A stretch of 64,000 bases of DNA from assembly GCF_001953305.1 (NCBI RefSeq), contig NZ_MTFE01000010.1, forward strand, positions 62,001 through 126,000, read 5' to 3'. The first letter of the stretch is position 1. Every line of letters starts with the position of its first letter. Below are positions 1-64,000 of this stretch, in pieces. Origin of the DNA: Cnuella takakiae (GTDB taxonomy: Bacteria > Bacteroidota > Bacteroidia > Chitinophagales > Chitinophagaceae). A model generated the notes under the pieces. It made no database searches and was not told the DNA's origin. It worked only from the letters and a program-made list of their open reading frames with translations. The translations under genes and the position numbers were made by a program.

Positions 1-69
1 ACCAAATGCGACCCACAACCTGGCCTGGATAGCACCTACTTCATCTATGACATCAAATTAATACGGTAA
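1..69 (+). CDS. C-terminal end of an unidentified protein (cut by window start)
   Basis: Frame 1 is open from the first base and ends at a TAA at 67-69. It gives a 22-residue tail ending STYFIYDIKLIR, whose alternating aromatic and hydrophobic residues look like a closing beta strand of a secreted or surface domain. The stop lies inside an inverted repeat that would serve as a terminator, and the next gene on the other strand ends at 118, so a convergent gene end is sensible here. The fragment is too short to name a family. Confidence 0.5.
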   Translation, partial: TKCDPQPGLDSTYFIYDIKLIR

Positions 70-83
70 AAGATCTTTACCGT
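63..83. terminator. Inverted repeat between convergent gene ends
   Basis: An 8-bp perfect stem, ACGGTAAA (63-70) and TTTACCGT (76-83), encloses a 5-base loop. It overlaps the stop codon of the plus-strand fragment and lies 35 bases beyond the stop of the minus-strand kinase. Position and symmetry suggest a shared terminator, but there is no long T tract. Confidence 0.45.
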
Positions 84-117
84 AAACTGCCCACCTTCAC
101 AAAGATTTCCCAGGCAA

Positions 118-2025
118 CTAATCCTGAGGTAACAAGAAACTGAACCTGGCCCCTTCCCCTATCCTCGACTGCGCCCAGATATAACCCTGATGGTTGTCTA
201 TTACCTTTCGCGCAATTGATAGGCCTATGCCCGTACCCTCGTATTCACTTCGGCCATGCAGGCGCTGAAACATCTTAAAAATGTGGTCCGCATACTCCTG
301 CTCAAAACCAATTCCATTATCCTGAACCTCGATCAGATAGTAATGTTGCTCCCACATTGCCGCGGGAAGCTGTTCTGCCAAATCAGCTCCGGTGATAGAA
401 CGTGAACTTATAACTATTCGTGGAGGCGTATCCTGTTTGCTGTACTTCAGCGCATTGGAGATCAGGTTTTGGAAAAGCTGCTGTAATTGCCTGCGATAGC
501 CATTTACAACAGGTAGTGAATGCACCTCGATCACCGCCTTTTTTTCCTCGATCTGCACATCTAGATCTGAGAGGACGATCTGTACCTTTTTGTTTAGGTT
601 CACTTCTTCTTTTTGGAGCGGCGTTTCACTTACCTGTGAATAGGTTAGCAGGTCTTCTACCAATTGGTTCATACGGCTGGCAGCTGTGTGCATGCGCTGA
701 AAAATCCCTGCTTCTCCCTCAGTCAGGCGATCTTTCAGACTGCTCTGGAGTCGATCGGAAAATGTTTGAATCTTCCGTATGGGTTCTTTTAGATCATGGG
801 AAGCAGCATGGGCAAATTCTTCCAGGTAGGCATTGGAGCGCTTCAGCTCCTCAATGTTCTGCTCCAGCTGGAGTTGCAATGTTTTGAGCTGGGTAATGTC
901 CGTAAAAGTACCCAGTACCTTATCACCAACTTTAGTGATCCTCATGTTTACCCAAGCATCCACGATTTTACCCGAATAATGAATGTCAAATTGCTGCTGT
1001 ACCCCGGTAAGGTACACGTCCCGTAAACGCTCAAACAAACCATTGGTTTTGTAGGTTTCAAACTTCAGTGAAGCAGGTTGGTCAACCAGGTCCTCGGCCT
1101 GGTCACCCACAAAGGCTGCCATGACCTGGTTGACTAAAGTAAACCTGAAATCTGTAATCTCATTTCCTTCATAAACAGGCCTGATCATGAAAAAGCCAGC
1201 CTGTGTTGTATTGATAATGGTGGTAAGTTGCCGGGCTGAACTTTCCAAAGCCATTTGGGCTTCTTTGATAGGCGTAACGTCGGTAAAGATGTATATCTGG
1301 CGGTTATCGTCCATCTTTGAAACCGATACCTCCAGCCAAGCCCCCAACCCTTCTAAAAAGTACTGCGTGATAAAGGGCACTCCTGTTTCCATGCACTGCA
1401 CACACATCTGAAAGTAAGCCGAACGGGTAAAAGATGGATCCAGCGCAGCACCAGTTTTCGTTAGATAGTCTTCTTTGGAAAAACCGGTAAACCGGACAGC
1501 GGCGTCGTTGGCAATCAGGGTTTTTATATCGATGATGTTCCCCTTTGCATCCCGGATCATTTCTCCCACGGTAATGCCATTGGAAGAATGGGTTAGGATG
1601 TTGTCAAGCAGCAAGGTTTTTTCCTGTTCTTTTCGCTCCGCTTCGCGTTGTGCCCGGCGATCCCGGGTTGTACTCAATATGCCACCTTCATAAACTACCC
1701 TTCTTGTTTCCAACTGTAGTCCTGCATGATGCGCATAAAAGGTGTACTCACTGGGTTCGCCAGTCTGATAGACCTGGAGAAAATGTTCAAAATTAGCTTG
1801 TGCGCTCTCCATAGAGGGTACGCCATCTTTCAGAACACAAAGTCCGGTTAAACTACCTTTAGGATGGTTGATGGCGGTATCTGCCGAACGGTTGGAATAA
1901 CCTACCTGGAAATCTTCCACCATGCCGCTGCTTCCAGTAAGGGGGTATACCCATATAATCGCATCAGGCAAAAGGTCTAAAATAGGGGCAACAAAGGATG
2001 AATTCACTGTTTCGTACCTGCTCAT
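118..2025 (-). CDS. PAS-domain sensor histidine kinase
   Basis: A cytoplasmic-looking sensor kinase with no convincing membrane segment. Three PAS-like units occupy roughly residues 10-125, 135-255 and 267-382, each ending in a (T)DxT turn. They are followed by a short coiled coil and a HisKA domain with phospho-acceptor His in AHAASHDLKEPIRK (about residue 410). The HATPase domain has an N box (LFQNLISNALKYSK), G1 (DNGIGF) and G2 (GTGIGLSIARKV). The ATG at 2025 is chosen; a GTG at 2073 would add 16 residues without any visible signal. The transmitter is closely similar to that of the six-PAS kinase at 9842, so the two are paralogues that differ in input modules. There is no receiver domain and no adjacent response regulator; the partner and the signal are unknown. 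Confidence 0.9.
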   Translation of the reverse strand: MSRYETVNSSFVAPILDLLPDAIIWVYPLTGSSGMVEDFQVGYSNRSADTAINHPKGSLTGLCVLKDGVPSMESAQANFEHFLQVYQTGEPSEYTFYAHHAGLQLETRRVVYEGGILSTTRDRRAQREAERKEQEKTLLLDNILTHSSNGITVGEMIRDAKGNIIDIKTLIANDAAVRFTGFSKEDYLTKTGAALDPSFTRSAYFQMCVQCMETGVPFITQYFLEGLGAWLEVSVSKMDDNRQIYIFTDVTPIKEAQMALESSARQLTTIINTTQAGFFMIRPVYEGNEITDFRFTLVNQVMAAFVGDQAEDLVDQPASLKFETYKTNGLFERLRDVYLTGVQQQFDIHYSGKIVDAWVNMRITKVGDKVLGTFTDITQLKTLQLQLEQNIEELKRSNAYLEEFAHAASHDLKEPIRKIQTFSDRLQSSLKDRLTEGEAGIFQRMHTAASRMNQLVEDLLTYSQVSETPLQKEEVNLNKKVQIVLSDLDVQIEEKKAVIEVHSLPVVNGYRRQLQQLFQNLISNALKYSKQDTPPRIVISSRSITGADLAEQLPAAMWEQHYYLIEVQDNGIGFEQEYADHIFKMFQRLHGRSEYEGTGIGLSIARKVIDNHQGYIWAQSRIGEGARFSFLLPQD

Positions 2026-2531
2026 GTATGAAAAGGGAAAGTTAAACGATTCTGCTTTGTCTTCCAATCCCACCCGCTATTTCAATCCATTCTTCCGTAT
2101 CAGCCAGGTGAGGGCCTGGTAAAATTGGAAGGCAGCCAGCTCAATACCCTGCGCACGATGAGTACAAAGCTCAAAACGTCTAAGCTTTTCTGCTCCTTGG
2201 TTCCGCTATCATCCTGATCAGATAATTTTAAAACACGCTCTACTCTATTGCCCACATATTGTTGTCAAATACTTTTCTTTTTTGTCTAATCAACCAATTT
2301 CTTTTTGTAAGCTTCAGCTTTTTAGACAAGACCTTCAATGATACCATTACAGTTCTCATCGGAAATTTTTTTAAATGGATAATTGCTAACAAAAATCAAT
2401 GCATGGAACTGATGCTATCGATTCTGTGATATTTTGAGACTTTGAATAAATCGATTAGTTGGTAACTCCGTAATGAAATTGGAGTATTGTTATTACATGA
2501 ATGTTACCTTAAGAATTGGCAAACGCCCTCT
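2026..2531. other. Gene-free stretch between kinase and efflux operon
   Basis: About 500 bases, A+T-rich in the second half. No credible open frame and no strong hairpin were found, and no exact TAnnTTTG box faces the kinase. It must hold the kinase promoter and the 3' end of the efflux transcript, but neither can be pinned down by eye. Confidence 0.4.
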
Positions 2532-3944
2532 TTACTTCCATCCACCACCTAAAGACCTATACAGTTCTACTTTGGCGCTTAATTGTTCCCGGGTTACTGA
2601 AGCCAATTCAAGTTCGCTTTGCAGGGTATTGCTTTGTGCCGTAATCACTTCCAGGTAGGTTGCCATGCCTGTTGTAAACAACATGTTGGCGTTGCCAATT
2701 GCCCTTTGTAAGGTTTGTACCCGGTTTAATACAATACTTTGTTCTGCTTTTGATTGCTCGATCCTTACCAGGGCATTCGACACCTCGCCTACCGCATGCA
2801 GCACAGATTGCCGAAACCGGATAACGGTTTTCTCCCGGTCTACTTTGGCAACCTCATAAGCAGTTGATAGTTGCTTTTTTTGAAATAACGGCTGCACAAT
2901 GCCGCCTGCCACAAGTCCGAAGAGGGAAGCAGGGACGTTGAACCAGTTTGTTGCAAGGAATGCGTTCAAGCCACCACTTGCGGTAATGCTTAGAGTTGGG
3001 TACATATTGGCCCTTGTGATTCCTACCTGCGCATTTGCCCTGACCAGGTCCAGTTCAGCAACTTTTACATCAGGCCTCTTGCTCAATAACTCGGAGGGTA
3101 TGCCGGCCGACAAACTGTCCACTTTACTCACCTGCTGTAATAATGTGTTTCGTTGTATCCTGCCCGGCAATTCACCGGTCAACACACGTAGTGCGTTTTC
3201 CTGGATGGTCATACTTTTCTCCAACTGTGGAACCAAGGCTACTGCCTGGAGCTGTTGTGCTTCTGCCTGCTGAATAGCCAGTGCAGTTACTTGCCCTGCT
3301 TCATATTGAAAGCGGATGATCCGAAGTGTGCTGTCATTCAAAGCAATATTTCTTCTTGCAATTGCCAGTTGGGCATCAAGCATTAAAAGGTTGTAATACC
3401 CTTCAGCAACGCTGGCTACAATATTGGTCTGCATCCATTTTTTCGCCTCTTCTGTCTGCAGGTAAACAGCCAGGGCATTTGCTTTTTGATGCTTGATTTT
3501 ACCCCAGATATCAGCTTCCCATGACAGGGTCACATGTGCAGTATAATCCTCTATATGGGTAGTTCCTAAGAATGATTTAGCACTTAACCCATTCAAACTA
3601 TTGCCGGAAGGCCGGTTTGAGTTGGCGCTTACCTGCAAACTTGCGCTGGGCAGGTTTGCCCACCTGACCTGGTTTAACAGGAGTTTTGCGCTGTTGATAT
3701 TTTTAAGTGCTACCTGCATGTCATAGTTGTTCTTAAGCGCACTATCGATCAGTGTTTGCAAGGAAGCATCGGTAAAAAAATGCTTCCACTTTATATCTGC
3801 GATATTGGTTGTATCGGTAGTAGCCGAGTTCCTGTATTGCTGCGGCAACGGTGCTTCGGGGCTGGTAATGTCCTTTGATATTTTACAGCCAACAAGTGTT
3901 GACAACAAAGTCAGCAGGATCATTATATTTTTAGAGTTGATCAT
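2532..3944 (-). CDS. RND efflux outer-membrane lipoprotein (TolC/OprM/NodT type)
   Basis: Outer-membrane channel of a tripartite drug efflux pump. The N-terminus is a lipoprotein signal with lipobox TLVGC, as in OprM/CusC proteins, which are anchored by lipid and cross the outer membrane as a trimeric barrel with a periplasmic helical tunnel. The repeat structure of two outer-membrane-efflux domains is visible: long amphipathic helices rich in Q, A and L, the typical ELLSKRPDVKVAELDLVRANAQVGITRANMYP-like central block around residues 285-315, and a second helical block at 380-450. At 470 residues it has normal family length. It is the last gene of the four-gene efflux set, 81 bases after the pump, so probably co-transcribed. 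Confidence 0.93.
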   Translation of the reverse strand: MINSKNIMILLTLLSTLVGCKISKDITSPEAPLPQQYRNSATTDTTNIADIKWKHFFTDASLQTLIDSALKNNYDMQVALKNINSAKLLLNQVRWANLPSASLQVSANSNRPSGNSLNGLSAKSFLGTTHIEDYTAHVTLSWEADIWGKIKHQKANALAVYLQTEEAKKWMQTNIVASVAEGYYNLLMLDAQLAIARRNIALNDSTLRIIRFQYEAGQVTALAIQQAEAQQLQAVALVPQLEKSMTIQENALRVLTGELPGRIQRNTLLQQVSKVDSLSAGIPSELLSKRPDVKVAELDLVRANAQVGITRANMYPTLSITASGGLNAFLATNWFNVPASLFGLVAGGIVQPLFQKKQLSTAYEVAKVDREKTVIRFRQSVLHAVGEVSNALVRIEQSKAEQSIVLNRVQTLQRAIGNANMLFTTGMATYLEVITAQSNTLQSELELASVTREQLSAKVELYRSLGGGWK

Positions 3945-4025
3945 TGTAAAAAGTTTGATTCCTTGTCTAAGGTTTTCTGTTGCTGGTTACACCAGGTATT
4001 TGGCAGCATTGTATGATATGCACCA

Positions 4026-7000
4026 TCACACCAACACCGGGTCGGAATGATGTGCCGGTTCGGGTGAATGCGCCTGGGCAATTGCCTCCGGCTTCCCGGT
4101 TATTCTTTCCTGCAGATGTTGAAAGATGATAAAGAGAACGGGAATGATAAACACACCGAGCATCACCCCGGTTAACATACCCCCTGCGGCACCAATGCTG
4201 ATGGAGTGGTTGCCTTGTGCGGATGGCCCTGTTGCAAAACTCATCGGAAGTAAACCGAAGACAAACGCAAGGGAAGTCATGATGATGGGCCGCAACCGCA
4301 ACCTGGCTGCTTCTATTGCGGAGGACACCAATCCCCGCCCGGCTTTGCGCCGCTGCACCGCAAATTCAACAATGAGGATGGCATTTTTAGCGAGCAGCCC
4401 GATGAGCATGATCAGCGCTACCTGCACGTAAATATTGTTTTCAATACCAGACAGTCGCAGTGCTACGAACACACCAAAAATACCGGTAGGAATGGAAAGG
4501 ATTACCGACAAGGGCAGCAGGTAACTTTCGTATTGCGCTGCCAGCAGGAAGTAAACAAATACAAGGCAAAGCATAAACACAATACCTGCCTGCCCGCCTG
4601 ACGATATCTCTTCACGGGTTTGCCCGGAAAACTCGTATGCATAACCACCAGGCAGTTCCTCTGCTGCTGTTTGCTGAATGGCTTTGATCGCATCCCCAGA
4701 GCTGAACCCCGGCTTCGGAATCGCATTTACCTGGATTGAATTGAACAGGTTATAACGCGATACTGTTTCAGATCCATACACCCGGTTTAGCTTAACCAAT
4801 GTATTGATTGGCACCATGTCGCCGGTTTTGTTTTTTACAAACACCCGGTCGATGGATGCGGGGTCATTTCTATCCTGTATGTCGGCTTGCAACACTACCC
4901 TGTAGTATTTGCCAAAGCGGTTGAAATCGGATGCCTGCGCGCTACCGAAATAGGCCTGCATTGTCTGTAAAATGTCCTTTACGTTCACGCCGAGTTGGGC
5001 AGCCTTATTGTCGTCCACTTCCAGTTGCCATTGCGGGTAATCGGCCTTGAACGAAGTAAACGCATAGGCGATCTCCTTTTTCTGCATCAACTTGCCGATA
5101 AAGTTGTTGGCAATTCCACTGAACTTATCGAGCCGGCCGCCGGTTTTGTCCTGCAGTACCAGGTCGAGCGCTTCCACGTTGCTGAAACCCGGAACGGTAG
5201 GAAAGCTGAATACAAAGAACGATCCGCCACCTACTGCGGCAAGTTGCGCACGAATAGTATTCTGAATGGCATTGATGTCCTTTTCCTCACCCCGCTCCTT
5301 GTTTGGTTTCAACAACACAAACACGACGGCAGCCGATGGGCTGTTGGAGTTGGTCAGCAGGTTAAGCCCGGATACGGATGTAACAAACCTCGCTGCTGGT
5401 AACGCATTCAGTTTGGCCTCTACCTGGTTCAATATCTTTGTTGTTCCATCAAGCGATGTCCCTGACGGTGTAGAAACAGAGATGGCAATAAAGCCCTGGT
5501 CTTCTGTAGGAATAAAGCCCGACTTTGTTGTATTCACCAGGTAGACGGTTGCCAGCGCTATCAGTGCAAGTCCACCCATGCTGATCCACTTGTGGCGTAT
5601 GAGGAACCTGATACCGCCCACATAGCGGTTGGTGAGCGTTTCAAAGCTGCTGTTAAAACCATCAAAGAATTTTTGTTTGTAACTTCTTTTAGAACTGGTA
5701 GCGCCGTTTGTACTCACGGCGTGGCTGTTCTTTAGGAACAGCGCTGCCAGTGCAGGGCTTAAGGTCAAAGCATTGACGGCGGAGATGAGGATGGCGATGG
5801 AAAGCGTAAACGCAAACTGGCGGTAAAATATGCCCGTAGAGCCGCTCATAAATCCTACCGGAAGGAATACCGCGGCCATCACCAGGGTAATGGAAATGAT
5901 GGCGCCTGTGATCTCGTGCATGGCTTTTGCCGTTGCCGCTTTTGCACCCAGGTGTTTACCTTCCATTTTTGCGTGTACCGCTTCAACCACCACGATCGCG
6001 TCATCTACTACAATACCAATTGCCAGGATCAGGGCAAACATGGTAAGCAGGTTGATGGAAAATCCAAACAGGCTCATAAAGAAGAACGTACCCAGGAGCG
6101 ACACCGGAACCGCAATGGCAGGGATAAGCGTTGACCTGAAATCCTGCAGGAAAAGGAACACAACGACGAATACCAATAGGAAGGCTTCAATCAGGGTATG
6201 GATCACCTGTGAAATGGATTCGTCAAGTGCCGTCTTGGTGCGGTAAAATTGATTGTACCGGATGCCGGCAGGAAATTCCTTTGCAGCTTTTTCCATCAGC
6301 TTGTCAATCGCAATCTGGATCTCGTTTGCATTGGAGCCCGCCAGCTGAATAACACCAATGGCTACCCCCTCTTTCCCGTTCATGTGGGTGACGCTGGTAT
6401 ACGAATAGGCCCCCAGTTCAACACGGGCTACATCCTTTAAGTGCAGCACCGATCCGTCTGCATTGGCACGGATGGCAATGTTTTCATATTCTTCAGGCTT
6501 CGACAGCTTGCCTTTGTATTTGATTACGTATTCGAATACTTCCTCGCTTCGTTCGCCCATTTTTCCGGGTGCCGCTTCCAGGTTTTTATCCTGTATGGCA
6601 GCCATTACTTCTGCCGGCGTAATCTTATAGATCGCCATCTGGCTGGTGTTCAGCCACACACGCATCGAATAATCTTTTACGCCCCCGAAAATGGTGGCAG
6701 AACCTACACCCGGTATCCGCTTGATTTCCGGGATGATGTTGATCTGTGCATAGTTGGCAACAAAGGTCTGGTCGTACTTTTTTGTATCCTCTGTGTATAA
6801 GCCTATTGCGCCGATAAAACTGTTTTGCTGTTTCACTGCGGTAATGCCTTGCTGTACCACTTCTGCCGGCAGCTGGCTGGTTGCCTGGGTAACACGGTTT
6901 TGCACGTTTACCGCTGCCTGGTCGGGGTCGGTTCCCTGCTTGAAGAATACGGTGATGGCCAGAGAGCCGTCGTTACTTGCAGTGGAGCTCATATAGCTCA

Positions 7001-7223
7001 TGTTTTCCACCCCGTTGATACTCTCCTCAAGCGAAGGCGCAACAGAGCGCAAAACCGTTTCTGCGTTCGCCCCTGGGTAAACCGCTGTAACCAACACGGC
7101 AGGCGGTGCGATATCCGGAAACTGCTGCAAGGGTAAACGCAACAGTCCCAAGGTACCGAGTATGACCAGCAGGAATGATATAACCGTGGCGAGTACCGGT
7201 CTTTCAATGAATTTCTTAAACAT
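4026..7223 (-). CDS. RND multidrug efflux pump, HAE1 family (AcrB/MexB type)
   Basis: Inner-membrane proton-driven drug exporter. The N-terminus (FIERPVLATVISFLLVILG) is the characteristic first membrane helix of HAE1 pumps. Two large periplasmic loops and two blocks of membrane helices follow, 12 helices in all. The proton-relay aspartate pair is seen in GIVVDDAIVVVEAVHA near residue 405, and the second-half signature LLAKNAILIVEFA lies near residue 935. Length 1065 fits AcrB (about 1050), and no frameshift is visible. The gene lies between its adaptor (upstream, 181-base gap) and its channel (downstream) on the minus strand. The hydrophobic-drug class of HAE1 rather than heavy-metal HME is inferred from the missing metal-binding charged pairs and overall similarity to AcrB; actual substrates are unknown. 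Confidence 0.95.
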   Translation of the reverse strand: MFKKFIERPVLATVISFLLVILGTLGLLRLPLQQFPDIAPPAVLVTAVYPGANAETVLRSVAPSLEESINGVENMSYMSSTASNDGSLAITVFFKQGTDPDQAAVNVQNRVTQATSQLPAEVVQQGITAVKQQNSFIGAIGLYTEDTKKYDQTFVANYAQINIIPEIKRIPGVGSATIFGGVKDYSMRVWLNTSQMAIYKITPAEVMAAIQDKNLEAAPGKMGERSEEVFEYVIKYKGKLSKPEEYENIAIRANADGSVLHLKDVARVELGAYSYTSVTHMNGKEGVAIGVIQLAGSNANEIQIAIDKLMEKAAKEFPAGIRYNQFYRTKTALDESISQVIHTLIEAFLLVFVVVFLFLQDFRSTLIPAIAVPVSLLGTFFFMSLFGFSINLLTMFALILAIGIVVDDAIVVVEAVHAKMEGKHLGAKAATAKAMHEITGAIISITLVMAAVFLPVGFMSGSTGIFYRQFAFTLSIAILISAVNALTLSPALAALFLKNSHAVSTNGATSSKRSYKQKFFDGFNSSFETLTNRYVGGIRFLIRHKWISMGGLALIALATVYLVNTTKSGFIPTEDQGFIAISVSTPSGTSLDGTTKILNQVEAKLNALPAARFVTSVSGLNLLTNSNSPSAAVVFVLLKPNKERGEEKDINAIQNTIRAQLAAVGGGSFFVFSFPTVPGFSNVEALDLVLQDKTGGRLDKFSGIANNFIGKLMQKKEIAYAFTSFKADYPQWQLEVDDNKAAQLGVNVKDILQTMQAYFGSAQASDFNRFGKYYRVVLQADIQDRNDPASIDRVFVKNKTGDMVPINTLVKLNRVYGSETVSRYNLFNSIQVNAIPKPGFSSGDAIKAIQQTAAEELPGGYAYEFSGQTREEISSGGQAGIVFMLCLVFVYFLLAAQYESYLLPLSVILSIPTGIFGVFVALRLSGIENNIYVQVALIMLIGLLAKNAILIVEFAVQRRKAGRGLVSSAIEAARLRLRPIIMTSLAFVFGLLPMSFATGPSAQGNHSISIGAAGGMLTGVMLGVFIIPVLFIIFQHLQERITGKPEAIAQAHSPEPAHHSDPVLV

Positions 7224-7404
7224 GGTAATGGTGTTGAAAGTGTCTGAGTCGGAAATGAAGCTGCCTTTTGCAACAGTTGGGACATAGCACTGCCCCTAGT
7301 ACGCCTTCTTATCGAAAAAAGGGTACTTATACAAGCAAGTGATCCAACATTGTCGATTGCTGTACTGCACTAACCGGCAAGGCAGAGGGCCGGCATATTT
7401 GGGG

Positions 7405-8550
7405 TTATTGAGTGGGGGCTGTGGCTAATGATAATTGCGCATTGGCTTTTATGGGCTCGGGCTTGATCACTGTGCCTTCTATCAGGCGGTCCAGCCCGCT
7501 GAACACGATCCTGTCGCCAGGCTTTACGCCGTCTTTCACAATATAGTTGGACCCGCTTTTACCGATAACCTGCACAGGCTGCTTCGCTACTTTATTACTG
7601 TCTACAACGGTATACACAAATATCTTGTCCTGTACATCAATGGTTGCCGTTTGGGGCACCAGGATGGCATCGGTATGCTGTTGTTGCAGCCTAACCTTAC
7701 CGGTATTGCCCGAACGTAAGAGGCCTTGTGCATTCGGGAAAATAGCCCTCAGGGTAATGGCGCCGGTGTTCTTATCAAACTGCCCGTCTACCATATCGAT
7801 TTTTCCTGTTTGCGGGTAAACCGTGTTGTCGGCCAAGACCAAAGAAACCGGGGGCAATTGTTGCAATTTGTCGTTGAGTGTACTTCCCGGGTACTGGGAT
7901 TTGAAGTGTATAAAGTCGGTTTCGCTGAGCGAGAAATAAGCATACACCTGGTGCACATCCGAAATCTGTGTAAGCGGCTCCGGATCGGTAGGGGCAACCA
8001 GGCTGCCGCGTTTTTTGGGAAGCCTGCCGATGTACCCGCTTACCGGTGCCTTTACCAGGGTGTAGCCAAGCCTGATCCTTGCAGCGGACAGGTTGGCCTT
8101 TGCCTGCGATGCATTTGCAACGGCTATTTTGTAAGCGGCTTTTGCAGCTTTGAGCTGGTAGTCTGCCACCACTTTGTTTTCCACTAGAGGCGTGAGCTTG
8201 TCTATTTCAAGTTGCGCATTTGTAGTGGCAGCTTCTGCTGCCTGGAGGCTTGCAGCCGCACTATTCAACTGTTCCTGGAAAGGCTGGCTATTGATTCTGA
8301 ACAGCACCTGGCCTGCATGAACAAAGGCCCCTTCATCCACGAGTACCGTTTCAAGAAAGCCATCCACCTGCGGCCTGATCTCGACGTCTGTTTTTCCTTG
8401 CAGGGATGCAGTGTATTCGTTACCCGTAGTTGCAAGGGCGCTGCCAATGGTAACTACCTCTACGGAAGGGGGCGGTGGCGTAGCAGGTGTTTGCGGTTCA
8501 GAACATCCAAATAAAAAGAGGATGAGTGTCAGGGAAGAAAGGAGCTTCAT
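7405..8550 (-). CDS. RND efflux periplasmic adaptor (membrane fusion protein, AcrA type)
   Basis: The adaptor that joins the pump to the channel. It has a lipoprotein signal with lipobox LFGC (Cys about residue 16), then a proline-rich linker. A first beta/lipoyl half contains EIRPQVDGFLETVLVDEGAFVHAGQ-like sequence near residue 57, followed by an alpha-helical hairpin of about 80 residues rich in A, Q and K. The returning lipoyl half carries the motif LVKAPVSGYIG, and beta-barrel and membrane-proximal domains complete it to residue 381. It is the first gene of the pump set downstream of tetR; the intervening 146 bases hold two copies of the probable TetR operator, so its transcription is likely repressed by the neighbouring regulator. 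Confidence 0.94.
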   Translation of the reverse strand: MKLLSSLTLILFLFGCSEPQTPATPPPPSVEVVTIGSALATTGNEYTASLQGKTDVEIRPQVDGFLETVLVDEGAFVHAGQVLFRINSQPFQEQLNSAAASLQAAEAATTNAQLEIDKLTPLVENKVVADYQLKAAKAAYKIAVANASQAKANLSAARIRLGYTLVKAPVSGYIGRLPKKRGSLVAPTDPEPLTQISDVHQVYAYFSLSETDFIHFKSQYPGSTLNDKLQQLPPVSLVLADNTVYPQTGKIDMVDGQFDKNTGAITLRAIFPNAQGLLRSGNTGKVRLQQQHTDAILVPQTATIDVQDKIFVYTVVDSNKVAKQPVQVIGKSGSNYIVKDGVKPGDRIVFSGLDRLIEGTVIKPEPIKANAQLSLATAPTQ

Positions 8551-8566
8551 AACTTGATTAAATGGT

Positions 8567-8579
8567 TTAACGGCGTTAA
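8567..8579. promoter_or_regulatory. Probable TetR operator O1
   Basis: The palindrome TTAACGGCGTTAA, arms TTAAC/GTTAA around a 3-base centre, lies 17 bases upstream of the adaptor start codon. The same arms and spacing recur at 8662 and 9319, both beside the tetR gene, which is the normal signature of an autoregulated TetR system. Confidence 0.65.
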
Positions 8580-8661
8580 CCAGTTGGTTTAAAAAAAACG
8601 GTTTTTCAACCGGCAGGTAATCGTAGTCTTTTTTATAGGTTTTTAACGGGGATATATTTAT

Positions 8662-8674
8662 TTAACAGCGTTAA
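8662..8674. promoter_or_regulatory. Probable TetR operator O2
   Basis: The palindrome TTAACAGCGTTAA has the same TTAAC-N3-GTTAA architecture as O1. It lies between the end of tetR (8697) and the adaptor gene, about 112 bases upstream of the adaptor start, where it could block an internal promoter for the pump genes. Confidence 0.65.
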
Positions 8675-8696
8675 GTAACTGGGTAAAAAAAAGGTC

Positions 8697-9293
8697 CTAT
8701 CCTGTGATAGACCTGATGATCCCGCCAATGGCATCTTTTAGTACTAATTTGTTGATCTCATCGGAATCGCCCCTGTTTACAAGGTTGATCGAGATCAGCC
8801 CGTGAATGACCGACCAGAACGTAAAGTACTTTCTGCAGACCTCAGTTTCAGGAACATTTTTACCAGCCATCAATTGTTGAATGACTTCCCTTACCAGGTT
8901 GGCCGGGGCTTCCTGCTCGGGTGTTTTTTGTACGGTGCAGCAGTTCATGGCCACACCAAACATCACCTGGTATAGTTCCTTCTTTTTGAAAGCAAAATTC
9001 CAGTAGGCCATCCACATAGCTTCCAACTGGTCTGCCGGAAGTTGGTGTTTGTCGCGGGCTGTCTCCATTTCCTTCGCCAGGTAGAGAAATCCTTTTTTAT
9101 TGAGCTCAGCCAGAATTGCTTCCTTGTTGGAAAAATACTCGTAGATAATTGGTGCGGTGTACTCAATTTCATCGGCTATTTTGCGCATGCTGAGCGCCTG
9201 CCATCCCTCCTCTTTAACGATCTTATAAGCAGCATCCAGGATTTTTGTCCTGGTCTCTTCTTTTAATCGTTGTATTCTTTCTTTACTGGCCAT
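8697..9293 (-). CDS. TetR/AcrR family repressor of the efflux operon
   Basis: A 198-residue TetR-type regulator. The N-terminal helix-turn-helix spans about residues 14-60: TRTKILDAAYKIVKEEGW starts the first helix, and the recognition helix region reads ALSMRKIADEIEYTAPIIYEYFSNKEAI. The C-terminal all-helical part (70-198) has WHG-type ligand-domain features (FWSVIHGLISINLVNRG). It lies immediately upstream of the adaptor, pump and channel genes on the same strand. Three copies of a TTAAC-N3-GTTAA palindrome flank it, one directly after its own predicted -7 box, so autorepression and repression of the pump are expected, relieved by a pump substrate. The inducer is unknown. Confidence 0.93.
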   Translation of the reverse strand: MASKERIQRLKEETRTKILDAAYKIVKEEGWQALSMRKIADEIEYTAPIIYEYFSNKEAILAELNKKGFLYLAKEMETARDKHQLPADQLEAMWMAYWNFAFKKKELYQVMFGVAMNCCTVQKTPEQEAPANLVREVIQQLMAGKNVPETEVCRKYFTFWSVIHGLISINLVNRGDSDEINKLVLKDAIGGIIRSITG

Positions 9294-9318
9294 AATAACC
9301 TTTACAGCAATAAATCAT

Positions 9319-9340
9319 TTAACACTGTTAAGCAAAGATA
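9319..9340 (-). promoter_or_regulatory. tetR promoter -7 box with overlapping operator O3
   Basis: On the minus strand TATCTTTG (9333-9340) matches the Bacteroidota -7 consensus TAnnTTTG exactly, with a TTG 17 bases further upstream. The palindrome TTAACACTGTTAA (9319-9331) follows one base later, where transcription should begin, 26 bases before the tetR start codon. A repressor bound here would cover the start site. Confidence 0.65.
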
Positions 9341-9841
9341 GAGTTCAATTTATATTCCAAGCAATTTTTTTTCTACTTGTTCAAAAATGCGGTCAGCTCG
9401 TTACCAGTAACCTTGCCGGTAATCTGTAAGCAATATAAACAAAGATGCCTGGACCCATCGCCTTAAGCGCTTCAGTACCGTATAAAAGCATGCCTGGCCA
9501 TGTAAGTAGTTGTTTTTTATCTATACTCAGGTTCTGCAGCATTTCCTTCATCCAGTTTTACCCCTTGGAAACCTTTGAGCGATACATAGCTGCAATAAAA
9601 AGCAACAACAGAACTGACGCTGCCCTCCGGCAACAGTTTGTTGATGTACTGCCGCTGGAAATGTTCACCCCTTATATCTGTCCGACAAACTTATCTGTAT
9701 CAACTTTCCCAGGTGACTTTAAAGTGCGCAGGAAGCTGAAGCCTTAGTTGCCCCTTTTACCGGATAATACAACATAAGAATTGATTCAGCACTATATTTA
9801 CGCGCTTGCACCAACCCAAAGCCCTTAACCCTTAACCTGAA
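9341..9841. other. Gene-free stretch before six-PAS kinase
   Basis: About 500 bases with no convincing gene. Open frames here have low-complexity, non-family translations. A near-consensus -7 box (TATATTTA, around 9791-9798) faces the kinase about 45 bases before its start codon, but no well-placed TTG lies upstream. Confidence 0.35.
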
Positions 9842-12800
9842 ATGGATTTTAGCGCGTTTGAAGCCACGCCCGGCATTAATGTGATTGTGCGAACCGATGA
9901 TCCAGTCTATACCCATATTGCCGTTAGCGATGACTTCCTGAAGGCCTCAGGACTAAGCAGGGAACTCGCCGTTGGCATTGGTCATTTTGAATTATTTCCG
10001 CAAAATCCGCACGATAAACAGTCCACGGGAGTTGCAGATTTGCGTGCTTCCTTCCGGCGTGTGACCAGGGAAAAGAAAAAAGATCAGATTCCGGTTCAAC
10101 GATACGACCTGCAGGATGGAAAAGGTTCTTTTGAACAGAAATACTGGAAGATTACCAATGTTCCCCTCCTGGATGAAGCAGGTGATGTACAGTTCATCAT
10201 CCATTCGGCCATTGATATCACCCAACAGGTACTGGCTGAAAAGAAGGTAGCAGCAATAAAGGACCAGGAAAGCAATTACAACCTGTTCATGACGGCACCA
10301 GTCATAATCGGCATACTGAAAGGCGCCAACTACACCATCGAACTGGCAAACAACAACCTCCTGGAAGTGTGGGGCAGAACAGCCGAAGTGGTCGGCAAGC
10401 CACTGATAAAAGCCATTCCGGAACTGGAAGCCCAGGGCTTTATTCCCCTGCTGGAGCAGGTGCGCAATACAGGGGAGCCTTATTATGCTTATGCGTTCCC
10501 CATCCAATTACACCGCCATGGAAAGGAAGAGGTACGGTACTTCGACTTCGTGTACCAACCATTTTACGAAGCAGGGGTATCCAAACCGGCAGCAGGCATC
10601 ATCAGCATTGGTCACGATGTAACCGAACAGGTGAAGGCCCGGCAAAGAGTAAAGAATGTGGTAGAACAAGCAACCGACCCTGTACTGATCCTTATGGGTG
10701 AAGAACTGGTGTTGGAGGTAGCCAACCAACCCCTTTTTGAACTCTGGCAGGTAGGACCTGAATCCCTACATAAACCCTTCCTGGAAATACTTCCAGAAAT
10801 GAAAGACCAGGTATTTGTAAACCTGCTTAAAAATGTACTGCATACCGGCCAGCCCTTTTATGGTTATGAGGAACCGGCTGTGTTTAAACGCAAAAACGGT
10901 ACACTGGAAACCCGCTATATCAATTTCAGCTACCAGCCATATAGGGAAGCGGACCGCACCATTACGGGTGTACTGGTGATGGCTACCGATGTTACCGAGC
11001 AGGTGAAGGCAAAACAAAAAATTATAGAAAGTGAACGGAATTTGCGCAATACCATCCTGCAGGCACCTGTAGCTATGTGTATTTTCCGTGGTCCTTCTTT
11101 CATCGTGGAAGTGGCCAACGAAAGGATGTTTGCGTTTTGGGGTAGAAGTGCGGCGGAAGTATTGGGCAAATCCATCTTTGAAGGGTTGCCGGAGGCAAAA
11201 AACCAAGGCTTTGAAGCTTTACTGACAACCGTAATGAGGACAGGGCAGGCATTTACGGCAAACGAGCACCCGGTACAATTGCCCCGTGATGGAAGCATAG
11301 AAACCGTTTTTGTCAATTTTGTGTACGAGCCTTTCCGGGAAGGAGATGGCAGCATCAGCGGCATAATCGCTGTTGCCGTAGATGTAACCGAACAGGTGGT
11401 AGCACGGCGGATAACAGAGCAAAACGAGCAATATGTACGGGCACTGGTAGAGAGTGCCCCTTTCCCTATTGCAGCTTATGAAGGCCAGGAAATGCGGATT
11501 GTGCTGGCCAACAAATCCATACTCAATATATGGGGCAAGGGCCTCGAAGTACAGGGAAAACGCTATGCGGAGTTGTTGCCCGAATTGCGCAACCAGGCCA
11601 TTTTCACCCAACTGGAAAACGTTTATCATTCAGGCGTGGCCTACCATGCACAAAACCAGCGGCTCGACCTCATTGTGGACGGCATCCCCAAAACCTATTA
11701 CTTCAATTACAGCTTTACGCCCATACACGGGCCTGATGGCAAAGTGGTGGGTGTAATGAACACGGGCGCCGACGTTACGGACCTGAACCTGGCCAAACAA
11801 CAGGTTGAACAAAGCGAGCAGAACTTCCGCAACATCATACTGCAGGCACCCGTGGCCATGTGTATTATGCTGGGGCCCGATTATGTTGTTGATATTGCCA
11901 ACCAGGCCATGGTGGAACTTTGGGGCAGACCCAAAGAAGCAGTGCTGCACAAACCCCTATTTGAAGGCATGCCTGATGCAGGACAACAGGGACTTGAAGA
12001 ACTGCTTGCTAACGTATACCAAACAGGCATCCCTTTTCAGGGCAATGAAATGCCGGTAAACCTGCAACGAAATGGACAGACAGAGGTAGTGTACCAAAAC
12101 TTTGTTTATGAGCCGTATCGTGATGTAAACGGAAATATCCTTGGAGTGCTGGCCATTGCCATAGATGTAACCCAGCAGGTGCTGGCAAGGCAAAAGATTG
12201 AAGAAATTGTAGTCAGGCGCACCCAGGAACTAGCCCAAGCCAACGCTTCGCTGTTAAGGAGCAACGTGGAGTTAAAACGCTCTAATACCAGCCTTGAAGA
12301 ATTTGCTCATGCCGCTTCGCACGACATGAAAGAGCCCATTCGCAAAGTGATCACATTTGCCAACCTGTTAAAAGAAATGCTGAACAGCCGGATGGACCAG
12401 CACGAACGCGATTATTTCGAACGCATGGAGCAGGCTGCCAAAAGGATGGGACAACTTGTGGACGACCTGTTGGAATACTCGCATGTAAGCGAACGTCCGC
12501 ATGAAATGCAACTGGTAAACCTGAATGAGAAGATGCTCCGGGTACTCAACGATCTGGAACTACTGATAGAAGAACAAAAAGCTGTGGTGACAGTAGGACA
12601 GTTGCCTACTATCAAAGGATACCGTCGCCAGCTGCAGCAATTGTTCCAAAACCTGGTGAGCAATGCCATAAAATATTGCAAGCCAGGCATACAACCCAAA
12701 GTGTCCATTACCGCCCGCATTGTAAAAGCTGATAAAGTGCCTATAGCAGTGTTGCCCGAACAAAAAGAACAAGATTTTCACCTCATCGAGGTAAAGGATA

Positions 12801-13060
12801 ACGGCATAGGTTTCGAGCAGCAATATGCCGAACGGATCTTTGCCATGTTTCAGCGGCTTCATGGTAAAAGCGAATATGCCGGCACAGGGGTAGGGCTTTC
12901 TATTGTACGCAAGGTAGTAGAGAACCACCAGGGCTATATAAGGGCCACAGCAGAACCGGGAGCAGGAGCAACCTTCCAGGTCTTCTTGCCACTTCAGGAG
13001 GAGTTTATAGCGACAACCCAGAAAAAAGGCACCAATTGCATACAGGAAGGCGGTAAGTAA
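9842..13060 (+). CDS. Histidine kinase with six tandem PAS domains
   Basis: A soluble 1072-residue sensor kinase. Six PAS units follow each other with a period of 124-133 residues; their closing turns (ITQQV, VTEQV, VTEQV, VTEQV, VTDLN, VTQQV) fall at residues 126, 260, 384, 515, 645 and 776. Units 4 and 6 share the near-identical opening ILQAPVAMCI and an EGxP...NEHP/NEMP core, pointing to recent duplication within the gene. After a coiled coil (residues 785-820) comes HisKA with His827 in AHAASHDMKEPIRK, then a HATPase with N box (LFQNLVSNAIKYCK), DNGIGF and GTGVGLSIVRKVV. The transmitter is paralogous to that of the kinase at 118-2025. No membrane helices are seen, so the signal should be cytoplasmic, for example redox state or a small ligand. 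A response regulator follows after 458 bases. Confidence 0.93.
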   Translation: MDFSAFEATPGINVIVRTDDPVYTHIAVSDDFLKASGLSRELAVGIGHFELFPQNPHDKQSTGVADLRASFRRVTREKKKDQIPVQRYDLQDGKGSFEQKYWKITNVPLLDEAGDVQFIIHSAIDITQQVLAEKKVAAIKDQESNYNLFMTAPVIIGILKGANYTIELANNNLLEVWGRTAEVVGKPLIKAIPELEAQGFIPLLEQVRNTGEPYYAYAFPIQLHRHGKEEVRYFDFVYQPFYEAGVSKPAAGIISIGHDVTEQVKARQRVKNVVEQATDPVLILMGEELVLEVANQPLFELWQVGPESLHKPFLEILPEMKDQVFVNLLKNVLHTGQPFYGYEEPAVFKRKNGTLETRYINFSYQPYREADRTITGVLVMATDVTEQVKAKQKIIESERNLRNTILQAPVAMCIFRGPSFIVEVANERMFAFWGRSAAEVLGKSIFEGLPEAKNQGFEALLTTVMRTGQAFTANEHPVQLPRDGSIETVFVNFVYEPFREGDGSISGIIAVAVDVTEQVVARRITEQNEQYVRALVESAPFPIAAYEGQEMRIVLANKSILNIWGKGLEVQGKRYAELLPELRNQAIFTQLENVYHSGVAYHAQNQRLDLIVDGIPKTYYFNYSFTPIHGPDGKVVGVMNTGADVTDLNLAKQQVEQSEQNFRNIILQAPVAMCIMLGPDYVVDIANQAMVELWGRPKEAVLHKPLFEGMPDAGQQGLEELLANVYQTGIPFQGNEMPVNLQRNGQTEVVYQNFVYEPYRDVNGNILGVLAIAIDVTQQVLARQKIEEIVVRRTQELAQANASLLRSNVELKRSNTSLEEFAHAASHDMKEPIRKVITFANLLKEMLNSRMDQHERDYFERMEQAAKRMGQLVDDLLEYSHVSERPHEMQLVNLNEKMLRVLNDLELLIEEQKAVVTVGQLPTIKGYRRQLQQLFQNLVSNAIKYCKPGIQPKVSITARIVKADKVPIAVLPEQKEQDFHLIEVKDNGIGFEQQYAERIFAMFQRLHGKSEYAGTGVGLSIVRKVVENHQGYIRATAEPGAGATFQVFLPLQEEFIATTQKKGTNCIQEGGK

Positions 13061-13324
13061 ACGCTTCAGGCTGCAACAACCTACTGAGCCCTTGCCTGAA
13101 GCAGTATTCATTGCCGACCACCATTAGGAGCATCTTATCCCGAAATACTGCCTGGAGCCAGGGGGCCGCCTATTGCATTCAGGATACCAACCTGAGGAAT
13201 GCGCAACCTGATGCCTGCGTTGAAATTCCATTTGATTACAAGTTAGCGTTCAGGGCAACTAACCTGTAATTAACCCCTATAAACATGCAGTACTTTTACG
13301 CTATTATATTCACCCAGGTTGAAT

Positions 13325-13353
13325 TATGTTTGCCTTGCTGAAAATTTTTCAGC
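13325..13353 (+). promoter_or_regulatory. Possible promoter with perfect palindrome
   Basis: TATGTTTG (13325-13332) matches the Bacteroidota -7 box. Four bases later stands the perfect 17-bp palindrome GCTGAAAA-T-TTTTCAGC (13337-13353), where a start site and an operator could coincide. The response-regulator gene begins 166 bases further on, so a long leader or a small RNA start are both possible. The rest of the 13061-13518 interval shows no gene. Confidence 0.35.
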
Positions 13354-13518
13354 AGTTAGTTTTGGTTGCGGCTCCGGTTTCTACTGGGGCCTATTTTTTG
13401 CCTTTCAACTTACAAAAGCCCATTTTTTTGACTAGACGAGGTCGGCCCAGGCAGGAAAACACTTATCCCTAGTAGTTTTTATTCGATATTTGCCATTCAA
13501 TCTTTAGGGACGAATAAC

Positions 13519-13941
13519 GTGAAAATGATGACTATCCTATGGGCCGAAGACAATATGGAACAATTGGAAACAATACGTTCCTGTGTGAAAGAACTTGCTC
13601 CTGAAGCAACCCTATATGTAACCAATAACGGATCAGAATTGATCAATACTCTATTGGACCTGGAATTTATGGGTGCCAGACCGGATATGATTATACTGGA
13701 TCTGAACATGCCGGTTGTTGACGGTAGAAATACTTTGGCCACCGTCAAGGCTGATGAAAGATTCAAGCATATACCATCTGCCATCTTCACGTCCTCTACG
13801 GCACCCATGGACCGGATGTTTAGCCGTTTTTATAAAACACCCCTGTTTTTAAAAAGCAGCGAGAAAGAAAAGTGCCTTGATGGTGTCAAAAGGCTGCTGG
13901 AATGGTACTGGACACAAAAAGGTAAAAAGCAGATTTGTTAG
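13519..13941 (+). CDS. Single-domain response regulator
   Basis: A 140-residue receiver domain with no output domain. The acidic pocket is seen in WAEDN near the N-terminus and the phospho-acceptor Asp in MIILDLNMPVVDGR (about residue 55). The conserved Thr/Ser lies in AIFTSST and the Lys in PLFLKSS. It resembles Rcp1/CheY-like receivers that partner with phytochrome-type or PAS kinases. The frame can start at GTG 13519 or at ATG 13525 or 13528; the difference is two or three residues. It follows the six-PAS kinase on the same strand, so that kinase is the most likely phosphodonor, but the 458-base gap leaves room for independent transcription. Confidence 0.9.
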   Translation: MKMMTILWAEDNMEQLETIRSCVKELAPEATLYVTNNGSELINTLLDLEFMGARPDMIILDLNMPVVDGRNTLATVKADERFKHIPSAIFTSSTAPMDRMFSRFYKTPLFLKSSEKEKCLDGVKRLLEWYWTQKGKKQIC

Positions 13942-14054
13942 TGCCAGTTAAAAAGCTTCATCTTCAATTTAGAACTTTGATTTCCTGCCATCTTACCCCT
14001 GCCTGTAGTAAGATGGGTTACAGCGCTAATAAAAAACAGGCAAACACCGCTTGA

Positions 14055-14261
14055 ATCAAGGCGCTTGCCCACCTGCTGGATACCCAAAGCTACCTGCGCA
14101 AACCAGCGGAGTTGAACTGCTACCTAAAAGCAAAAATGTGCGAACTGCGCAACAGCCTGGCTAAACAAGCCAATTCGAAAAACCTTCATATAACCCTCAA
14201 CTTTTCGCTGCAGGACCGGAAACCGGATAAGCTTATGCTAAGCAGCATTGCCAATACTTAA
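14055..14261 (+). pseudogene. Possible remnant of a sensor-kinase C-terminal region
   Basis: After a TGA at 14052-14054 the frame runs 68 codons to a TAA at 14259-14261. It reads like real protein (ALAHLLDTQSYLRKPAELN, then NLHITLNFSLQDRKPDK) rather than random translation, with a helix-then-strand pattern similar to HisKA_2-type transmitter ends. There is no start codon at the left side and no preceding open frame of the same type, so it is probably a decayed gene fragment. The family assignment is only a guess from pattern. The remaining bases up to 14752 hold no other recognisable gene. Confidence 0.3.
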
Positions 14262-14752
14262 ATACAGTTGATTGGTTTCTGCGGAAAGCCTTGCCTTGTG
14301 TATCAACACCAGTACGCCGGCCATATGCAGCCGGCTGTTCACAATACTGTTCTATTGTTTGTTTTGATCAAAACTTATTCATTGCAACGGGGGGTAACTG
14401 CGCTGCAACTGCACGGCATGTAACTACTGCCAATACATCATGGAAAGACTATCCTGCAAATCAGGGCCTACTGCCTTTACCGCCATGGCTAGTGGGTGGC
14501 GTACCTGGTGTGTGGCAGGTCTCCAACAACCATGCGCCCCGTCCATACTTTGAGGTTGGTGATACAGTCCCATTTAAACATTTGTGCTACTAAAATGATC
14601 ATTATTAGGGGGCCCCAACCCGTTAACGAATGAATTTTGTTTGTATCCACCCATTTACACTGCTCCCGGCTTATTGCCGCAATACAAAGCAGGCCGGGGT
14701 GTACACAAACCATGACGATCATTTCACTTAAAACGTATTGCATACCAAGTTT

Positions 14753-16696
14753 ATGAAGCATTTACTTTCTTACCTCGCATGTGCTTGCTTTGTTTTACTG
14801 ACCACAAAACTTTACGCACAGGATGCAGTAGTGCTCAGTCCTGATAAACAATTAACGCTGCGGGTATCTGTTGCCGATGGAAAACCAGCCTACACAGTAA
14901 CCTACCTAGGTAAAACAATGCTGGAAAATTCTCCTTTAGGGCTTCAGACAAATGAAGGCGACTTCAGCACCGGCATGAAGTATATCAGCAAGGCGGAGGA
15001 TGTTGTAAACAAAAATTACAACGAGGAAAAGATAAAAAAGTCGCAGGTACGATATACCGCCAACAAGCTCACCTGCCTGTTCGAGAACGCGCAGCAAAAG
15101 AAGCTCAGTATCGTGTTCCAGGTAAGCAACAATGACATTGCTTTTCGTTACGAAATCCCCGCATGGGGTGAACGGATGTCCTGCGTGGTGGAGAAGGAAG
15201 CTACCGGCTACAGGTTTCCATCCCTTACCACTACCTTCCTTTCCGGGATGATGAGTCCTATGACCGGCTTTGCCAGAACGGCACCCAGCTACGAAAGTGG
15301 TTACCAGGCCGACGCACCCATGATCAGGACAAACCGCAGCAACGAAGGATTTGTATTTCCCGGTCTTTTTCGCGTTGGTAATGACGGTTGGGTGCTGTTG
15401 TCCGAAACCGGCGTAAGCAGCCTTTACTGCGCTTCCCATTTAAGCGAATACAAAGACGGGATTTATACGGTTGCATACCCCAACCCAAAAACAAACAACG
15501 GTTTTGGCAGTTCCGGGGCTGCGCTTGCCTTACCCGGCGTTACGCCCTGGAGAACGATTACGGTAGGCGCTACCCTGAAACCCATTGTCGAGACCACCAT
15601 TCCGTTTGATGTAGTGGAACCGCTGTACGAGCCTTCCCGGAAATATAAATATGGAAAGTCTACCTGGAGCTGGATCCTATGGCAGGACAATAGCATGAAC
15701 TATGATGACCAGGTAAAGTTTATTGACCTTGCTGCCACCCTGAAATATGAGTACATATTGATGGACGCACTTTGGGATAAAAACATTGGCAAGGACCGGA
15801 TGAAAGCGCTGGTAAAGTATGCCAACTCCAAGAAAGTCGATGTTTTTCTGTGGTATAACTCCAACGGGCCCATTAACGATGCACCGCAAGGGCCACGCAA
15901 CAAAATGTATACAGCCATCGAACGGAAAAAGGAAATGAAGTGGCTGCGCGAAGTGGGCGTAAAGGGTTTGAAGGTCGACTTTTTCGGGGGCGACAAGCAG
16001 GAGAACATGCGCCTGTATGAGGACATACTCTCCGACGCGAACGATTACGGTCTGATGATCATTTTTCATGGCACAACCCTGCCAAGAGGCTGGGAGCGTA
16101 TGTACCCCAATTTCGCAGGTTCCGAAGCAGTGGTAGCATCTGAGATGTTGGTTTTTGTCCAGGGGGTTCGGGAAGCTGAAGCATTCAACGCTACACTGCA
16201 TCCATTCATTCGCAATACGGTAGGCAGCATGGAGTTTGGGGGTGTGTTGCTCAATAAATTCCTGGTGAAAAGCAACGAGGGAAGAAACAAACGCCTTACC
16301 ACCGATGCCTTCCAGCTGGCTACGTCCGTGCTGTTCCAGAACCCGGTACAGATGTTTGGACTTACGCCGAATAACCTGACTGATGTGCCCACCTTTGAGA
16401 TCGATTTCATGAAGCAGGTGCCAACAACCTGGGATGAAACCCGGTACATAGACGGGTACCCCGGAAAATATGCCGCTATCGCAAGACGCAATAAAACGCA
16501 ATGGTATGTGGCAGGTGTTAATGCGAACAAAGAGTCTGTTAAACTGAAACTGAACCTTCCGATGATTGCTGGTAAGCGGGTACGTTTATATAATGACGAT
16601 ACCAGCAAAGCTCCTTACACTAAAGAGATCGCTATTGACAAGAATGGCGAACTGGAAATAGAAGTACAGGCAGGCGGTGGCTTTGTGATCAAGTGA
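14753..16696 (+). CDS. Glycoside hydrolase family 97 enzyme (alpha-glucosidase/alpha-galactosidase type)
   Basis: An exported 647-residue GH97 enzyme that should release terminal alpha-linked glucose or galactose in the periplasm. The start at ATG 14753 is preferred because it opens a clean signal peptide ending KLYAQ; a TTG at 14738 is less likely. An N-terminal beta-sandwich (about 25-280, with LENSPLGLQ) is followed by the (beta/alpha)8 barrel (about 285-550) containing SWSILWQDNSMNYDDQ-like sequence, YILMDALWDKN and FLWYNSNGP. A C-terminal beta domain closes the protein. The Asp in GLKVDFFGGDKQ (about residue 408) corresponds to the nucleophile of retaining GH97 members, so a retaining alpha-galactosidase-like mechanism is more likely than the inverting SusB type. 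It stands alone, with a terminator 85 bases downstream. Confidence 0.9.
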   Translation: MKHLLSYLACACFVLLTTKLYAQDAVVLSPDKQLTLRVSVADGKPAYTVTYLGKTMLENSPLGLQTNEGDFSTGMKYISKAEDVVNKNYNEEKIKKSQVRYTANKLTCLFENAQQKKLSIVFQVSNNDIAFRYEIPAWGERMSCVVEKEATGYRFPSLTTTFLSGMMSPMTGFARTAPSYESGYQADAPMIRTNRSNEGFVFPGLFRVGNDGWVLLSETGVSSLYCASHLSEYKDGIYTVAYPNPKTNNGFGSSGAALALPGVTPWRTITVGATLKPIVETTIPFDVVEPLYEPSRKYKYGKSTWSWILWQDNSMNYDDQVKFIDLAATLKYEYILMDALWDKNIGKDRMKALVKYANSKKVDVFLWYNSNGPINDAPQGPRNKMYTAIERKKEMKWLREVGVKGLKVDFFGGDKQENMRLYEDILSDANDYGLMIIFHGTTLPRGWERMYPNFAGSEAVVASEMLVFVQGVREAEAFNATLHPFIRNTVGSMEFGGVLLNKFLVKSNEGRNKRLTTDAFQLATSVLFQNPVQMFGLTPNNLTDVPTFEIDFMKQVPTTWDETRYIDGYPGKYAAIARRNKTQWYVAGVNANKESVKLKLNLPMIAGKRVRLYNDDTSKAPYTKEIAIDKNGELEIEVQAGGGFVIK

Positions 16697-16780
16697 TTCC
16701 AACAAAAGGTTGCCACAAAACCTAATCCTGTTGTTTGAGCATGGTTGAAACGATGCATCCGCTCACTATCCAATGATGAA

Positions 16781-16827
16781 AAATAAAAGAGCCGGTCTCA
16801 AAACGAATGAGACCGGCTCTTTTATTT
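16781..16827. terminator. Strong bidirectional terminator hairpin
   Basis: A perfect 20-bp stem (arms 16781-16800 and 16808-16827) around a 7-base loop; the core arm is GAGCCGGTCTCA with A-rich and T-rich flanks that supply a U tract on either strand. It lies 85 bases after the GH97 stop. From here to 17258 no gene was seen. Confidence 0.9.
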
Positions 16828-17095
16828 TCCAACCACTTATTGGTATGGTCAATCCTCCTAAGCTCAGTACCCCCGGCCATTAAGATTGCCGGCCCGCCGC
16901 TTGGCATAGCATGGTGGAACTGGTGCTGCAATGTGTATGATCATGGCTGCAGCGGCTTATTTCGGGAAGATATTACTGAAGCAAAGGGCAGTGAAGGTAC
17001 AAGCGGCTGTAGGAAGCATGTTTTAGGTACCGCTTGCGGCCCAGGATAGTGTATGGGGCTGAACACCGGTAAGAAGGCTTGAACCAGGCGAAAAG

Positions 17096-17125
17096 AAAAG
17101 GACCACTTTTGCAAGCAGTCCTTTT
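17096..17125. terminator. Terminator-like hairpin downstream of TonB receptor
   Basis: Arms AAAAGGAC (17096-17103) and GTCCTTTT (17118-17125) enclose a 14-base loop and are followed by a T run on the plus strand. On the minus strand it lies 134 bases after the receptor stop codon and could end that transcript as well. Confidence 0.6.
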
Positions 17126-17258
17126 TATAATTCCCTGGGGGATCACCTCTTAAAAGTTCAATTGGTTTTAGACATTCTTGATTGCTTCAATTTCTAACGC
17201 GATTACATGCGTATATCGCATTGTTGTTTTCAGGTTATTATTCCCCAAGGGAGGTCTA

Positions 17259-19835
17259 TCAATTTAGCGCATACCGCAACGTAACTCCGTATGTCCTGGG
17301 ATCACCAAGCACACCTGCATAGTGGCCGGCGTTACCACCGGCAGGCAGTAACTGCTCATAGTAATCTTTGTCAAATAAATTACGTACCCACACAAAAGCA
17401 GAAAGCCCCTTGGTAGCTTTATAACCTACCCTTGCATTCAGGAGTGTGTAACCATCAATATTCAGGTAGGCTGAAGGGGACGGGCTTGAGGAAAAAGAAG
17501 AACGCGAAAAACCTTCCAGCGCAACAAAGAACCTTCTGATATCTCCAAAGAAGGGAGCTTGTGTGCTGAACTCCCCGCCAAACGATCCTGCCCATTTGGA
17601 TATACCGGGAAGCACGCCACCCGAAATATCCTTAAACGCTTTCTGCACACCATTTTCGGTCAACCCCGTTTCTTCAAGGGGAAGTGGCGCATTGGTGAAT
17701 TTCACATACTTAGCATCCGTGTAGGCTAGTGCACCATAAAAGGAGAAGTGACTACCTGCACGCAGATTTGCATCCACTTCCAGTCCGTTTACGTTTACCT
17801 CCTCGGCATTCGCAAGATAGCCGCGGTTAACACCCAGCTCCGGCGATTGCACATTAGCCTGGTAATTCTTGATGTCCGAATTGTGGTAGGTGATGTTGAA
17901 CGTCAGGTTATCCGTCGGGTTTGTCTTAACGCCAATTTCATAATGCCGCACGTCTTCAGGCTCAATCACTGCCAGGTTGAGGGCCGGCTGGCCATTTACC
18001 GTAGGCAGGCCGGCAACATTCACCCCTATAGGTTTAAAGCTGGTGGCATAAGTGGCAAAGGCGTTGACATGCCTGCCTGGCCGGTAAGCAACCGTCAATT
18101 GGTAGGTAAAGTTCCGTTCATCAGCTTTGGCGGTATAAGCCTGGTTGCTGTAAACACTATTCTTAAATCCTTGCAGGGTTGCCTTGTCGGCAGCCGATCC
18201 GATATAAGTAGCCGTATCTAAACCACCATAGGTTTGCCGGTCATATACCACATCTTTTTCATCATAATTGAAACGGATGCCGGGTAGCACATGCAGTCCC
18301 TTGGCAATCTCCCAATCGAGGTTGGCAAAAGCAGCTGCACTTATGGATTTGATGGACTGCCGGGTGCGGATGCCAAACCCTTCAAAAAGCCCGGGCGTTT
18401 GCCACAGGGGGCTCGTTGAGCTTTGCTGGAAACGCCAGGTAGCCGTACCTGCCTCTTCAAGGGTAACCGGGTCGGATTGTACTTCCTGGCTGATGCCATA
18501 CAGGCCTACCACTCCACTTAAGCGGTTGGAGAAATCACCGGCATAACGTACCTCCTGCGACCACTGGCTTTGCTTGGAATAGTTGTTGGATTTTGCCAGG
18601 GATTGCAAACCTGTAAAATCCCGGTCGTTGGAAGGATCCCATTTCCAATAGCGCCATGCAGTGGTGGCGGTAAGGGTTCCCGGCCCCACCTTGATATCGG
18701 CGTTAAGGGAAGCACCACCCAGGTCATTTCCCGAGTTCCAGGGCGAATCATGATCCACCTTCCGGTCAAAAGCATTGGTGCTGGGCAAACGGTAACCAAG
18801 ATCAGCAATAATGGCATTGAACTGCCTGTAAGCAGGTCGTTGTGTGGGTACCACCCCGGCCACTACCTGGGCATAACCATCGGGTCTTTGCCTCGAATTA
18901 TCCGCAGCCAGTATGATGGAGGTTTTTTCCGAAGGCGTATACAGTAGCTGTGCACGCAGTCCCAGGTTGTTGATGTCATTGATGTTTTTCAGGGTACGGA
19001 TATTCTCGATTACCCCGTCGCGCTGGGTGCCGGAGAAAGACAGCCGGCCTGCCAGTTTTCGGCTCAGGGGGCCGGTCACAGACGCTTTGGCCTGTACAAA
19101 CCCATAATTCCCGAAACTGGTTTCGAAAGTAGCGCCGGGTTTAAACGTCGGCTTCTTGGTGGTGATGTTGAATGCTCCCGAGGTAGTGTTCTTACCAAAC
19201 AAGGTTCCCTGCGGTCCACGCAGCACTTCAATCCGCTCTATGTCTATAAAGTCAAGGGTAGTAGCTGCCGGGCGGGCAAAATAAACACCATCCACGTAAA
19301 AGCCCACACCCGGATCAAGACCATCGTTTGTCAGCCCGAATGGCGAACCAAGACCCCGGATGTTGAGACCCGTATTCCGGGGGTTAGACGAATAAAGCTG
19401 TACCGAAGGAACAAATTCTTTTACCCTGTTCACATTGAAAGAACCCGATTCATCTATCTGTGCGCCGCTGACCACCGATATGGGAATAGGTACATCCTGC
19501 AACAACTCGCGGCGCCGGCGGGAGGTGATCACTACCGTATCCCGCACAAACAAAGCTTCCAAAAGGATGGTCACATCATTGGTGTTGCTGTTTCTGACAA
19601 CAAAATCCTGTTTCCGGAAACCAACAGATGTTACTTGCAGGGTTAAGGGAAATTGTTGGTTATGATTAATTGAAAAGGCCCCGGTAGAGTCGGTGCTCAC
19701 ACCACCCGAAGCATTTTTGATGGTTACACTCGCAAAGGGTATCCCTTCCCTTCTTTCATTGATAACCCGGCCGTTGATTTGCGCAAGGGCAAATAAGGGC
19801 AGGAAGAATACTGCCAAAAGGACTAACTGTCTCAT
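17259..19835 (-). CDS. TonB-dependent outer-membrane receptor
   Basis: A 22-strand TonB-dependent receptor for an unknown substrate. ATG 19835 opens a signal peptide (MRQLVLLAVFFLPLFALAQ); an upstream GTG/ATG frame would add 15 residues ahead of it. Residues 20-100 form a carboxypeptidase-like regulatory domain (INGRVINERREGIPFASV). A plug follows with TonB-box-like VITSRRRRELLQDVPIP, the LNIRGLG motif and VLRGPQGTLFGKNTTSGAFNI. The barrel ends in the typical aromatic-poor YGVTLRYALN. The RRREELQDVPI-type plug is that of single receptors (as in sphingomonads), not of SusC, and no SusD follows. It has its own promoter and the same palindrome as the SusC operon (20088-20113), so it is probably induced together with the sulfur genes upstream. 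Confidence 0.92.
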   Translation of the reverse strand: MRQLVLLAVFFLPLFALAQINGRVINERREGIPFASVTIKNASGGVSTDSTGAFSINHNQQFPLTLQVTSVGFRKQDFVVRNSNTNDVTILLEALFVRDTVVITSRRRRELLQDVPIPISVVSGAQIDESGSFNVNRVKEFVPSVQLYSSNPRNTGLNIRGLGSPFGLTNDGLDPGVGFYVDGVYFARPAATTLDFIDIERIEVLRGPQGTLFGKNTTSGAFNITTKKPTFKPGATFETSFGNYGFVQAKASVTGPLSRKLAGRLSFSGTQRDGVIENIRTLKNINDINNLGLRAQLLYTPSEKTSIILAADNSRQRPDGYAQVVAGVVPTQRPAYRQFNAIIADLGYRLPSTNAFDRKVDHDSPWNSGNDLGGASLNADIKVGPGTLTATTAWRYWKWDPSNDRDFTGLQSLAKSNNYSKQSQWSQEVRYAGDFSNRLSGVVGLYGISQEVQSDPVTLEEAGTATWRFQQSSTSPLWQTPGLFEGFGIRTRQSIKSISAAAFANLDWEIAKGLHVLPGIRFNYDEKDVVYDRQTYGGLDTATYIGSAADKATLQGFKNSVYSNQAYTAKADERNFTYQLTVAYRPGRHVNAFATYATSFKPIGVNVAGLPTVNGQPALNLAVIEPEDVRHYEIGVKTNPTDNLTFNITYHNSDIKNYQANVQSPELGVNRGYLANAEEVNVNGLEVDANLRAGSHFSFYGALAYTDAKYVKFTNAPLPLEETGLTENGVQKAFKDISGGVLPGISKWAGSFGGEFSTQAPFFGDIRRFFVALEGFSRSSFSSSPSPSAYLNIDGYTLLNARVGYKATKGLSAFVWVRNLFDKDYYEQLLPAGGNAGHYAGVLGDPRTYGVTLRYALN

Positions 19836-20087
19836 AAAATTACTTGGTTTGAAGGGCGTGCGAAGCGTAGGAACCCGCATGTTGATACTATTACGAACTT
19901 CCTTTTCAAGCTGTCACCTTCTCATTGAAATGATTGATTTTGGTGTGACGAAATCAGGTTTTAACCAGTACCCTTTACCCATCCAAAGCCTGCGGAACCC
20001 AAGGCCGTATTCCAAACCTTAAACCCGGTATATACGCCGGGTTTACCTGCTTGGGGGTGAGGTAAACTAACTGGTCAAACGCTATTA

Positions 20088-20113
20088 GTCTACTAAATTT
20101 GTAGACAATATTA
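20088..20113 (-). promoter_or_regulatory. TonB-receptor promoter with 19-bp palindromic operator
   Basis: The palindrome GTCTACTAAATTTGTAGAC (20088-20106) directly follows the minus-strand box TAATATTG (20106-20113), which matches TAnnTTTG at all but one position. The receptor start codon lies about 250 bases downstream. The same palindrome type in the same place relative to a -7 box is found before the SusC gene at 33011-33036. Confidence 0.6.
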
Positions 20114-20129
20114 GGGGGAAATTTTATAT

Positions 20130-20159
20130 CCCGCATTTTTCTATTAAAAAAAATGCGGG
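20130..20159 (-). terminator. Terminator closing the sulfur operon
   Basis: A perfect 11-bp stem, CCCGCATTTTT (20130-20140) with AAAAATGCGGG (20149-20159) and an 8-base loop, lies 132 bases after the sulfite dehydrogenase stop. A weaker hairpin with 9-bp arms (20163-20171 and 20204-20212) lies between it and the gene. Together they separate the long operon from the TonB-receptor promoter that starts just beyond. Confidence 0.7.
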
Positions 20160-20290
20160 CGATTGGCAATTCCTGTAATGAATAAGCTGGTATTCAGCAG
20201 TTTAATTGCCAAAAATTTAGGGTTTCAAAAAGTTAGCATGAAACTTTGTCCTGCAGTTTGCGGTAGCGCCTCCTTCGTTGTTAACAAATT

Positions 20291-21544
20291 TTAGCGGATA
20301 TTTTCCGGCCTGAGTAATACGCTGCCATCTCCTTTTATTTGCCAGGAAATGATTGAGTTGACATGATAGCCGCCCATATTAGCGCCCCTTGCCTCCTTCA
20401 GCTGCTCGAGTGTAGGCTGGGTATAACCCGTATCATCCACGGCGCGGCTCATGATCTCGGTGGCCTTGCCATCCCATTGCCACAGGTACCGGAATGCGGT
20501 ATGGGCCTTATCGAGCACGGGCTCCTGCAGTTGTGCCGGCTGCCAGCTTTTGCCCGCATCTGTACTCACTTCCACGCGGGCGATCTTACCACGGCCGCTC
20601 CAGGCAATACCCCGGATCTCGATCCAGCCCTTGTGCACCACTGCCGGGAAGGTGGGAAAAGTGATCACGGAGCGGGCATCCATCACAAAGCTGAACTGCC
20701 GCACCTTGTCGCCCACTTGCTCGGTGTACTTCGATGTTTCCTCGCGGGTCATGAAAGGCTGGTCCGACACTTCGATGCGGCGGATCCATTTTACGTTGGT
20801 ATTGCCCTCCCAGCCGGGCAGCACCAGCCTTGCCGGGTAACCCTGCGCAGGCCTGAGTGCTTCACCGTTTTGCGCAAAAGCGATCATGCCATCCTCCATG
20901 CCCTTGCTTACCGGTATGCTCCGCGTCATCACGGCGGCGTCCGAACCTTCGGCAAGAAACCAGCTGGCTTTGGGATGAATGCCCACCTCGCGGAACAGGG
21001 TGGCCAGCATCACGCCAGTCCACTCGCTCTGGCTGGTGAGCCCGCAAATATCCTGCGGTGTCAGTTGCTCCTTGCCGCTGCGGAAATTGCCCGAGCATTC
21101 CAGGAAAAAGATGCGCGAAAAGGAAGGGAACCGTTTCAGGTCGGCGAGCGTGAACACGGTGGGCCGTTCCACCATACCATGGATCAGCAGCTCGTATTTA
21201 TGCGGGTCGATGGCTGGTATGCCACCGTGGTGGCGCTCGAAGTGCAGGTCGGAGGGTGTGATGGTGCCATACAGGTCCTGCAGCGGCGTACGCGATGAGG
21301 TATCGGAAGGCTTGCGTACCGGTTGTTCAAAAGGCGACCGGTCGCCCAGCTGACTGGGCAGGGGTCCCAACACCTTGGTTGGGTCCTGCAACAGCAGGCT
21401 GTCTTTGGCCAGTCCTGCCTGGATCACCTGGCCGGAGCTTTGTTTGAGCAAAACAGCGGCTGCCGTGGCAGCCATGCCGCCCAGCAAATGACGCCTGCTT
21501 AGCTTTCGGCCTTTGTTCGGCTGGTTTTTGGAAACATCGTTCAT
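20291..21544 (-). CDS. Sulfite dehydrogenase, molybdopterin subunit (SoxC / sulfite-oxidase family)
   Basis: A periplasmic molybdenum enzyme expected to oxidise sulfite to sulfate. The N-terminus carries a twin-arginine signal (KLSRRHLLGGMAATAAAVLL), consistent with export of a folded cofactor protein. The molybdopterin domain follows (about 90-290), with the Mo-ligating Cys in FFLECSGNFRSG. The C-terminal Mo-co dimerisation domain of immunoglobulin type lies at about 295-417. Length 417 fits SoxC. The cytochrome c gene ends 8 bases upstream on the same strand, matching the SoxCD pairing in which electrons leave through the cytochrome. The sulfate exporter and other sulfur genes precede it in the operon. 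SoxXYZAB genes are not in the window, so a stand-alone sulfite dehydrogenase role is more likely than thiosulfate oxidation. Confidence 0.9.
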   Translation of the reverse strand: MNDVSKNQPNKGRKLSRRHLLGGMAATAAAVLLKQSSGQVIQAGLAKDSLLLQDPTKVLGPLPSQLGDRSPFEQPVRKPSDTSSRTPLQDLYGTITPSDLHFERHHGGIPAIDPHKYELLIHGMVERPTVFTLADLKRFPSFSRIFFLECSGNFRSGKEQLTPQDICGLTSQSEWTGVMLATLFREVGIHPKASWFLAEGSDAAVMTRSIPVSKGMEDGMIAFAQNGEALRPAQGYPARLVLPGWEGNTNVKWIRRIEVSDQPFMTREETSKYTEQVGDKVRQFSFVMDARSVITFPTFPAVVHKGWIEIRGIAWSGRGKIARVEVSTDAGKSWQPAQLQEPVLDKAHTAFRYLWQWDGKATEIMSRAVDDTGYTQPTLEQLKEARGANMGGYHVNSIISWQIKGDGSVLLRPENIR

Positions 21545-21552
21545 AAAATACC

Positions 21553-22146
21553 TTAACGGATTTGAGCACCACCGGTACGGTTGTCCGGAACAAATAGTTG
21601 CTGTGCAGGCATCACCACTTTTGGCAAGGTTTGCGCATCCATGACGCTGGTAGAATCGACCAGGCCATTGGCATGGAGCAGGTAAGCCGTGAGGTGGTAC
21701 ACTTCTGCATTCGTCAGCGAGCCGGGGGCATTGAAAGGCATCGCCCTTCTTACATAATCAAACAAAGTGGTGGCATAGGGCCAGTAGTTGCCAATGGTTT
21801 TTGCTTTTGAGGTATCACTGCTTACCAGGTGGTTGAAGGGCCCTTCCACGCCGGTATTGCCATGACAGGATGCGCATTTTGCCGCATAGATGGCACGGCC
21901 CTGCACTGCCGTACCGGCACCGGCCGGCAGGCCTTTGCCATCGGGCCGCACATCAATGTCCCATGCAGCAACCTGCTGCTCGGTGGCCGGTTTGCCTAAG
22001 CCAAATTGCTCCGGCCAGCCTTTTGTCTCCAAGGCATCGGCAGTTGTTTTTTCATTACAACCCCACAACAGTAAGGATAGCGTAAAGCATAGGAGTAACC
22101 TGCAGCCCCCGAAGGGCCGCAAGTAAGCATTGCGTAGTATGTTCAT
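21553..22146 (-). CDS. Lipoprotein c-type cytochrome, electron acceptor of sulfite dehydrogenase (SoxD-like)
   Basis: A 197-residue monohaem cytochrome c. It has a lipoprotein-type N-terminus with lipobox LLWGC (about residue 30), so it is probably tethered to the membrane on the periplasmic side. The haem-binding motif is CASCH (about residue 92) and the likely axial Met is in RRAMPFNAPG (about 138). The segment IDVRPDGKGLPAGAGTAVQGRAIY-like before the haem is typical of SoxD-type cytochromes. It is 8 bases upstream of the molybdopterin subunit and 7 bases after the exporter gene, so all three should be translated from one message. Confidence 0.9.
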   Translation of the reverse strand: MNILRNAYLRPFGGCRLLLCFTLSLLLWGCNEKTTADALETKGWPEQFGLGKPATEQQVAAWDIDVRPDGKGLPAGAGTAVQGRAIYAAKCASCHGNTGVEGPFNHLVSSDTSKAKTIGNYWPYATTLFDYVRRAMPFNAPGSLTNAEVYHLTAYLLHANGLVDSTSVMDAQTLPKVVMPAQQLFVPDNRTGGAQIR

Positions 22147-22153
22147 CGCTTAA

Positions 22154-23461
22154 TTATCCAAACAGTACAAAAGCAATAGCGAGGGTAACCAGGATGTTGA
22201 AGACCTGTGCAATCAGGAAGGCATAGAGGGGCTTCTTGCTGTTCTGGCGGAACAGGTCGGCGAAGTTGGTCTCCAGCCCGATGCTGGTAAAAGCCAGTGC
22301 AAACCACAATCCCTGCAGGTTTTTCAAACTATCCTTTACAGTGGCCGTTGTTTCCGGCGACACGGCAAAAGAGAACAGCAGCGAGGCCGCCACAAAGCCT
22401 AGTACGAACTTGGGAAAACGATCCCAGATTACTTTCAACGTAGGCTTTTTATCGGCATCGTTGGCTCCGGCGTGCTTCGAATAGGTCCAGTATACCGAGA
22501 TGGCAAAAGCCGCAAGGCCCAGCAGCACGTTCTGCGAAAACTTGACGATGGTACTGATCTTAAGTGCCGTTTCGCCCACCAGTGTACCCGATGCCACTAC
22601 GGCGCCGGTTGTATCGATGCTGCCACCCAGCCAGGCACCCGTCACTTCCTGGGGGAAGTTGAAATAGCTGGCGATATAGGGCATGAAGATCATCATGGGG
22701 ATGGCCGTGATCAGCACCATGGATATAACGTAAGACAGCTTCTTTGAGTCACCCTTGATGGCACCCGAAGTGGCAATGGCAGCCGACACCCCGCAGATGG
22801 AAACCGCGCTGGCGATCATCATCCGCAGCTCGTCATCTACCTTCAGCTTCTTGCACACCCAGAATGCAAAGTACCATACCGACAGTACTACCAACAGTGC
22901 CTGTATCAGGCCCAGCGAACCCGCCTTGAGGATATCGGAAAAGATGACACCGGTGCCCAGCAATACGAGCCCGATCTTAACAAACAGCTCCGTTGACAAG
23001 GCAGCGCGGAACCAGTCGGGCAGGCGAAACAGGTTACCGATCAACAAGCCGATGGTTAGGCTGAAAATAACAGCTTCCAGGTTGAAGCTTTTGATGGTGG
23101 CATTGCCCGCAATGATCAATGCTACGATGGTCAGCACATACACGGCAGGGAAAACAAGCGCCGATGATTTCACCGGTTTGCCACCCAGCCAACTGCCGAT
23201 GATGGCTACGGCAAATACATACAGGAACTGCAGGCCGATGATGCCGAGGTTGGCTGGCGCCAGCACTTTTGAAAAAAGCTCGCCGCTGTTCTTCCAGCCA
23301 AAGGAAGGCACGGGCAGGATAAAACCGAATAAGGTGATGCCAATGATCAGGAACCCGAGTACCACTACCACCCAATCTTCATGGAGTGAAAATCTGCGGG
23401 GTGCGGGGTACGACACTGGTTCAACCGGCGTTGGCTGCACTAATGTTTCTGTGGTTTGCAT
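22154..23461 (-). CDS. YeiH/UPF0324-family putative sulfate exporter
   Basis: An inner-membrane protein of 435 residues with about ten to eleven hydrophobic segments, belonging to the YeiH (PSE) family. Members are proposed to export sulfate formed in sulfonate or taurine metabolism. The family-typical stretches WFRAALSTELFVKIGLVLLG, SAVSICGVSAAIATSGAIKGD and GGSIDTTGAVVASG are all present. Its start overlaps the end of the FAD oxidoreductase gene by 41 bases, which suggests translational coupling, and it is followed at 7 bases by the cytochrome gene. Between an oxidase that makes sulfate and a transport operon, disposal of sulfate is the reasonable role. Confidence 0.88.
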   Translation of the reverse strand: MQTTETLVQPTPVEPVSYPAPRRFSLHEDWVVVVLGFLIIGITLFGFILPVPSFGWKNSGELFSKVLAPANLGIIGLQFLYVFAVAIIGSWLGGKPVKSSALVFPAVYVLTIVALIIAGNATIKSFNLEAVIFSLTIGLLIGNLFRLPDWFRAALSTELFVKIGLVLLGTGVIFSDILKAGSLGLIQALLVVLSVWYFAFWVCKKLKVDDELRMMIASAVSICGVSAAIATSGAIKGDSKKLSYVISMVLITAIPMMIFMPYIASYFNFPQEVTGAWLGGSIDTTGAVVASGTLVGETALKISTIVKFSQNVLLGLAAFAISVYWTYSKHAGANDADKKPTLKVIWDRFPKFVLGFVAASLLFSFAVSPETTATVKDSLKNLQGLWFALAFTSIGLETNFADLFRQNSKKPLYAFLIAQVFNILVTLAIAFVLFG

Positions 23462-24908
23462 GTAAGGGGGTTGGTTCTAATTTGAAAATGTCTTTTAAAG
23501 CCTGCTTTGCGGCATGGTAGCCGCACATGCCGTGCACACCGCCACCGGGCGGCGTGGACGACGAACAGATATAGATGCCTTTTGCAGCAGTACGGTAAGG
23601 CGAGTAACGCAAGGCAGGCCGGGTAAACAACTGGCCCACATCGAGAATGCCGCCATTGATATCACCGCCAATAAAGTTGGGGTTGTAGGCTTCCATCTGC
23701 GCCGTGTTCATGGTATGACGACCGATGATGCGTTCGCGGAAACCCGGCGCAAAACGTTCTACCTGGTTTTCGATGGCAGCAGTCATGTCCCTGGTCGACC
23801 CGTTGGGCACATGGCAATAGGCCCATGCTGTGTGTTTGCCTTTTGGCGCCCGCGACACATCAAATAGGCTTTGCTGTGCCAGCAGCACAAAGGGCTTTTC
23901 AGCATGGCCGCCCTTTGATGTAAGTTGCTCACCTAACGCAATCTCTTCAATGGTATTGCCCAGGTGCACCGTGCCTGCAGTGCGGCATCCTTCGGCGGCA
24001 AAGGGTATGGCATCATCCAGTGCCCAGTCGACCTTGAACACACCCATGCCATACCGGTAGCGGTTCAGCTGCCACTGGTACAGCGATGAAAAACGGTAGC
24101 CTGCAATCTGCAACAACTGGCGGGGCGTAACATCAAACAACACCGCGTGGGCATCGGGGAGCTGGCGCAGGCTGCTTACATAAAAGCCAGTCTGGATATG
24201 CCCGCCGAGGGATACAAAATAGCTGGCCAGTGCCCGGGCAACGGAGTGCGATCCGCCCAGGGGCACCGGCCACCCGCGCAGGTGTCCCACAGCCATCAGC
24301 ACCAGCCCGATGGCGGATGTGGTGAGGTTGGAAAGCGGTTGTATGGAATGTGCCGCCATCCCGGCCCATAATCCCTTTGCTTCGCGGGTGGAAAAACGCT
24401 TCGACAGGTACAGTGCCGAGGTGACGGCTTTGAGCCCAAAGCGCGCCATAGCAAGCGGGTGTTTGGGCAAATGCAAGGGGCCCAACACATCGCGGTCAAT
24501 CAGTTGCCAGTCCCCGGTTACTTCCTGCATCAGCCGGCGATACACATCGGCATCGGCACCCAGCAGCCGCGCTGTTTCTTCAATGCTGCCTTTGAGCACG
24601 GCTGCCGTGCCATCATCAAAGGGATGGGCAGCAGCTACCGGCGGGTACACAAACTGCAGTCCGTGTTCGGCAAGGGGCAGTGTTTGAAAAAAGGGGGAAC
24701 CTGCCGCAAGCGGGTGTATCGCAGAGCAGGTATCGTGCAAAAATCCGGGCAGGGTAAGCTCCTGTGTGGACAGGCCACCGCCAATCTCGTTCCTGCCTTC
24801 AATCAACAGCACAGAGCAGCCTGCCTGCTGCATGGCTATTGCTGCAGCCAGCCCATTCGGCCCGGATCCAACCACTACGGCATCATAATCTTTCTTCGGT
24901 AAAGGCAT
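23421..24908 (-). CDS. NAD(P)/FAD-dependent oxidoreductase, phytoene-desaturase-like
   Basis: A flavoprotein of 495 residues. The dinucleotide-binding Rossmann motif is VVVGSGPNGLAAAIAMQQAG (residues about 11-30), continued by the family GG motif EIGGGLST. The C-terminal FAD-contact segment reads GIYICSSSTPPGGGVHGMCGYHAA, as in phytoene-desaturase-like and carotenoid-isomerase-like oxidoreductases. No signal peptide is visible, so the enzyme is cytoplasmic or membrane-associated. It lies in the sulfur operon; its 3' end overlaps the exporter gene, and 170 bases separate it from the DoxX-like gene upstream. The substrate is not predictable. In this context oxidation of an organosulfur compound is possible, while carotenoid chemistry is the default family function. 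Confidence 0.8.
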   Translation of the reverse strand: MPLPKKDYDAVVVGSGPNGLAAAIAMQQAGCSVLLIEGRNEIGGGLSTQELTLPGFLHDTCSAIHPLAAGSPFFQTLPLAEHGLQFVYPPVAAAHPFDDGTAAVLKGSIEETARLLGADADVYRRLMQEVTGDWQLIDRDVLGPLHLPKHPLAMARFGLKAVTSALYLSKRFSTREAKGLWAGMAAHSIQPLSNLTTSAIGLVLMAVGHLRGWPVPLGGSHSVARALASYFVSLGGHIQTGFYVSSLRQLPDAHAVLFDVTPRQLLQIAGYRFSSLYQWQLNRYRYGMGVFKVDWALDDAIPFAAEGCRTAGTVHLGNTIEEIALGEQLTSKGGHAEKPFVLLAQQSLFDVSRAPKGKHTAWAYCHVPNGSTRDMTAAIENQVERFAPGFRERIIGRHTMNTAQMEAYNPNFIGGDINGGILDVGQLFTRPALRYSPYRTAAKGIYICSSSTPPGGGVHGMCGYHAAKQALKDIFKLEPTPLHANHRNISAANAG

Positions 24909-25078
24909 CAGGAACTCCTTCCAACTAAGTTATCGGTTATTGACCAGAGGCTGTCTTAGAAATACAGTTTTACGGTAAGTCAAACTTGAAGAGCAATTGG
25001 TATAAATCCAGTTACCCTCAGCAGGTAATTTTGCCTTTTGACTTACATCTGCTTGCTTAGTTCATTACGTGATAATCA

Positions 25079-26713
25079 TCAATACTCCCCTGCTACCAGC
25101 GTGCTTTTCGATAGCGCGTACTTTTTATCGGCACGATCCAGCACTACGTATATCGAATCTTTGTTTTCGTTGACACCGGTTAGGATCACCCTTGAGCCAT
25201 CGGTGGTGCTGTAGCGCAACACCATCCGTGCCCGTTTGATCTTTTCCTTCGACTCTTTTTCAATACCCCTGGTACGGCGGGTAGAGCGGGCCCGCTCGTC
25301 GATCTTAAGGTCTTCACTCCCGATCACCGCCAGTGAAGCCGCAGGTATCCAGGATTTCCGGGGTTCTTTCGCGGCAGCTTTTGTTTTGGCCTCTGTATCC
25401 CCATTGGAACTGTTACCTTCCACCACCCGGCGGCGGCGGTTGGATGCCGTGTTTTTATCCTGCAGGAACAGGAGGTTATTCACGGTATCGGCATCATAGT
25501 AAAACACGCGCCTGCCGCCGCCAACACCCGTAAGCTCAAAGGTTCGGTTGATGTCGCGCATGGGCGAGCCCCCGCCATTCGACAGGTCGAGTTGTACCGG
25601 CTTATTAACCTTGAATGTTAGCGTAGACCATTTTTCAAAAGTAGCCTCTTGCCAGCGCACGGTATCAAAAGGCGAATAAGGAATCACCTTGTTGTTCAGC
25701 CGGAACTCCGTTACGTTGTAAAAGCCACGCAGTTGCGCTACCCCTTTCGTTGCAGGTTGCTTGTACGGATCGTAGCGAAAGTTGACATACTGCAGGTAAA
25801 ACAACAGTCCCAGGAAAATAAAGATCGTTGCGGCCTTCAAACCAATACGGGTAGCTTTTAGCCAGCCCTGCTGAAAAGAAGGATAATAGCTTTTTGGAAT
25901 GGTGAGGCGCTGCCGGATAAAATAGTCGTACAACACCGGTATGTCCTGGATCATCAGAAAAGCAGCCAGCAGTACAAAGTACGAGCTGTACACATGCACG
26001 CCGCCGTCATAAGCAAAGTTGACATACACGATATCGCCCAGCGCACCAAAGAGCAGGATGGCACCCAGCAGGGTGGTTTTGCGGAAGAACAGGAAGGTGC
26101 CCGCAGCCAATTCCACGATGCCTGCAAACACCTGGTACCAGGGCACAATGCCAATAGAGAGCCAGTAGATCTTTTGCGCTGTCAGGTCGCCAAAATCAGT
26201 GTTCAGCAACCCTTCCGAAGGATAAGGCATCTGCACCGGCAACAGCTTGGTAAAACCAAAGCCAATGATGCCGATGCCTGCACGGTAACGAACGATCACA
26301 CGGAGCCAGTAATACAGGTCGTTGTACGAACGGCGCTTGCGGTCGATTACCGTCCATACCAGCCCCAGTGCTATTGCCACACCCAGCGTGATGATCCAGT
26401 TGGCATAGCCCAGCAGGTTATTGCCCCATATGGCATCGCCTACAAAACTGAACCCCGACGAAAAACGGGCCAGGTCGTAGATATCGCGGTAGTGCAGGCT
26501 GGTCCAGTCCATGGTAAACAAATGCTGGTACCAGCCGGCATCGGTAGGCAGCGACATAAATACGAAGAACACAAAGGAAATACGCAGCAGCACTTTCTGC
26601 CAGCCTTTCCATGCACCGACATTTGGCTGCCGGCTGCCTGCACCGGCTACCGGGTTATCGGCAGGAAGCACGGGCCTGTCCAGCAAGGTTTGGTTTGCAA
26701 CAACGGTCGACAT
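25079..26713 (-). CDS. DoxX-like membrane protein with long charged insertion
   Basis: A 544-residue membrane protein. Residues 30-310 hold about seven hydrophobic helices of DoxX type, with a central YYWLRVIVRYRAGIGIIGFGFTKLLP block and FAGIVELAAGTFLFFRKTT. A soluble C-terminal domain ends LTGVNENKDSIYVVLDR. DoxX/DoxD proteins are membrane partners of quinone-linked sulfur oxidoreductases, for example thiosulfate:quinone oxidoreductase, which fits the operon. It is a paralogue of the next gene upstream (26751-28094), but carries about 95 extra residues rich in R, K, E and S (around 400-490, RRRRVVEG to KESKEKIKRA) inside the soluble domain. The spacing to the paralogue is 37 bases. Confidence 0.75.
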   Translation of the reverse strand: MSTVVANQTLLDRPVLPADNPVAGAGSRQPNVGAWKGWQKVLLRISFVFFVFMSLPTDAGWYQHLFTMDWTSLHYRDIYDLARFSSGFSFVGDAIWGNNLLGYANWIITLGVAIALGLVWTVIDRKRRSYNDLYYWLRVIVRYRAGIGIIGFGFTKLLPVQMPYPSEGLLNTDFGDLTAQKIYWLSIGIVPWYQVFAGIVELAAGTFLFFRKTTLLGAILLFGALGDIVYVNFAYDGGVHVYSSYFVLLAAFLMIQDIPVLYDYFIRQRLTIPKSYYPSFQQGWLKATRIGLKAATIFIFLGLLFYLQYVNFRYDPYKQPATKGVAQLRGFYNVTEFRLNNKVIPYSPFDTVRWQEATFEKWSTLTFKVNKPVQLDLSNGGGSPMRDINRTFELTGVGGGRRVFYYDADTVNNLLFLQDKNTASNRRRRVVEGNSSNGDTEAKTKAAAKEPRKSWIPAASLAVIGSEDLKIDERARSTRRTRGIEKESKEKIKRARMVLRYSTTDGSRVILTGVNENKDSIYVVLDRADKKYALSKSTLVAGEY

Positions 26714-26750
26714 GGTTGGATGTTTAAGGGTTCACATGATGTTTTGCGAC

Positions 26751-28094
26751 TCAGAGCTTGATCGGTTTACTACGGCCTTTCTCCGCTTCAATCAGCAGGT
26801 ATTTCTTGGGTATGCGGTTCAGCACTACATGGAGCGAATCCCTATTTTCATTCACCCCGTCCAATACGATCTGGTCTTTTGCGGTGCGCACAAAATGAAA
26901 GCGTAGCTGCTCGCCCGTATAATTCGGGTTTTTATTTTCCAACAGCAGTTTGTTGTGTGCACGATCAACGGTGTAGCCATAGTAGTGGCGCCCTGCCGTA
27001 CCCGACAACTCGTAAATACGCTCCTTATCCCTTGCCGCAACCTGTTCCACCAGGCTATGCGCCAGTTCCACAGGCCGGTTGGAACGGATACTGATCGTTG
27101 CCCATTTTTCAAATACCACGTCTTTCCACCGCACCGGGTCGGTAGCCGAATAAGGCAGCACCTGGTTGTTGATGCGGAACTCACTTACATCGTACACACC
27201 AGCGGCATCGGCAAGACCCGGCTCTTTTGGAAACTGGTAAGGATCTGTTTGCACACCCCTTGAGGTAGCAAAGCCATAAAGGCCTACAAAGAACAAGAGG
27301 ATAAAGGCCTTTGCTGCATACCGCCCGGTACGTTGCCAGCCTGCATGCAACAGGGGCTTAAAGCGATGCGGCACCACGGCCCGCTCCTCACCAAAAAGCC
27401 GGTATAAGGGAATGGCATCATAAGCCAGCAGGAACAAGGCAAGGCTGATCAGGTACAAACTATACACATGCTCGCCGCCTTCATAGGCCAGGTTCGACAT
27501 GAATACATTGCCGGTAAACACCACGATGATAAAAGCACCGATCGTAGTTGTTTTACGCCAGAAAAGCAGTAAGCCTGCAATGAGCTCTACCCCGCCCAGG
27601 AAAGATTCGTAACCGGGCACAATACCCAGGCTCAGGGAAAATACTTTCCAGTGCGAGAAATCACCGTAATGTGTATTGAGGTTGCTGATGGATGGAAAGG
27701 GCGCCTGTAGTGGGAACAGCTTGATCATGCCATAACCAATGGCGCCAATAGCCAGGCGATAACGAACCAGCACCCGCAGCCAGTAATACAGGCTGTTATA
27801 CTCCTTGTTCCGGTTATCGGCAATAGACCATACGGCAACACCTATCAATGCAACCAATGCTGCAACTGCCCAGTTTTGAAAACTATCTGCCTGTGTATAC
27901 AGTTTTGGTGTGTACCGCGTGAGGTTGAAGATATCGCCGTAATGCAGGCGTAGCCAGTTCACCGAAAAAAGCTCCCCGATAAAATTCCAGTCGAGCGGCA
28001 ACACCTGAATGAGGAAATAGATAAAAAAGAACCGGAACAGCACAAGCTCGTAGCCCTTCCAGGGTGTTGCTGTTGGTTGTTTGCTTTGACTCAT
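26751..28094 (-). CDS. DoxX-like membrane protein
   Basis: A 447-residue membrane protein paralogous to its downstream neighbour. The shared blocks are YYWLRVLVRYRLAIGAIGYGMIKLFP, FLGGVELIAGLLLFWRKTT-like, NLAYEGGEHVYSLY and the terminal LDGVNENRDSLHVVLNR. Seven or so membrane helices are followed by a soluble domain of about 150 residues that faces either the periplasm or the cytoplasm. It lies 60 bases after the SusD gene in the same operon. Both copies are intact, so tandem duplication probably created two subunits or two specificities. A redox role towards quinone is inferred from the DoxX family; no haem or metal motif is visible. Confidence 0.75.
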   Translation of the reverse strand: MSQSKQPTATPWKGYELVLFRFFFIYFLIQVLPLDWNFIGELFSVNWLRLHYGDIFNLTRYTPKLYTQADSFQNWAVAALVALIGVAVWSIADNRNKEYNSLYYWLRVLVRYRLAIGAIGYGMIKLFPLQAPFPSISNLNTHYGDFSHWKVFSLSLGIVPGYESFLGGVELIAGLLLFWRKTTTIGAFIIVVFTGNVFMSNLAYEGGEHVYSLYLISLALFLLAYDAIPLYRLFGEERAVVPHRFKPLLHAGWQRTGRYAAKAFILLFFVGLYGFATSRGVQTDPYQFPKEPGLADAAGVYDVSEFRINNQVLPYSATDPVRWKDVVFEKWATISIRSNRPVELAHSLVEQVAARDKERIYELSGTAGRHYYGYTVDRAHNKLLLENKNPNYTGEQLRFHFVRTAKDQIVLDGVNENRDSLHVVLNRIPKKYLLIEAEKGRSKPIKL

Positions 28095-28153
28095 GACTCG
28101 ATGTTTTTGTTACACCTGCAGCAGTTTGCGCCTGCTGCAGGTGGGGGTTGGTA

Positions 28154-29497
28154 TCAGTAGCCCGGGTTTTGCTCCAGGGCTTTATCGATCAGTCGTTGTT
28201 CGGCAGGGATGGGCAGCAGCACCCTGTTGGGATCGGTGAGGTTGAGCACTGCGGCTGCCCTGCCCGTACGCACCAGGTCGAACCAGCGGTGCGGCTCAAA
28301 TGCAAACTCGATGCGGCGTTCGTTTTCGATGGCCAGCAGGAGTTCGTCTTTGGTTGCTGCTGTTGCTGGAAGCAGACCGGCCCGGTCCCTTACGGCATTG
28401 AGGTCGCTGAGTGCGCCGGCCAGTTTCGCCCCATCCTGCTGCGCCCTTGCTTCCGCCCGGATCAGGTAGAGCTCGGCAATGCGGATCACATAGCTGGGGT
28501 CGGCGGCGGGGTTGCGGTAGTACAGGTTGCCATACCAGCGGCCCTGGTTGTCTTTTGCCACCAGCACATTGCGGTTGCCGCCTACCAGCGGGTCGTTTAC
28601 CAATGCCACAAATGCATCATTGGGCGCCCACTGGCGGGTACCGCCTTTCTCCTGCGGCTGCCACTGGCCGCGATGGCCATTGGTTTCGGTGGGACTATAA
28701 AAAATTTCAAATACCGACTCCTGTGTGCCCCGCACATCGTTGGCAAAAAAGGCGCTATAGGGTTTCAGCAGGCGGTAGTTGTTGTCGGCAATCAGCTTGT
28801 CAGCATAAGCCTCCGCGTTTGCCCAGTCTTTTTGGTACAGGTAAAAACGGGCCTTGAGCGCCCACACGGCTTTTTGTGTGGCACGGTAGCGGTCGGTGGT
28901 GGGAGGCAGCAAAGGCTCTGCAGCATCGAGGTCTTTAAGCACCTGTGCATAGGTTCCGGTGAGCGATGCACGGGGTACACCGATATTGTCCTCCTGGCTC
29001 AATGTAGGCTCCGTTATCAGGGGCACACCGCCCCAGGTGCGTGCCAAATCGAAATAGGCAAGGGCCCTGATGAAATAGGCTTCCCCTACGATCTGCTTTT
29101 GCAGCGCTGGTGTCAGTTTTCCTTCCTCCAAAGCGCCTACCCTGCTGATGACATTGTTGGCCCTGTTGATGGTGCGGTAAATGGCAATCCAAGCCGCGTT
29201 GATGGTCGAGTTGTCGGCGTTTACCTTGTGGTTGATAAACTCCTGCACCTGCGACTGCGAGCCGGTCCACTGGATATTGTCGCCGGACAGGTAGCCGATG
29301 GATTGAAAGCTGGTGCCATAATAGCCGCCGTCGGCCAGTGCGCTGTACACGCCGCGCAGGGCTGTTTCGGCCGATGCCTGGTCGAAGATGGGTTGGTCGT
29401 CGGAAATGGAAGCCTTGGGCTCCACGTCAAGGTATTTTTCGCAGGAGCTGAAAGCAACCAGCAGCAGCAAAAATCCCAGGTATTTTATTGTGTTCAT
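28154..29497 (-). CDS. SusD/RagB-family nutrient-binding outer-membrane lipoprotein
   Basis: The surface lipoprotein partner of the SusC transporter. The ATG at 29497 is chosen because it opens a lipoprotein signal (MNTIKYLGFLLLLVAFSSC, followed by EKYLDVEPKA); an in-frame ATG at 29536 would bury it. The N-terminal TPR-like SusD domain is visible (QASAETALRGVYSALAD, then AYFIRALAYFDLARTWGGVPL). The C-terminal domain ends in the usual RRIEFAFEPHRWFDLVRTGRA and LLPIPAEQRLIDKALEQNPGY. Only 40 bases separate it from susC. Unlike polysaccharide loci, no glycosidase follows; sulfur genes do, so the pair probably imports a sulfur compound or a sulfated or sulfonated organic. Confidence 0.92.
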   Translation of the reverse strand: MNTIKYLGFLLLLVAFSSCEKYLDVEPKASISDDQPIFDQASAETALRGVYSALADGGYYGTSFQSIGYLSGDNIQWTGSQSQVQEFINHKVNADNSTINAAWIAIYRTINRANNVISRVGALEEGKLTPALQKQIVGEAYFIRALAYFDLARTWGGVPLITEPTLSQEDNIGVPRASLTGTYAQVLKDLDAAEPLLPPTTDRYRATQKAVWALKARFYLYQKDWANAEAYADKLIADNNYRLLKPYSAFFANDVRGTQESVFEIFYSPTETNGHRGQWQPQEKGGTRQWAPNDAFVALVNDPLVGGNRNVLVAKDNQGRWYGNLYYRNPAADPSYVIRIAELYLIRAEARAQQDGAKLAGALSDLNAVRDRAGLLPATAATKDELLLAIENERRIEFAFEPHRWFDLVRTGRAAAVLNLTDPNRVLLPIPAEQRLIDKALEQNPGY

Positions 29498-29537
29498 GGT
29501 AATCTGTTGGTTTGTTGAAAGGCCATTGCGGTGCACG

Positions 29538-32500
29538 TTACAAGGTCAGGTTTACACCCACCTGGATACCCCTGGGCTGCGGTGGTGTGCCCAGGTCAAT
29601 ACCCTGTTCGTTTTGCCCGCTGCCCGCACTCGACTCGGGATCAAGTCCCGTGTATTTGGTCCAGGTGAACAGGTTGCTGCCTACGGCATAGAAGCGCACG
29701 GTTTGCAGACCGGCCTTTTGCGTCAGGGTTTTGGGCAGGGTGTAGCCAAGGGTAAGCGATCGCAGGCGCAGGAAAGAGCCGTCTTCCAGCCAGCGGCTGC
29801 CGCCATCGCGGTAGTTGTTTACGTTCACGCCATCGGGCCTTGGCACATCGGTGATGTCGCCGGGCTTTTGCCAGCGATCCAGGTTGCTGGCAAGGATCAC
29901 ACGGGCGGCATCGCGGGCACCGCCACCATCACCAAAGAAGCGGTTGTGGTTGTAAATCTTGTTGCCATACTGGAAAGAAAGAAACACACCTGCATCAAAG
30001 CCACGGTAGGTGATATTGTTGGTAAGCCCACCAAAGAACTTAGGCCAGATGCTGCCATAGATCTGTCGGTCATCGGTAGTGATGGTGCCGTCCTTATTCA
30101 CATCCTCATACACGGCATTGCCTGTTTGCGGGTCCACATACAATTGCCTGTACACCCAGAAAGAATACAAGGGGTAGCCCTGCTGTTGCAATATCAGGTC
30201 GCGGCTGCCATACTTGAGTGGCGCGTTCAGCTTTTCGATCCGGTTCTTGTTTTGCGCGATGTTGAAGCTGGTGTTCCAGGTAAAGTTCTGGTTGCGGACG
30301 TTGGTTGAATTGATCACCAACTCAAAGCCCCTGTTGCTGATCTCGGCGGCATTGCTCCAGTAGCTGCTATAGCCGGAAGATGCGGGTTGCGACACCAGCA
30401 GCAGGCCATCGCGGGTGTACTTATGATAAGCATTGAACTCTACGTTCAGCCGGTCACGAAACAGGCCCAGGTCGATGCCCACATTGGCCTGTGTTGTTTT
30501 CTCCCAGCGCAGGTCCTGGTTGGACAGTTGCTGCGGTGCCGTACCGGCGCTACCCTGGTAGGGTGTGCCACCCGACCATAAACCAAGCGCAGCAAAATCA
30601 CCAATACCATTCTGGTTGCCGGTGGTGCCATAGCTGGCACGCAGTTTCAAAGTGGAAACCTGTTCCAGGTTTTTCAGGAAATCTTCCTGGTCAACTTTCC
30701 ACGCCAAGCCCACAGCAGGGAAATAACCCCACTTGTTGTCCTTACCAAAGCGCGAAGAAGCATCGGCACGAACACTGAAATCAACCAGGTACTTGCCGGC
30801 ATAACCATAACCCACTTTTGAAAAGAAAGACACCAGGTTGCTCTTGGTCCAAGACTGCGAAGCGGTTGTGGTTGCGGCAGAAGAAATAAGTTTAAACGAG
30901 TTGTTGGCAAAACCCCGTCCTTCAGCAGCGGTTCGGGTATACACATCGCTTTGCAGGGTATTGCCCACCAGTGCGCCGAAGTTGTGCTTACCACCCCGCT
31001 TGCGATAAGAAAGGGTTTGCTCGTTGAGCAGCGAAGTAAACTGGCCGATGGAAGAAGTAGCCAGACCATTGGGGCTGCCGGAGATCAGGAAAGTATTCCA
31101 GTATTCCGACTCGTTGTAGTTGTTGTAATCGGCACCAAAGCTGGAGCGGAACTTCAGGTTGGGCAGCAGCTCCGCATCGATGTACAGGTTGCCGATATAA
31201 CGAAGACTTACCGAGCTCACATCGTAGTGCTCGAGCAGCAGGCCGACGTTGTCAAAACCGGCACGCCCCACGGGCACCCCCTGTTCGTTGAAAGGCGACA
31301 GGTAGGTGGGTGTATGGAGGGCAGCCTGCAGCAAGCCACCTGCCGGCCCATCACCGGCCCTTGCCTGGTTGCGGTAGGTGCGGGTAAAGGTATTGCTCAC
31401 ACCCAACTGTACTTTTTCGTTGATCTTCTGATCGAGGTTTACCTTGAAGCTGGCGCGGTTAAAATCAATGGGCCGCAGGATCGCTTCCTGTTTGTTGAAG
31501 CCGCCACCGATATAATATTTGGTGGTTTTGGTACCCCCCGTCAGCGACACATCGTAGTTCTGCAATTGCGCCGTGCGAAACACTTCACCCAGGCGATCAT
31601 AGGTCTTTTGCTCCTCAGGCAATCCACGGCCGCCTTCTGCCACAGGGCGGAAGGGCCTGTTGGCAAAGCTGCGGTTGAGTGCAGGGTTGTCCAGGCCGGT
31701 GTTGATCCACCATTCGTTTACCAATGTAGCATGTTCGGGACCGGTAGTAAGGTCCCATAGTTTGGCTGCTTTTGCCCAGCCCTGAGATACATTAAGACTG
31801 ACGGTAGGCCGCTGGTTGAAGCTGCCGCGTTTGGTAGTGATCAGGATCACGCCATTGGCGCCACGCGAACCATAAAGTGCGGTTGCTTCCGCATCTTTCA
31901 ATACTTCGATGCTTTCGATGTCGGCGGGGTTGATGTCGGAAATAGGCGATGTGGCCTTTCCACCGGTACCAATGGTTTGCAGGGTGTTGTTGTTGATGAA
32001 CACACCATCCACTACGTACAAAGGATCATTGTCGGCATTGATAGAAGTTGCGCCGCGCACCCGGATGTTTACCGCTTCACCGGGCACACCCGTATTGCTC
32101 GATATCTGCACACCGGGCACCTTGCCCTGGAGCTGCGCATCGAAGCTGCCAGCAGGAATATTGCGGGTTTCGGCGGGGTTGATCTTGGTTACAGATCCAA
32201 TCAGGTTTTTACGCTGCTGGGTACCATAACCCACTACCACCACATCGCTTAGCTGGTTTGCTGCCTGGTGCAGGCCCACTATAAAGGGCGCTTCAGATAC
32301 CTGCGTGGTATCGAGTGCTTCAAACCCAACATAACTGATGCTATAGGTTACCGGCAGTCGCTGGCCGGTGAGGAAGTTGAACTCGCCTTTATTGTCGGTC
32401 ACCACTTCGTGTGTAGTGCCCTTGATGTGCACCGTGGCACCTGCCAAAGGTTGCCTGGTGAGGGCATCAACAACCTTTCCCCGGATGGTGATATTATTCT

Positions 32501-32606
32501 GTGCGTCTTGTGCCTGTGCAGCTGCACCAAAGCACAAAAGAGCGGAAGTCAAAAAGAAACTATGGAATGTTCGCCAGCCCGAAGCCAGTGCCTTTTCCTT
32601 GATCAT
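29538..32606 (-). CDS. SusC/RagA-family TonB-linked outer-membrane transporter
   Basis: A 1022-residue TonB-dependent transporter that works with the SusD lipoprotein. It has a signal peptide ending AAAQAQ, then a carboxypeptidase-like domain (ITIRGKVVDALTRQPLAGA). The TonB-box-like VVVVGYGTQQRKNLIGSV comes next, and the plug carries the SusC signatures IRVRGATSINADNDPLYVVDG and TALYGSRGANGVILITTK. The long barrel ends PRGIQVGVNLTL. It is the first gene of the operon that runs to the sulfite dehydrogenase. A promoter with a palindromic operator lies about 405 bases upstream, and an 18-bp hairpin stands 80 bases before the start codon, so both transcription initiation and the leader may be regulated. 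Confidence 0.94.
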   Translation of the reverse strand: MIKEKALASGWRTFHSFFLTSALLCFGAAAQAQDAQNNITIRGKVVDALTRQPLAGATVHIKGTTHEVVTDNKGEFNFLTGQRLPVTYSISYVGFEALDTTQVSEAPFIVGLHQAANQLSDVVVVGYGTQQRKNLIGSVTKINPAETRNIPAGSFDAQLQGKVPGVQISSNTGVPGEAVNIRVRGATSINADNDPLYVVDGVFINNNTLQTIGTGGKATSPISDINPADIESIEVLKDAEATALYGSRGANGVILITTKRGSFNQRPTVSLNVSQGWAKAAKLWDLTTGPEHATLVNEWWINTGLDNPALNRSFANRPFRPVAEGGRGLPEEQKTYDRLGEVFRTAQLQNYDVSLTGGTKTTKYYIGGGFNKQEAILRPIDFNRASFKVNLDQKINEKVQLGVSNTFTRTYRNQARAGDGPAGGLLQAALHTPTYLSPFNEQGVPVGRAGFDNVGLLLEHYDVSSVSLRYIGNLYIDAELLPNLKFRSSFGADYNNYNESEYWNTFLISGSPNGLATSSIGQFTSLLNEQTLSYRKRGGKHNFGALVGNTLQSDVYTRTAAEGRGFANNSFKLISSAATTTASQSWTKSNLVSFFSKVGYGYAGKYLVDFSVRADASSRFGKDNKWGYFPAVGLAWKVDQEDFLKNLEQVSTLKLRASYGTTGNQNGIGDFAALGLWSGGTPYQGSAGTAPQQLSNQDLRWEKTTQANVGIDLGLFRDRLNVEFNAYHKYTRDGLLLVSQPASSGYSSYWSNAAEISNRGFELVINSTNVRNQNFTWNTSFNIAQNKNRIEKLNAPLKYGSRDLILQQQGYPLYSFWVYRQLYVDPQTGNAVYEDVNKDGTITTDDRQIYGSIWPKFFGGLTNNITYRGFDAGVFLSFQYGNKIYNHNRFFGDGGGARDAARVILASNLDRWQKPGDITDVPRPDGVNVNNYRDGGSRWLEDGSFLRLRSLTLGYTLPKTLTQKAGLQTVRFYAVGSNLFTWTKYTGLDPESSAGSGQNEQGIDLGTPPQPRGIQVGVNLTL

Positions 32607-32685
32607 TGCAGATGATTTAAGTTGAATGCGGGAGAAGTGTTATCTTGAAGTGCTGCTACCTTTTCTACAGAGCATAGCAAGCCCT

Positions 32686-32773
32686 TTGTTTGCTGAACAA
32701 CAGCCGGCAGGTGCACAATAGCCAATCGCCGACTTTTATGCACAACAGGTCCGGTCTGTTGTTCAGCAAACAA
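32686..32773 (-). promoter_or_regulatory. Long hairpin in the susC leader
   Basis: A perfect 18-bp inverted repeat (32686-32703 and 32756-32773; core TTTGCTGAACAACAG) encloses 52 bases that also contain two copies of TTGTGCA. It falls between the predicted promoter and the susC start codon, 80 bases from the latter. It could act as an attenuator, protect the message, or be the relic of a small mobile repeat. No known riboswitch was recognised. Confidence 0.5.
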
Positions 32774-33010
32774 CATGTATAGGCTTGTCAAATAGCAAAC
32801 TGCTATTTGCGCTGATCAACTCACTCTGTCAGGTAATCCTGATCAACTACAGCAAGAACAGGGAAATGGAGATGGTAAAACAAAAGACATCGCCATTGAG
32901 GATGGGGCAGTAAACTTCACTGTGTACATTTCTGTAAACTTTGGTTAGGTTAATGGGTTGTGGGCAAACAATGCTGGCGATTAACAGTGCTTACCCACTG
33001 GTGAACTATA

Positions 33011-33036
33011 GTCCACCATTTTGGTAGACAAATATA
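33011..33036 (-). promoter_or_regulatory. susC operon promoter with 19-bp palindromic operator
   Basis: On the minus strand TATATTTG (33029-33036) is an exact TAnnTTTG box with a TTG 20 bases upstream. The palindrome GTCCACCATTTTGGTAGAC (33011-33029) begins in its last base, exactly as at the TonB-receptor promoter. The leader to the susC start is about 400 bases. The rest of 32774-33460 shows no gene. Confidence 0.7.
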
Positions 33037-33460
33037 GGGTACTAGTTTTTCCACCACAAAATTTATTTCGATTTTTTAAGTACCCAATTACTGGTGGCAC
33101 TAAAGCTTGTTTCAGCCGGAACCCAAACAAATGCTTACTGGGCTAAGAAATATACCCAAAGATGTCCTGCTTAAATCTTTAAGCCTGGTGTGATGTTGCA
33201 CCACAGCAACAGCACTATCCCACCGCGGAGTAACTTGATGAAACAGTAACAGTTTGTATCAATGGAAGGTAAGGGCTGTGCTCCTTGCGTAGCAGTTGCA
33301 CATTGACTTCAATACATTGCCACAGATTATATTGGCGCTATGTACCGTTGCATTTGCCCGGGTTTACCTTTCAGCATACCTGTTAGCGTGGTTACCGACA
33401 ACATAAAGCATGACTACGAGTTGGAAGCCCAGGAGCTGCCTGCGTATGGGCGAAAAGATA

Positions 33461-33485
33461 AGCCCCGGGCTGTAGGCCCGGGGCT
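33461..33485 (-). terminator. Terminator of the DUF4468-like gene
   Basis: A perfect 10-bp G+C stem, AGCCCCGGGC and GCCCGGGGCT, with a 5-base loop. It lies 21 bases after the stop codon of the minus-strand gene and is followed on that strand by TTATCTTTTC. Confidence 0.85.
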
Positions 33486-33506
33486 AAACAATAGGTGCAA
33501 AACTGA

Positions 33507-34052
33507 TTACCAATCCAGGGAGGTTAGTTGTTTTTTTATGTTCGCACTAAAAGCCAGCAGTGCAGCCTGGACGGTCTCATGGAAGGTGGTAAGGTAGCGC
33601 TCCCTGTATTTTTGAGAGGCAGACAGGCCTGTAGTATAGACCTCCAGTACAGGCGTACCCTTTTGGGCATATTCGGCCATAGTACCTTCCCAGGCTGTTA
33701 GCAGGATGCGGAAGCGGCCCTCTTTCGCCTGGAGCGCGTAATTGAAAATTGCCCGTCCCTTTATTGTAGAAAGGGGTAATTTATAGGTGACCGGGATATT
33801 ACTCTTTCCTAATATAGTAGCCTCCGAAGGGCTGGCGGAAATAATGTAGGCGCCTGATGCCGAAAAGAGTTCGGTAGTTGCCGCCTTAAGTGCTGTGTAA
33901 ATTGCTGCCTGGCTGGCCTTCACCGTATCAACCAGTTCATAAACTACGGCGCCATCTTTTAGGGGTATGCCTATTTTCTGCGGTAAAGTCAGGTCCTGGG
34001 CTCCAGCGGCAAAAGTGGCCAGGGAAAAGGCTGTGAGTAGTGCTTTTTTCAT
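33507..34052 (-). CDS. Exported DUF4468-like protein
   Basis: A 181-residue exported protein with a signal peptide (MKKALLTAFSLATFAAGAQ) when started at ATG 34052; an ATG at 34067 would add five residues. The mature part has the TBP-like alternation of strands and helices seen in DUF4468 proteins of Bacteroidota: VVYELVDTVKASQAAIYTALKAAT near the start, then VTYKLPLSTIKGRAIFNYAL and RFRILLTAWEG. These are small periplasmic or surface proteins without known biochemical function. It is a single-gene unit with a promoter 23 bases upstream and a strong terminator downstream. Confidence 0.75.
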   Translation of the reverse strand: MKKALLTAFSLATFAAGAQDLTLPQKIGIPLKDGAVVYELVDTVKASQAAIYTALKAATTELFSASGAYIISASPSEATILGKSNIPVTYKLPLSTIKGRAIFNYALQAKEGRFRILLTAWEGTMAEYAQKGTPVLEVYTTGLSASQKYRERYLTTFHETVQAALLAFSANIKKQLTSLDW

Positions 34053-34074
34053 AAGGTGGATTGTCAATTCAATG

Positions 34075-34082
34075 CAAACATA
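34075..34082 (-). promoter_or_regulatory. Predicted -7 box of the DUF4468-like gene
   Basis: Minus-strand TATGTTTG matches TAnnTTTG exactly and lies 22 bases before the ATG at 34052, giving a short leader. No clear TTG is found 19 bases upstream. Confidence 0.5.
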
Positions 34083-34301
34083 TTGTAAACAAACAAAAGG
34101 GTCCAGCTAGTACTTAGGCCCTTTTGAAATTTCTTCTACAGTCATTTAGCGTTTATTGTTACCTCGCCATGTTCTTTATTTGTGTTTGGTTAAAGAAAAA
34201 AAGCTGGGTAGAATATCTACAGCTGGCAACATATCCCAAAGCCACTATTGCAGGGTTACCATGTTACCGGCAGACATAACTGATTCTGCCTGCGGAAAGG
34301 T

Positions 34302-34672
34302 TTATCTGCGGAAATCTGCAAAATGCCAAAGCACACCAGAAGGATCAACCAAATAGCAGTCTTTACCCCACTCATTTTGCTTTAGCGGAACCAATCTGAT
34401 ACCTGCATATTTCTTATCAAGCTCCAATTGCTGTAAAAAGTGATAATACGCTTCAACGTCACCCACTTCAAGCAAAATCATTGAGTTCTCGATCCAGTCT
34501 TTTACATAATAGTTTTGGAGGTAAAAACTTAATCCATCAACTGTAAAAAGTGACACCTTTTCCGAGATGACCGTTTCTTCAAAACCCAAGTCTTTATAAA
34601 ATGCTCTTGACGTCTCATAATCTTTTGCTCCAATAACGACCTGATTGATTTTATCTCTTGATTAATGCCCAT
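34302..34672 (-). pseudogene. VOC (glyoxalase/bleomycin-resistance) family protein, frameshifted at the 5' end
   Basis: The readable frame encodes a VOC fold protein. The first strand is INQVVIGAKDYETSRAFYKDLGF, and the C-terminal module ends KDCYLVDPSGVLWHFADF, close to the lactoylglutathione-lyase-like pattern. This frame has no ATG: a TAA precedes it, and the only in-frame usual alternative start is a TTG at 34589 that would remove the first strand. An ATG at 34672 lies in the neighbouring frame, reads MGINQEIK and meets the VOC frame at a run of four A in ATAAAATC (minus strand). One additional A would give a complete protein of about 124 residues. It is therefore a recent single-base deletion or a sequencing error. 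The substrate is unknown. Confidence 0.65.
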
Positions 34673-34994
34673 TTTCTAACGCCCATTTATATTTGTCTAC
34701 TTACTGCCAACTGCGTTTTCTGCTAACGTGAAACAGATTTCTGAAGCCAAAAAATTCAGGTTCCGAACGCTTCTTCACAATTATATTGTTCGTTGAAGAT
34801 ATTCAGTTTAACTCGTGTTTTTCAGCCTTGGTTTAAGAAATCAGATGTTGTACGCTGCTCTCTCGTTTGCTTATGGCTGTACTAATTTGCATCAGCTCGC
34901 CTTTATTGACTTTGTTCGCCTAGTCAACCAATGGAACAAAGCCTATTGTGGATGGCATTCTATCTATTTTATTTCCGAATACTTTCGGGCAGGT
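34673..34994. other. A+T-rich linker without a gene
   Basis: About 320 bases without a plausible coding frame on either strand. It holds GCTAACGT (34722-34729) and GATGTTGTACGC (34844-34855); the latter is repeated at 37558-37569 and, as GTTGTACGC, inverted at 38122-38130. These shared words tie it to the linkers described further right in the islet. Confidence 0.45.
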
Positions 34995-36125
34995 TTAACA
35001 ATGATTTTCTATTTGTATTGCATAAAGCACGTTACCAGAAACAGACAATTTAAACATCTTCCCTTTTACAGAAGGAAGTACCAGTTTCCATGTTTTTCCC
35101 TTGTCTGATGTCCTGTAAATGCCGTCAGAATGGCCACAAAAGAAGTTTTCGCCCACTTGGATAATGGAAGTTTTGTACTCTGGCGCCGGAGAGGCAACTT
35201 CTTTAGGATGCCAAAGTGAGTCAGTGCCTTGTCGCAGATTTCCCGCATTTATGGGCCGCCAGGGTGAATCAACAATAGCCTGCCCCGGGAAGCCTGCATC
35301 GATGGGCTGCCAGGTTTTACCACCGTCATAGGATGTTCGTATTCTCCTGGTCTTAGCGGCTGTACTGTAATTGATAGCAGCGAACCCGCCTTTGATGCGT
35401 TCTACATCAATGCCCACACCACCCTCACTGATCACTAACTCCCAGCTTTCACCTTCATCGGTCGATCTTAATATCCCTCGCTGGCTGGTTGTAAGGAGTA
35501 CTCCATTTGATTCTACCAATTTTCCAACCATCACTCCGGCATGTTTCCAGGATGTTCCACTGTCGGTGGATTTAAAAAGCCCTTTGTCGGAGCAGATGAA
35601 AATTGTGCCGCCGGCAGTTTCAAAAACGCTGAGTACCCTTTTAACCTGAATGCTTGTGAATACAGGCGACCATACTTCTGTTCCATTTGGTTTCTGGAAA
35701 ATTCCACTACCCCAGCAATTGTATGCAAAGATTCCAGCCTTACCATGAGCTATATTGCTATGTTCGTCAGGGAAGATTTCTTTGGTCCAAAAAGGGGCTT
35801 TGGAATTTGGCTTATTGTTATACAGTCCGTTACCGGTAGTTAACCATAGCCCGTTATCATCTGCAAAAAAGTCATTTCTGCCGACACCATAAACATCTAT
35901 CACGGGTTCGGGCAGCCCTTTGCTGATGTCCTGCCAGGTTTGTCCGCCATCTATGGATTTAAAAACGATGTTTACAATCTCAGCCTTTCCTGTTTTCGGT
36001 TCTGGCTGCAAAGATTTTTCATTTTTAATGTCGTGATTCGCAAATACAAGTCCGCTCACCACCACTAGCGCTAAGAGCAGCGCATAAATAGCTTTTTTCA
36101 TACTTTTTGTAGTTTTAATTGACAT
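34995..36125 (-). CDS. Exported Asp-box (BNR/YCF48-like) beta-propeller protein
   Basis: A secreted or membrane-anchored protein of about 376 residues. ATG 36125 or 36101 opens a signal sequence (MKKAIYALLLALVVVSGLVFA). The rest is a propeller with at least five Asp-box motifs: SIDGGQTW, STDSGTSW, STDEGESW, SYDGGKTW and TSDKGKTW, spaced about 35-100 residues apart. Such motifs occur in sialidase-like, YCF48-like and Vps10-like propellers; none of the sialidase arginine triad is evident, so binding or scaffolding is likelier than hydrolysis. The gene is transcribed away from a membrane-anchored winged-helix regulator that begins 126 bases upstream. A minus-strand TATTTTTG box lies at 36170-36177 between them. 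Confidence 0.75.
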   Translation of the reverse strand: MSIKTTKSMKKAIYALLLALVVVSGLVFANHDIKNEKSLQPEPKTGKAEIVNIVFKSIDGGQTWQDISKGLPEPVIDVYGVGRNDFFADDNGLWLTTGNGLYNNKPNSKAPFWTKEIFPDEHSNIAHGKAGIFAYNCWGSGIFQKPNGTEVWSPVFTSIQVKRVLSVFETAGGTIFICSDKGLFKSTDSGTSWKHAGVMVGKLVESNGVLLTTSQRGILRSTDEGESWELVISEGGVGIDVERIKGGFAAINYSTAAKTRRIRTSYDGGKTWQPIDAGFPGQAIVDSPWRPINAGNLRQGTDSLWHPKEVASPAPEYKTSIIQVGENFFCGHSDGIYRTSDKGKTWKLVLPSVKGKMFKLSVSGNVLYAIQIENHC

Positions 36126-36169
36126 CGATCGATCGCCTGGTAAATCAGATCCATCAAAAGGAAGTGCAA

Positions 36170-36177
36170 CAAAAATA
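36170..36177 (-). promoter_or_regulatory. Predicted -7 box of the Asp-box gene
   Basis: Minus-strand TATTTTTG fits TAnnTTTG exactly, 45 bases before ATG 36125, inside the divergent intergenic region shared with the regulator at 36252. No good -33 TTG is seen. Confidence 0.4.
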
Positions 36178-36251
36178 CCTTGCTGGTGTTCGGACGGGGG
36201 AATCCGGATTGTAATTATTAGTGTAAACTTTGTAAATAATATCTTGACATT

Positions 36252-37202
36252 ATGCTTGTTAGCAGAAATCCGTTGCATGTCAAACGAAAGTACCTGGGCG
36301 GATTATTACTACTTACAATAATCGCTATAATCTGCGTGGCTTTCAGTATGACCGGCGGTGATGACCTTGATTTTGCCAGAAGGGAGGTTTTGCTCCGCAA
36401 AATTGGACATGAAATACTCCTTCAGTCGGGCGACAATGTATCACGGGTACTCCCAGTAAAAAAGACCGGAGGGGATGAATACCAGATCAGTTTTGAGCAT
36501 GCGTTTACTTTTCACCCTGACTCGCTGGTGCATACTACCCAGCGTTTGCTAGCCAAGGACCGGCTGGCAAGTGATTATGTTGTTAACGTACTGAATTGTG
36601 GGGATTCCAGCGTAGCCTATGGATTTGCTATCTCCGGAAATAAAAAAGATGACATTATAGCCTGCTTGGGCAGGGTGCAGCCAAAAGCGTGTTATCTACT
36701 AAGCATTAAGTTTCAATCTGCGGAAATAAATACGGCAAGGGATAGGTATCTGCTGGGCGGCATGGCTTTAGTAGCAGTTTTGGGTTATATTTTTATGAGA
36801 ACTGCTAAACCGCGAAGTGTTGTACCCGAAGATGCGCCTGCCACAACCGATGATCACCCTACCGGAATTCAGAATCCGACTACCAGTATGTTTACGTTGG
36901 GGTCGATGTTGTTCGACGCGGATACGCGTAAGCTCATGATCGATGAAAAGGCCATAGACTTGACCAAAACGGAAGCCCGTGTACTACGCATGTTCGCGTT
37001 GGCTCCGAACGAGGCCATAGAGCGAAGCCGGTTGCAGAAAGAAATCTGGGAAGATGAAGGTGTTATCGTAGGCCGCAGTTTGGACATGTTCATATCAAAA
37101 CTTAGAAAAAAACTGGAACCTGATCCGAATGTCAAGATTGTTGTCTTACGCGGCAAGGGATATAGGCTCCAAATTAGCTCGAAAGCATATTCTGATTCCT
37201 AA
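36252..37202 (+). CDS. Membrane-anchored winged-helix transcription regulator
   Basis: A 316-residue one-component regulator. A membrane helix near the N-terminus (about 14-32, YLGGLLLLTIIAIICVAFSM) is followed by an extracytoplasmic domain of about 140 residues. A second helix comes next (about 170-187, LLGGMALVAVLGYIFM). The C-terminal OmpR/PhoB-type winged helix spans about 215-310: DLTKTEARVLRMFALAPNEAIERSRLQKEIWE, then GRSLDMFISKLRKKLEPDPNVKIV, then RGKGYRL. There is no receiver domain, so the signal is sensed outside and transmitted through the membrane to the DNA-binding domain, as in ToxR-like proteins but with reversed domain order. The divergent Asp-box gene is the natural target. 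Confidence 0.85.
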   Translation: MLVSRNPLHVKRKYLGGLLLLTIIAIICVAFSMTGGDDLDFARREVLLRKIGHEILLQSGDNVSRVLPVKKTGGDEYQISFEHAFTFHPDSLVHTTQRLLAKDRLASDYVVNVLNCGDSSVAYGFAISGNKKDDIIACLGRVQPKACYLLSIKFQSAEINTARDRYLLGGMALVAVLGYIFMRTAKPRSVVPEDAPATTDDHPTGIQNPTTSMFTLGSMLFDADTRKLMIDEKAIDLTKTEARVLRMFALAPNEAIERSRLQKEIWEDEGVIVGRSLDMFISKLRKKLEPDPNVKIVVLRGKGYRLQISSKAYSDS

Positions 37203-37264
37203 TTAATGCTAGTAGCATTTAATTTACGCAAGCGGTTTGTTTTTATAGTTGCTACAACGTTCAA

Positions 37265-37376
37265 CGGCTTGCCGCAGTGCGGGGCACCGGAGTTGTTTAG
37301 TTCAGCCAAGATACTACAGTCCAGCAGAAATCCTGCAGACGAGCCCATGTTCGTCAGCCCGCATTGCGGCAAGCCG
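37265..37376. repeat. 19-bp inverted repeat in cassette-like linker
   Basis: CGGCTTGCCGCAGTGCGGG (37265-37283) pairs with CCCGCATTGCGGCAAGCCG (37358-37376), 18 of 19 positions plus one G-T wobble, over a 74-base loop. It is more G+C-rich than the flanking DNA and lies in the gene-free interval 37203-37581. Confidence 0.75.
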
Positions 37377-37378
37377 AT

Positions 37379-37556
37379 GTGGCTGTTGCACAACTCACTT
37401 CCATGCCGCGCCAACCTATATCTTTTTATTTTCAACCTTTGAGAATTGTTTATTGGATAGCAAAAGATTTTTAGCAGATGTTTATGCAAATCTTAAAGGC
37501 CTTAAAATTTTAAAAACGTCCATGTTTCCCTTCCCACCAAGTTGTGCAACAGCCAC
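37379..37556. repeat. 16-bp inverted repeat in cassette-like linker
   Basis: GTGGCTGTTGCACAAC (37379-37394) and GTTGTGCAACAGCCAC (37541-37556) are perfect inverted copies 146 bases apart. The first begins two bases after the 19-bp repeat, and the second is followed directly by GATGTTGTACGC. The enclosed DNA is A+T-rich and has no gene. Confidence 0.75.
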
Positions 37557-37581
37557 CGATGTTGTACGCAGCACCAAGTGG

Positions 37582-38102
37582 TTAATTATTAAATGATTTT
37601 CTTATCATCTCATTTAATTCATTTATGAGCTTCTCATTCTCCTTCTTTATATTTTCAAGAAAAAAGGAAAAGTTGTTTGATTTATGAATAATGGTCTTCT
37701 CCTTGGCGTAGTCGAAATAGTTTTTGCTAAGGTTTGCATTTACTTCTAAAAAATTGTCGAGCACCTTTTGAAAATATCTGTGTTCTTCAGGTTTTAAATA
37801 AATCTTCAGTTCCAATGCTGATTTTCTTAAGTCATTTAGCGGAGGCCAAATGAATTCATCCATTTCCTTTACTGGAATTTTACGTTCAACGACTTCAAAA
37901 ACTGACAACTTGTGCCACATGTGGTCGACCTTGGCATAATTAGCAAAAAAGCCACTTATAGCATTTATTTTATTTTGCTGAAAAAAGAATGATTGACTTC
38001 AACTTTCTTTGACTTCAAATCATAGTGTCTCTTTACAAAATATGAAATTGCCAATAAGAAAATCGGAACTTGACTTGAAGTAAAAATTTGTTGCCAATCC
38101 AT
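37582..38102 (-). pseudogene. Small membrane-anchored protein, frameshifted in a homopolymer
   Basis: The ATG at 38102 opens a frame (MDWQQIFTSSQVPIFLLAIS, then YFVKRHYDLKSKKVEVNHSFF) that stops after 45 codons. The neighbouring frame continues from the same place (QQNKINAISGFFANYAKVDHMW) through residues ending NEMIRKSFNN at 37582. The two join at a run of six A on the plus strand (37981-37986); one more A would yield a coherent protein of about 171 residues with one N-terminal membrane helix and a helical, charged cytoplasmic part. Without that, only a 112-residue piece starting at an internal ATG (37920) would be made. I recognise no named family. A true mutation or a sequencing error are both possible. 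Confidence 0.65.
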
Positions 38103-38140
38103 AGTGACTCTTAGTAAGATTGCGTACAACGTTGAATGTG

Positions 38141-38245
38141 TTGCTGTCAGTGGTGGAATTCATTGCTCCGCAGCTTCACGTTTCCACTAATGTAAAATAG
38201 AATTGCTGACGATCAAAACTTGTTCTGTCGCCACCATTGCAGCAA
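38141..38245. repeat. Imperfect inverted repeat in cassette-like linker
   Basis: TTGCTGTCAGTGGTGG (38141-38156) is opposed by CCACCATTGCAGCAA (38231-38245): two 6-bp paired blocks separated by an unpaired 3-4 base spacer on each arm, with 74 bases between. GTTGTACGC lies inverted at 38122-38130, just outside. A paired-spacer-paired arm recalls integron attachment sites, although their conserved core ends are not present. Confidence 0.6.
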
Positions 38246-38251
38246 AACTTT

Positions 38252-38708
38252 GTTAGCGGTGCTATTAGTTATCTATACCTTTTCCAATCGATTTGCGCAA
38301 AATTGTAAAACGATATAATTACTCCGGCCACGATTGCTAAAATCACAAGCGCAACCTTAATTGACCCTACACCTTTTTTCCCATTGTCAAACTGCCGAAA
38401 TGAGCCCCGAAATTGCTTCCATTTGTTCGCATGAAGGAAAAACCTGTAGTTGCCGATGCCTAACAAAGCGACTATCGGCAGAAAGGTCAAAAAAGGATTG
38501 GATACATCCACAATTCGTTTTGTCAGTAAAGAATACCAACAAAGGAATTGAGCAAGGATGAGAATTTCTAATGTCAAGATGGTCACGAGTGGCTTCCATT
38601 CATTTAATACATCGTCAGAAATTGCTACACCGAAGTAGTAAAGCTTATAATAGAAATAGTGTAATGCTCTTTTCATTTCTAATATGAGAGGCGCTGTTCA
38701 CCGCTAAC
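38252..38708. repeat. 10-bp inverted repeats flanking one small gene
   Basis: GTTAGCGGTG (38252-38261) and its exact reverse complement CACCGCTAAC (38699-38708) bracket the gene at 38269-38676, 8 bases beyond its stop and 22 bases before its start. This gives the gene the look of a discrete movable unit. Confidence 0.6.
38269..38676 (-). CDS. Small integral membrane protein of unknown function
   Basis: A 135-residue protein with three predicted membrane helices: about 30-50 (LVTILTLEILILAQFLCWY), 62-78 (FLTFLPIVALLGIG) and 107-125 (VALVILAIVAGVIISFY). Between helices 2 and 3 a basic loop (HANKWKQFRGSFRQFDNGKK) should face the cytoplasm. I do not recognise a named family. It is bracketed by 10-bp inverted repeats and lies in the A+T-rich islet between linkers and the recombinase remnant. 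Its frame is intact, unlike its two neighbours to the left. Confidence 0.65.
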   Translation of the reverse strand: MKRALHYFYYKLYYFGVAISDDVLNEWKPLVTILTLEILILAQFLCWYSLLTKRIVDVSNPFLTFLPIVALLGIGNYRFFLHANKWKQFRGSFRQFDNGKKGVGSIKVALVILAIVAGVIISFYNFAQIDWKRYR

Positions 38709-38864
38709 GTCTGTTATCCGAAATTATCAACTGACAATTTCTTGCTCAATTTAAACCCAAGTTTTTGTCTCACAAATATTTGCAATTGCGTTTTTCAATA
38801 TCTGATACTGTAAAAACGCAACGCCAAAACTACCCGGTGATACTCCAAAAGCGCAACTTCGTAC

Positions 38865-39137
38865 CAGTTCATTTTGTTCAGTGGGCTCCGGATGACTGGC
38901 TTATAGGGATTCATCGCATAGTTGTCTTTAGATGAGGGTAGCCTTTTTAAGCCTGTAGGTACCGGGTATCTGTGCCAGGCCCGGTAAATGCGCAGCAAGA
39001 TTGTGGCGCAGGTTGTGGATGCTTCCGCCTTTTCGCACACCTACCCGGCATCTGGTTGCTTGAAGTATCACCTGCACAGGCATGCGCTTTCTTCCCGGCA
39101 AGCAGGCAGGGTTGGAAATGATCCTTTGCAAGCCTGA
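38865..39137 (-). pseudogene. Remnant of a tyrosine recombinase (phage-integrase/Xer family)
   Basis: Three reading frames on the minus strand together give the C-terminal half of a tyrosine recombinase. First comes VGVRKGGSIHNLRHNLAAHL, the HxLRH box with the second catalytic Arg. After a frameshift follows GPGTDTRYLQA, matching the usual GTDxRYIQxLLGH. After another shift comes PSSKDNYAMNPYKPVIRSPL, matching SSKTTEIYTHV...SPLDNM, where the catalytic Tyr position is part of the damaged stretch. The N-terminal half is missing. It cannot make an active enzyme. It sits at the right edge of the A+T-rich islet, beside the SDR gene, and records a past site-specific recombination event. Confidence 0.75.
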
Positions 39138-39182
39138 TTATTGAAACACGCACCCGCAAAATGCAAGGATTTTCCAAAGCCA

Positions 39183-40256
39183 CTAAAACCCAGGTATCAG
39201 CCTGTCCTTCCGCAATTGTTTGAACAGGTCATAAAATGAATCCTCCGTTTTCTGGTATTCCAAAAATCCAAATTTCCGGCTTTTAGACATGTCTGTCATT
39301 ACCTCTATTGGTCGGCCCAGGTCAAGATCGGTATGCCACGCCGAGGCAAGCTGATTCAAATCTGTTTCTGCAAGGTTGTACTTGCCAGCAATGTCAGCCC
39401 ATATGGCACCATACCTGGACAACTCAGCTTCCAAAGGCTTGATTGCTCCCTCGTAACCGATCCATGCAACGCCAAAAAAAGATGCCAGTTTGGGCCACAA
39501 ATCTTTCCAGCGGAAATAGTCGCCATTTACAACATTGAATGCCTCATTGTGCGCCGCTTTTGTTGTTGCAGCCCAAAGCAGGTGTTTAGCCAATACCCTT
39601 GCATCGGTTACATCGGATAACCCATTCCATTGTGCCGCTGACCCAGGCCAGCGAAAAGGCAAACCTTTCTCTTTGCAGATGGTGGCATAAACGGCAAGCG
39701 TGGTACCCATATTCATCTGGTTGCCGGTTGCCTTACCAATTATGGTATGGGGCCGGTGAACAGACCAGGAGCATCCATCACGTGCAGCGGCTGCGTATAC
39801 TTCATCCTCCTGCGCATAATAAAAATTCTCGAGGTCAAGGCGGGGCTGTTCTTCACTAAGGGGTGTTACAGGCAGAAAGCCTTCCTTTGCATAAGCATCA
39901 AAAGGCCCAAGGTAATGTTTGAGTCCCGTTACAAGCGCAATGTGCTGCAATGAACCCTTTGGCGACAAAACGTTAAGCAGGTTGCGCACCATTGCACCGT
40001 TAACCCTGATGTTTTCAGCTTCTGTTTCGTTGCGCATCCAGCTGGTAATAAACACATGGGTAGGATTGATCCGGGCAAGTACATTTGTAAGGTTTGCAGG
40101 ATCGAGCAAATCTGCGGCTACAGGCTGCAAGCCCTGTATATCCGTCTTTGGTCTGCGCGCCAGTCCATAAGTAGCCCAACCATTGGAGATAAGTTCCTGG
40201 CTTAAGTTACTGCCAACAATACCACTTGCGCCAACAACGAGGGCTATTTGCTTCAT
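39183..40256 (-). CDS. NAD(P)-dependent SDR reductase, PRISE/progesterone-5-beta-reductase-like
   Basis: An extended short-chain dehydrogenase of 357 residues from ATG 40256. A GTG/ATG 57 bases upstream would add a non-homologous tail. The N-terminal nucleotide-binding motif is LVVGASGIVGSNL, followed by the substrate-pocket segments typical of the iridoid-synthase/progesterone-5-beta-reductase group: HVFITSWMRNETEAENIRVNGAM, LVTGLKHYLGPFD, FYYAQEDEVYAAA and WSVHRPHTIIGKATGN. This group reduces activated C=C bonds of enones with NADPH. The physiological substrate in bacteria is not known. It starts a minus-strand unit of its own; downstream lies the recombinase remnant, upstream the BON lipoprotein gene with a 257-base gap. 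Confidence 0.88.
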   Translation of the reverse strand: MKQIALVVGASGIVGSNLSQELISNGWATYGLARRPKTDIQGLQPVAADLLDPANLTNVLARINPTHVFITSWMRNETEAENIRVNGAMVRNLLNVLSPKGSLQHIALVTGLKHYLGPFDAYAKEGFLPVTPLSEEQPRLDLENFYYAQEDEVYAAAARDGCSWSVHRPHTIIGKATGNQMNMGTTLAVYATICKEKGLPFRWPGSAAQWNGLSDVTDARVLAKHLLWAATTKAAHNEAFNVVNGDYFRWKDLWPKLASFFGVAWIGYEGAIKPLEAELSRYGAIWADIAGKYNLAETDLNQLASAWHTDLDLGRPIEVMTDMSKSRKFGFLEYQKTEDSFYDLFKQLRKDRLIPGF

Positions 40257-40513
40257 AAAAAGGATTTCGGGTGTTGGTGCAACTTCCACGCCACCACCCC
40301 AACTGGCTTGCATGTATCAGGCGGAATGTTTTATAGGCAAACGGATTGGCGACATGCGCCGGCACGACAAACATTTACGATAGCAATGCTATTCCTTAGC
40401 AGGATTGAAAGTGCAATTACGCTTTACAACAACAGGTTCAGGCGATGTATATTGCCTGGTGCTTGTGTTTTGAACCGCAAGTGAAAAAACTGATGCACCT
40501 TTCCGAAACCGGC

Positions 40514-40987
40514 CTATTCCGTACCTACCTGCATTTCCAGCCCTTTGGGATTAAGGCCGGTTAGCCCTTCTGCCAGTTGCTGCAGGTCATCTTCTTTGGC
40601 AGTGCCGCTTACCACAACCACGCTGTCTTCTACATTGGCCACAACCATCGGGTACCGGGTGAGCACACTGTCTACCGACTGCTTCAAAGGAAAATCGCCG
40701 TCAAGCACCACGGGGCTTACAGTAAGGTGATTGACTACCTCCTTCACGCCCGAGGTATGCTTTACCCGCTCCTCTACCTTGCCCCGTTCCTTATCGGAGG
40801 GAACGCTGCCCATCAGCGTCACCACACCGTCCTCTATGCTATAGTTAACGCCGGCGAAAGCAGCTTCGGTTTTGGATCCACTCACCAGCATCTGCTTGAT
40901 ATCCGAATCCTTCATCAATAAGCCACATCCCGCGGCACCCATTGTACCAAGCACTGCCCACAGGATAGAGGTATTCCTTGTTTTCAT
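40514..40987 (-). CDS. BON-domain lipoprotein
   Basis: A 157-residue protein with a lipoprotein-like signal (lipobox GAAGC, about residue 21). It holds one clear BON domain (about 30-95: DIKQMLVSGSKTEAAFAGVNY, then GVVTLMGSVPSDKERGKVEERVKHTSGVKEVVNHL) and a second, less regular one to the C-terminus (VVVVSGTAKEDDLQQLAEGL). BON domains bind phospholipid or help keep the envelope intact, as in OsmY and LysM-BON proteins. It follows the cyanophycinase gene by 6 bases, so the two should be co-transcribed. Why an envelope-stress protein should accompany cyanophycin breakdown is unclear. Confidence 0.85.
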   Translation of the reverse strand: MKTRNTSILWAVLGTMGAAGCGLLMKDSDIKQMLVSGSKTEAAFAGVNYSIEDGVVTLMGSVPSDKERGKVEERVKHTSGVKEVVNHLTVSPVVLDGDFPLKQSVDSVLTRYPMVVANVEDSVVVVSGTAKEDDLQQLAEGLTGLNPKGLEMQVGTE

Positions 40988-40993
40988 GTGTAA

Positions 40994-41860
40994 TCAGTTT
41001 TGATGTGCTGCAAACCCCACGGGAATAAACGTTCTGTTTACCAGGTCGAAGCAGTCGGAATGTGCCAGCTGGTAAACCCCCAGCATGCCGATGGAAATGG
41101 GCGCACCGGGTTTGATGTCCGCAATATTGTTGTACTGCGCCTTGGTGCCATCGATGATGGTGACACTGCTGGAGCCGATGGCCCGCAGCATGCTGCCTTT
41201 TTCCACCACCACGCCGGTATCCTCTCCCAGCCCGATGCCCAGCAGGCCGGGCTGTGCTGCCACCGCCTGCACCAGCCGTGCAAAACGCCCCCTTGCATCG
41301 AAATGGGTATCAATGATCACATCGGAAATAAAACCAAAGCCGATGCTCAGGTCGATCTCGCCTTTGAGGTTGGCCTTTTCGGTGCTGCCCCCGTTCATCA
41401 TGGCGGCGCTCATGGCTGCCGCCCCCGCCGAGGTACCCGCAATGACAAAGTGCTCCTGCTGGTACCGTTGCTTTAGCGTACGGCACAGCAGGCTGCCACC
41501 CAGCACTGCGCTCAGCCTTGCCTGGTCGCCGCCCGAGAACATCACGCCATTGCAGTTTCTGATCCTCTCCATTACGGCTTCTTCATTGGCCGCTTCCCGG
41601 TCGCGCAGGTCGAGGTGGCCCACATGCACACAACCCAGCTGCTCAAATGCTTCCTTATAATTCCGGAACGATTCGTCAGGGCGTGCCGTGGCTGTGGTGA
41701 TCACTTCTATGGAAGGCTCCTTGCCCTGCATCAGCTCCACCACATTTTTCAGGATGCCGCTTTCCAAAAAATCAAGGCTGTTTTCCTTATCCTCCGACTG
41801 CTGTTCACTTTTGTCTTCTGCTCCGCCAATGGAAACTAAATACCCCTTGTGCTGTTTCAT
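40994..41860 (-). CDS. cphB: Cyanophycinase
   Basis: A 288-residue serine peptidase of family S51 that cuts cyanophycin, the aspartate-arginine storage polymer, to beta-Asp-Arg dipeptides. The nucleophile Ser lies in the elbow FVIAGTSAGAAAMSAAMM (about residue 147). The preceding GVMFSGGDQARL carries the oxyanion-side glycine pair and Gln, and the later DTHFDARGRFARL gives the conserved HF-R-R segment. No signal peptide is seen, so it acts in the cytoplasm on stored polymer. Cyanophycin synthetase is encoded 3 kb away on the other strand, which supports the assignment. The isoaspartyl dipeptidase needed for final hydrolysis is not in the window. Confidence 0.93.
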   Translation of the reverse strand: MKQHKGYLVSIGGAEDKSEQQSEDKENSLDFLESGILKNVVELMQGKEPSIEVITTATARPDESFRNYKEAFEQLGCVHVGHLDLRDREAANEEAVMERIRNCNGVMFSGGDQARLSAVLGGSLLCRTLKQRYQQEHFVIAGTSAGAAAMSAAMMNGGSTEKANLKGEIDLSIGFGFISDVIIDTHFDARGRFARLVQAVAAQPGLLGIGLGEDTGVVVEKGSMLRAIGSSSVTIIDGTKAQYNNIADIKPGAPISIGMLGVYQLAHSDCFDLVNRTFIPVGFAAHQN

Positions 41861-42663
41861 TTGAAAAATATTTTATTCCTGCCAGTGCAAAGAACAGTTT
41901 ACCAATTTTTGAATGCTGTCAAAACACCTCGATTTACAACAAGCCTGTTGCAGTTTGGTGGGCGGCATCAAGCAGGTAAAATTTACCTACTGCCATTATC
42001 TTGGTTACCGCCTGTTTGATGGCCACCACAAAGTATTATACCCGAAATAGCATACCAGTTTGCAGTATCAGGCACAATGCCGGTTTGATTATCATCCTAT
42101 TATTGGCAGTACGCCTTGGAATCAATCCCCATAAAATTGGATATTGGGCACGGCGGCATGTATAAGCCAAAGCATGCTGTACCTGTCCTTTGCTCCCATC
42201 ACTGTTCCGGCAATAGGTATACTTAAGTCCCGGATTGCCGGAATTTAAAAGCCGCTTTTATTTTGTGCCGTGTTTCCACAAACCCAATACCTGCACATTT
42301 ACCAGCAAGATATTTACGAGTGTGCATAACCTGCAAAAGCTGTTACGCAACTGTTGCCCACTGCTGAATTGCTGTTGTACATGTGCAATCCCTACCTCGT
42401 TGCCCGCTGCAACCAAAGGCAGCACTGCCTTATTTACCCCCAACTAAGGGTGCCGCCAGCTTGTTGAAAAATGGCATGCTCTTATATCCATAAAGCGTGA
42501 ACAGATCTGGTATCCATTTAAAACAGGCACACTTCGCTCCTGTTGTTTTATTACCGAACAAAGGTCTTTTTACCAGCAAAGATTTGAATAGCGTATGTAC
42601 ACCTGACAAGGTGAACGAAAAGGTATTGCCCGATAAACAGGGAATTGTGTAACCAAAGATCCG
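41861..42663. other. Gene-free divergent region of the cyanophycin locus
   Basis: About 800 bases between cyanophycinase (left) and the GH1-SDR fusion (right). No frame has protein-like composition on either strand. A near-consensus TATTTTTC box lies just upstream of cphB on the minus strand (around 41866-41873). The length is large for a simple promoter region and may contain a decayed gene, but nothing recognisable remains. Confidence 0.4.
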
Positions 42664-44799
42664 ATGATGAACAGGAACAGTGCCATTGAAATATGGGGCG
42701 GCATGGAATGCACCATCAACAGAGTACAGGAAGATTATTTCGACCAGTCGGAGTATGCAGGACATTATAACCGGGGCAAAGCAGACATCGACCTCGTGGC
42801 ATCGTTGGGGGTAAACATGCTGCGCTACCCGGTGTTGTGGGAACGGCACCAGCCTATAGCAGGGCAGGTCATCAACTGGTCTTTTGCCGAAGGCGTGCTG
42901 GTACATATGAAGGCTTCGGGCATCGAGCCCATTGCAGGCCTGGTACACCATGGCAGCGGACCGCGGCATGTCAACTTCTTTGATGGCAGTTTTGAGCAGG
43001 GGCTGGCCGCATATGCAAAAGAGGTGGCCACCCAATTTCCCTGGCTGGAATACTATACACCCGTAAACGAGCCCCTTACCACGGCCCGCTTCTGTGGATT
43101 GTATGGACATTGGTACCCGCATGGCCAGTCGGATTATACTTTTTACAAGGTGCTGCTGAGCGAGTGCAAGGCCACCATCATGGCCATGGAAGTGATCCGG
43201 CAGGTCAACCCCGATGCTAAACTGGTACAGACCGAAGACCTTGGCAAATGTTACAGCACACCACTGCTGCAATACCAGGCCGAATTTGAAAACCAGCGCC
43301 GCTGGCTGAGTTATGACTTGCTTTGTGGACGCGTGGATGAACAGCACTTCATGTGGCCCTGGCTCCTGAAAGCGGGTATTACAGCCGAAGAACTGCAATT
43401 CTTCAAAGCACATTCCTGTGTGCCGCATATCGCCGGCTTCAACTATTACATCACTTCCGAGCGCTACCTCGACGAAGACCTTTCGAAATACCCGGAGCAG
43501 TACCATGGCGGCAACTATCGCCACAGGTATGCCGATATAGAAACCGTGAAAGTGCACCTGCACGAACCCAACGGCCCCGCACTGTTGCTGAAAGAAGCAT
43601 GGGCACACCTGCAGCTACCCATTGCCATTACGGAATGTCACCTGCACAGTACCCGCGAAGACCAGATGCGCTGGTTTCATACCATGTGGCAAACGGCCAA
43701 CAAGGTGAAAGCAGAAGGCGTCGACATCCGTGCCATCACGGCATGGGCCATCTTTGGCCTTTATGGCTGGAACTGCCTGGTAACAAAACCCTGCGGCGAT
43801 TACGAGCCGGGTGTGTTCAACCTCAGCTCGGGTTGCCCGAAACCGACGGCACTTACCCGGCTGCTCCAGGAGCTCACCCAACACCAGGTGTACTACCATC
43901 CCGTGCTGGAACATGAAGGATGGTGGCAAAGGGAAAACAGGCATCGCTATGGCACGCCGGCAAAGGTTGTGCGCATGCGGCGCAAGCAGGCACCCAAAAC
44001 ATGCCGGCCCCTGCTGGTATTGGGCAGGGAAACGGCGCTGAGACAAGCTTTTGAAAAGATCTGCGTTGAAAGGAATATTCATCACCTGCTCCTGGATACC
44101 GCAGACATGGACAGGACCGATCAGGATAAGATGGAACAGCTACTCAGGGAAATCCATCCCTGGGGTTTGATCGATGCCACGGATGATGCCTGTACAGCCA
44201 GGGCGGCCGGCACCATGCCTGCAAGCCATTTCGGGCCTGCGGTGCTGGCAGCGATATGCGGCGGGCAGCACATACCCTACCTGTTCTTTTCAACCGATGC
44301 GGTGGCCTCCGAAGGCAAACAGGTTAAGCATGAAAAACTGGTGCTGCAGCAAAACGAATCGGCACTCATCATCCGTTCCACCGGTTTGTTTGGGCCATGG
44401 GATCAACACAACTATGTGACCTCCTGGCTGAACCGGCTGCGTTCGGCGCAACCCATTGCGGTGCCTGCCGAACAGTTGCTTGCTCCCACCTATATTCCCC
44501 ACCTGGTACATGCCTGTATCGACCTGTTGCTGGACGGTGCACAAGGCATTTACCCGGTAAACAATGGGGAAACAACCAGTATGGCTGCCTTTGCACGCAG
44601 GATTGCCCTGATGGCCGGCCTGGATGAAAACCTGGTTTGCAGCCTGTTGCAGCAGCCGGAACAAAAGGATACAAGGGCTTTATTCCATTCCGCATCGATC
44701 ACGGAGCAAGGCGTTCGCCTGCCCTCGCTTGCTGCTGCACTGGAGCAGTATCTCGAAGCACAGGATCACCTGTATCATTCAGGCAAAATGGTTGGGTAA
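42664..44799 (+). CDS. GH1-like glycosidase fused to RmlD/SDR-like domain
   Basis: A 711-residue two-domain protein. Residues 7-425 form a (beta/alpha)8 GH1-type domain: the acid/base Glu is in YYTPVNEPLTTARF and the likely nucleophile Glu in IAITECHLHS. The GH1 opening is modified (IEIWGGMECTINRV). Residues 445-700 resemble the extended SDR domain of dTDP-4-dehydrorhamnose reductase (LIDATDDACTARAA, FFSTDAVASEGK, LIIRSTGLFGPWDQHNYVTSWL). However, the glycine-rich loop is degenerate (LVLGRETALRQAF) and the YxxxK pair is missing, so reductase activity is doubtful. No signal peptide is present; it should be cytoplasmic. It is followed by cyanophycin synthetase after 122 bases, but its link to cyanophycin is unknown. 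Confidence 0.8.
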   Translation: MMNRNSAIEIWGGMECTINRVQEDYFDQSEYAGHYNRGKADIDLVASLGVNMLRYPVLWERHQPIAGQVINWSFAEGVLVHMKASGIEPIAGLVHHGSGPRHVNFFDGSFEQGLAAYAKEVATQFPWLEYYTPVNEPLTTARFCGLYGHWYPHGQSDYTFYKVLLSECKATIMAMEVIRQVNPDAKLVQTEDLGKCYSTPLLQYQAEFENQRRWLSYDLLCGRVDEQHFMWPWLLKAGITAEELQFFKAHSCVPHIAGFNYYITSERYLDEDLSKYPEQYHGGNYRHRYADIETVKVHLHEPNGPALLLKEAWAHLQLPIAITECHLHSTREDQMRWFHTMWQTANKVKAEGVDIRAITAWAIFGLYGWNCLVTKPCGDYEPGVFNLSSGCPKPTALTRLLQELTQHQVYYHPVLEHEGWWQRENRHRYGTPAKVVRMRRKQAPKTCRPLLVLGRETALRQAFEKICVERNIHHLLLDTADMDRTDQDKMEQLLREIHPWGLIDATDDACTARAAGTMPASHFGPAVLAAICGGQHIPYLFFSTDAVASEGKQVKHEKLVLQQNESALIIRSTGLFGPWDQHNYVTSWLNRLRSAQPIAVPAEQLLAPTYIPHLVHACIDLLLDGAQGIYPVNNGETTSMAAFARRIALMAGLDENLVCSLLQQPEQKDTRALFHSASITEQGVRLPSLAAALEQYLEAQDHLYHSGKMVG

Positions 44800-44921
44800 A
44801 AGCGAACACAGAATAGCCTACTGTACGACCGTTTACAGTAAGTCCACTGCATCAAACATGGGTGTTGCAAGGACAACACACAGCCTGCTTTTTTCAAAAT
44901 AACCAAAGAGGAAACAGTCAA

Positions 44922-47543
44922 ATGAACATCGCGGAACTTAAAATATTAAAGGGTCCGAATTACTGGTCGGTGAGCAAGCATAAGCTGGTTCAGATGCTGA
45001 TCGACCTGGAAGCACACAAGACAACGCTGACCACCGATATCCCTGGTTTTTTCGACCGGCTGAAACGGCTGATGCCTACCCTGTACAACCACTCCTGTGT
45101 GGCCGGGGAACCCGGTGGTATTTTCAAGATGGTGCAGGAAGGCACATCACTGGCGCACCTGGTGGAACATATTGCCATCGAGCTGCAGGAGCTGGCAGGC
45201 CTCTGTACCCGTTTTGGCCGCACCCGCAGTGCGGGTAAGGAAGGCCTGTACCACGTGGTGTTTTCGTATTGCGAGGAAGACGAAGCCGTCTACACCGCAA
45301 ATGCCGCGGTAAAGGTGACAGAAGCCCTGGTGAACGGCGTGGACATATCGCTAAAGGAAGACATCGAAGAGATCAAAAGGCTGTACCACCGCTACAAACT
45401 GGGACCTACCACGCAGTCGATTGTTGACGAAGCGGTAAAGAGAGATATTCCGTTTATCCGCCTCAACTATTCATCGTATGTGCAACTGGGTTATGGCGCC
45501 CGGCAGAAAAGAGTGGAGGCAGCCCTCACCAATGATACCGGCTATACTGCAGTGGAAACTGCCGGAGACAAGGACCTCACCAAGAAGGTGTTGAAAGAAG
45601 CCTATGTGCCGGTGCCTTCAGGGGTGATCATCAACCGCGTGGACCAACTAAAAGAAGCCATCAAGGAAGTAGGCTTTCCACTGGTGGTAAAACCACTCGA
45701 TGGCAACCAGGGCAAAGGCGCAACAATCAATATCAACAGCTGGCCCGATGTAACCACCGCTTTCCTGCGGGCACAGGAGTATTCGAACCATGTGATCGTT
45801 GAACGCTATATCAGCGGCCATGATTTCAGGGTGCTGGTGGTGGATTACAAGTTTGTGGCTGCCGCCCTCCGCACACCGGCAGCAGTAACGGGCAACGGAA
45901 GGGATTCTATCGGCGAGCTCATTGCCATGGTCAACCGCGATCCGCGCAGGGGCATGGGCCACGAGAAGGTGCTCACCGCCATACAGGTGGATGACGTGAC
46001 ACGGGAGATACTGGCAAAGAAGAATTATACGCTCGACACGGTGTTGCCAAAAGACCATGTGCTGTACCTGAAAACCACGGCCAACCTGAGCACCGGCGGC
46101 ACGGCAACCGATGTTACCGACAACGTGCACCCGGAGAACATCAAGCTGTTTGAGCGAATAGCAAGAATCATCGGGCTGGACATTTGTGGCATCGATATTA
46201 TAGCCTGGGACCTGGCGAGCCCTATCAAAAAAACGGGCGGAGCCGTCATTGAAGTGAACGCAGCGCCTGGTCTGCGCATGCACCTCCAGCCTTCTTTCGG
46301 GCAACCCCGCAATGTGTCCAAAAGCATTGTGGACATGCTCTTTCCTGAAGGCAACGGGCGCATTCCCATCACGGCCATCACGGGCACCAATGGCAAGACC
46401 ACCACAACAAGGCTCCTTGCCCGCATGGTGCAGGATGCAGGCTATACCACTGGCTATACTACTACCGATGGCATTTATATCGACGGCACCCTGATCAACG
46501 AAGGCGACTCCTCGGGCCCGCATTCGGCAAGGCTCCTGCTGAAGGATACTTCCGTTGAGTTTGCCGTACTGGAATGTGCCAGGGGCGGACTCCTGCGGGC
46601 AGGCCTGGCATTTGACAAGTGCGACTGCGCCATTGTTACCAACGTAGCCGCCGATCACCTGGGCATGGGCGGCATCGATACCGTTGAACAACTGGCAAAG
46701 GTGAAGTCGGTAGTACCGCAAACGGTAATGGAAAACGGCTATGCCATCCTCAATGCCGACGACGACCTGGTATATGCCATGAAGGATGAATTACAATGTA
46801 AGATCGCACTCTTTTCCCTGTACCCCGAAAGTGCGCGGATCGAACAGCATTGCGAACAGGGCGGGCTGGCAGCATTCATTGAAGATGGTTACGTGATGTT
46901 GCGACGGGAACGGAACCTGATACCTGTTGAGGAATTGAACAACATACCCATCACCTTTGGCGGCATTGCCCAATTCAACAGCTACAACGTGCTGGCAGCA
47001 ACCCTTGCTGCTTACACCAACCGTATTCCGCTGTCTGCAATAGCGCAAACCCTGCGCAGCTTCACTGCTTCCAGCGAAACCACGCCGGGCCGCATGAACC
47101 TGTTCCGGTTCGAACACTTCACGGTGCTGTCCGACTATGCCCACAACCCGCACGCCCTCCGTGCGCTGGGCCAGGCAGTACAGGCACTCCCGGCAACGGT
47201 GCGTACAGGTGTTATTGCCGGTGTGGGCGACCGCAGGGACGAGGACATCATGGAGTTTGCAGGGGAAGCAGCCCGCATCTTCGACCGCATCATCATCCGG
47301 CAGGACAAGGACCTGCGGGGCAGGAGCGTCGATGAGCTCAACAGGTTGCTTTTGCAGGGCATTCATGCCATCAACCCGGACATAGCTGTCAGCTTTATAC
47401 CTGATGAAACAGAGGCTGTGGATCATGCCATCCACCATGCCATCGATGGCTCCCTGATCGTATTGCTCACCGATAAGGTAGCGGAGGTTTCGCACCTGCT
47501 GGAATATTACCTGAAGGTGGATAAAGAAAAGGCGCTCGCCTAG
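44922..47543 (+). CDS. cphA: Cyanophycin synthetase
   Basis: An 873-residue enzyme that builds cyanophycin from aspartate and arginine with ATP. The start at ATG 44922 gives the family N-terminus MNIAELKILKGPNYWSV and follows a purine-rich GAGGAAA. The N-terminal priming domain (1-160) is followed by the ATP-grasp domain (about 200-470; VPVPSGVIINRVDQLKEAI, PLVVKPLDGNQGKGATINI, VIEVNAAPGLRMHLQPS). The Mur-ligase-like domain (480-873) has a P-loop ITGTNGKTTTTR near 488 and NVAADHLGMGGIDT. All three domains are complete. With cphB nearby, the cell can both store and mobilise nitrogen. A small hairpin (47531-47547) overlaps the stop codon. Confidence 0.96.
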   Translation: MNIAELKILKGPNYWSVSKHKLVQMLIDLEAHKTTLTTDIPGFFDRLKRLMPTLYNHSCVAGEPGGIFKMVQEGTSLAHLVEHIAIELQELAGLCTRFGRTRSAGKEGLYHVVFSYCEEDEAVYTANAAVKVTEALVNGVDISLKEDIEEIKRLYHRYKLGPTTQSIVDEAVKRDIPFIRLNYSSYVQLGYGARQKRVEAALTNDTGYTAVETAGDKDLTKKVLKEAYVPVPSGVIINRVDQLKEAIKEVGFPLVVKPLDGNQGKGATININSWPDVTTAFLRAQEYSNHVIVERYISGHDFRVLVVDYKFVAAALRTPAAVTGNGRDSIGELIAMVNRDPRRGMGHEKVLTAIQVDDVTREILAKKNYTLDTVLPKDHVLYLKTTANLSTGGTATDVTDNVHPENIKLFERIARIIGLDICGIDIIAWDLASPIKKTGGAVIEVNAAPGLRMHLQPSFGQPRNVSKSIVDMLFPEGNGRIPITAITGTNGKTTTTRLLARMVQDAGYTTGYTTTDGIYIDGTLINEGDSSGPHSARLLLKDTSVEFAVLECARGGLLRAGLAFDKCDCAIVTNVAADHLGMGGIDTVEQLAKVKSVVPQTVMENGYAILNADDDLVYAMKDELQCKIALFSLYPESARIEQHCEQGGLAAFIEDGYVMLRRERNLIPVEELNNIPITFGGIAQFNSYNVLAATLAAYTNRIPLSAIAQTLRSFTASSETTPGRMNLFRFEHFTVLSDYAHNPHALRALGQAVQALPATVRTGVIAGVGDRRDEDIMEFAGEAARIFDRIIIRQDKDLRGRSVDELNRLLLQGIHAINPDIAVSFIPDETEAVDHAIHHAIDGSLIVLLTDKVAEVSHLLEYYLKVDKEKALA

Positions 47544-47742
47544 CGCCAGGGTGAAAGAACCATGGAGAGAGGGACAACACCAGGATGAACCGAACAGTCG
47601 GTGCAGCCAGGTACTCCCTTATCTCCGTGGTTTCTATCCAACAGTTTTGCAACCATTTGATGTGAAGAACATACTGTATGGAATGATGCAACAGCAGCCA
47701 ACAGGCATACCGGTTCTTGTTGCTATATAAAACAAATCGGCA

Positions 47743-48291
47743 TCAGGCAGCCATTCGTTGCGCCATCTGCCGCCATTCATCTTCCAGGATGCTCATCTCC
47801 ATCAGGCTCCAGTATTCGTCACCATACCGGAGCACATCACGGGAAATACCTTCCGTTACAAACCCGCATCGCTCGTAGCACCTGATGGCGCTTGTATTGG
47901 TGGTATACACACCCAAAGAAATGCGGTGCAGTTGCAGGTCTTTAAAACCTATGCGCAACAACGCCTGGATCATACCCGTACAATAGCCCCTCCCTCTTTC
48001 AGCGGTATTGCCTACCAGCACCCGGCTGATCCGTGCCGACCTGTTCTTCTTACTGATACTGCCCAGGGAAATATGGCCCACCGTTGCCCCGCGTTCCGTA
48101 TCAACAGCCTTGTAGATAAACACATCCGACTGCTGTATATCGTTGGCATCCCTTATGTACCACTCCAGCTTTTTGTGGGTAAGCGGAAAAGAAAACAGCG
48201 AACCTGTCCAGTTTTGCAGCACCGCTTCATCTGTGATCCACTGGATCAGCAAGTCGAAATCTTCCTGGGTGAAATAAGCCAGCTCAATCAT
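47743..48291 (-). CDS. GNAT-family N-acetyltransferase
   Basis: A 182-residue acetyltransferase of the RimJ/RimL-like GNAT group (acetyl-CoA dependent). ATG 48291 is preferred since MIELAYFTQEDFDLLIQWI is the usual opening; the frame extends 32 codons further upstream with an unrelated sequence. The acetyl-CoA-binding motif A is RISRVLVGNTAERGRGYCTGMIQALLRIGF-like, with the pyrophosphate loop around residues 107-120. The later LQLHRISLGVYTTNTSAIRCYERCGF contains the conserved N-x-x-A/S-x-x-x-Y segment. The target is unknown. It converges with cphA (200-base gap). Confidence 0.88.
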   Translation of the reverse strand: MIELAYFTQEDFDLLIQWITDEAVLQNWTGSLFSFPLTHKKLEWYIRDANDIQQSDVFIYKAVDTERGATVGHISLGSISKKNRSARISRVLVGNTAERGRGYCTGMIQALLRIGFKDLQLHRISLGVYTTNTSAIRCYERCGFVTEGISRDVLRYGDEYWSLMEMSILEDEWRQMAQRMAA

Positions 48292-48882
48292 ACGCGAAAA
48301 AAACTTGTGGGTAACACCCGAATTAAGGACAACAGTAAAGAATGATACAGCAGGAAAAAACAAATAGTTATTGCAGAAGCAGCTCATTCCAGTGCGTTAA
48401 ACCTGCACCAGCAAGTAATTGCTGTTCTTTAAAATGCTCCCATTATAAATGCAAACAATGGCTTGCATTTCCTGCTGCAAGTACAACATAGTACCCTACG
48501 AAAATCAGGCTAACCTATTTACCGAAAGCTTCTTTATAGAATCCAGGGATGCAGTTTTCATCAACAAGGGCATACAGGCAGGATCAAGAATCACCGGATG
48601 AAAAGGGTGGATAAAAAAGCGGCTGCGGCATTGCATATTGCAACTGGTTTGTAACGCAGCAAAAGGCTGCCCTTTCGGGCAACTTGTATGTGGATGGTTT
48701 ACCCGGTTGCTTACTATTTGCCCGCCATTTGCGACAGCCTTACCCGCAATTTCAGCAGGATCGTAATAAAACCCCTGTGCACATCATCACTGTAAGAACA
48801 ATACTGCTGCCCCAATTTATATCTGCTATTTGCCAGTTTTTGAAAACTGTTTGGTTTATGTGCAAGCCTTACATACCCTTTG
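48292..48882. other. Gene-free stretch between acetyltransferase and rhamnosidase
   Basis: About 590 bases. No protein-like frame, no exact TAnnTTTG box towards the acetyltransferase and no strong hairpin after the rhamnosidase stop were found. Confidence 0.35.
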
Positions 48883-51627
48883 CTACTTCACAATAAAATG
48901 GTAGCTGCCCGATGTTAAAGGGTAACCAGTTTGTGCGCCAGGCTGGCCGGCACCAGCTTGCTTAAATCTTATTGCTTTGACCTGCCGGCCATTTTCATAC
49001 AACTGCTTAGCTCCTTCCGCCAGTACAAGGGTGGCAGTGGTATTGGGCGGCACTGTCACATCATACTCGATGGTATTGCCTTTCTTTTTCCAGGAGGAGG
49101 CAATCAGCCCGTGTGGGCTATGGTGCTGTGCTGCAAAACTGTCCAAACCAGCCACAAAATGGGGCTGCAACTGCAGGTGACTAAACCCAGGCCTGGTATC
49201 ATCGGGTTTTATTCCACCCAGGGCTTTGTACAACCAGGCACCAACCTCGCCAAACATGATGTGGTTGAGCGAGATGTCGCTCTTTGCATCTATATCCCAG
49301 TTTTCGTACAAGGTAGTAGCACCATTCCTGATCCACCAGCCCCAGGACGGATAGGTTTCCTGCGCTGCCACCTGGTATGCCAGGTCGGCGTACCCGTTTT
49401 CACTCAATGCGTTCAATATCGACTTTGTGCCAAGCAATCCCACATCCAGGTGCAGGCCATCCTGCTGTACCCGCCTGGCCAGGTTGGCAGCCACTTTTGA
49501 CCTTAGTTCACTGGGTACAATATTCCAGTACAACGGAGCACTCAGTTCTGTTTGCGCCCCGTTTCCATACAATGCCGTGGACCGATCCAGGTATTTGGCA
49601 TTGATGGCATCCCTGATTTTTTGGGCAAGGGCTGTATAAAATCGTGCATCTTCCTCTTTGCCCAGGATGCGGGCAGCTTCGCTCAGTATATGCGTATCGG
49701 TATAATAGTAGATTGAAGAAGTGAACTCCACTGGCGACTTGGTTTTAACAGGCACCCAATCGCCAAGACCCCATGTGGTTAAACCGGTTGGATACAGCTC
49801 GTTGATGTGATCGACATATCGTTTGATATGGACATAGTTTGACTGAAGCAAAGCCGGGTCGCCATAAAACTGGTAAACCGTCCAGGGAATAATGGCGATG
49901 GTGCTGGTCCAGTCGGGACCATTGCCCCACTCATACCCCCACCCACCTGTTGGAATAATGGAAGGCAGCACACCATTTGGCTGCTGCTCATCGCGGTGAT
50001 CGGCAAGCCATTTTTCATAAACAGTGATGCCATCAAAATTGTACAGGCCTGTTTCCAACGCAATATGCGCATCACCCGTCCAGCCATTCTTTTCTCTTTG
50101 CGGACAATCGGTAGGATAACCAAAGAGGTTGGACAGGTAAGAGTTGTTGGTAGCCTGCCACAATTTATTGATCATACTGTTGGCAGCATGCACCTCGCCC
50201 ACTGCAGGCACATCGCTGTGCATGAAATAGGCTACCAGGTCTTCCTGCTTCAGCTGTACCGGCCGACTGCTGCTGACTTCTACATACTGAAAACCTTTGT
50301 AGTTAAACGCAGGCATAAAGCTATCCACACCATTACCGCTCAGGGTCAGGATATCGGTTTGAAAAGGATCGGTATCATCGGCAGGCCGGTAATGCGCATC
50401 GATATTGGATTGATCCAACCGCCCCATCTTGTTCAGCCGTTCACCATGTTTCAAAAAAAGCACGGTTCCCTTAGGTCCCTGCACTTTTATTTTGGACACA
50501 CCCGAAATATTGCGGCCAAAGTTATACAGGTAGGTTGTGTCATTGATCCTGGTAAGCGATACTGCGGCTATGGTCGCTACGTTGCGGATGGGGTGCATCA
50601 CCTGCGACACGATATTGGTGGCAGGAGCAGAACGGATGAGCACCGTTTTCCATGCTGTATCAACAAATCCGGCGGTGTTCCAAAGCGGCTGCCGAAAACT
50701 GGCATCGTAGTGCTCACCGGTGTAAATGCTGTTGAACCTGACAGGACCATCAGATGTTTTCCAATCCTTACCGCTACTTACCGTTTCGGTGCTGCCATCC
50801 TCATAGGTGATCCTGAGGTCCAGGCAGAACGCAGGCCTTGCCCGCCAGGGTGCGTTGTGAAAGTTCCAAACTGCAGTGGACTGGTGGTTATACCAACCAT
50901 TGCCCAATAAAACCCCGATTGCATTAGTGCCTTGCTGTAATTGTTTTGTCACATCATGCGTTACATACAACAGGCGCCTGTCGAAGCGGGTATATGCCGG
51001 GTCCAAACGGTTGTTGCCCACCCGCTCACCATTCAGCGAAAGTTCATACAAGCCTGCAGCGGCAACAAAGGCCCTTGCCGACTTCACCTTCCTTGCAATG
51101 CCAAATGTTTTCCGGAAATAAGGAGCTGGCTTCACATCGATGGCGGCACCATCAGATATCCAGGTGCCCTTCCAGTTTTGTACGCCCATCATACCGGTTT
51201 CAAAGCGGGCCACCGGGGCGGCAGTGGCTGGTACACCATCCTTATCCAAAGCCACCACTTTCCAGTAATAAGTAGTGAATGGCTGCAGGGCCCTGCCGCC
51301 GTACCGGACAAGCGTAGTGGCTGCATTTATTTTACGGGAATCCCATACCAGGTTTTGTGGCGATGTAAAATCCGTACTGCTCACACTCACCAGCACCTGG
51401 TAGGCAAGCTGCTTTGCACCCCTGCGTTCATCGGCCAGGCGCCAGCTTAAACGCGGCGCAGGGGCATCAATACCCAAGGGATCTACCAGGTACTCACAAC
51501 GGAGCCCTGTTACAACGCAGGGACCGGCAGCCTGCAAACGGCAGCAAAAAAGCAGGCAAAGCAGCAGCATGCCCGCCCATTTATATCCTGGCAAGCTAGT
51601 CCAACCCGGTGAAAAGCCTTTGGTCAT
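48883..51627 (-). CDS. Alpha-L-rhamnosidase, glycoside hydrolase family 78
   Basis: An exported inverting alpha-L-rhamnosidase of 914 residues from ATG 51627, which opens a signal peptide (WAGMLLLCLLFCCRLQAAG). N-terminal beta domains follow (VTGLRCEYLVDPLGIDAPAPRLSWRL, then FETGMMGVQNWKGTWISD). The carbohydrate-binding-like segment carries FRKTFGIARKVKSARAFVAAAGLYELSLNG. The (alpha/alpha)6 barrel holds the signature PTDCPQREKNGWTGDAHIA, which contains the catalytic acid region, with WGWWIRNGATTLYENWD further on. The C-terminal beta domain includes NHIMFGEVGAWLYKALGG. It releases terminal rhamnose from plant glycosides or pectin. It stands alone, without a SusCD pair, so it probably scavenges sugars liberated elsewhere. 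Confidence 0.93.
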   Translation of the reverse strand: MTKGFSPGWTSLPGYKWAGMLLLCLLFCCRLQAAGPCVVTGLRCEYLVDPLGIDAPAPRLSWRLADERRGAKQLAYQVLVSVSSTDFTSPQNLVWDSRKINAATTLVRYGGRALQPFTTYYWKVVALDKDGVPATAAPVARFETGMMGVQNWKGTWISDGAAIDVKPAPYFRKTFGIARKVKSARAFVAAAGLYELSLNGERVGNNRLDPAYTRFDRRLLYVTHDVTKQLQQGTNAIGVLLGNGWYNHQSTAVWNFHNAPWRARPAFCLDLRITYEDGSTETVSSGKDWKTSDGPVRFNSIYTGEHYDASFRQPLWNTAGFVDTAWKTVLIRSAPATNIVSQVMHPIRNVATIAAVSLTRINDTTYLYNFGRNISGVSKIKVQGPKGTVLFLKHGERLNKMGRLDQSNIDAHYRPADDTDPFQTDILTLSGNGVDSFMPAFNYKGFQYVEVSSSRPVQLKQEDLVAYFMHSDVPAVGEVHAANSMINKLWQATNNSYLSNLFGYPTDCPQREKNGWTGDAHIALETGLYNFDGITVYEKWLADHRDEQQPNGVLPSIIPTGGWGYEWGNGPDWTSTIAIIPWTVYQFYGDPALLQSNYVHIKRYVDHINELYPTGLTTWGLGDWVPVKTKSPVEFTSSIYYYTDTHILSEAARILGKEEDARFYTALAQKIRDAINAKYLDRSTALYGNGAQTELSAPLYWNIVPSELRSKVAANLARRVQQDGLHLDVGLLGTKSILNALSENGYADLAYQVAAQETYPSWGWWIRNGATTLYENWDIDAKSDISLNHIMFGEVGAWLYKALGGIKPDDTRPGFSHLQLQPHFVAGLDSFAAQHHSPHGLIASSWKKKGNTIEYDVTVPPNTTATLVLAEGAKQLYENGRQVKAIRFKQAGAGQPGAQTGYPLTSGSYHFIVK

Positions 51628-52139
51628 CGTCTGGGTAATATTTAGCTTCAATTTAAAGGGTAATGGTTTACTAAACACAAATACTACCTTAGGTTTACAG
51701 CCTGTTTTACCCAATCAAAACAGGAAACCACTTTGGCCCAACTGAACCAGGAGCATTTCTAACAGTACCCAAACAGGAACAAACGAAGGCATAAAAATTG
51801 TACGTACCCTTAACCCAAATACCGCAGCACTCATGCTTGATCGTTGGTCAAACCGTCCTGCAACAATCTTGCATCATTCATAAAAAAAACACTTCAAGCC
51901 AGCCCGCAGGTTATGCCTGACTGCTGCACCCAACCTGAAAGCACCTGACAGCTCCTGGTTGTATTACCCTTGCTAAACCCGAATATGCGCCCCACCATAT
52001 TTCCAAAATAGCCGTTTTACGGTATCTTGGAAAGAAGGCAAAAACAAGCAACCCTCCCTAATGCCCTGCCATCCAGCTACAGATAAAACACAGCGAGTGG
52101 CATTGCGCATCAAGTTTTAAATCATCGAGAATAAGCCCA
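51628..52139. other. Divergent intergenic region, rhamnosidase / phytochrome
   Basis: About 510 bases hold the promoters of the two diverging genes. No gene, no strong palindrome and no exact -7 consensus box were found. Confidence 0.35.
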
Positions 52140-54404
52140 ATGAATCTAAGAGATGTATCCATACAAGGGAAAGTAACCCTTACCAATTGTGAAAGCGAAC
52201 CCATACATATTCCCGGTGCCATACAGCCACACGGTGTTTTGATCGCACTTGATGAACAGGGAAGCATTCTTTTCTGCAGCGCCAATTGCCACAAGGCTTT
52301 TGACAAAGACCCAAAAGCTATACTGAAACAAAAACTATCCGACCTTGACCCTTCCCTGGAAGCCCAGATAAGCGCGATAATAAACCAGGACCGATGGCCT
52401 GCCACGCCATTTGAATACCACGGCAACAACGAACCCTGGACCGTACTGGTGCATCAAAGTGGCGATCTTTTTATCGTTGAACTGGAGGCCCGGGCAGGCA
52501 ATGCCGCACCTCTTGACCTCTTTGACCAGACCCATGAATTTGTAAGGGTGATTGAACGGTCACGCTCCCTGCGCGACCTTTGCCAGCGTATCGCAGAGCA
52601 AACCCGCAGGCTATCGGGCTACGACCGGGTGATGATTTACAAGTTTGACAGGGATTACAACGGGCAGGTGTTTGCTGAAAGCAGGAAGGAGACAGTAGAA
52701 CCCTTCCTCGACCTGCACTACCCGCATACCGACATACCAGCACAAGCCCGCGAGTTGTACCTGCGCAACCCAATGCGGATGATTGCGGATGTGAACTACG
52801 AAATGGTACCCCTGCTAACAACAGAAGACTGCGGTCATACCACGCTTGACCTGGGCGAAGCTTCCCTGCGCAGTGTATCGCCCATCCACATCCAGTACCT
52901 TAAAAATATGGGTGTGGGTGCCACGCTTACCGTATCGCTGATCACTGAAGGGAAATTATGGGGGCTCATTACCTGTCATCATTACAGTGCCAAAATACTG
53001 GACATAAGAACCCGCAACGCGGTCCTGTTGCAAGGCCATTTTCTTACTTCGCAAATCAAGGTGCGCGAAGTGGCAGAAGAATATGAAGTGCACCGCGTGG
53101 TTGAAGCGCACTTACAACAACTGCTGCATGTGATTCCGCAGGACGGCGATTTTCACATCAAGTTTGAAAGCTTTTCTTCCCTGCTGGGCGTAGCAAATGC
53201 CAGTGGCGCAGCCATACTACACAATGGAAAAGTTTATACCAGGGGACTGGTGCCTTCCAATGATAAAATACAGCAGCTTTTCAATTGGCTGGCCAGTACA
53301 GTGAAAGGCATGGTGTTCAGCACGACACACCTGGTTGAACATTACCTCGAAGGCGACAAGCTAAGCAAGTTTGCAGCAGGCATCATTTACCACAAACTGG
53401 GTAACCCGAAAAGGGATGCGGTCATTTGGTTCCGGGAAGAAATGGAACAGACCATCAACTGGGCCGGCGATCCGAACGATGCCGTGAAAAAAGTAAAAGA
53501 GCACCAGCTGACGCCGCGTTCTTCGTTTGCCATCTTTAAAGAACAGGTTCGTTATTACTGCCGCGACTGGAAAATATCGGAGCTAAATGCCGCTACGCGT
53601 TTTGCCAGTGCCCTGCAAAACCAGTTTCACCTGGAGTACCTGCTGCTTGAAGAGGCACAACAGCGCCTGTTGAACGAAAAGCTTACTAAAGCAAATAAAG
53701 AACTTGCCAACATCAACTGGATCACCTCGCATGACCTCAAAGAGCCACTGCGCAAAATCCTGATCTTTACTTCTAAAGTGATGATGGAGGAAGGCAAGCA
53801 ACTATCCGATACCATCATCAATTCTTTGAACCGGATTGAAAAGTCGGCCTTGCGGATGCAGATGCTGGTAAACGATATAACCACTTACACATTTGCCGAC
53901 GACAAACAACACACGCTTGTTACAACAGACCTCAACACCATACTCGCTGAAGTGATTGCCGTATTTGAAGAAGAGATGGATCACTTAGGCATCAGGGTAG
54001 TTGCCGATCCGCTACCGCATGTACGGGCAATGCCCTTCCAAATGCGGCAACTGTTTAACAACCTTATAGGCAATGCCATCAAGTTTGCGCAAAAAGGCAA
54101 GCCCCTTGTCATTACCATACAAACTGAGGAAATCACGGCATCATCAGTTACACCGGCGATGCTTACGCAGGGAAAAGTTTACCACCTGATTGAAATTTCA
54201 GACAATGGCATCGGCTTCGACAGCAAGTACAGCGACAAGTTGTTTGACATCTTCTATCGTTTGCATGATCAGCAATCTTATTCCGGCACCGGTATGGGAC
54301 TGGCCATTTGCAAGCGCATTGTTGAAAACCATGATGGCGCCATCATTGCCGATGGCCAAACCGGGGTAGGCGCAAGCTTTCAGATCTTCCTGCCTAAATA
54401 CTGA
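52140..54404 (+). CDS. bphP: Bacteriophytochrome histidine kinase
   Basis: A red/far-red photoreceptor kinase of 754 residues. The PAS domain (about 15-120) carries Cys17 in TNCESEPIHIPGAIQPHG, the N-terminal position where bacteriophytochromes attach biliverdin. The GAF domain (about 135-310) has the HYPHTDIP motif (193-200, variant of PRxSDIP) and His280/281 in WGLITCHHYS. The PHY domain (about 320-500) has the tongue motif PRSSF (460-463 region). The kinase has His531 in WITSHDLKEPLRKI, N box LFNNLIGNAIKFA, G1 DNGIGF and G2 GTGMGLAICKRI. All chromophore residues are present, so it should be photoactive. No haem oxygenase for biliverdin is in the window. A 19-bp terminator follows, so the next gene is not necessarily co-transcribed. 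Confidence 0.95.
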   Translation: MNLRDVSIQGKVTLTNCESEPIHIPGAIQPHGVLIALDEQGSILFCSANCHKAFDKDPKAILKQKLSDLDPSLEAQISAIINQDRWPATPFEYHGNNEPWTVLVHQSGDLFIVELEARAGNAAPLDLFDQTHEFVRVIERSRSLRDLCQRIAEQTRRLSGYDRVMIYKFDRDYNGQVFAESRKETVEPFLDLHYPHTDIPAQARELYLRNPMRMIADVNYEMVPLLTTEDCGHTTLDLGEASLRSVSPIHIQYLKNMGVGATLTVSLITEGKLWGLITCHHYSAKILDIRTRNAVLLQGHFLTSQIKVREVAEEYEVHRVVEAHLQQLLHVIPQDGDFHIKFESFSSLLGVANASGAAILHNGKVYTRGLVPSNDKIQQLFNWLASTVKGMVFSTTHLVEHYLEGDKLSKFAAGIIYHKLGNPKRDAVIWFREEMEQTINWAGDPNDAVKKVKEHQLTPRSSFAIFKEQVRYYCRDWKISELNAATRFASALQNQFHLEYLLLEEAQQRLLNEKLTKANKELANINWITSHDLKEPLRKILIFTSKVMMEEGKQLSDTIINSLNRIEKSALRMQMLVNDITTYTFADDKQHTLVTTDLNTILAEVIAVFEEEMDHLGIRVVADPLPHVRAMPFQMRQLFNNLIGNAIKFAQKGKPLVITIQTEEITASSVTPAMLTQGKVYHLIEISDNGIGFDSKYSDKLFDIFYRLHDQQSYSGTGMGLAICKRIVENHDGAIIADGQTGVGASFQIFLPKY

Positions 54405-54416
54405 TTCGTGAATCGC

Positions 54417-54468
54417 TTTTCTTTACAGCTGCCAGACCTGCGCTTTGACCTGGCAGCTGTAAAGAAAA
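54417..54468. terminator. Strong terminator after phytochrome gene
   Basis: A perfect 19-bp stem, arms 54417-54435 and 54450-54468 (core CTTTACAGCTGCCAG), with a 14-base loop, begins 13 bases after the phytochrome stop codon. The remaining bases to 54705 have no gene. Confidence 0.9.
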
Positions 54469-54705
54469 TGCCTTCAAATAGCAGCTTCGCTTCCATCAAA
54501 TATTCGTATAAATACGACGTTTTAACAACACCAGGCAAGGGTCATCATCTTTGGCATGACATTGTATCGAGATGTAAACGCATGGAATACAAAGCACTAC
54601 CTAAACGGCAATTACATATCATTCGTCGACTGATGTGCGGCAACAACCGTTTAATATCACAGAAACTTATACTGTAACACATTTTTGTCCTGAAACTAAC
54701 CTACG

Positions 54706-55851
54706 GTGCAGCAACCAATACCTACAAACGAAAAAGACCGATTAGCAGAGCTATATAGCCTCAACTTGCTTAACTCTCCCCAAGAGGAAGAATACGATAA
54801 TATTGCCGCGCTGGTGGCATTTATTTCGGGCTGCTCTACGGGCCATGTCAGTATTATAGGCGACAACGTACAATGGCTCAAAGCCAAAGTGGGGTTTGGT
54901 GAAAAAGAAACGCCCCGCAATCATGCCTTTTGCGCACATGCAATTGTACACGACGACATTATGGTGGTAGAAGATGCCACCTTAGATGAACGCTTTGTAA
55001 ACAACCCACTGGTTACGGGTCCGCAGCACCTGCGCTTTTATGCCGGCGTACCCATTTATGGTCCCAGCGGGCACCCCATCGGTACCATCTGTGCCCTCGA
55101 CATCAAACCCAAAGTACTCAGTGAAGCGCAAAAGACAGCCCTGAAAACTGTTGCGCACCAGGCGTCGAAACTGCTGGAATTGCGCAAAAGAAATATTGAG
55201 CTTGCAGCAGCAGCAGCCGAACAATTGCACCTGGAACGCAAGACCCTCAACCGCCAACTGGCACAACAGGAAGCAGAAAGAGAAAAGATCGGGTACGAAC
55301 TGCACGAAAATTTCTGCCAGGTACTTGCAGCTTCCCTGCATCATCTTGCAGCTATTTCCGGGTTAACAAAAGAACAGGTAGCAGCAATGCAGGGTGTAAA
55401 GGCAATGATCACCACTTTACTGCAAAACATGCGGGCTTTCTCAACCAATATCCACCCTGTTGGGCAATTGGCAGTTGGCATGAAAGATAAACTCATGCAA
55501 CTATTGGGTGAGTACGAGGAGCTGTCCGGATTGACCATTGACTTTCATTGTACCGGCGAATTGGATACGGTGCAGCTCAATAATATCAACCACCTGTTCC
55601 GCATTATTCTGGAATGGCTAACTGTATACGAGCAAAACGGTCCGAAACAGCAAGCCATACAGGTTTGTCTGGAAATCGACAAAGAAGCAATCCTTGGCAT
55701 CGGGCAGCCGGGTGCAGCCCTGCCGGAAACCATACAGTCTTCGGTTATCTTCAATTCCATCCGCAAACGTTGTGAAATGATCCAGGGTGCCGCTGTTTTA
55801 CTTAAAACAGCAGGCAACAGTCAAATGGTGGTTTCCATACCACTGACCTGA
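54706..55851 (+). CDS. GAF-domain protein with degenerate histidine-kinase end
   Basis: A 381-residue cytoplasmic signalling protein starting at GTG 54706; no nearby ATG would keep the conserved DRLAELYSLNLLNSPQEEEYD opening. The GAF domain covers about 20-165 (STGHVSIIGDNVQWLKAKVGF, then NHAFCAHAIVHDDIMVVEDA, then YAGVPIYGPSGHPIGTICALD), a common ligand-binding type in Bacteroidota. A coiled coil leads to a HisKA_3-like helix with the His in KIGYELHENFCQVLAASL. The ATPase half that follows is poorly conserved: no N box and no DxGxG motif are seen, only GIGQPGAALP. It may bind a partner kinase such as the phytochrome rather than catalyse phosphorylation. Confidence 0.8.
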   Translation: MQQPIPTNEKDRLAELYSLNLLNSPQEEEYDNIAALVAFISGCSTGHVSIIGDNVQWLKAKVGFGEKETPRNHAFCAHAIVHDDIMVVEDATLDERFVNNPLVTGPQHLRFYAGVPIYGPSGHPIGTICALDIKPKVLSEAQKTALKTVAHQASKLLELRKRNIELAAAAAEQLHLERKTLNRQLAQQEAEREKIGYELHENFCQVLAASLHHLAAISGLTKEQVAAMQGVKAMITTLLQNMRAFSTNIHPVGQLAVGMKDKLMQLLGEYEELSGLTIDFHCTGELDTVQLNNINHLFRIILEWLTVYEQNGPKQQAIQVCLEIDKEAILGIGQPGAALPETIQSSVIFNSIRKRCEMIQGAAVLLKTAGNSQMVVSIPLT

Positions 55852-55889
55852 TGCTGCCTTCACCCATTGTGCGTACCCTTTACATTCTA

Positions 55890-55929
55890 CTGCTCCCGCT
55901 TTTGATTGTTCCGTCAATAGCGGGAGCAG
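55890..55929. terminator. Hairpin downstream of GAF-protein gene
   Basis: Arms CTGCTCCCGCT (55890-55900) and AGCGGGAGCAG (55919-55929) form a perfect 11-bp stem with an 18-base loop, 38 bases after the stop codon. No T tract follows, so it may stabilise the message end rather than act alone as a terminator. From here to 56382 no gene was seen. Confidence 0.6.
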
Positions 55930-56382
55930 TACCTGTATGTTGTAAAGAAACAAAGAGCAGTAAACTTGCTTCAATACCATTCATAGGTGCTTTTAAGCAT
56001 ATCCTTCATTAGCCTGGAAGTTCTCCCCGCCTCCGGACGCTATCAGGCAAACCACCCGGCATACGATGGTCTAATCATTCCTTTCCCTGGCACGTCCCTT
56101 AACAGTACCTGTGCTGATCTACGCGCATATATCCTGCCCTTTCAAGTTGTTGCTCTCGGCTTAAATGATTACATTACGAAGTAAGCCCGGCGGCCTCCTT
56201 TCCTGGCCGCAAGCTACACCTGGCCACAAAAACTACACTGCATAAATAAGGCATTGCAGTACACCACCTTGCCGGCAACCAGCACTTGCTGGTGCACTGC
56301 TACCTATAATCCACGTACCTCTTTCGCCCGCTACAATGCTGCTTAGCAATTATTAAAACCATTAAACCTGGCGAAGACAAGT

Positions 56383-59300
56383 ATGATAAACAACAAAGGA
56401 ACCATACCCGGACAATCCAATGACCTGACCGTAAGTTTTGTGCCGGGAGTGCTGCGAAGAAAATATGCAGGGGGTGTGCCGCAAGAGGATAGAACCAACC
56501 AGCAGGCACAAACTGCGGTGCTGCTCTGGATCGATATCTGCAGTTTTTCGCCACTTTGCAACCGCCTGATGAAGGACAAGGTTGAAGGGGTTGAGCGAAT
56601 CACCAGAATACTGAACAAACATTACGATCATGTGCTGGGAACAGTGGCTGCATACGGCGGCGAGCCCCTGTTCTTTGCCGGCGATGGCGTGATGATAGCC
56701 TGGCCCGACGACCAGGTAAAGCCTGAAGACGCAGTACCCCTTGCAGCAGCCTGCGCCCAAAACATATTAGCGCTCCGCTCCACCATCAACGACCGCAACG
56801 AACTGCTTTCGATGCATGCCGTAATTGCTGCCGGCCAATGGCAGATGCTGGAAATGGAAGGCTTGCATGGCAATCTCCTTTTTAGCTTTTTCGGAAGTGT
56901 TTTTGAAGAGATAGTTGCCGCTTCGCGTAATGAGGCCCCCAACCAGGTACTTATTTCCAACCATGCGCTGTCCCTTATGGGTCCAGGGTACCGGGCCATG
57001 CCCATGCAGCACCATACCTCCATTCTTTACGAAACACCAGCCCATTTTTTACTACCGCCAAAAAAGACGCCCAAAGTAACGAGGAAGGCCATCGGCAAAC
57101 TGCGGCAGTTCCTGCCCCAGACCCTTGTATATCCTTTGAGCCTTGAGCGCCTGAAATGGATTGCAGAAATAAGGCCGGTGACGGTATTGTTTGTTCGGCT
57201 GGTCAACTATAGCAACAGCTCCGAAGCCAATATCATCCGCCTCCAAAACTCTGTAGCCCTCACCACGCCTTTGGTGCTGCACTACGGCGGGCTCATCAAC
57301 CAGATCTGGATGGATGAAAAAGACTCCAACATCCTGATCTATTTCGGGCCACCGCCCTCTGCACATATGGACGATCCTGAACGGGGCGTTTACCTAGCCC
57401 TCGAACTGCACCGGGCTTTACTGCAGGCAGACTTCCACAACAGCATCGGGGTAAGCAGTGGCCAGGCATACTGCGGCATCCTGGGTAATAATATCCTGCG
57501 GCAATACACCGTCATTGGCGATGTGGTGAACCTAAGTGCCCGCATTGCAGGGCTCGGCACCAATCATATCTACTGCGACAAAGCCACCTTCCAGGCAAGC
57601 AATAAATCTGTTTTTTATAAAACACCTAGGGAAGTGGCAGTGAAAGGCTTTTCTGAGCCCGTAGCATTGTACCAGCCGGTAGCTGTTATAGAAGCCGAGC
57701 AGCCGGCGCTGGGCATCGACAATCTCGTTGGCCGGGAAAAAGAACGGGCCATCCTGATGGAAGCCTACCACAATGCCTTGTCGGGCAGTGCCGGGTGTGT
57801 GCTGGTGGCTGGCGAAAGCGGTATTGGTAAAACAAGGTTCCTGGAAGATTTCAAATCGAGGGTTTGCGAAGACCCCATAATGCTGTTGCCAACAGCAGGC
57901 GACTTCATCGGCAGGCATATCCTGTACAATGTATGGGAGCCTGTTTTCGCAGCCATTTTAGGCATCAGCCAAGCCACAACAGCAGCCGGCAGGCAGGAGG
58001 CATTGAAAGAGGTCCAGGAAAAGTTTGGAGCAGAAGCCTGTGTGCTGAATGCCGTACTGCAATGCAACTTGCCCGACAGCGAAGCCATCAAATCGCTGAC
58101 CGAAAGCCAGAAAGTAGCAGCCACGCACCGCCTGATGCTGCGGATACTAAAAGAGGAAAGTGAAAAGCAGCCGCTGGTAATCGTAGTAGACGATGCGCAC
58201 TGGATGGCCGACGATGTGTCGTGGAAACTGGTGGAAGCCCTCACCGCCACGCCTGGCAAGGTACTGGTAGTGCTGGCGGTACAGGAGTTGGACCACAACC
58301 TGAAAACAAGCATCAGCACCATAAAACCCACCACCATTTCACTGCAGGAATTGCCGGAGCAGGATGTGGCGCAACTAATCTGTGCACGGCTGAATGTGAA
58401 CAGCGTTTCCACCGACCTGATCGGGCTGATCCGGAAAATTGCAAAGGGCAATCCTTTTCATTGCATCGAACTGCTTGGCTCACTGGTGAACCAAAACCTG
58501 CTGTCGATTGATGCAGGCCATTGTTCTTTTGTAGGCGATGTAAAGATCAGTGACCTTTCGATGCCCGATACGGTGCGGGGGGCCATCAGGGAGCGGATCG
58601 ACCACCTGGCACATGGCTCGCAGCTGTCGCTGAAGGTGGCCAGTGTGGCCGGCAACCGGTTTGGAAAAAAGCTGGTGCACAATGTGTACCCCATCAAAAC
58701 CGAGCGCCGCTCGGTACCCTATTTTTTGAAAGACGCCGAGATAGCAGGCTTCATCAGGGCCAGGGTAATTGACAATATGGATGGGTACTCGTTCAACAAC
58801 GTAACCACTTCGGAAGTAGCCTACGAGATGACGCTGGCCGAGCAAAGAAGGTACCTGCACCAGGAGATCGCCCAGTGGTACGAAAATGAATTTCCTGACA
58901 ACCTTTTTCCCTACCACCTGCGGCTTGCCCACCACTGGTATCATGCCGGTGAAAAAAACAAAGCCGTCAGCTACCACGAACGGGAAGCTATCAGGCTGTT
59001 TCGCCTGGGCTATGTAAAACAGGCCCTGGAAGTAGGGCTTGAGGGCGTGAAACTCCTCCACCAGCCCATCGAGAAAGATCCTGCCGCCATCGGCCAGAAG
59101 ATAGGCGAGCACCTGGCGTTCATCAACGATTTTATGCAGCACCGGTCGGTGGAGCAACTGGCCGACCATAAAAAGCTGGAAGACGAATCAGTAGAAGTGG
59201 TCATCCGCATGCTGCTTGAATTGTGCCCTTTTGCGCACCAGTGCCAGCAGGTGGAACTCTTTGCACTGATGACCATCACCAGCCTGCGCCTCACGCTTGA

Positions 59301-60360
59301 AGCAGGAAACGGCCGCGCTGCTGCACAGGTGTATGGCACCTATGCGGTTGTGTACAAGGCAATCACCCAGGACAGTGTTGGGGCCCTTGCCTGGAGCAAC
59401 CTGGCCCTTGTTGTTGATGGCAGGAATCATAACACTTTGCAGGCAAGGGTAAACTTCACCCATGGCTGGTTTATCGCGCACTGGCTGGTGCCCTACAAAA
59501 CACTTATTCCGATTGCTGCCGCTGGTGCAGATGCCGGGCTTGACTCAAACGATATGCTCTTTGGCTGCTTCAACCTTTCGCTAACCCTGATCCTGCAGGT
59601 TGCTGCCGGCGCACCTTTGTCCACCATCGTTGCCACTTCTTTGATTTACCAGCAGCGCAACAACCGGAATGTACTGAACGCAGCATTTCACTTGGTACAC
59701 GAGGCACAGATGGCCAGGGTCCTCCAGGGGCTTACCAACAGCTATACCTCGCTGAGCGATACAGCCTGCGATGAAGCAAAAGACATTGCCAATATCTGCA
59801 CCACCGACCTGTACAACCAGATCGGCTATTACCTGATCTCCAAGGTCAAGCTGCATGTGCATTTTGGCAATTGGCAGGAAGCTATCGCTTTTGCAGACCA
59901 GGCCATGCCGCTTTTGCCTGCATTTGCCAACCAGCCGGGCCATACTGAATATGAATTTTATACCGCTATTGCCTCCCTTTATGCCGCTGCCGAAACAGCA
60001 GGTGCAACCGCTGTACCCCTGCATGAAAGGGCAGATACCGGCATTAAAACATGTGAAGCATGGGCACAACTGTTCCCCGGAAATTTTGCAAATAAACTGT
60101 TGCTGTTACAAGCTATCAGGGCAGGACTGGAAGCAAGGGTTGAAGTGGCCGAACAGCTGTTTATGAGGTCGGCACAGGAAGCATCAGCACAGGGCTTTAT
60201 TCATGAATGCGGTCTTGCCTACGAACACCTGGCCCGCATGCAGCAAAGCGTAGGCATGGATTATACCAGCAGCCTGGATGCCGCCCTTATTGCCTACAAA
60301 GCATGGGGCGCAGCCGGTAAGGTTGATTATCTGAAAAAAACTTTTTCCCTGCCATTGTAG
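56383..60360 (+). CDS. Soluble-adenylyl-cyclase-like protein: two cyclase domains, AAA-type ATPase, TPR-like tail
   Basis: A 1325-residue cytoplasmic protein laid out like mammalian soluble adenylyl cyclase. Cyclase domain 1 (about 42-220) keeps both metal-binding aspartates, Asp51 (LLWIDICSFS) and Asp101 (FFAGDGVMIAW), but lacks the transition-state Asn/Arg. Cyclase domain 2 (about 262-430) has lost the metals (VLFVRLVNYS) yet keeps them as complement: Asn383 and Arg387 in VIGDVVNLSARI. One active site per chain would form between the two. An AAA/STAND-type ATPase follows, with Walker A GESGIGKT (477-484) and Walker B LVIVVDDAHW (598-607). About 500 helical, TPR-like residues complete it. 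cAMP formation is expected; GTP use cannot be excluded. The neighbours are the phytochrome and the GAF protein. Confidence 0.88.
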   Translation: MINNKGTIPGQSNDLTVSFVPGVLRRKYAGGVPQEDRTNQQAQTAVLLWIDICSFSPLCNRLMKDKVEGVERITRILNKHYDHVLGTVAAYGGEPLFFAGDGVMIAWPDDQVKPEDAVPLAAACAQNILALRSTINDRNELLSMHAVIAAGQWQMLEMEGLHGNLLFSFFGSVFEEIVAASRNEAPNQVLISNHALSLMGPGYRAMPMQHHTSILYETPAHFLLPPKKTPKVTRKAIGKLRQFLPQTLVYPLSLERLKWIAEIRPVTVLFVRLVNYSNSSEANIIRLQNSVALTTPLVLHYGGLINQIWMDEKDSNILIYFGPPPSAHMDDPERGVYLALELHRALLQADFHNSIGVSSGQAYCGILGNNILRQYTVIGDVVNLSARIAGLGTNHIYCDKATFQASNKSVFYKTPREVAVKGFSEPVALYQPVAVIEAEQPALGIDNLVGREKERAILMEAYHNALSGSAGCVLVAGESGIGKTRFLEDFKSRVCEDPIMLLPTAGDFIGRHILYNVWEPVFAAILGISQATTAAGRQEALKEVQEKFGAEACVLNAVLQCNLPDSEAIKSLTESQKVAATHRLMLRILKEESEKQPLVIVVDDAHWMADDVSWKLVEALTATPGKVLVVLAVQELDHNLKTSISTIKPTTISLQELPEQDVAQLICARLNVNSVSTDLIGLIRKIAKGNPFHCIELLGSLVNQNLLSIDAGHCSFVGDVKISDLSMPDTVRGAIRERIDHLAHGSQLSLKVASVAGNRFGKKLVHNVYPIKTERRSVPYFLKDAEIAGFIRARVIDNMDGYSFNNVTTSEVAYEMTLAEQRRYLHQEIAQWYENEFPDNLFPYHLRLAHHWYHAGEKNKAVSYHEREAIRLFRLGYVKQALEVGLEGVKLLHQPIEKDPAAIGQKIGEHLAFINDFMQHRSVEQLADHKKLEDESVEVVIRMLLELCPFAHQCQQVELFALMTITSLRLTLEAGNGRAAAQVYGTYAVVYKAITQDSVGALAWSNLALVVDGRNHNTLQARVNFTHGWFIAHWLVPYKTLIPIAAAGADAGLDSNDMLFGCFNLSLTLILQVAAGAPLSTIVATSLIYQQRNNRNVLNAAFHLVHEAQMARVLQGLTNSYTSLSDTACDEAKDIANICTTDLYNQIGYYLISKVKLHVHFGNWQEAIAFADQAMPLLPAFANQPGHTEYEFYTAIASLYAAAETAGATAVPLHERADTGIKTCEAWAQLFPGNFANKLLLLQAIRAGLEARVEVAEQLFMRSAQEASAQGFIHECGLAYEHLARMQQSVGMDYTSSLDAALIAYKAWGAAGKVDYLKKTFSLPL

Positions 60361-60390
60361 ATATGACCTGCTGTGCAGGATAGAAAAAAG

Positions 60391-60426
60391 AAAACGCAGC
60401 CTTTGCATCAAAGAAAGCTGCGTTTT
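60391..60426. terminator. Terminator between convergent genes
   Basis: Arms AAAACGCAGC (60391-60400) and GCTGCGTTTT (60417-60426) with a 16-base loop, flanked by A-rich and T-rich runs so that it can work on both strands. It lies 31 bases after the cyclase gene and 40 bases after the KASIII-like gene stop. Confidence 0.85.
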
Positions 60427-60465
60427 GCTTTTTACCAGTTGAATCTGGTAGCCACTGATGCTACT

Positions 60466-61479
60466 TCATCCGCTGCCTCTTTTCAGCAGCATTGCATTGG
60501 CATGCATGTCGGGGCCAAGTGCCAGCATCACCAGGTTGTCTTTTTCTATAACCACATTTTCTTCGCACCAGGCCATGCTTAGCGCATGCGTTGCCACTGT
60601 AGTATTTGCAAACTGCTCAATAGTGGAAAGCACCTGGCCAAGCTTACCTGGCATATTGTCGCACCAATATTTTATCAGGTACTCAGATGTTTCGTGCGGC
60701 ATAAAGGAAATATCGCTGCCACTAAGGTTATGCTCCTGGAGCAAGGCGGTTACCGCGCTGAGCGCTGTGGCGGTACCAAAAGTTTTGAACCCCTGCATGC
60801 CCTGTGGTGTGATCTGGAAAAAATGCGGGCCGAAAACAGTACTGTAGCCGTTGATGGGTGGGTTGGCGGCCAACTGCTCGCCGCTGGTGTACATGCTGCC
60901 GTAGAAAGTGGAATCGGTAACGGTATGCTGCCCCGCAACAAACCATTTGCTTTCATCAGCGCACAGCGCCATCACCGCTGCTCCGGCACCATCGGCGGCA
61001 CTGATGGATTGCTGCGTGTGATAATCTACGTTGCGGGTCCAGCTGCCGCCAATGCAGACCAGTACGTTCTTAGCGTGCCCGGCACGCAGCAAACCGTCGG
61101 CAAGCAAAAGACTGGAGGCATAGTTGGAATAATCGTTGCCAATGGGAATAACCCATGCATCTGGGGGCAATCCCAGCTCGCGGTGCAACAGGGACAACAT
61201 ATTGGGCTGGATATAGGTACTGACAGAACCAAGCCCCAACAGGATATCGATATCAGCCGCCTGCTTTCCGGCTTTTTGCAAAGCCATCTGTGCAGCGGGC
61301 AGCATTATGTCTATCAGGTCTTCGCCATCGCCCAGCACATGCCTTTCCTTGTATCCATCAAATAGTTTTGGATCTGGATTATGTTGTTTCAGCCAGTCGA
61401 AGATGGGGTCATCATTGTAGCGGATGCCTGCTGGCACGGCCCATCCTGTGCCAATGATTCTTGGGATAAGGTTACTCAT
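60466..61479 (-). CDS. KASIII-like thiolase-fold protein lacking the catalytic cysteine
   Basis: A 337-residue member of the 3-oxoacyl-ACP synthase III (FabH) superfamily. The start at ATG 61479 overlaps the TGA of the upstream gene as ATGA, a sign of translational coupling. Fold signatures are clear: RIIGTGWAVP at the N-terminus, LLADGLLRAGHAKNVLVCIGG, SAADGAGAAVMAL, FMPHETSEYLI with the active-site His, and FANTTVATHAL with the Asn. Where FabH has Cys in AAACAGF, this protein reads GNDYSNYAS, with Tyr in the Cys position and no Cys close by. Ordinary Claisen condensation through an acyl-Cys intermediate therefore seems impossible; acyl transfer, decarboxylation or lactonisation remain possible. 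It is the last gene of a three-gene operon. Confidence 0.8.
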   Translation of the reverse strand: MSNLIPRIIGTGWAVPAGIRYNDDPIFDWLKQHNPDPKLFDGYKERHVLGDGEDLIDIMLPAAQMALQKAGKQAADIDILLGLGSVSTYIQPNMLSLLHRELGLPPDAWVIPIGNDYSNYASSLLLADGLLRAGHAKNVLVCIGGSWTRNVDYHTQQSISAADGAGAAVMALCADESKWFVAGQHTVTDSTFYGSMYTSGEQLAANPPINGYSTVFGPHFFQITPQGMQGFKTFGTATALSAVTALLQEHNLSGSDISFMPHETSEYLIKYWCDNMPGKLGQVLSTIEQFANTTVATHALSMAWCEENVVIEKDNLVMLALGPDMHANAMLLKRGSG

Positions 61480-63164
61480 GCTTTTGTCAGCCATTCGGGT
61501 TCAGGAATATCAAATTTTCGCAACACCAGTTCCGCCGTTTGCAGTGCGCCTTCCACCCAGGTTTGGTTGGTGGAAAAAGCCTCGCCGCAGATAAAGCAGG
61601 GAAATCCCGGCACCGGCTGGATCATCTTTTCCAGCACCTCGGTGGAACGGTAACCGGAGTTCCAGAAGTGTACCGCGCCGCCATAAGGATCATCGCCCCA
61701 ATCCATATATGCGGCTTCCAGCGGCTCGGGTGCGTCATTTATTTCGTGCATTATTTGCAGTTCGCGGTGCATTTCTTTGACCATGGCTTTCGGGGCTTCG
61801 CAATGCTTCCAGTTTTCCTCCAGTCTTTTGTGCCAGCCGCTCTTACCTGTCTTTCCGGCACTGGGCATCCGCTTGCGTTTGAACTTGGGTGCCGCATCAT
61901 TTTCCACCACATCATAGGGGCCCAGGGGGCGACTGCGCAGGCCACCCCAGAACGACGAGCTCTGGGCATCGTTGTACACCATGATGATGGCATTGGTGTT
62001 GGACCCGGCACCGTTGGACTGCTTGCCTTCCTCACCCCAGTAGTAACACTGGCGGATGGGTATATCGGTTAGCGAACGACCCTGGCTCACGCCCTCTTTT
62101 TTCCACCAGGGCTGGTCGTATGCAATAAACATCTTGTACAGCGGGATGGGTGTTACCGACTCCAATAGGGTTTGTACATGCGGCGCGGCCACGGGGTCGA
62201 GTACCGGACCTTTTTGCGCCAGCAATTCGATGCTGCGCCTGGGCATGGCCAGCACAACAGCCCTCGCAGTATGGGTCTTCCTGTCATTGCGAAACTGGAG
62301 CGAAACGCCTTTGCTCCTATCAGCAAGGGTTACCCTGTCGAAGGATTCCAGCCACTTTTCCGTAACGACGGTACCTCCGGCGGCTTCAAAGGCCTGCTGC
62401 ATGGTCCAGATCACCGCATCGTAGCCTTCATCAAGGAGGTAGTATTTCACACCCGGCGTAAAATCAAAATATTCGCAGATCGCATCCACCGCGTTGGTGT
62501 TAAAGCCAAGGCAATCGTATCCTACCGTAGTAACGGCAAGGCGATACGCTTCATGGCTCAACTGGGTGGCAATAAGGTTCCAGAACCCATGCTTGTACAG
62601 CGCCACACCATCTACCTTTTGTTTGTTCAAAAATGCCCGCAGCGCAGGCCCTGAATATTTGGTGATATCCGGAAACAGTTTTTCAACGGCAAAGCCGATA
62701 AAATTATCCGCCGCGTTCTGGTTACTTGCTTTGAGCCATGCGATCTCGTCCGGCGCCAGGTTGTAGGGAAGTTTGTCCGGGTCGGAAAGGTCTTTTACCC
62801 GCATTTTCTTCCCCCTCAGGTACAACAGGTTTTCCGGATCGGCAACCACCTGTTCATGCCTTTTCAGCTGGAGTTTATTTTCTACCAGCGATCGTACAAT
62901 TTGTTGGGAAGAAACATAGCGCATACCGCCGATCTCGCAAACAATGCCGGGAAGCCCGGGCGCCTTTGCGGAAAGAATACGTCCCCCGATCCGGTTGCTG
63001 CCTTCAAACAGGGCGATCTTCAAACTGCCTCGTTGTTTCTGCCATTTTTTTAGCTGGGGCGAATGGCCCGGTCCATCTAACAACAGGCGCCAGGCAGTGT
63101 ATACCCCCGAGGCGCCGCCACCTATGATGGCGATATCATAATCAGGCAAGCGATCTTTTGACAT
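61476..63164 (-). CDS. FAD-dependent amine oxidase (L-amino-acid oxidase / flavin monoamine oxidase family)
   Basis: A 562-residue flavoenzyme. The N-terminal FAD motif is YDIAIIGGGASGVYTAWRLL, followed by IALFEGSNRIGGRIL and, after a short segment, EIGGMRYV, the arrangement of amine oxidases such as L-amino-acid, tryptophan and lysine oxidases. C-terminal FAD contacts appear in DPYGGAVHFWNSGYRSTEV and GFPCFICGEAFSTNQTWVEGALQTAELVL. It should oxidise the amino group of an amino acid or amine to an imine, which becomes a 2-oxo acid or aldehyde with release of ammonia and peroxide. The gene lies 18 bases after the thiamine-diphosphate enzyme and overlaps the KASIII-like gene by four bases. A product that serves as a 2-oxo acid for the thiamine enzyme is plausible. 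Confidence 0.88.
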   Translation of the reverse strand: MSKDRLPDYDIAIIGGGASGVYTAWRLLLDGPGHSPQLKKWQKQRGSLKIALFEGSNRIGGRILSAKAPGLPGIVCEIGGMRYVSSQQIVRSLVENKLQLKRHEQVVADPENLLYLRGKKMRVKDLSDPDKLPYNLAPDEIAWLKASNQNAADNFIGFAVEKLFPDITKYSGPALRAFLNKQKVDGVALYKHGFWNLIATQLSHEAYRLAVTTVGYDCLGFNTNAVDAICEYFDFTPGVKYYLLDEGYDAVIWTMQQAFEAAGGTVVTEKWLESFDRVTLADRSKGVSLQFRNDRKTHTARAVVLAMPRRSIELLAQKGPVLDPVAAPHVQTLLESVTPIPLYKMFIAYDQPWWKKEGVSQGRSLTDIPIRQCYYWGEEGKQSNGAGSNTNAIIMVYNDAQSSSFWGGLRSRPLGPYDVVENDAAPKFKRKRMPSAGKTGKSGWHKRLEENWKHCEAPKAMVKEMHRELQIMHEINDAPEPLEAAYMDWGDDPYGGAVHFWNSGYRSTEVLEKMIQPVPGFPCFICGEAFSTNQTWVEGALQTAELVLRKFDIPEPEWLTKA

Positions 63165-63182
63165 GTATTGGTTTTTTGGTGG

Positions 63183-64000
63183 TTAATGTTTGGGCGGCCT
63201 GGGGCCGTAAATAGGATTGTAGTAGGGCGGTATCGATTTCCGGTTGATGCGGGCAATGACCACCTGTGGCCTTTGCTGCTGGTTGGCCCGGTCAATGATC
63301 CCCGGCATTTGCAGCTCCAGCTCAAGAGGCGAATCGATGGTATAGGCATCAGCACCGAGGCTTTTAGCAAAAAGGGCCAGGTCGGGGTTGCCCAACTCGT
63401 AAAGGTTATTCCATACATCGGGGTGCTGCGGGTCGGGCGCAAAATGGTTCATGCCCTGGGTTACCATCGACAGGTTATTGTCGTACAGCACGATCCAGAT
63501 TGCGCCAACCTTGTACTGGCTTGCGGTGGCTACCTCGGTGCCCTGCATCAGGAAGGCGCCATCGCCCACAATGGCAATGCAGGTATCGCTTGGGCAGCCG
63601 ATCTTGGCACCAATTACGGCACCCACGCCAAACCCCATCGGACCCATGGAAAGGGCGCTGAAGATTGCTGTTGGTGGTGCAATGGCTAGGTAGTGCACCG
63701 ACCAGCCCACGCAGTTACCAGCATCGATGAAAATATTACTGTTGGCAGGCAGCGTTTGTTGCAATACCCGCATCAGCGCAGCGGGCTCTATCGGGTCATT
63801 GTTGCATGCATACTCATCCGGATTTACAAATGGCGATTGGGTCTTGATGGATGCAATCAAACTTTTTCTTTCCGCCACCAGCTGCTCGTCGGGAGGGAAC
63901 TCGGGTATCAGCGAAGCCAGGTCGCTGATAAAGGCACCCGCTTCGCCTACGATGCCCTGTGTTACCTCGAAAGAACGCGCAATAATCTTTTGGTTGATGT
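63183..64000 (-). CDS. Thiamine-diphosphate-dependent enzyme, acetolactate-synthase/decarboxylase type (cut by window end)
   Basis: The C-terminal 270 or so residues of a thiamine-diphosphate enzyme; the frame is open to base 64000, so the start is outside. The PYR domain is missing, the end of the central domain is present (GIVGEAGAFISDLASLIPEF), and the C-terminal PP domain is complete. It contains the cofactor motif GDGAFLMQGTEVATASQYKV and then YDNNLSMVTQG (GDG to NN), with NIFIDAGNCVGWSVHYL before it. This arrangement is shared by acetolactate synthase, benzoylformate and indolepyruvate decarboxylases and related carboligases, and the reaction cannot be decided without the N-terminal half. 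It leads the operon with the amine oxidase and the KASIII-like gene. Confidence 0.88.
   Translation of the reverse strand, partial: INQKIIARSFEVTQGIVGEAGAFISDLASLIPEFPPDEQLVAERKSLIASIKTQSPFVNPDEYACNNDPIEPAALMRVLQQTLPANSNIFIDAGNCVGWSVHYLAIAPPTAIFSALSMGPMGFGVGAVIGAKIGCPSDTCIAIVGDGAFLMQGTEVATASQYKVGAIWIVLYDNNLSMVTQGMNHFAPDPQHPDVWNNLYELGNPDLALFAKSLGADAYTIDSPLELELQMPGIIDRANQQQRPQVVIARINRKSIPPYYNPIYGPRPPKH

What the first reader, a model, noticed from the sequence alone, without database searches (positions are those of the whole stretch)
17259..33036. Sulfur locus with two transporters tied together by a shared promoter-operator palindrome
Two 19-bp palindromes, GTCCACCATTTTGGTAGAC (33011-33029) and GTCTACTAAATTTGTAGAC (20088-20106), share arms of the form GTCyAC/GTAGAC. 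Both overlap the last base of a predicted minus-strand -7 box, TATATTTG and TAATATTG. One controls the susC-susD-doxX-doxX-FAD-yeiH-cytochrome-soxC operon, the other the lone TonB receptor. Same motif, same spacing and different genes argue for one repressor and one regulon. The operon joins outer-membrane uptake, a redox enzyme, sulfite oxidation and sulfate export, which reads as a route for taking an organosulfur compound to sulfate. I know of no described pathway with exactly this gene order, and no regulator gene lies inside the locus.
Basis: partly seen in the sequence, partly recalled or inferred. Interest (0 to 1): 0.75.

Follow-up and report, generated by a model that had tools for sequence, protein, structure and literature searches.

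The report
Cysteine-sensing leader RNAs of a sulfur regulon
A bacterium of the Chitinophaga family appears to switch on sulfur-scavenging genes through a shared DNA operator and, behind it, an unusual RNA leader in which a short cysteine-rich reading frame sits between two RNA loops that match each other; this looks like an undescribed way to sense cysteine shortage.

Summary
Both palindromes are real and rare: GTCYAC-N7-GTRGAC occurs 6 times in 5.70 Mb. The other sites precede a SusCD-sulfatase-FGE operon, a chromate transporter, a fatty-acid-hydroxylase/tRNA-Cys unit and another SusCD; a seventh (1 mismatch) precedes an SfnG/SsuD-like monooxygenase. In relatives the operator precedes cysD, sulfatases and TonB receptors. 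A CymR/IscR-like Rrf2 protein in the cysH-cysD-cysN cluster is the best candidate repressor: of 147 family genomes, 38 have the operator, all among the 99 with this protein and none among the 48 without. One regulon is well supported.

The susC leader, like 34 of 80 relatives' leaders, encodes a short peptide ending in cysteines. In a subclass that includes the window, the 7-nt loop of a 5' hairpin is exactly complementary to the apical loop of a long hairpin 210-297 nt downstream, with two matched loop types (AAUCGCC/GGCGAUU, AACCACC/GGUGGUU), and to a second site inside the uORF about 13 codons before the cysteines. I read this as a cysteine-starvation attenuator working by competing loop pairings. 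Sign, output step and the operon's substrate are unknown. No experiment was possible; ten literature searches found no description.

The parts
33011..33029 (-). Operator palindrome of the susC operon, GTCTACCAAAATGGTGGAC; first G is the last base of the -7 box
   Evidence: one of 6 genome sites
33029..33036 (-). -7 box TATATTTG of the susC operon promoter (consensus recalled, not from a call)
   Evidence: sequence
32961..32998 (-). Leader hairpin H1; 7-nt loop L1 AAUCGCC at 32976-32982, within TGTTAATCGCCAGCA (32972-32986)
   Evidence: MFE fold; 4 exact copies of TGTTAATCGCCRGCA in the genome, each 6-24 nt after an operator
32843..32929 (-). uORF, peptide MYTVKFTAPSSMAMSFVLPSPFPCSCCS; cysteine-rich codons at 32849-32860
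   Evidence: poly-Cys uORF enrichment in relatives
32889..32894 (-). Site A, GGCGAU inside the uORF, complementary to 6 of 7 bases of loop L1, about 11 codons before the first Cys codon
32686..32773 (-). Leader hairpin H2, long stem with site B at its apex
32724..32730 (-). Site B, GGCGAUU, exact reverse complement of loop L1
29538..32606 (-). SusC-type TonB-dependent outer-membrane transporter; start codon about 72-80 nt after H2
   Evidence: TIGR04056 808 bits
28154..29536 (-). SusD-type lipoprotein
   Evidence: PF14322, PF07980
26751..28094 (-). 'DoxX-like' membrane protein 1 (no DoxX model match)
25079..26713 (-). 'DoxX-like' membrane protein 2, paralog of the former
23421..24908 (-). FAD-dependent oxidoreductase; best NCBIfam match CrtO-like, far below cut-off
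22154..23461 (-). YeiH/PF03601-type membrane transporter, putative
21553..22146 (-). c-type cytochrome
   Evidence: PF13442; CASCH
20291..21544 (-). SoxC-type sulfite dehydrogenase
   Evidence: TIGR04555 above cut-off
20106..20113 (-). -7 box TAATATTG of the lone receptor promoter
   Evidence: sequence
20088..20106 (-). Operator palindrome of the lone receptor, GTCTACAAATTTAGTAGAC; no Cys uORF or H1 behind it
17259..19880 (-). Lone TonB-dependent receptor; homologs L163 (62.5%), L222 (70%) and L107 (60%) also have an operator upstream

Best explanation
The palindrome is the operator of a sulfur/cysteine-limitation regulon. Most likely an Rrf2-family repressor (CymR/IscR-like, encoded in the cys cluster beside peroxiredoxin, cysH, cysD and cysN) binds over the -7 box and start site and blocks transcription when sulfur is plentiful. 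Behind the operator of the susC operon the RNA leader adds a second, cysteine-specific check. A ribosome translates a short uORF that ends in cysteine codons. The loop of a 5' hairpin (L1) can pair either with site A inside the uORF, about 13 codons before the cysteines, or with site B at the apex of a long hairpin just before the gene. A ribosome (or a queue of two) held at the cysteine codons when Cys-tRNA is short changes whether site A is free, and so shifts L1 between A and B and changes expression of the transporter operon. Supported by comparison: operator and regulon, cysteine uORFs, L1-B complementarity in two matched loop types, site A. Inferred: repressor identity and signal, exclusivity of A and B, sign of control, and whether the output is translation, Rho-dependent termination or RNA stability. 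H2 is not followed by a long U-run in 12 of 13 leaders, so it is not an ordinary intrinsic terminator.
For: Targets: sulfatase and FGE (the genome has 6 sulfatases), SfnG/SsuD-like monooxygenase, below equivalog cut-offs, SoxC, in G003 cysD; in relatives TonB receptor plug 24, TonB 20, PhyH 10 of 76 first genes, sulfatase 5 of 48 later genes. Repressor: close homolog in 99 of 147 genomes, operator in 38, all inside the 99, Fisher p 1.5e-8; reversed-pattern control p 0.49; the gene lies in the cys cluster here and in G003. uORF: at least 3 Cys in the last 8 residues in 34 of 80 leaders; antisense 1, upstream 3 and 4, 50 shuffles mean 1.1, max 3. Loops: H1 pattern in 394 genomes, 54 matches, reversed control 9. 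Of 55 sites read, site B in 12 of 16 with an operator and 2 of 39 without. Among the 8 operator sites first met in that scan: 6 have B, 1 lacks it, 1 is cut by its contig end. H2 closing stem: 5 of 5 pairs changed on both sides; whole structure covariation 0.336, shuffled 0.176, 0 of 500. B at the apex of a stem of 26-43 bp in 13 of 13 folds. Site A in 15 of 15 uORFs; 2000 codon shuffles mean 0.98, max 5 of 15.
Against: No expression or binding data. 61 of 99 genomes with the Rrf2 homolog have no operator within 1 mismatch; in 8 of the 99 the best match is only 43-54% identical and may be a paralog; related genomes are not independent, so the Fisher value overstates. The Rrf2 protein is below the equivalog cut-offs for IscR and CymR. 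46 of 80 relatives' leaders miss the poly-Cys threshold, and the lone receptor, ChrA and SfnG-like sites have no Cys uORF. Two own leaders with H1 (both in L009) have no site B, and one has no Cys run; L259 has H1 but neither uORF nor B. Three of eight SusCD-DoxX-like loci (L218, L221, L223) have no operator within 2 mismatches. The 13 rows were chosen for an exact L1-B match, so 100% pairing there is by construction, and H1's inner four pairs are fixed by the search pattern; 'further pair types' did not beat the shuffles (52 of 500). The distance window for site A (-18 to -10 codons) was set after seeing the data. H1 does not fold as drawn in 1 of 13 (L256). A general complementarity test on 34 poly-Cys leaders gave no signal for most.
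Confidence: 0.72

Rival explanations
1. Only the DNA operator and the cysteine codons matter: the uORFs are ordinary cysteine leader peptides, and the H1/H2 fold is a binding site for a protein or small RNA rather than a switch.
For: Cys uORFs occur without matched loops in many relatives. Some operator leaders with H1 lack site B (L009 twice, L259), so H1 may have a partner in trans.
Against: Site B matches L1 in both loop types and lies at the apex of H2 in 13 of 13. Site A follows the same two types at a similar distance from the Cys run in 15 of 15 uORFs. No intrinsic terminator was found in the window leader.
Confidence: 0.2
2. The palindrome is bound by another regulator (not the cys-cluster Rrf2), for example a paralogous Rrf2 protein or a factor that merely co-occurs with it.
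For: The homolog is also present in 61 genomes without a close operator; the own genome has three Rrf2 genes; other transcription factor families were not profiled.
Against: All 38 operator genomes hold this homolog (E 2.1e-50 or better); the two other same-genus genomes of the 147 lack both; operators lie about 1.5-19 kb from the gene in G003, G051, G137, G038, G002 and G029 (coordinates).
Confidence: 0.22
3. The operon is for dissimilation: an organosulfur compound used for carbon or energy, its sulfite oxidised by SoxC and exported as sulfate.
For: SoxC, cytochrome c and a YeiH-like gene in one operon; sibling operons with an MBL-rhodanese protein.
Against: The operator and the cysteine uORF point to control by sulfur or cysteine shortage, that is scavenging; other targets (sulfatase/FGE, SfnG-like, cysD) are scavenging or assimilation genes.
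Confidence: 0.25
4. Chance: the motif, uORF and loop matches are coincidences.
For: Short motifs and short ORFs arise easily; 2 of 39 sites without a close operator also have a downstream complement (one of them, L261, looks like a true leader).
Against: Shuffle and reversed-pattern controls.
Confidence: 0.02

Closest known systems
Polycysteine uORFs of mycobacterial cys operons (Canestrari et al. 2020 seen only as a title in a reference list; prediction in PMC1262725, abstract and passages seen)
   Same: Short ORF with a run of cysteine codons near its stop upstream of sulfur genes; no obvious terminator.
   Different: Other phylum; here a palindromic operator overlaps the promoter, and in the window's subclass a hairpin loop is complementary to two further sites. 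PMC1262725 reports no conserved hairpin that could act as terminator in the Mycobacterium cys leaders.
uORFC-8-2 motif upstream of cysS in Rhodobacterales (PMC8632094, abstract and passages seen)
   Same: Cysteine codons in a uORF, proposed to sense Cys-tRNA.
   Different: That motif ends in a U-run like an intrinsic terminator; 12 of 13 leaders here have no run of more than 5 T in the 40 nt after H2. No loop-loop pairing in the passages I saw.
LEU element, pseudoknot upstream of leuA in Actinobacteria (PMC1262725, passages seen)
   Same: Leader peptide combined with a pseudoknot or an alternative structure.
   Different: There the leucine codon run pairs with the Shine-Dalgarno box; here the sites that pair with the loop are separate from the cysteine codons.
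CymR / IscR regulons (biology recalled; models)
   Same: Rrf2 winged-helix protein, sulfur genes, inverted repeat at the promoter.
   Different: Below both equivalog cut-offs; four cysteines (91, 100, 103, 108) shared with the G003 homolog, where IscR has three (recalled); SusCD and TonB-receptor targets.
SoxC / SorA-type sulfite dehydrogenases
   Same: SoxC model matched above cut-off; c-type cytochrome next door.
   Different: No other sox gene among the operon proteins scanned; coupled to SusCD uptake genes.

Membership tests
Ribosome-mediated amino-acid attenuator (leader peptide type) | uORF with a run of codons for the regulated amino acid | tested here: met
   (window: Cys-Ser-Cys-Cys)
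Ribosome-mediated amino-acid attenuator (leader peptide type) | mutually exclusive RNA pairings around the uORF | tested here: inconclusive
   L1 is complementary to both A and B; exclusivity follows from the shared loop but was not measured
Ribosome-mediated amino-acid attenuator (leader peptide type) | intrinsic terminator or sequestered ribosome site as output | tested here: inconclusive
   no terminator in the window leader; no long U-run after H2 in 12 of 13; sequestration of the start not tested
Ribosome-mediated amino-acid attenuator (leader peptide type) | response to starvation for that amino acid | not testable with these tools
   needs reporter or RNA-seq
Described RNA family (Rfam 15) | match to a curated covariance model | tested here: not met
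   window 0 matches at gathering score; 15 leader loci gave four tRNAs and one hit below its gathering score, E 0.047
CymR | NCBIfam equivalog NF047409 above cut-off | tested here: not met
   64.7 against 195 bits
IscR | NCBIfam equivalog TIGR02010 above cut-off | tested here: not met
   73.1 against 207.55 bits
Rrf2 superfamily | PF02082 / TIGR00738 above cut-off | tested here: met
   109.8 bits each, against 30 and 73.3
SoxC sulfite dehydrogenase | TIGR04555 above cut-off | tested here: met
   478.9 against 420 bits
DoxX | match to PF07681 or related models | tested here: not met
   no DoxX match at E 1 for either protein; a structure job failed, so the fold was not compared
YeiH sulfate exporter | TIGR00698 above cut-off | tested here: not met
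   98.7 against 232.6 bits; PF03601 is met

The most novel reading that the evidence does not exclude
A cysteine-sensing leader in which the ribosome's position on a cysteine run decides which of two sites, one inside the uORF and one at the apex of a long downstream hairpin, forms a kissing-type pairing with the loop of a 5' hairpin. That would be attenuation by exchange of a loop contact rather than by exchange of antiterminator and terminator stems, stacked under an Rrf2-type operator that may also govern a tRNA-Cys gene.
Probability: 0.5. Interest if true: 0.85.

Novelty: new variant of a known kind. Interest (0 to 1): 0.7.

Why it matters
It gives Chitinophagaceae a testable sulfur regulon with a defined operator, a candidate repressor and a defined RNA element, and it points to a mode of leader-peptide control that does not use an ordinary terminator hairpin. 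It also proposes a physiological signal (sulfur or cysteine shortage) for several SusCD and TonB transporters that are usually read as glycan systems, including the SoxC operon of the window.

Tried and rejected
The palindrome followed by TTAATCGCC was found only in the own genome among 147 family genomes, so the leader element first looked species-specific. It proved wider once the second loop type was seen in relatives.

A general search for complementarity between the leader start and the uORF or the region after it in the 34 poly-Cys leaders gave no signal above shuffles for most. The loop pairing is therefore a subclass, not a property of all cysteine leaders.

Rfam gave no leader family. 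Ten literature searches listed no paper on this operator, on cysteine leaders in Bacteroidota or on the loop pairing, judged from titles, abstract starts and passages of four papers; the library lacks most subscription journals. The Canestrari paper was not held. PMC9723704 mentions leader-peptide attenuation before amino-acid operons in Flavobacterium psychrophilum (passages).

DoxX by fold: a structure job was unfinished and reported as failed; I did not hand it in again. A PDB sequence search of DoxX-like 1 found nothing at E 1.

H2 as an intrinsic terminator was considered and dropped; L251 alone has a T7 run.
Full report
Observation. In the window nothing else comes close. In the whole genome GTCYACN7GTRGAC occurs at six places (reversed control two); GTCTACN7GTAGAC at five (reversed control none); with up to one mismatch in TTGTCTACN7GTAGACTA there are seven. 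The box before the palindrome begins with TA in four of the seven and is looser at ChrA, at the second L009 site and at the SfnG-like site.

What the sites precede in this genome. (1) the window's SusC-SusD-DoxX-like-DoxX-like-FAD-YeiH-cytochrome-SoxC operon and (2) the lone TonB receptor; (3) a ChrA chromate transporter; (4) SusC-SusD-sulfatase-unknown-FGE; (5) a fatty-acid hydroxylase unit; (6) another SusC-SusD; (7) a one-mismatch site before a RimK-like ATP-grasp protein, a flavin monooxygenase closest to SfnG (239.8 bits, cut-off 382.95) and a redoxin. The genome has six sulfatase matches, and the best-scoring one is in unit 4.

Across species. Of the 80 loci held, 72 have titles that I place in the Chitinophagia (by recall of the genera; one is '[Flexibacter] sp. 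ATCC 35208'); the others are four unclassified Bacteroidetes MAGs, two loci of a MAG titled Williamsia, one Mucilaginibacter and one Sphingobacteriales MAG. Several loci come from one species or genus, so they are not independent. First downstream genes (76 found for 80 loci): TonB receptor plug 24, TonB 20, PhyH 10, aminotransferase class V (cysteine-desulfurase type by its start) 3, sulfatase 1. Later operon genes (48 scanned of 55 listed; the other seven were first genes already scanned or copies and a short one): short-chain dehydrogenase 10, SusD 6, sulfatase 5. In G003 the palindrome sits directly before cysD in a cluster Rrf2-peroxiredoxin-cysH-[operator]-cysD-cysN-...-cysJ-cysI (cysH, cysD, cysN, cysJ-like and cysI named by models). 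In G103 it stands between a siroheme-synthase/TauE fusion gene, which follows sulfite reductase genes, and a homolog (62.5%) of the window's lone receptor.

Conservation of the window's own units. DoxX-like 1 was sought in 298 genomes of the order; 38 have a match. I fetched eight loci (seven genomes) with the best paired matches. All eight have SusC, SusD and two DoxX-like genes. The operator lies upstream of SusC in five (L216 and L217 1 mismatch, L220 0, L219 and L222 2) and is not found within 2 mismatches in three (L218, L221, L223); four of the five have a Cys-ended uORF. The enzyme part varies: SoxC plus cytochrome in L216 and L221; YeiH in L216, L218 and L219; FAD enzyme in L216, L217, L219, L222 and L223, with a metallo-beta-lactamase/rhodanese protein in L217, L222 and L223; none of these in L220. 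In Paracnuella aquatica (L107; SusC 87% identical over 790 residues) the SusC gene and a receptor (60% to the lone receptor) are divergent neighbours, and each has its own operator.

Candidate repressor. The genome has three Rrf2 genes. One lies in the cys cluster: (OsmC-like by its start)-Rrf2-peroxiredoxin-cysH-cysD-cysN. A close homolog is in 99 of 147 family genomes (E 1.7e-34 or better; the best among the rest is 6.5e-11); in eight of the 99 the best match is only 43-54% identical and may be a paralog. The operator (up to 1 mismatch) is in 38 of the same 147, all among the 99 and all with a match of E 2.1e-50 or better; the reversed pattern shows no such link. The two other same-genus genomes in that sample have neither. 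Relatedness inflates the p value of 1.5e-8. The protein is closest to IscR and CymR but below both cut-offs; four cysteines are shared with the G003 homolog, so it may bind a metal or cluster. Binding is not shown.

Cysteine uORFs. In the 80 relatives, 34 leaders have an ATG uORF with at least three cysteines in its last eight residues; the antisense strand gives 1, the upstream region 3 and 4, and 50 dinucleotide shuffles a mean of 1.1 and a maximum of 3 (one leader held only 241 nt). Units 2, 3 and 7 have none, and unit 5 has a uORF without a Cys run.

The paired loops. TGTTAATCGCCRGCA occurs exactly four times in the genome, each time 6-24 nt after an operator. It forms a hairpin with a 7-nt loop AAUCGCC in all four predicted folds. 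In the window and in unit 4 the exact complement GGCGAUU follows 241 and 229 nt later, at the apex of a long stem. In L106, L108 and L216 the loop is AACCACC and the partner GGUGGUU. A scan of 394 family genomes for TGTTAAYCRCCRGCA gave 54 matches in 48 genomes; the reversed control gave 9. I read all 54 plus L107, which was added because it was already known. Of 16 sites with an operator (up to 3 mismatches) 12 have the complement 210-297 nt downstream; of 39 without, 2 do, and one of these (L261) looks like a true leader with a 5-mismatch operator. Some of the 16 are the cases in which the pattern was found (window, L008, L107, and L230, L235, L250, which are or repeat L108, L216 and L106). 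Among the eight operator sites met for the first time, six have B (L239, L251, L252, L255, L256, L263), L259 has none, and L264 is cut by its contig end. The remaining two sites without B are the L009 leaders of the own genome.

On 13 leaders with B (the 12 and L261), the L1-B helix is paired in every cell, by construction, because rows were chosen for an exact match; two of its seven pairs exist in two forms (C-G/U-A and A-U/G-C). The five closing pairs of H2 all show changes on both sides. The whole structure beats all 500 shuffles and all slid versions on paired cells and on covariation score, but not on further pair types (52 of 500). H1's eight pairs are 81.7% paired; its inner four are fixed by the search pattern. 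Site B sits at the apex of a stem of 26-43 bp in 13 of 13 folds, its outer G and U pairing with each other in most; H1 folds with the 7-nt loop in 12 of 13.

Site A. All 15 uORFs found behind these H1 hairpins contain at least five bases complementary to the loop of their own leader, 11.3-16.3 codons before the Cys run: GGCGA with AAUCGCC, GGUGG with AACCACC. Codon shuffles reach five bases there in a mean of 0.98 and at most 5 of 15 in 2000 trials; the distance window was set after seeing the data. Between the window and Paracnuella (L107) the peptides differ in most positions but keep site A and a cysteine-rich end, as expected if the RNA and the codons, not the peptide, matter.

Mechanism. 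I propose operator control by an Rrf2 repressor plus an attenuator in which L1 chooses between A and B according to ribosomes on the uORF. Site A begins about 34-40 nt before the first Cys codon in 14 of 15 uORFs (49 nt in L250), about where a second, queued ribosome would sit behind a stalled one (footprint recalled). In that version starvation masks A and favours L1-B; but a lone stalled ribosome would leave A free and favour L1-A. The sign cannot be decided from sequence. No leader but L251 has more than five consecutive T in the 40 nt after H2, so the output is more likely translation, Rho action or stability.

Function of the operon. SoxC with cytochrome c and a YeiH-like protein fits sulfite handling, but the co-regulated genes and the cysteine sensor suggest scavenging under sulfur shortage rather than energy gain. 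The imported substrate is unknown. The DoxX label is not confirmed by family models.

Novelty. Cysteine uORFs are known from Actinobacteria and Rhodobacterales, and a leader peptide with a pseudoknot from leuA (abstracts and passages of PMC1262725 and PMC8632094; Canestrari et al. only as a reference title). I found no report for Bacteroidota cysteine leaders or of the two-site loop pairing in ten searches, nor an Rfam family. I file it as a new variant of leader-peptide control.

Noticed in passing
L009:10281-11572; L261, L263, L264: A tRNA-Cys gene follows a fatty-acid-hydroxylase-type gene by 5-11 nt and precedes an operator/H1 leader in the own genome and three relatives (SusC seen behind it in all but L264, whose contig ends; the operator of L261 has 5 mismatches). 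In the own genome the hydroxylase unit itself has an operator, so tRNA-Cys may belong to the regulon.
   Followed up: partly
L009:10162-10232: A tRNA-Ser(GCU)-like gene lies between the operator and the hydroxylase gene.
   Followed up: no
L039, L062, L077, L081, L094, L099, L102, L104: Second leader class: the Cys-ended uORF starts only 16-20 nt after the operator, ahead of genes whose starts look like PhyH (PhyH in 10 of 76 first genes, SDR in 10 of 48 later genes), with no room for H1 before the uORF.
   Followed up: partly
L164:3112-7600: In G018 an operator precedes a DUF2490 gene and a PBP_like_2 binding protein, two permeases and an ATPase of an ABC transporter; the starts look Pst-like, possibly a sulfate importer of phosphate type.
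   Followed up: partly
L111:54-752, L112:6651-7349: Operator directly before a 4Fe-4S dicluster protein (model shown for L111), with a following gene set that resembles HdrBC by recall.
   Followed up: no
window 20130-20170: Hairpin CCCGCATTTTT...AAAAATGCGGG between soxC and the receptor promoter, probably the end of the operon transcript.
   Followed up: no
L217:10146-11585, L222:10144-11589, L223:8533-9969: Sibling SusCD-DoxX-like operons carry a protein with metallo-beta-lactamase and rhodanese domains and have no SoxC or YeiH match.
   Followed up: partly
L259: Operator and H1 directly before a DoxX-like gene with neither uORF nor site B; H1 may have a further role or a partner in trans.
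   Followed up: no
L163:4491-5996: Siroheme synthase fused to a TauE/SafE sulfite exporter domain, just before an operator and a receptor homolog.
   Followed up: no
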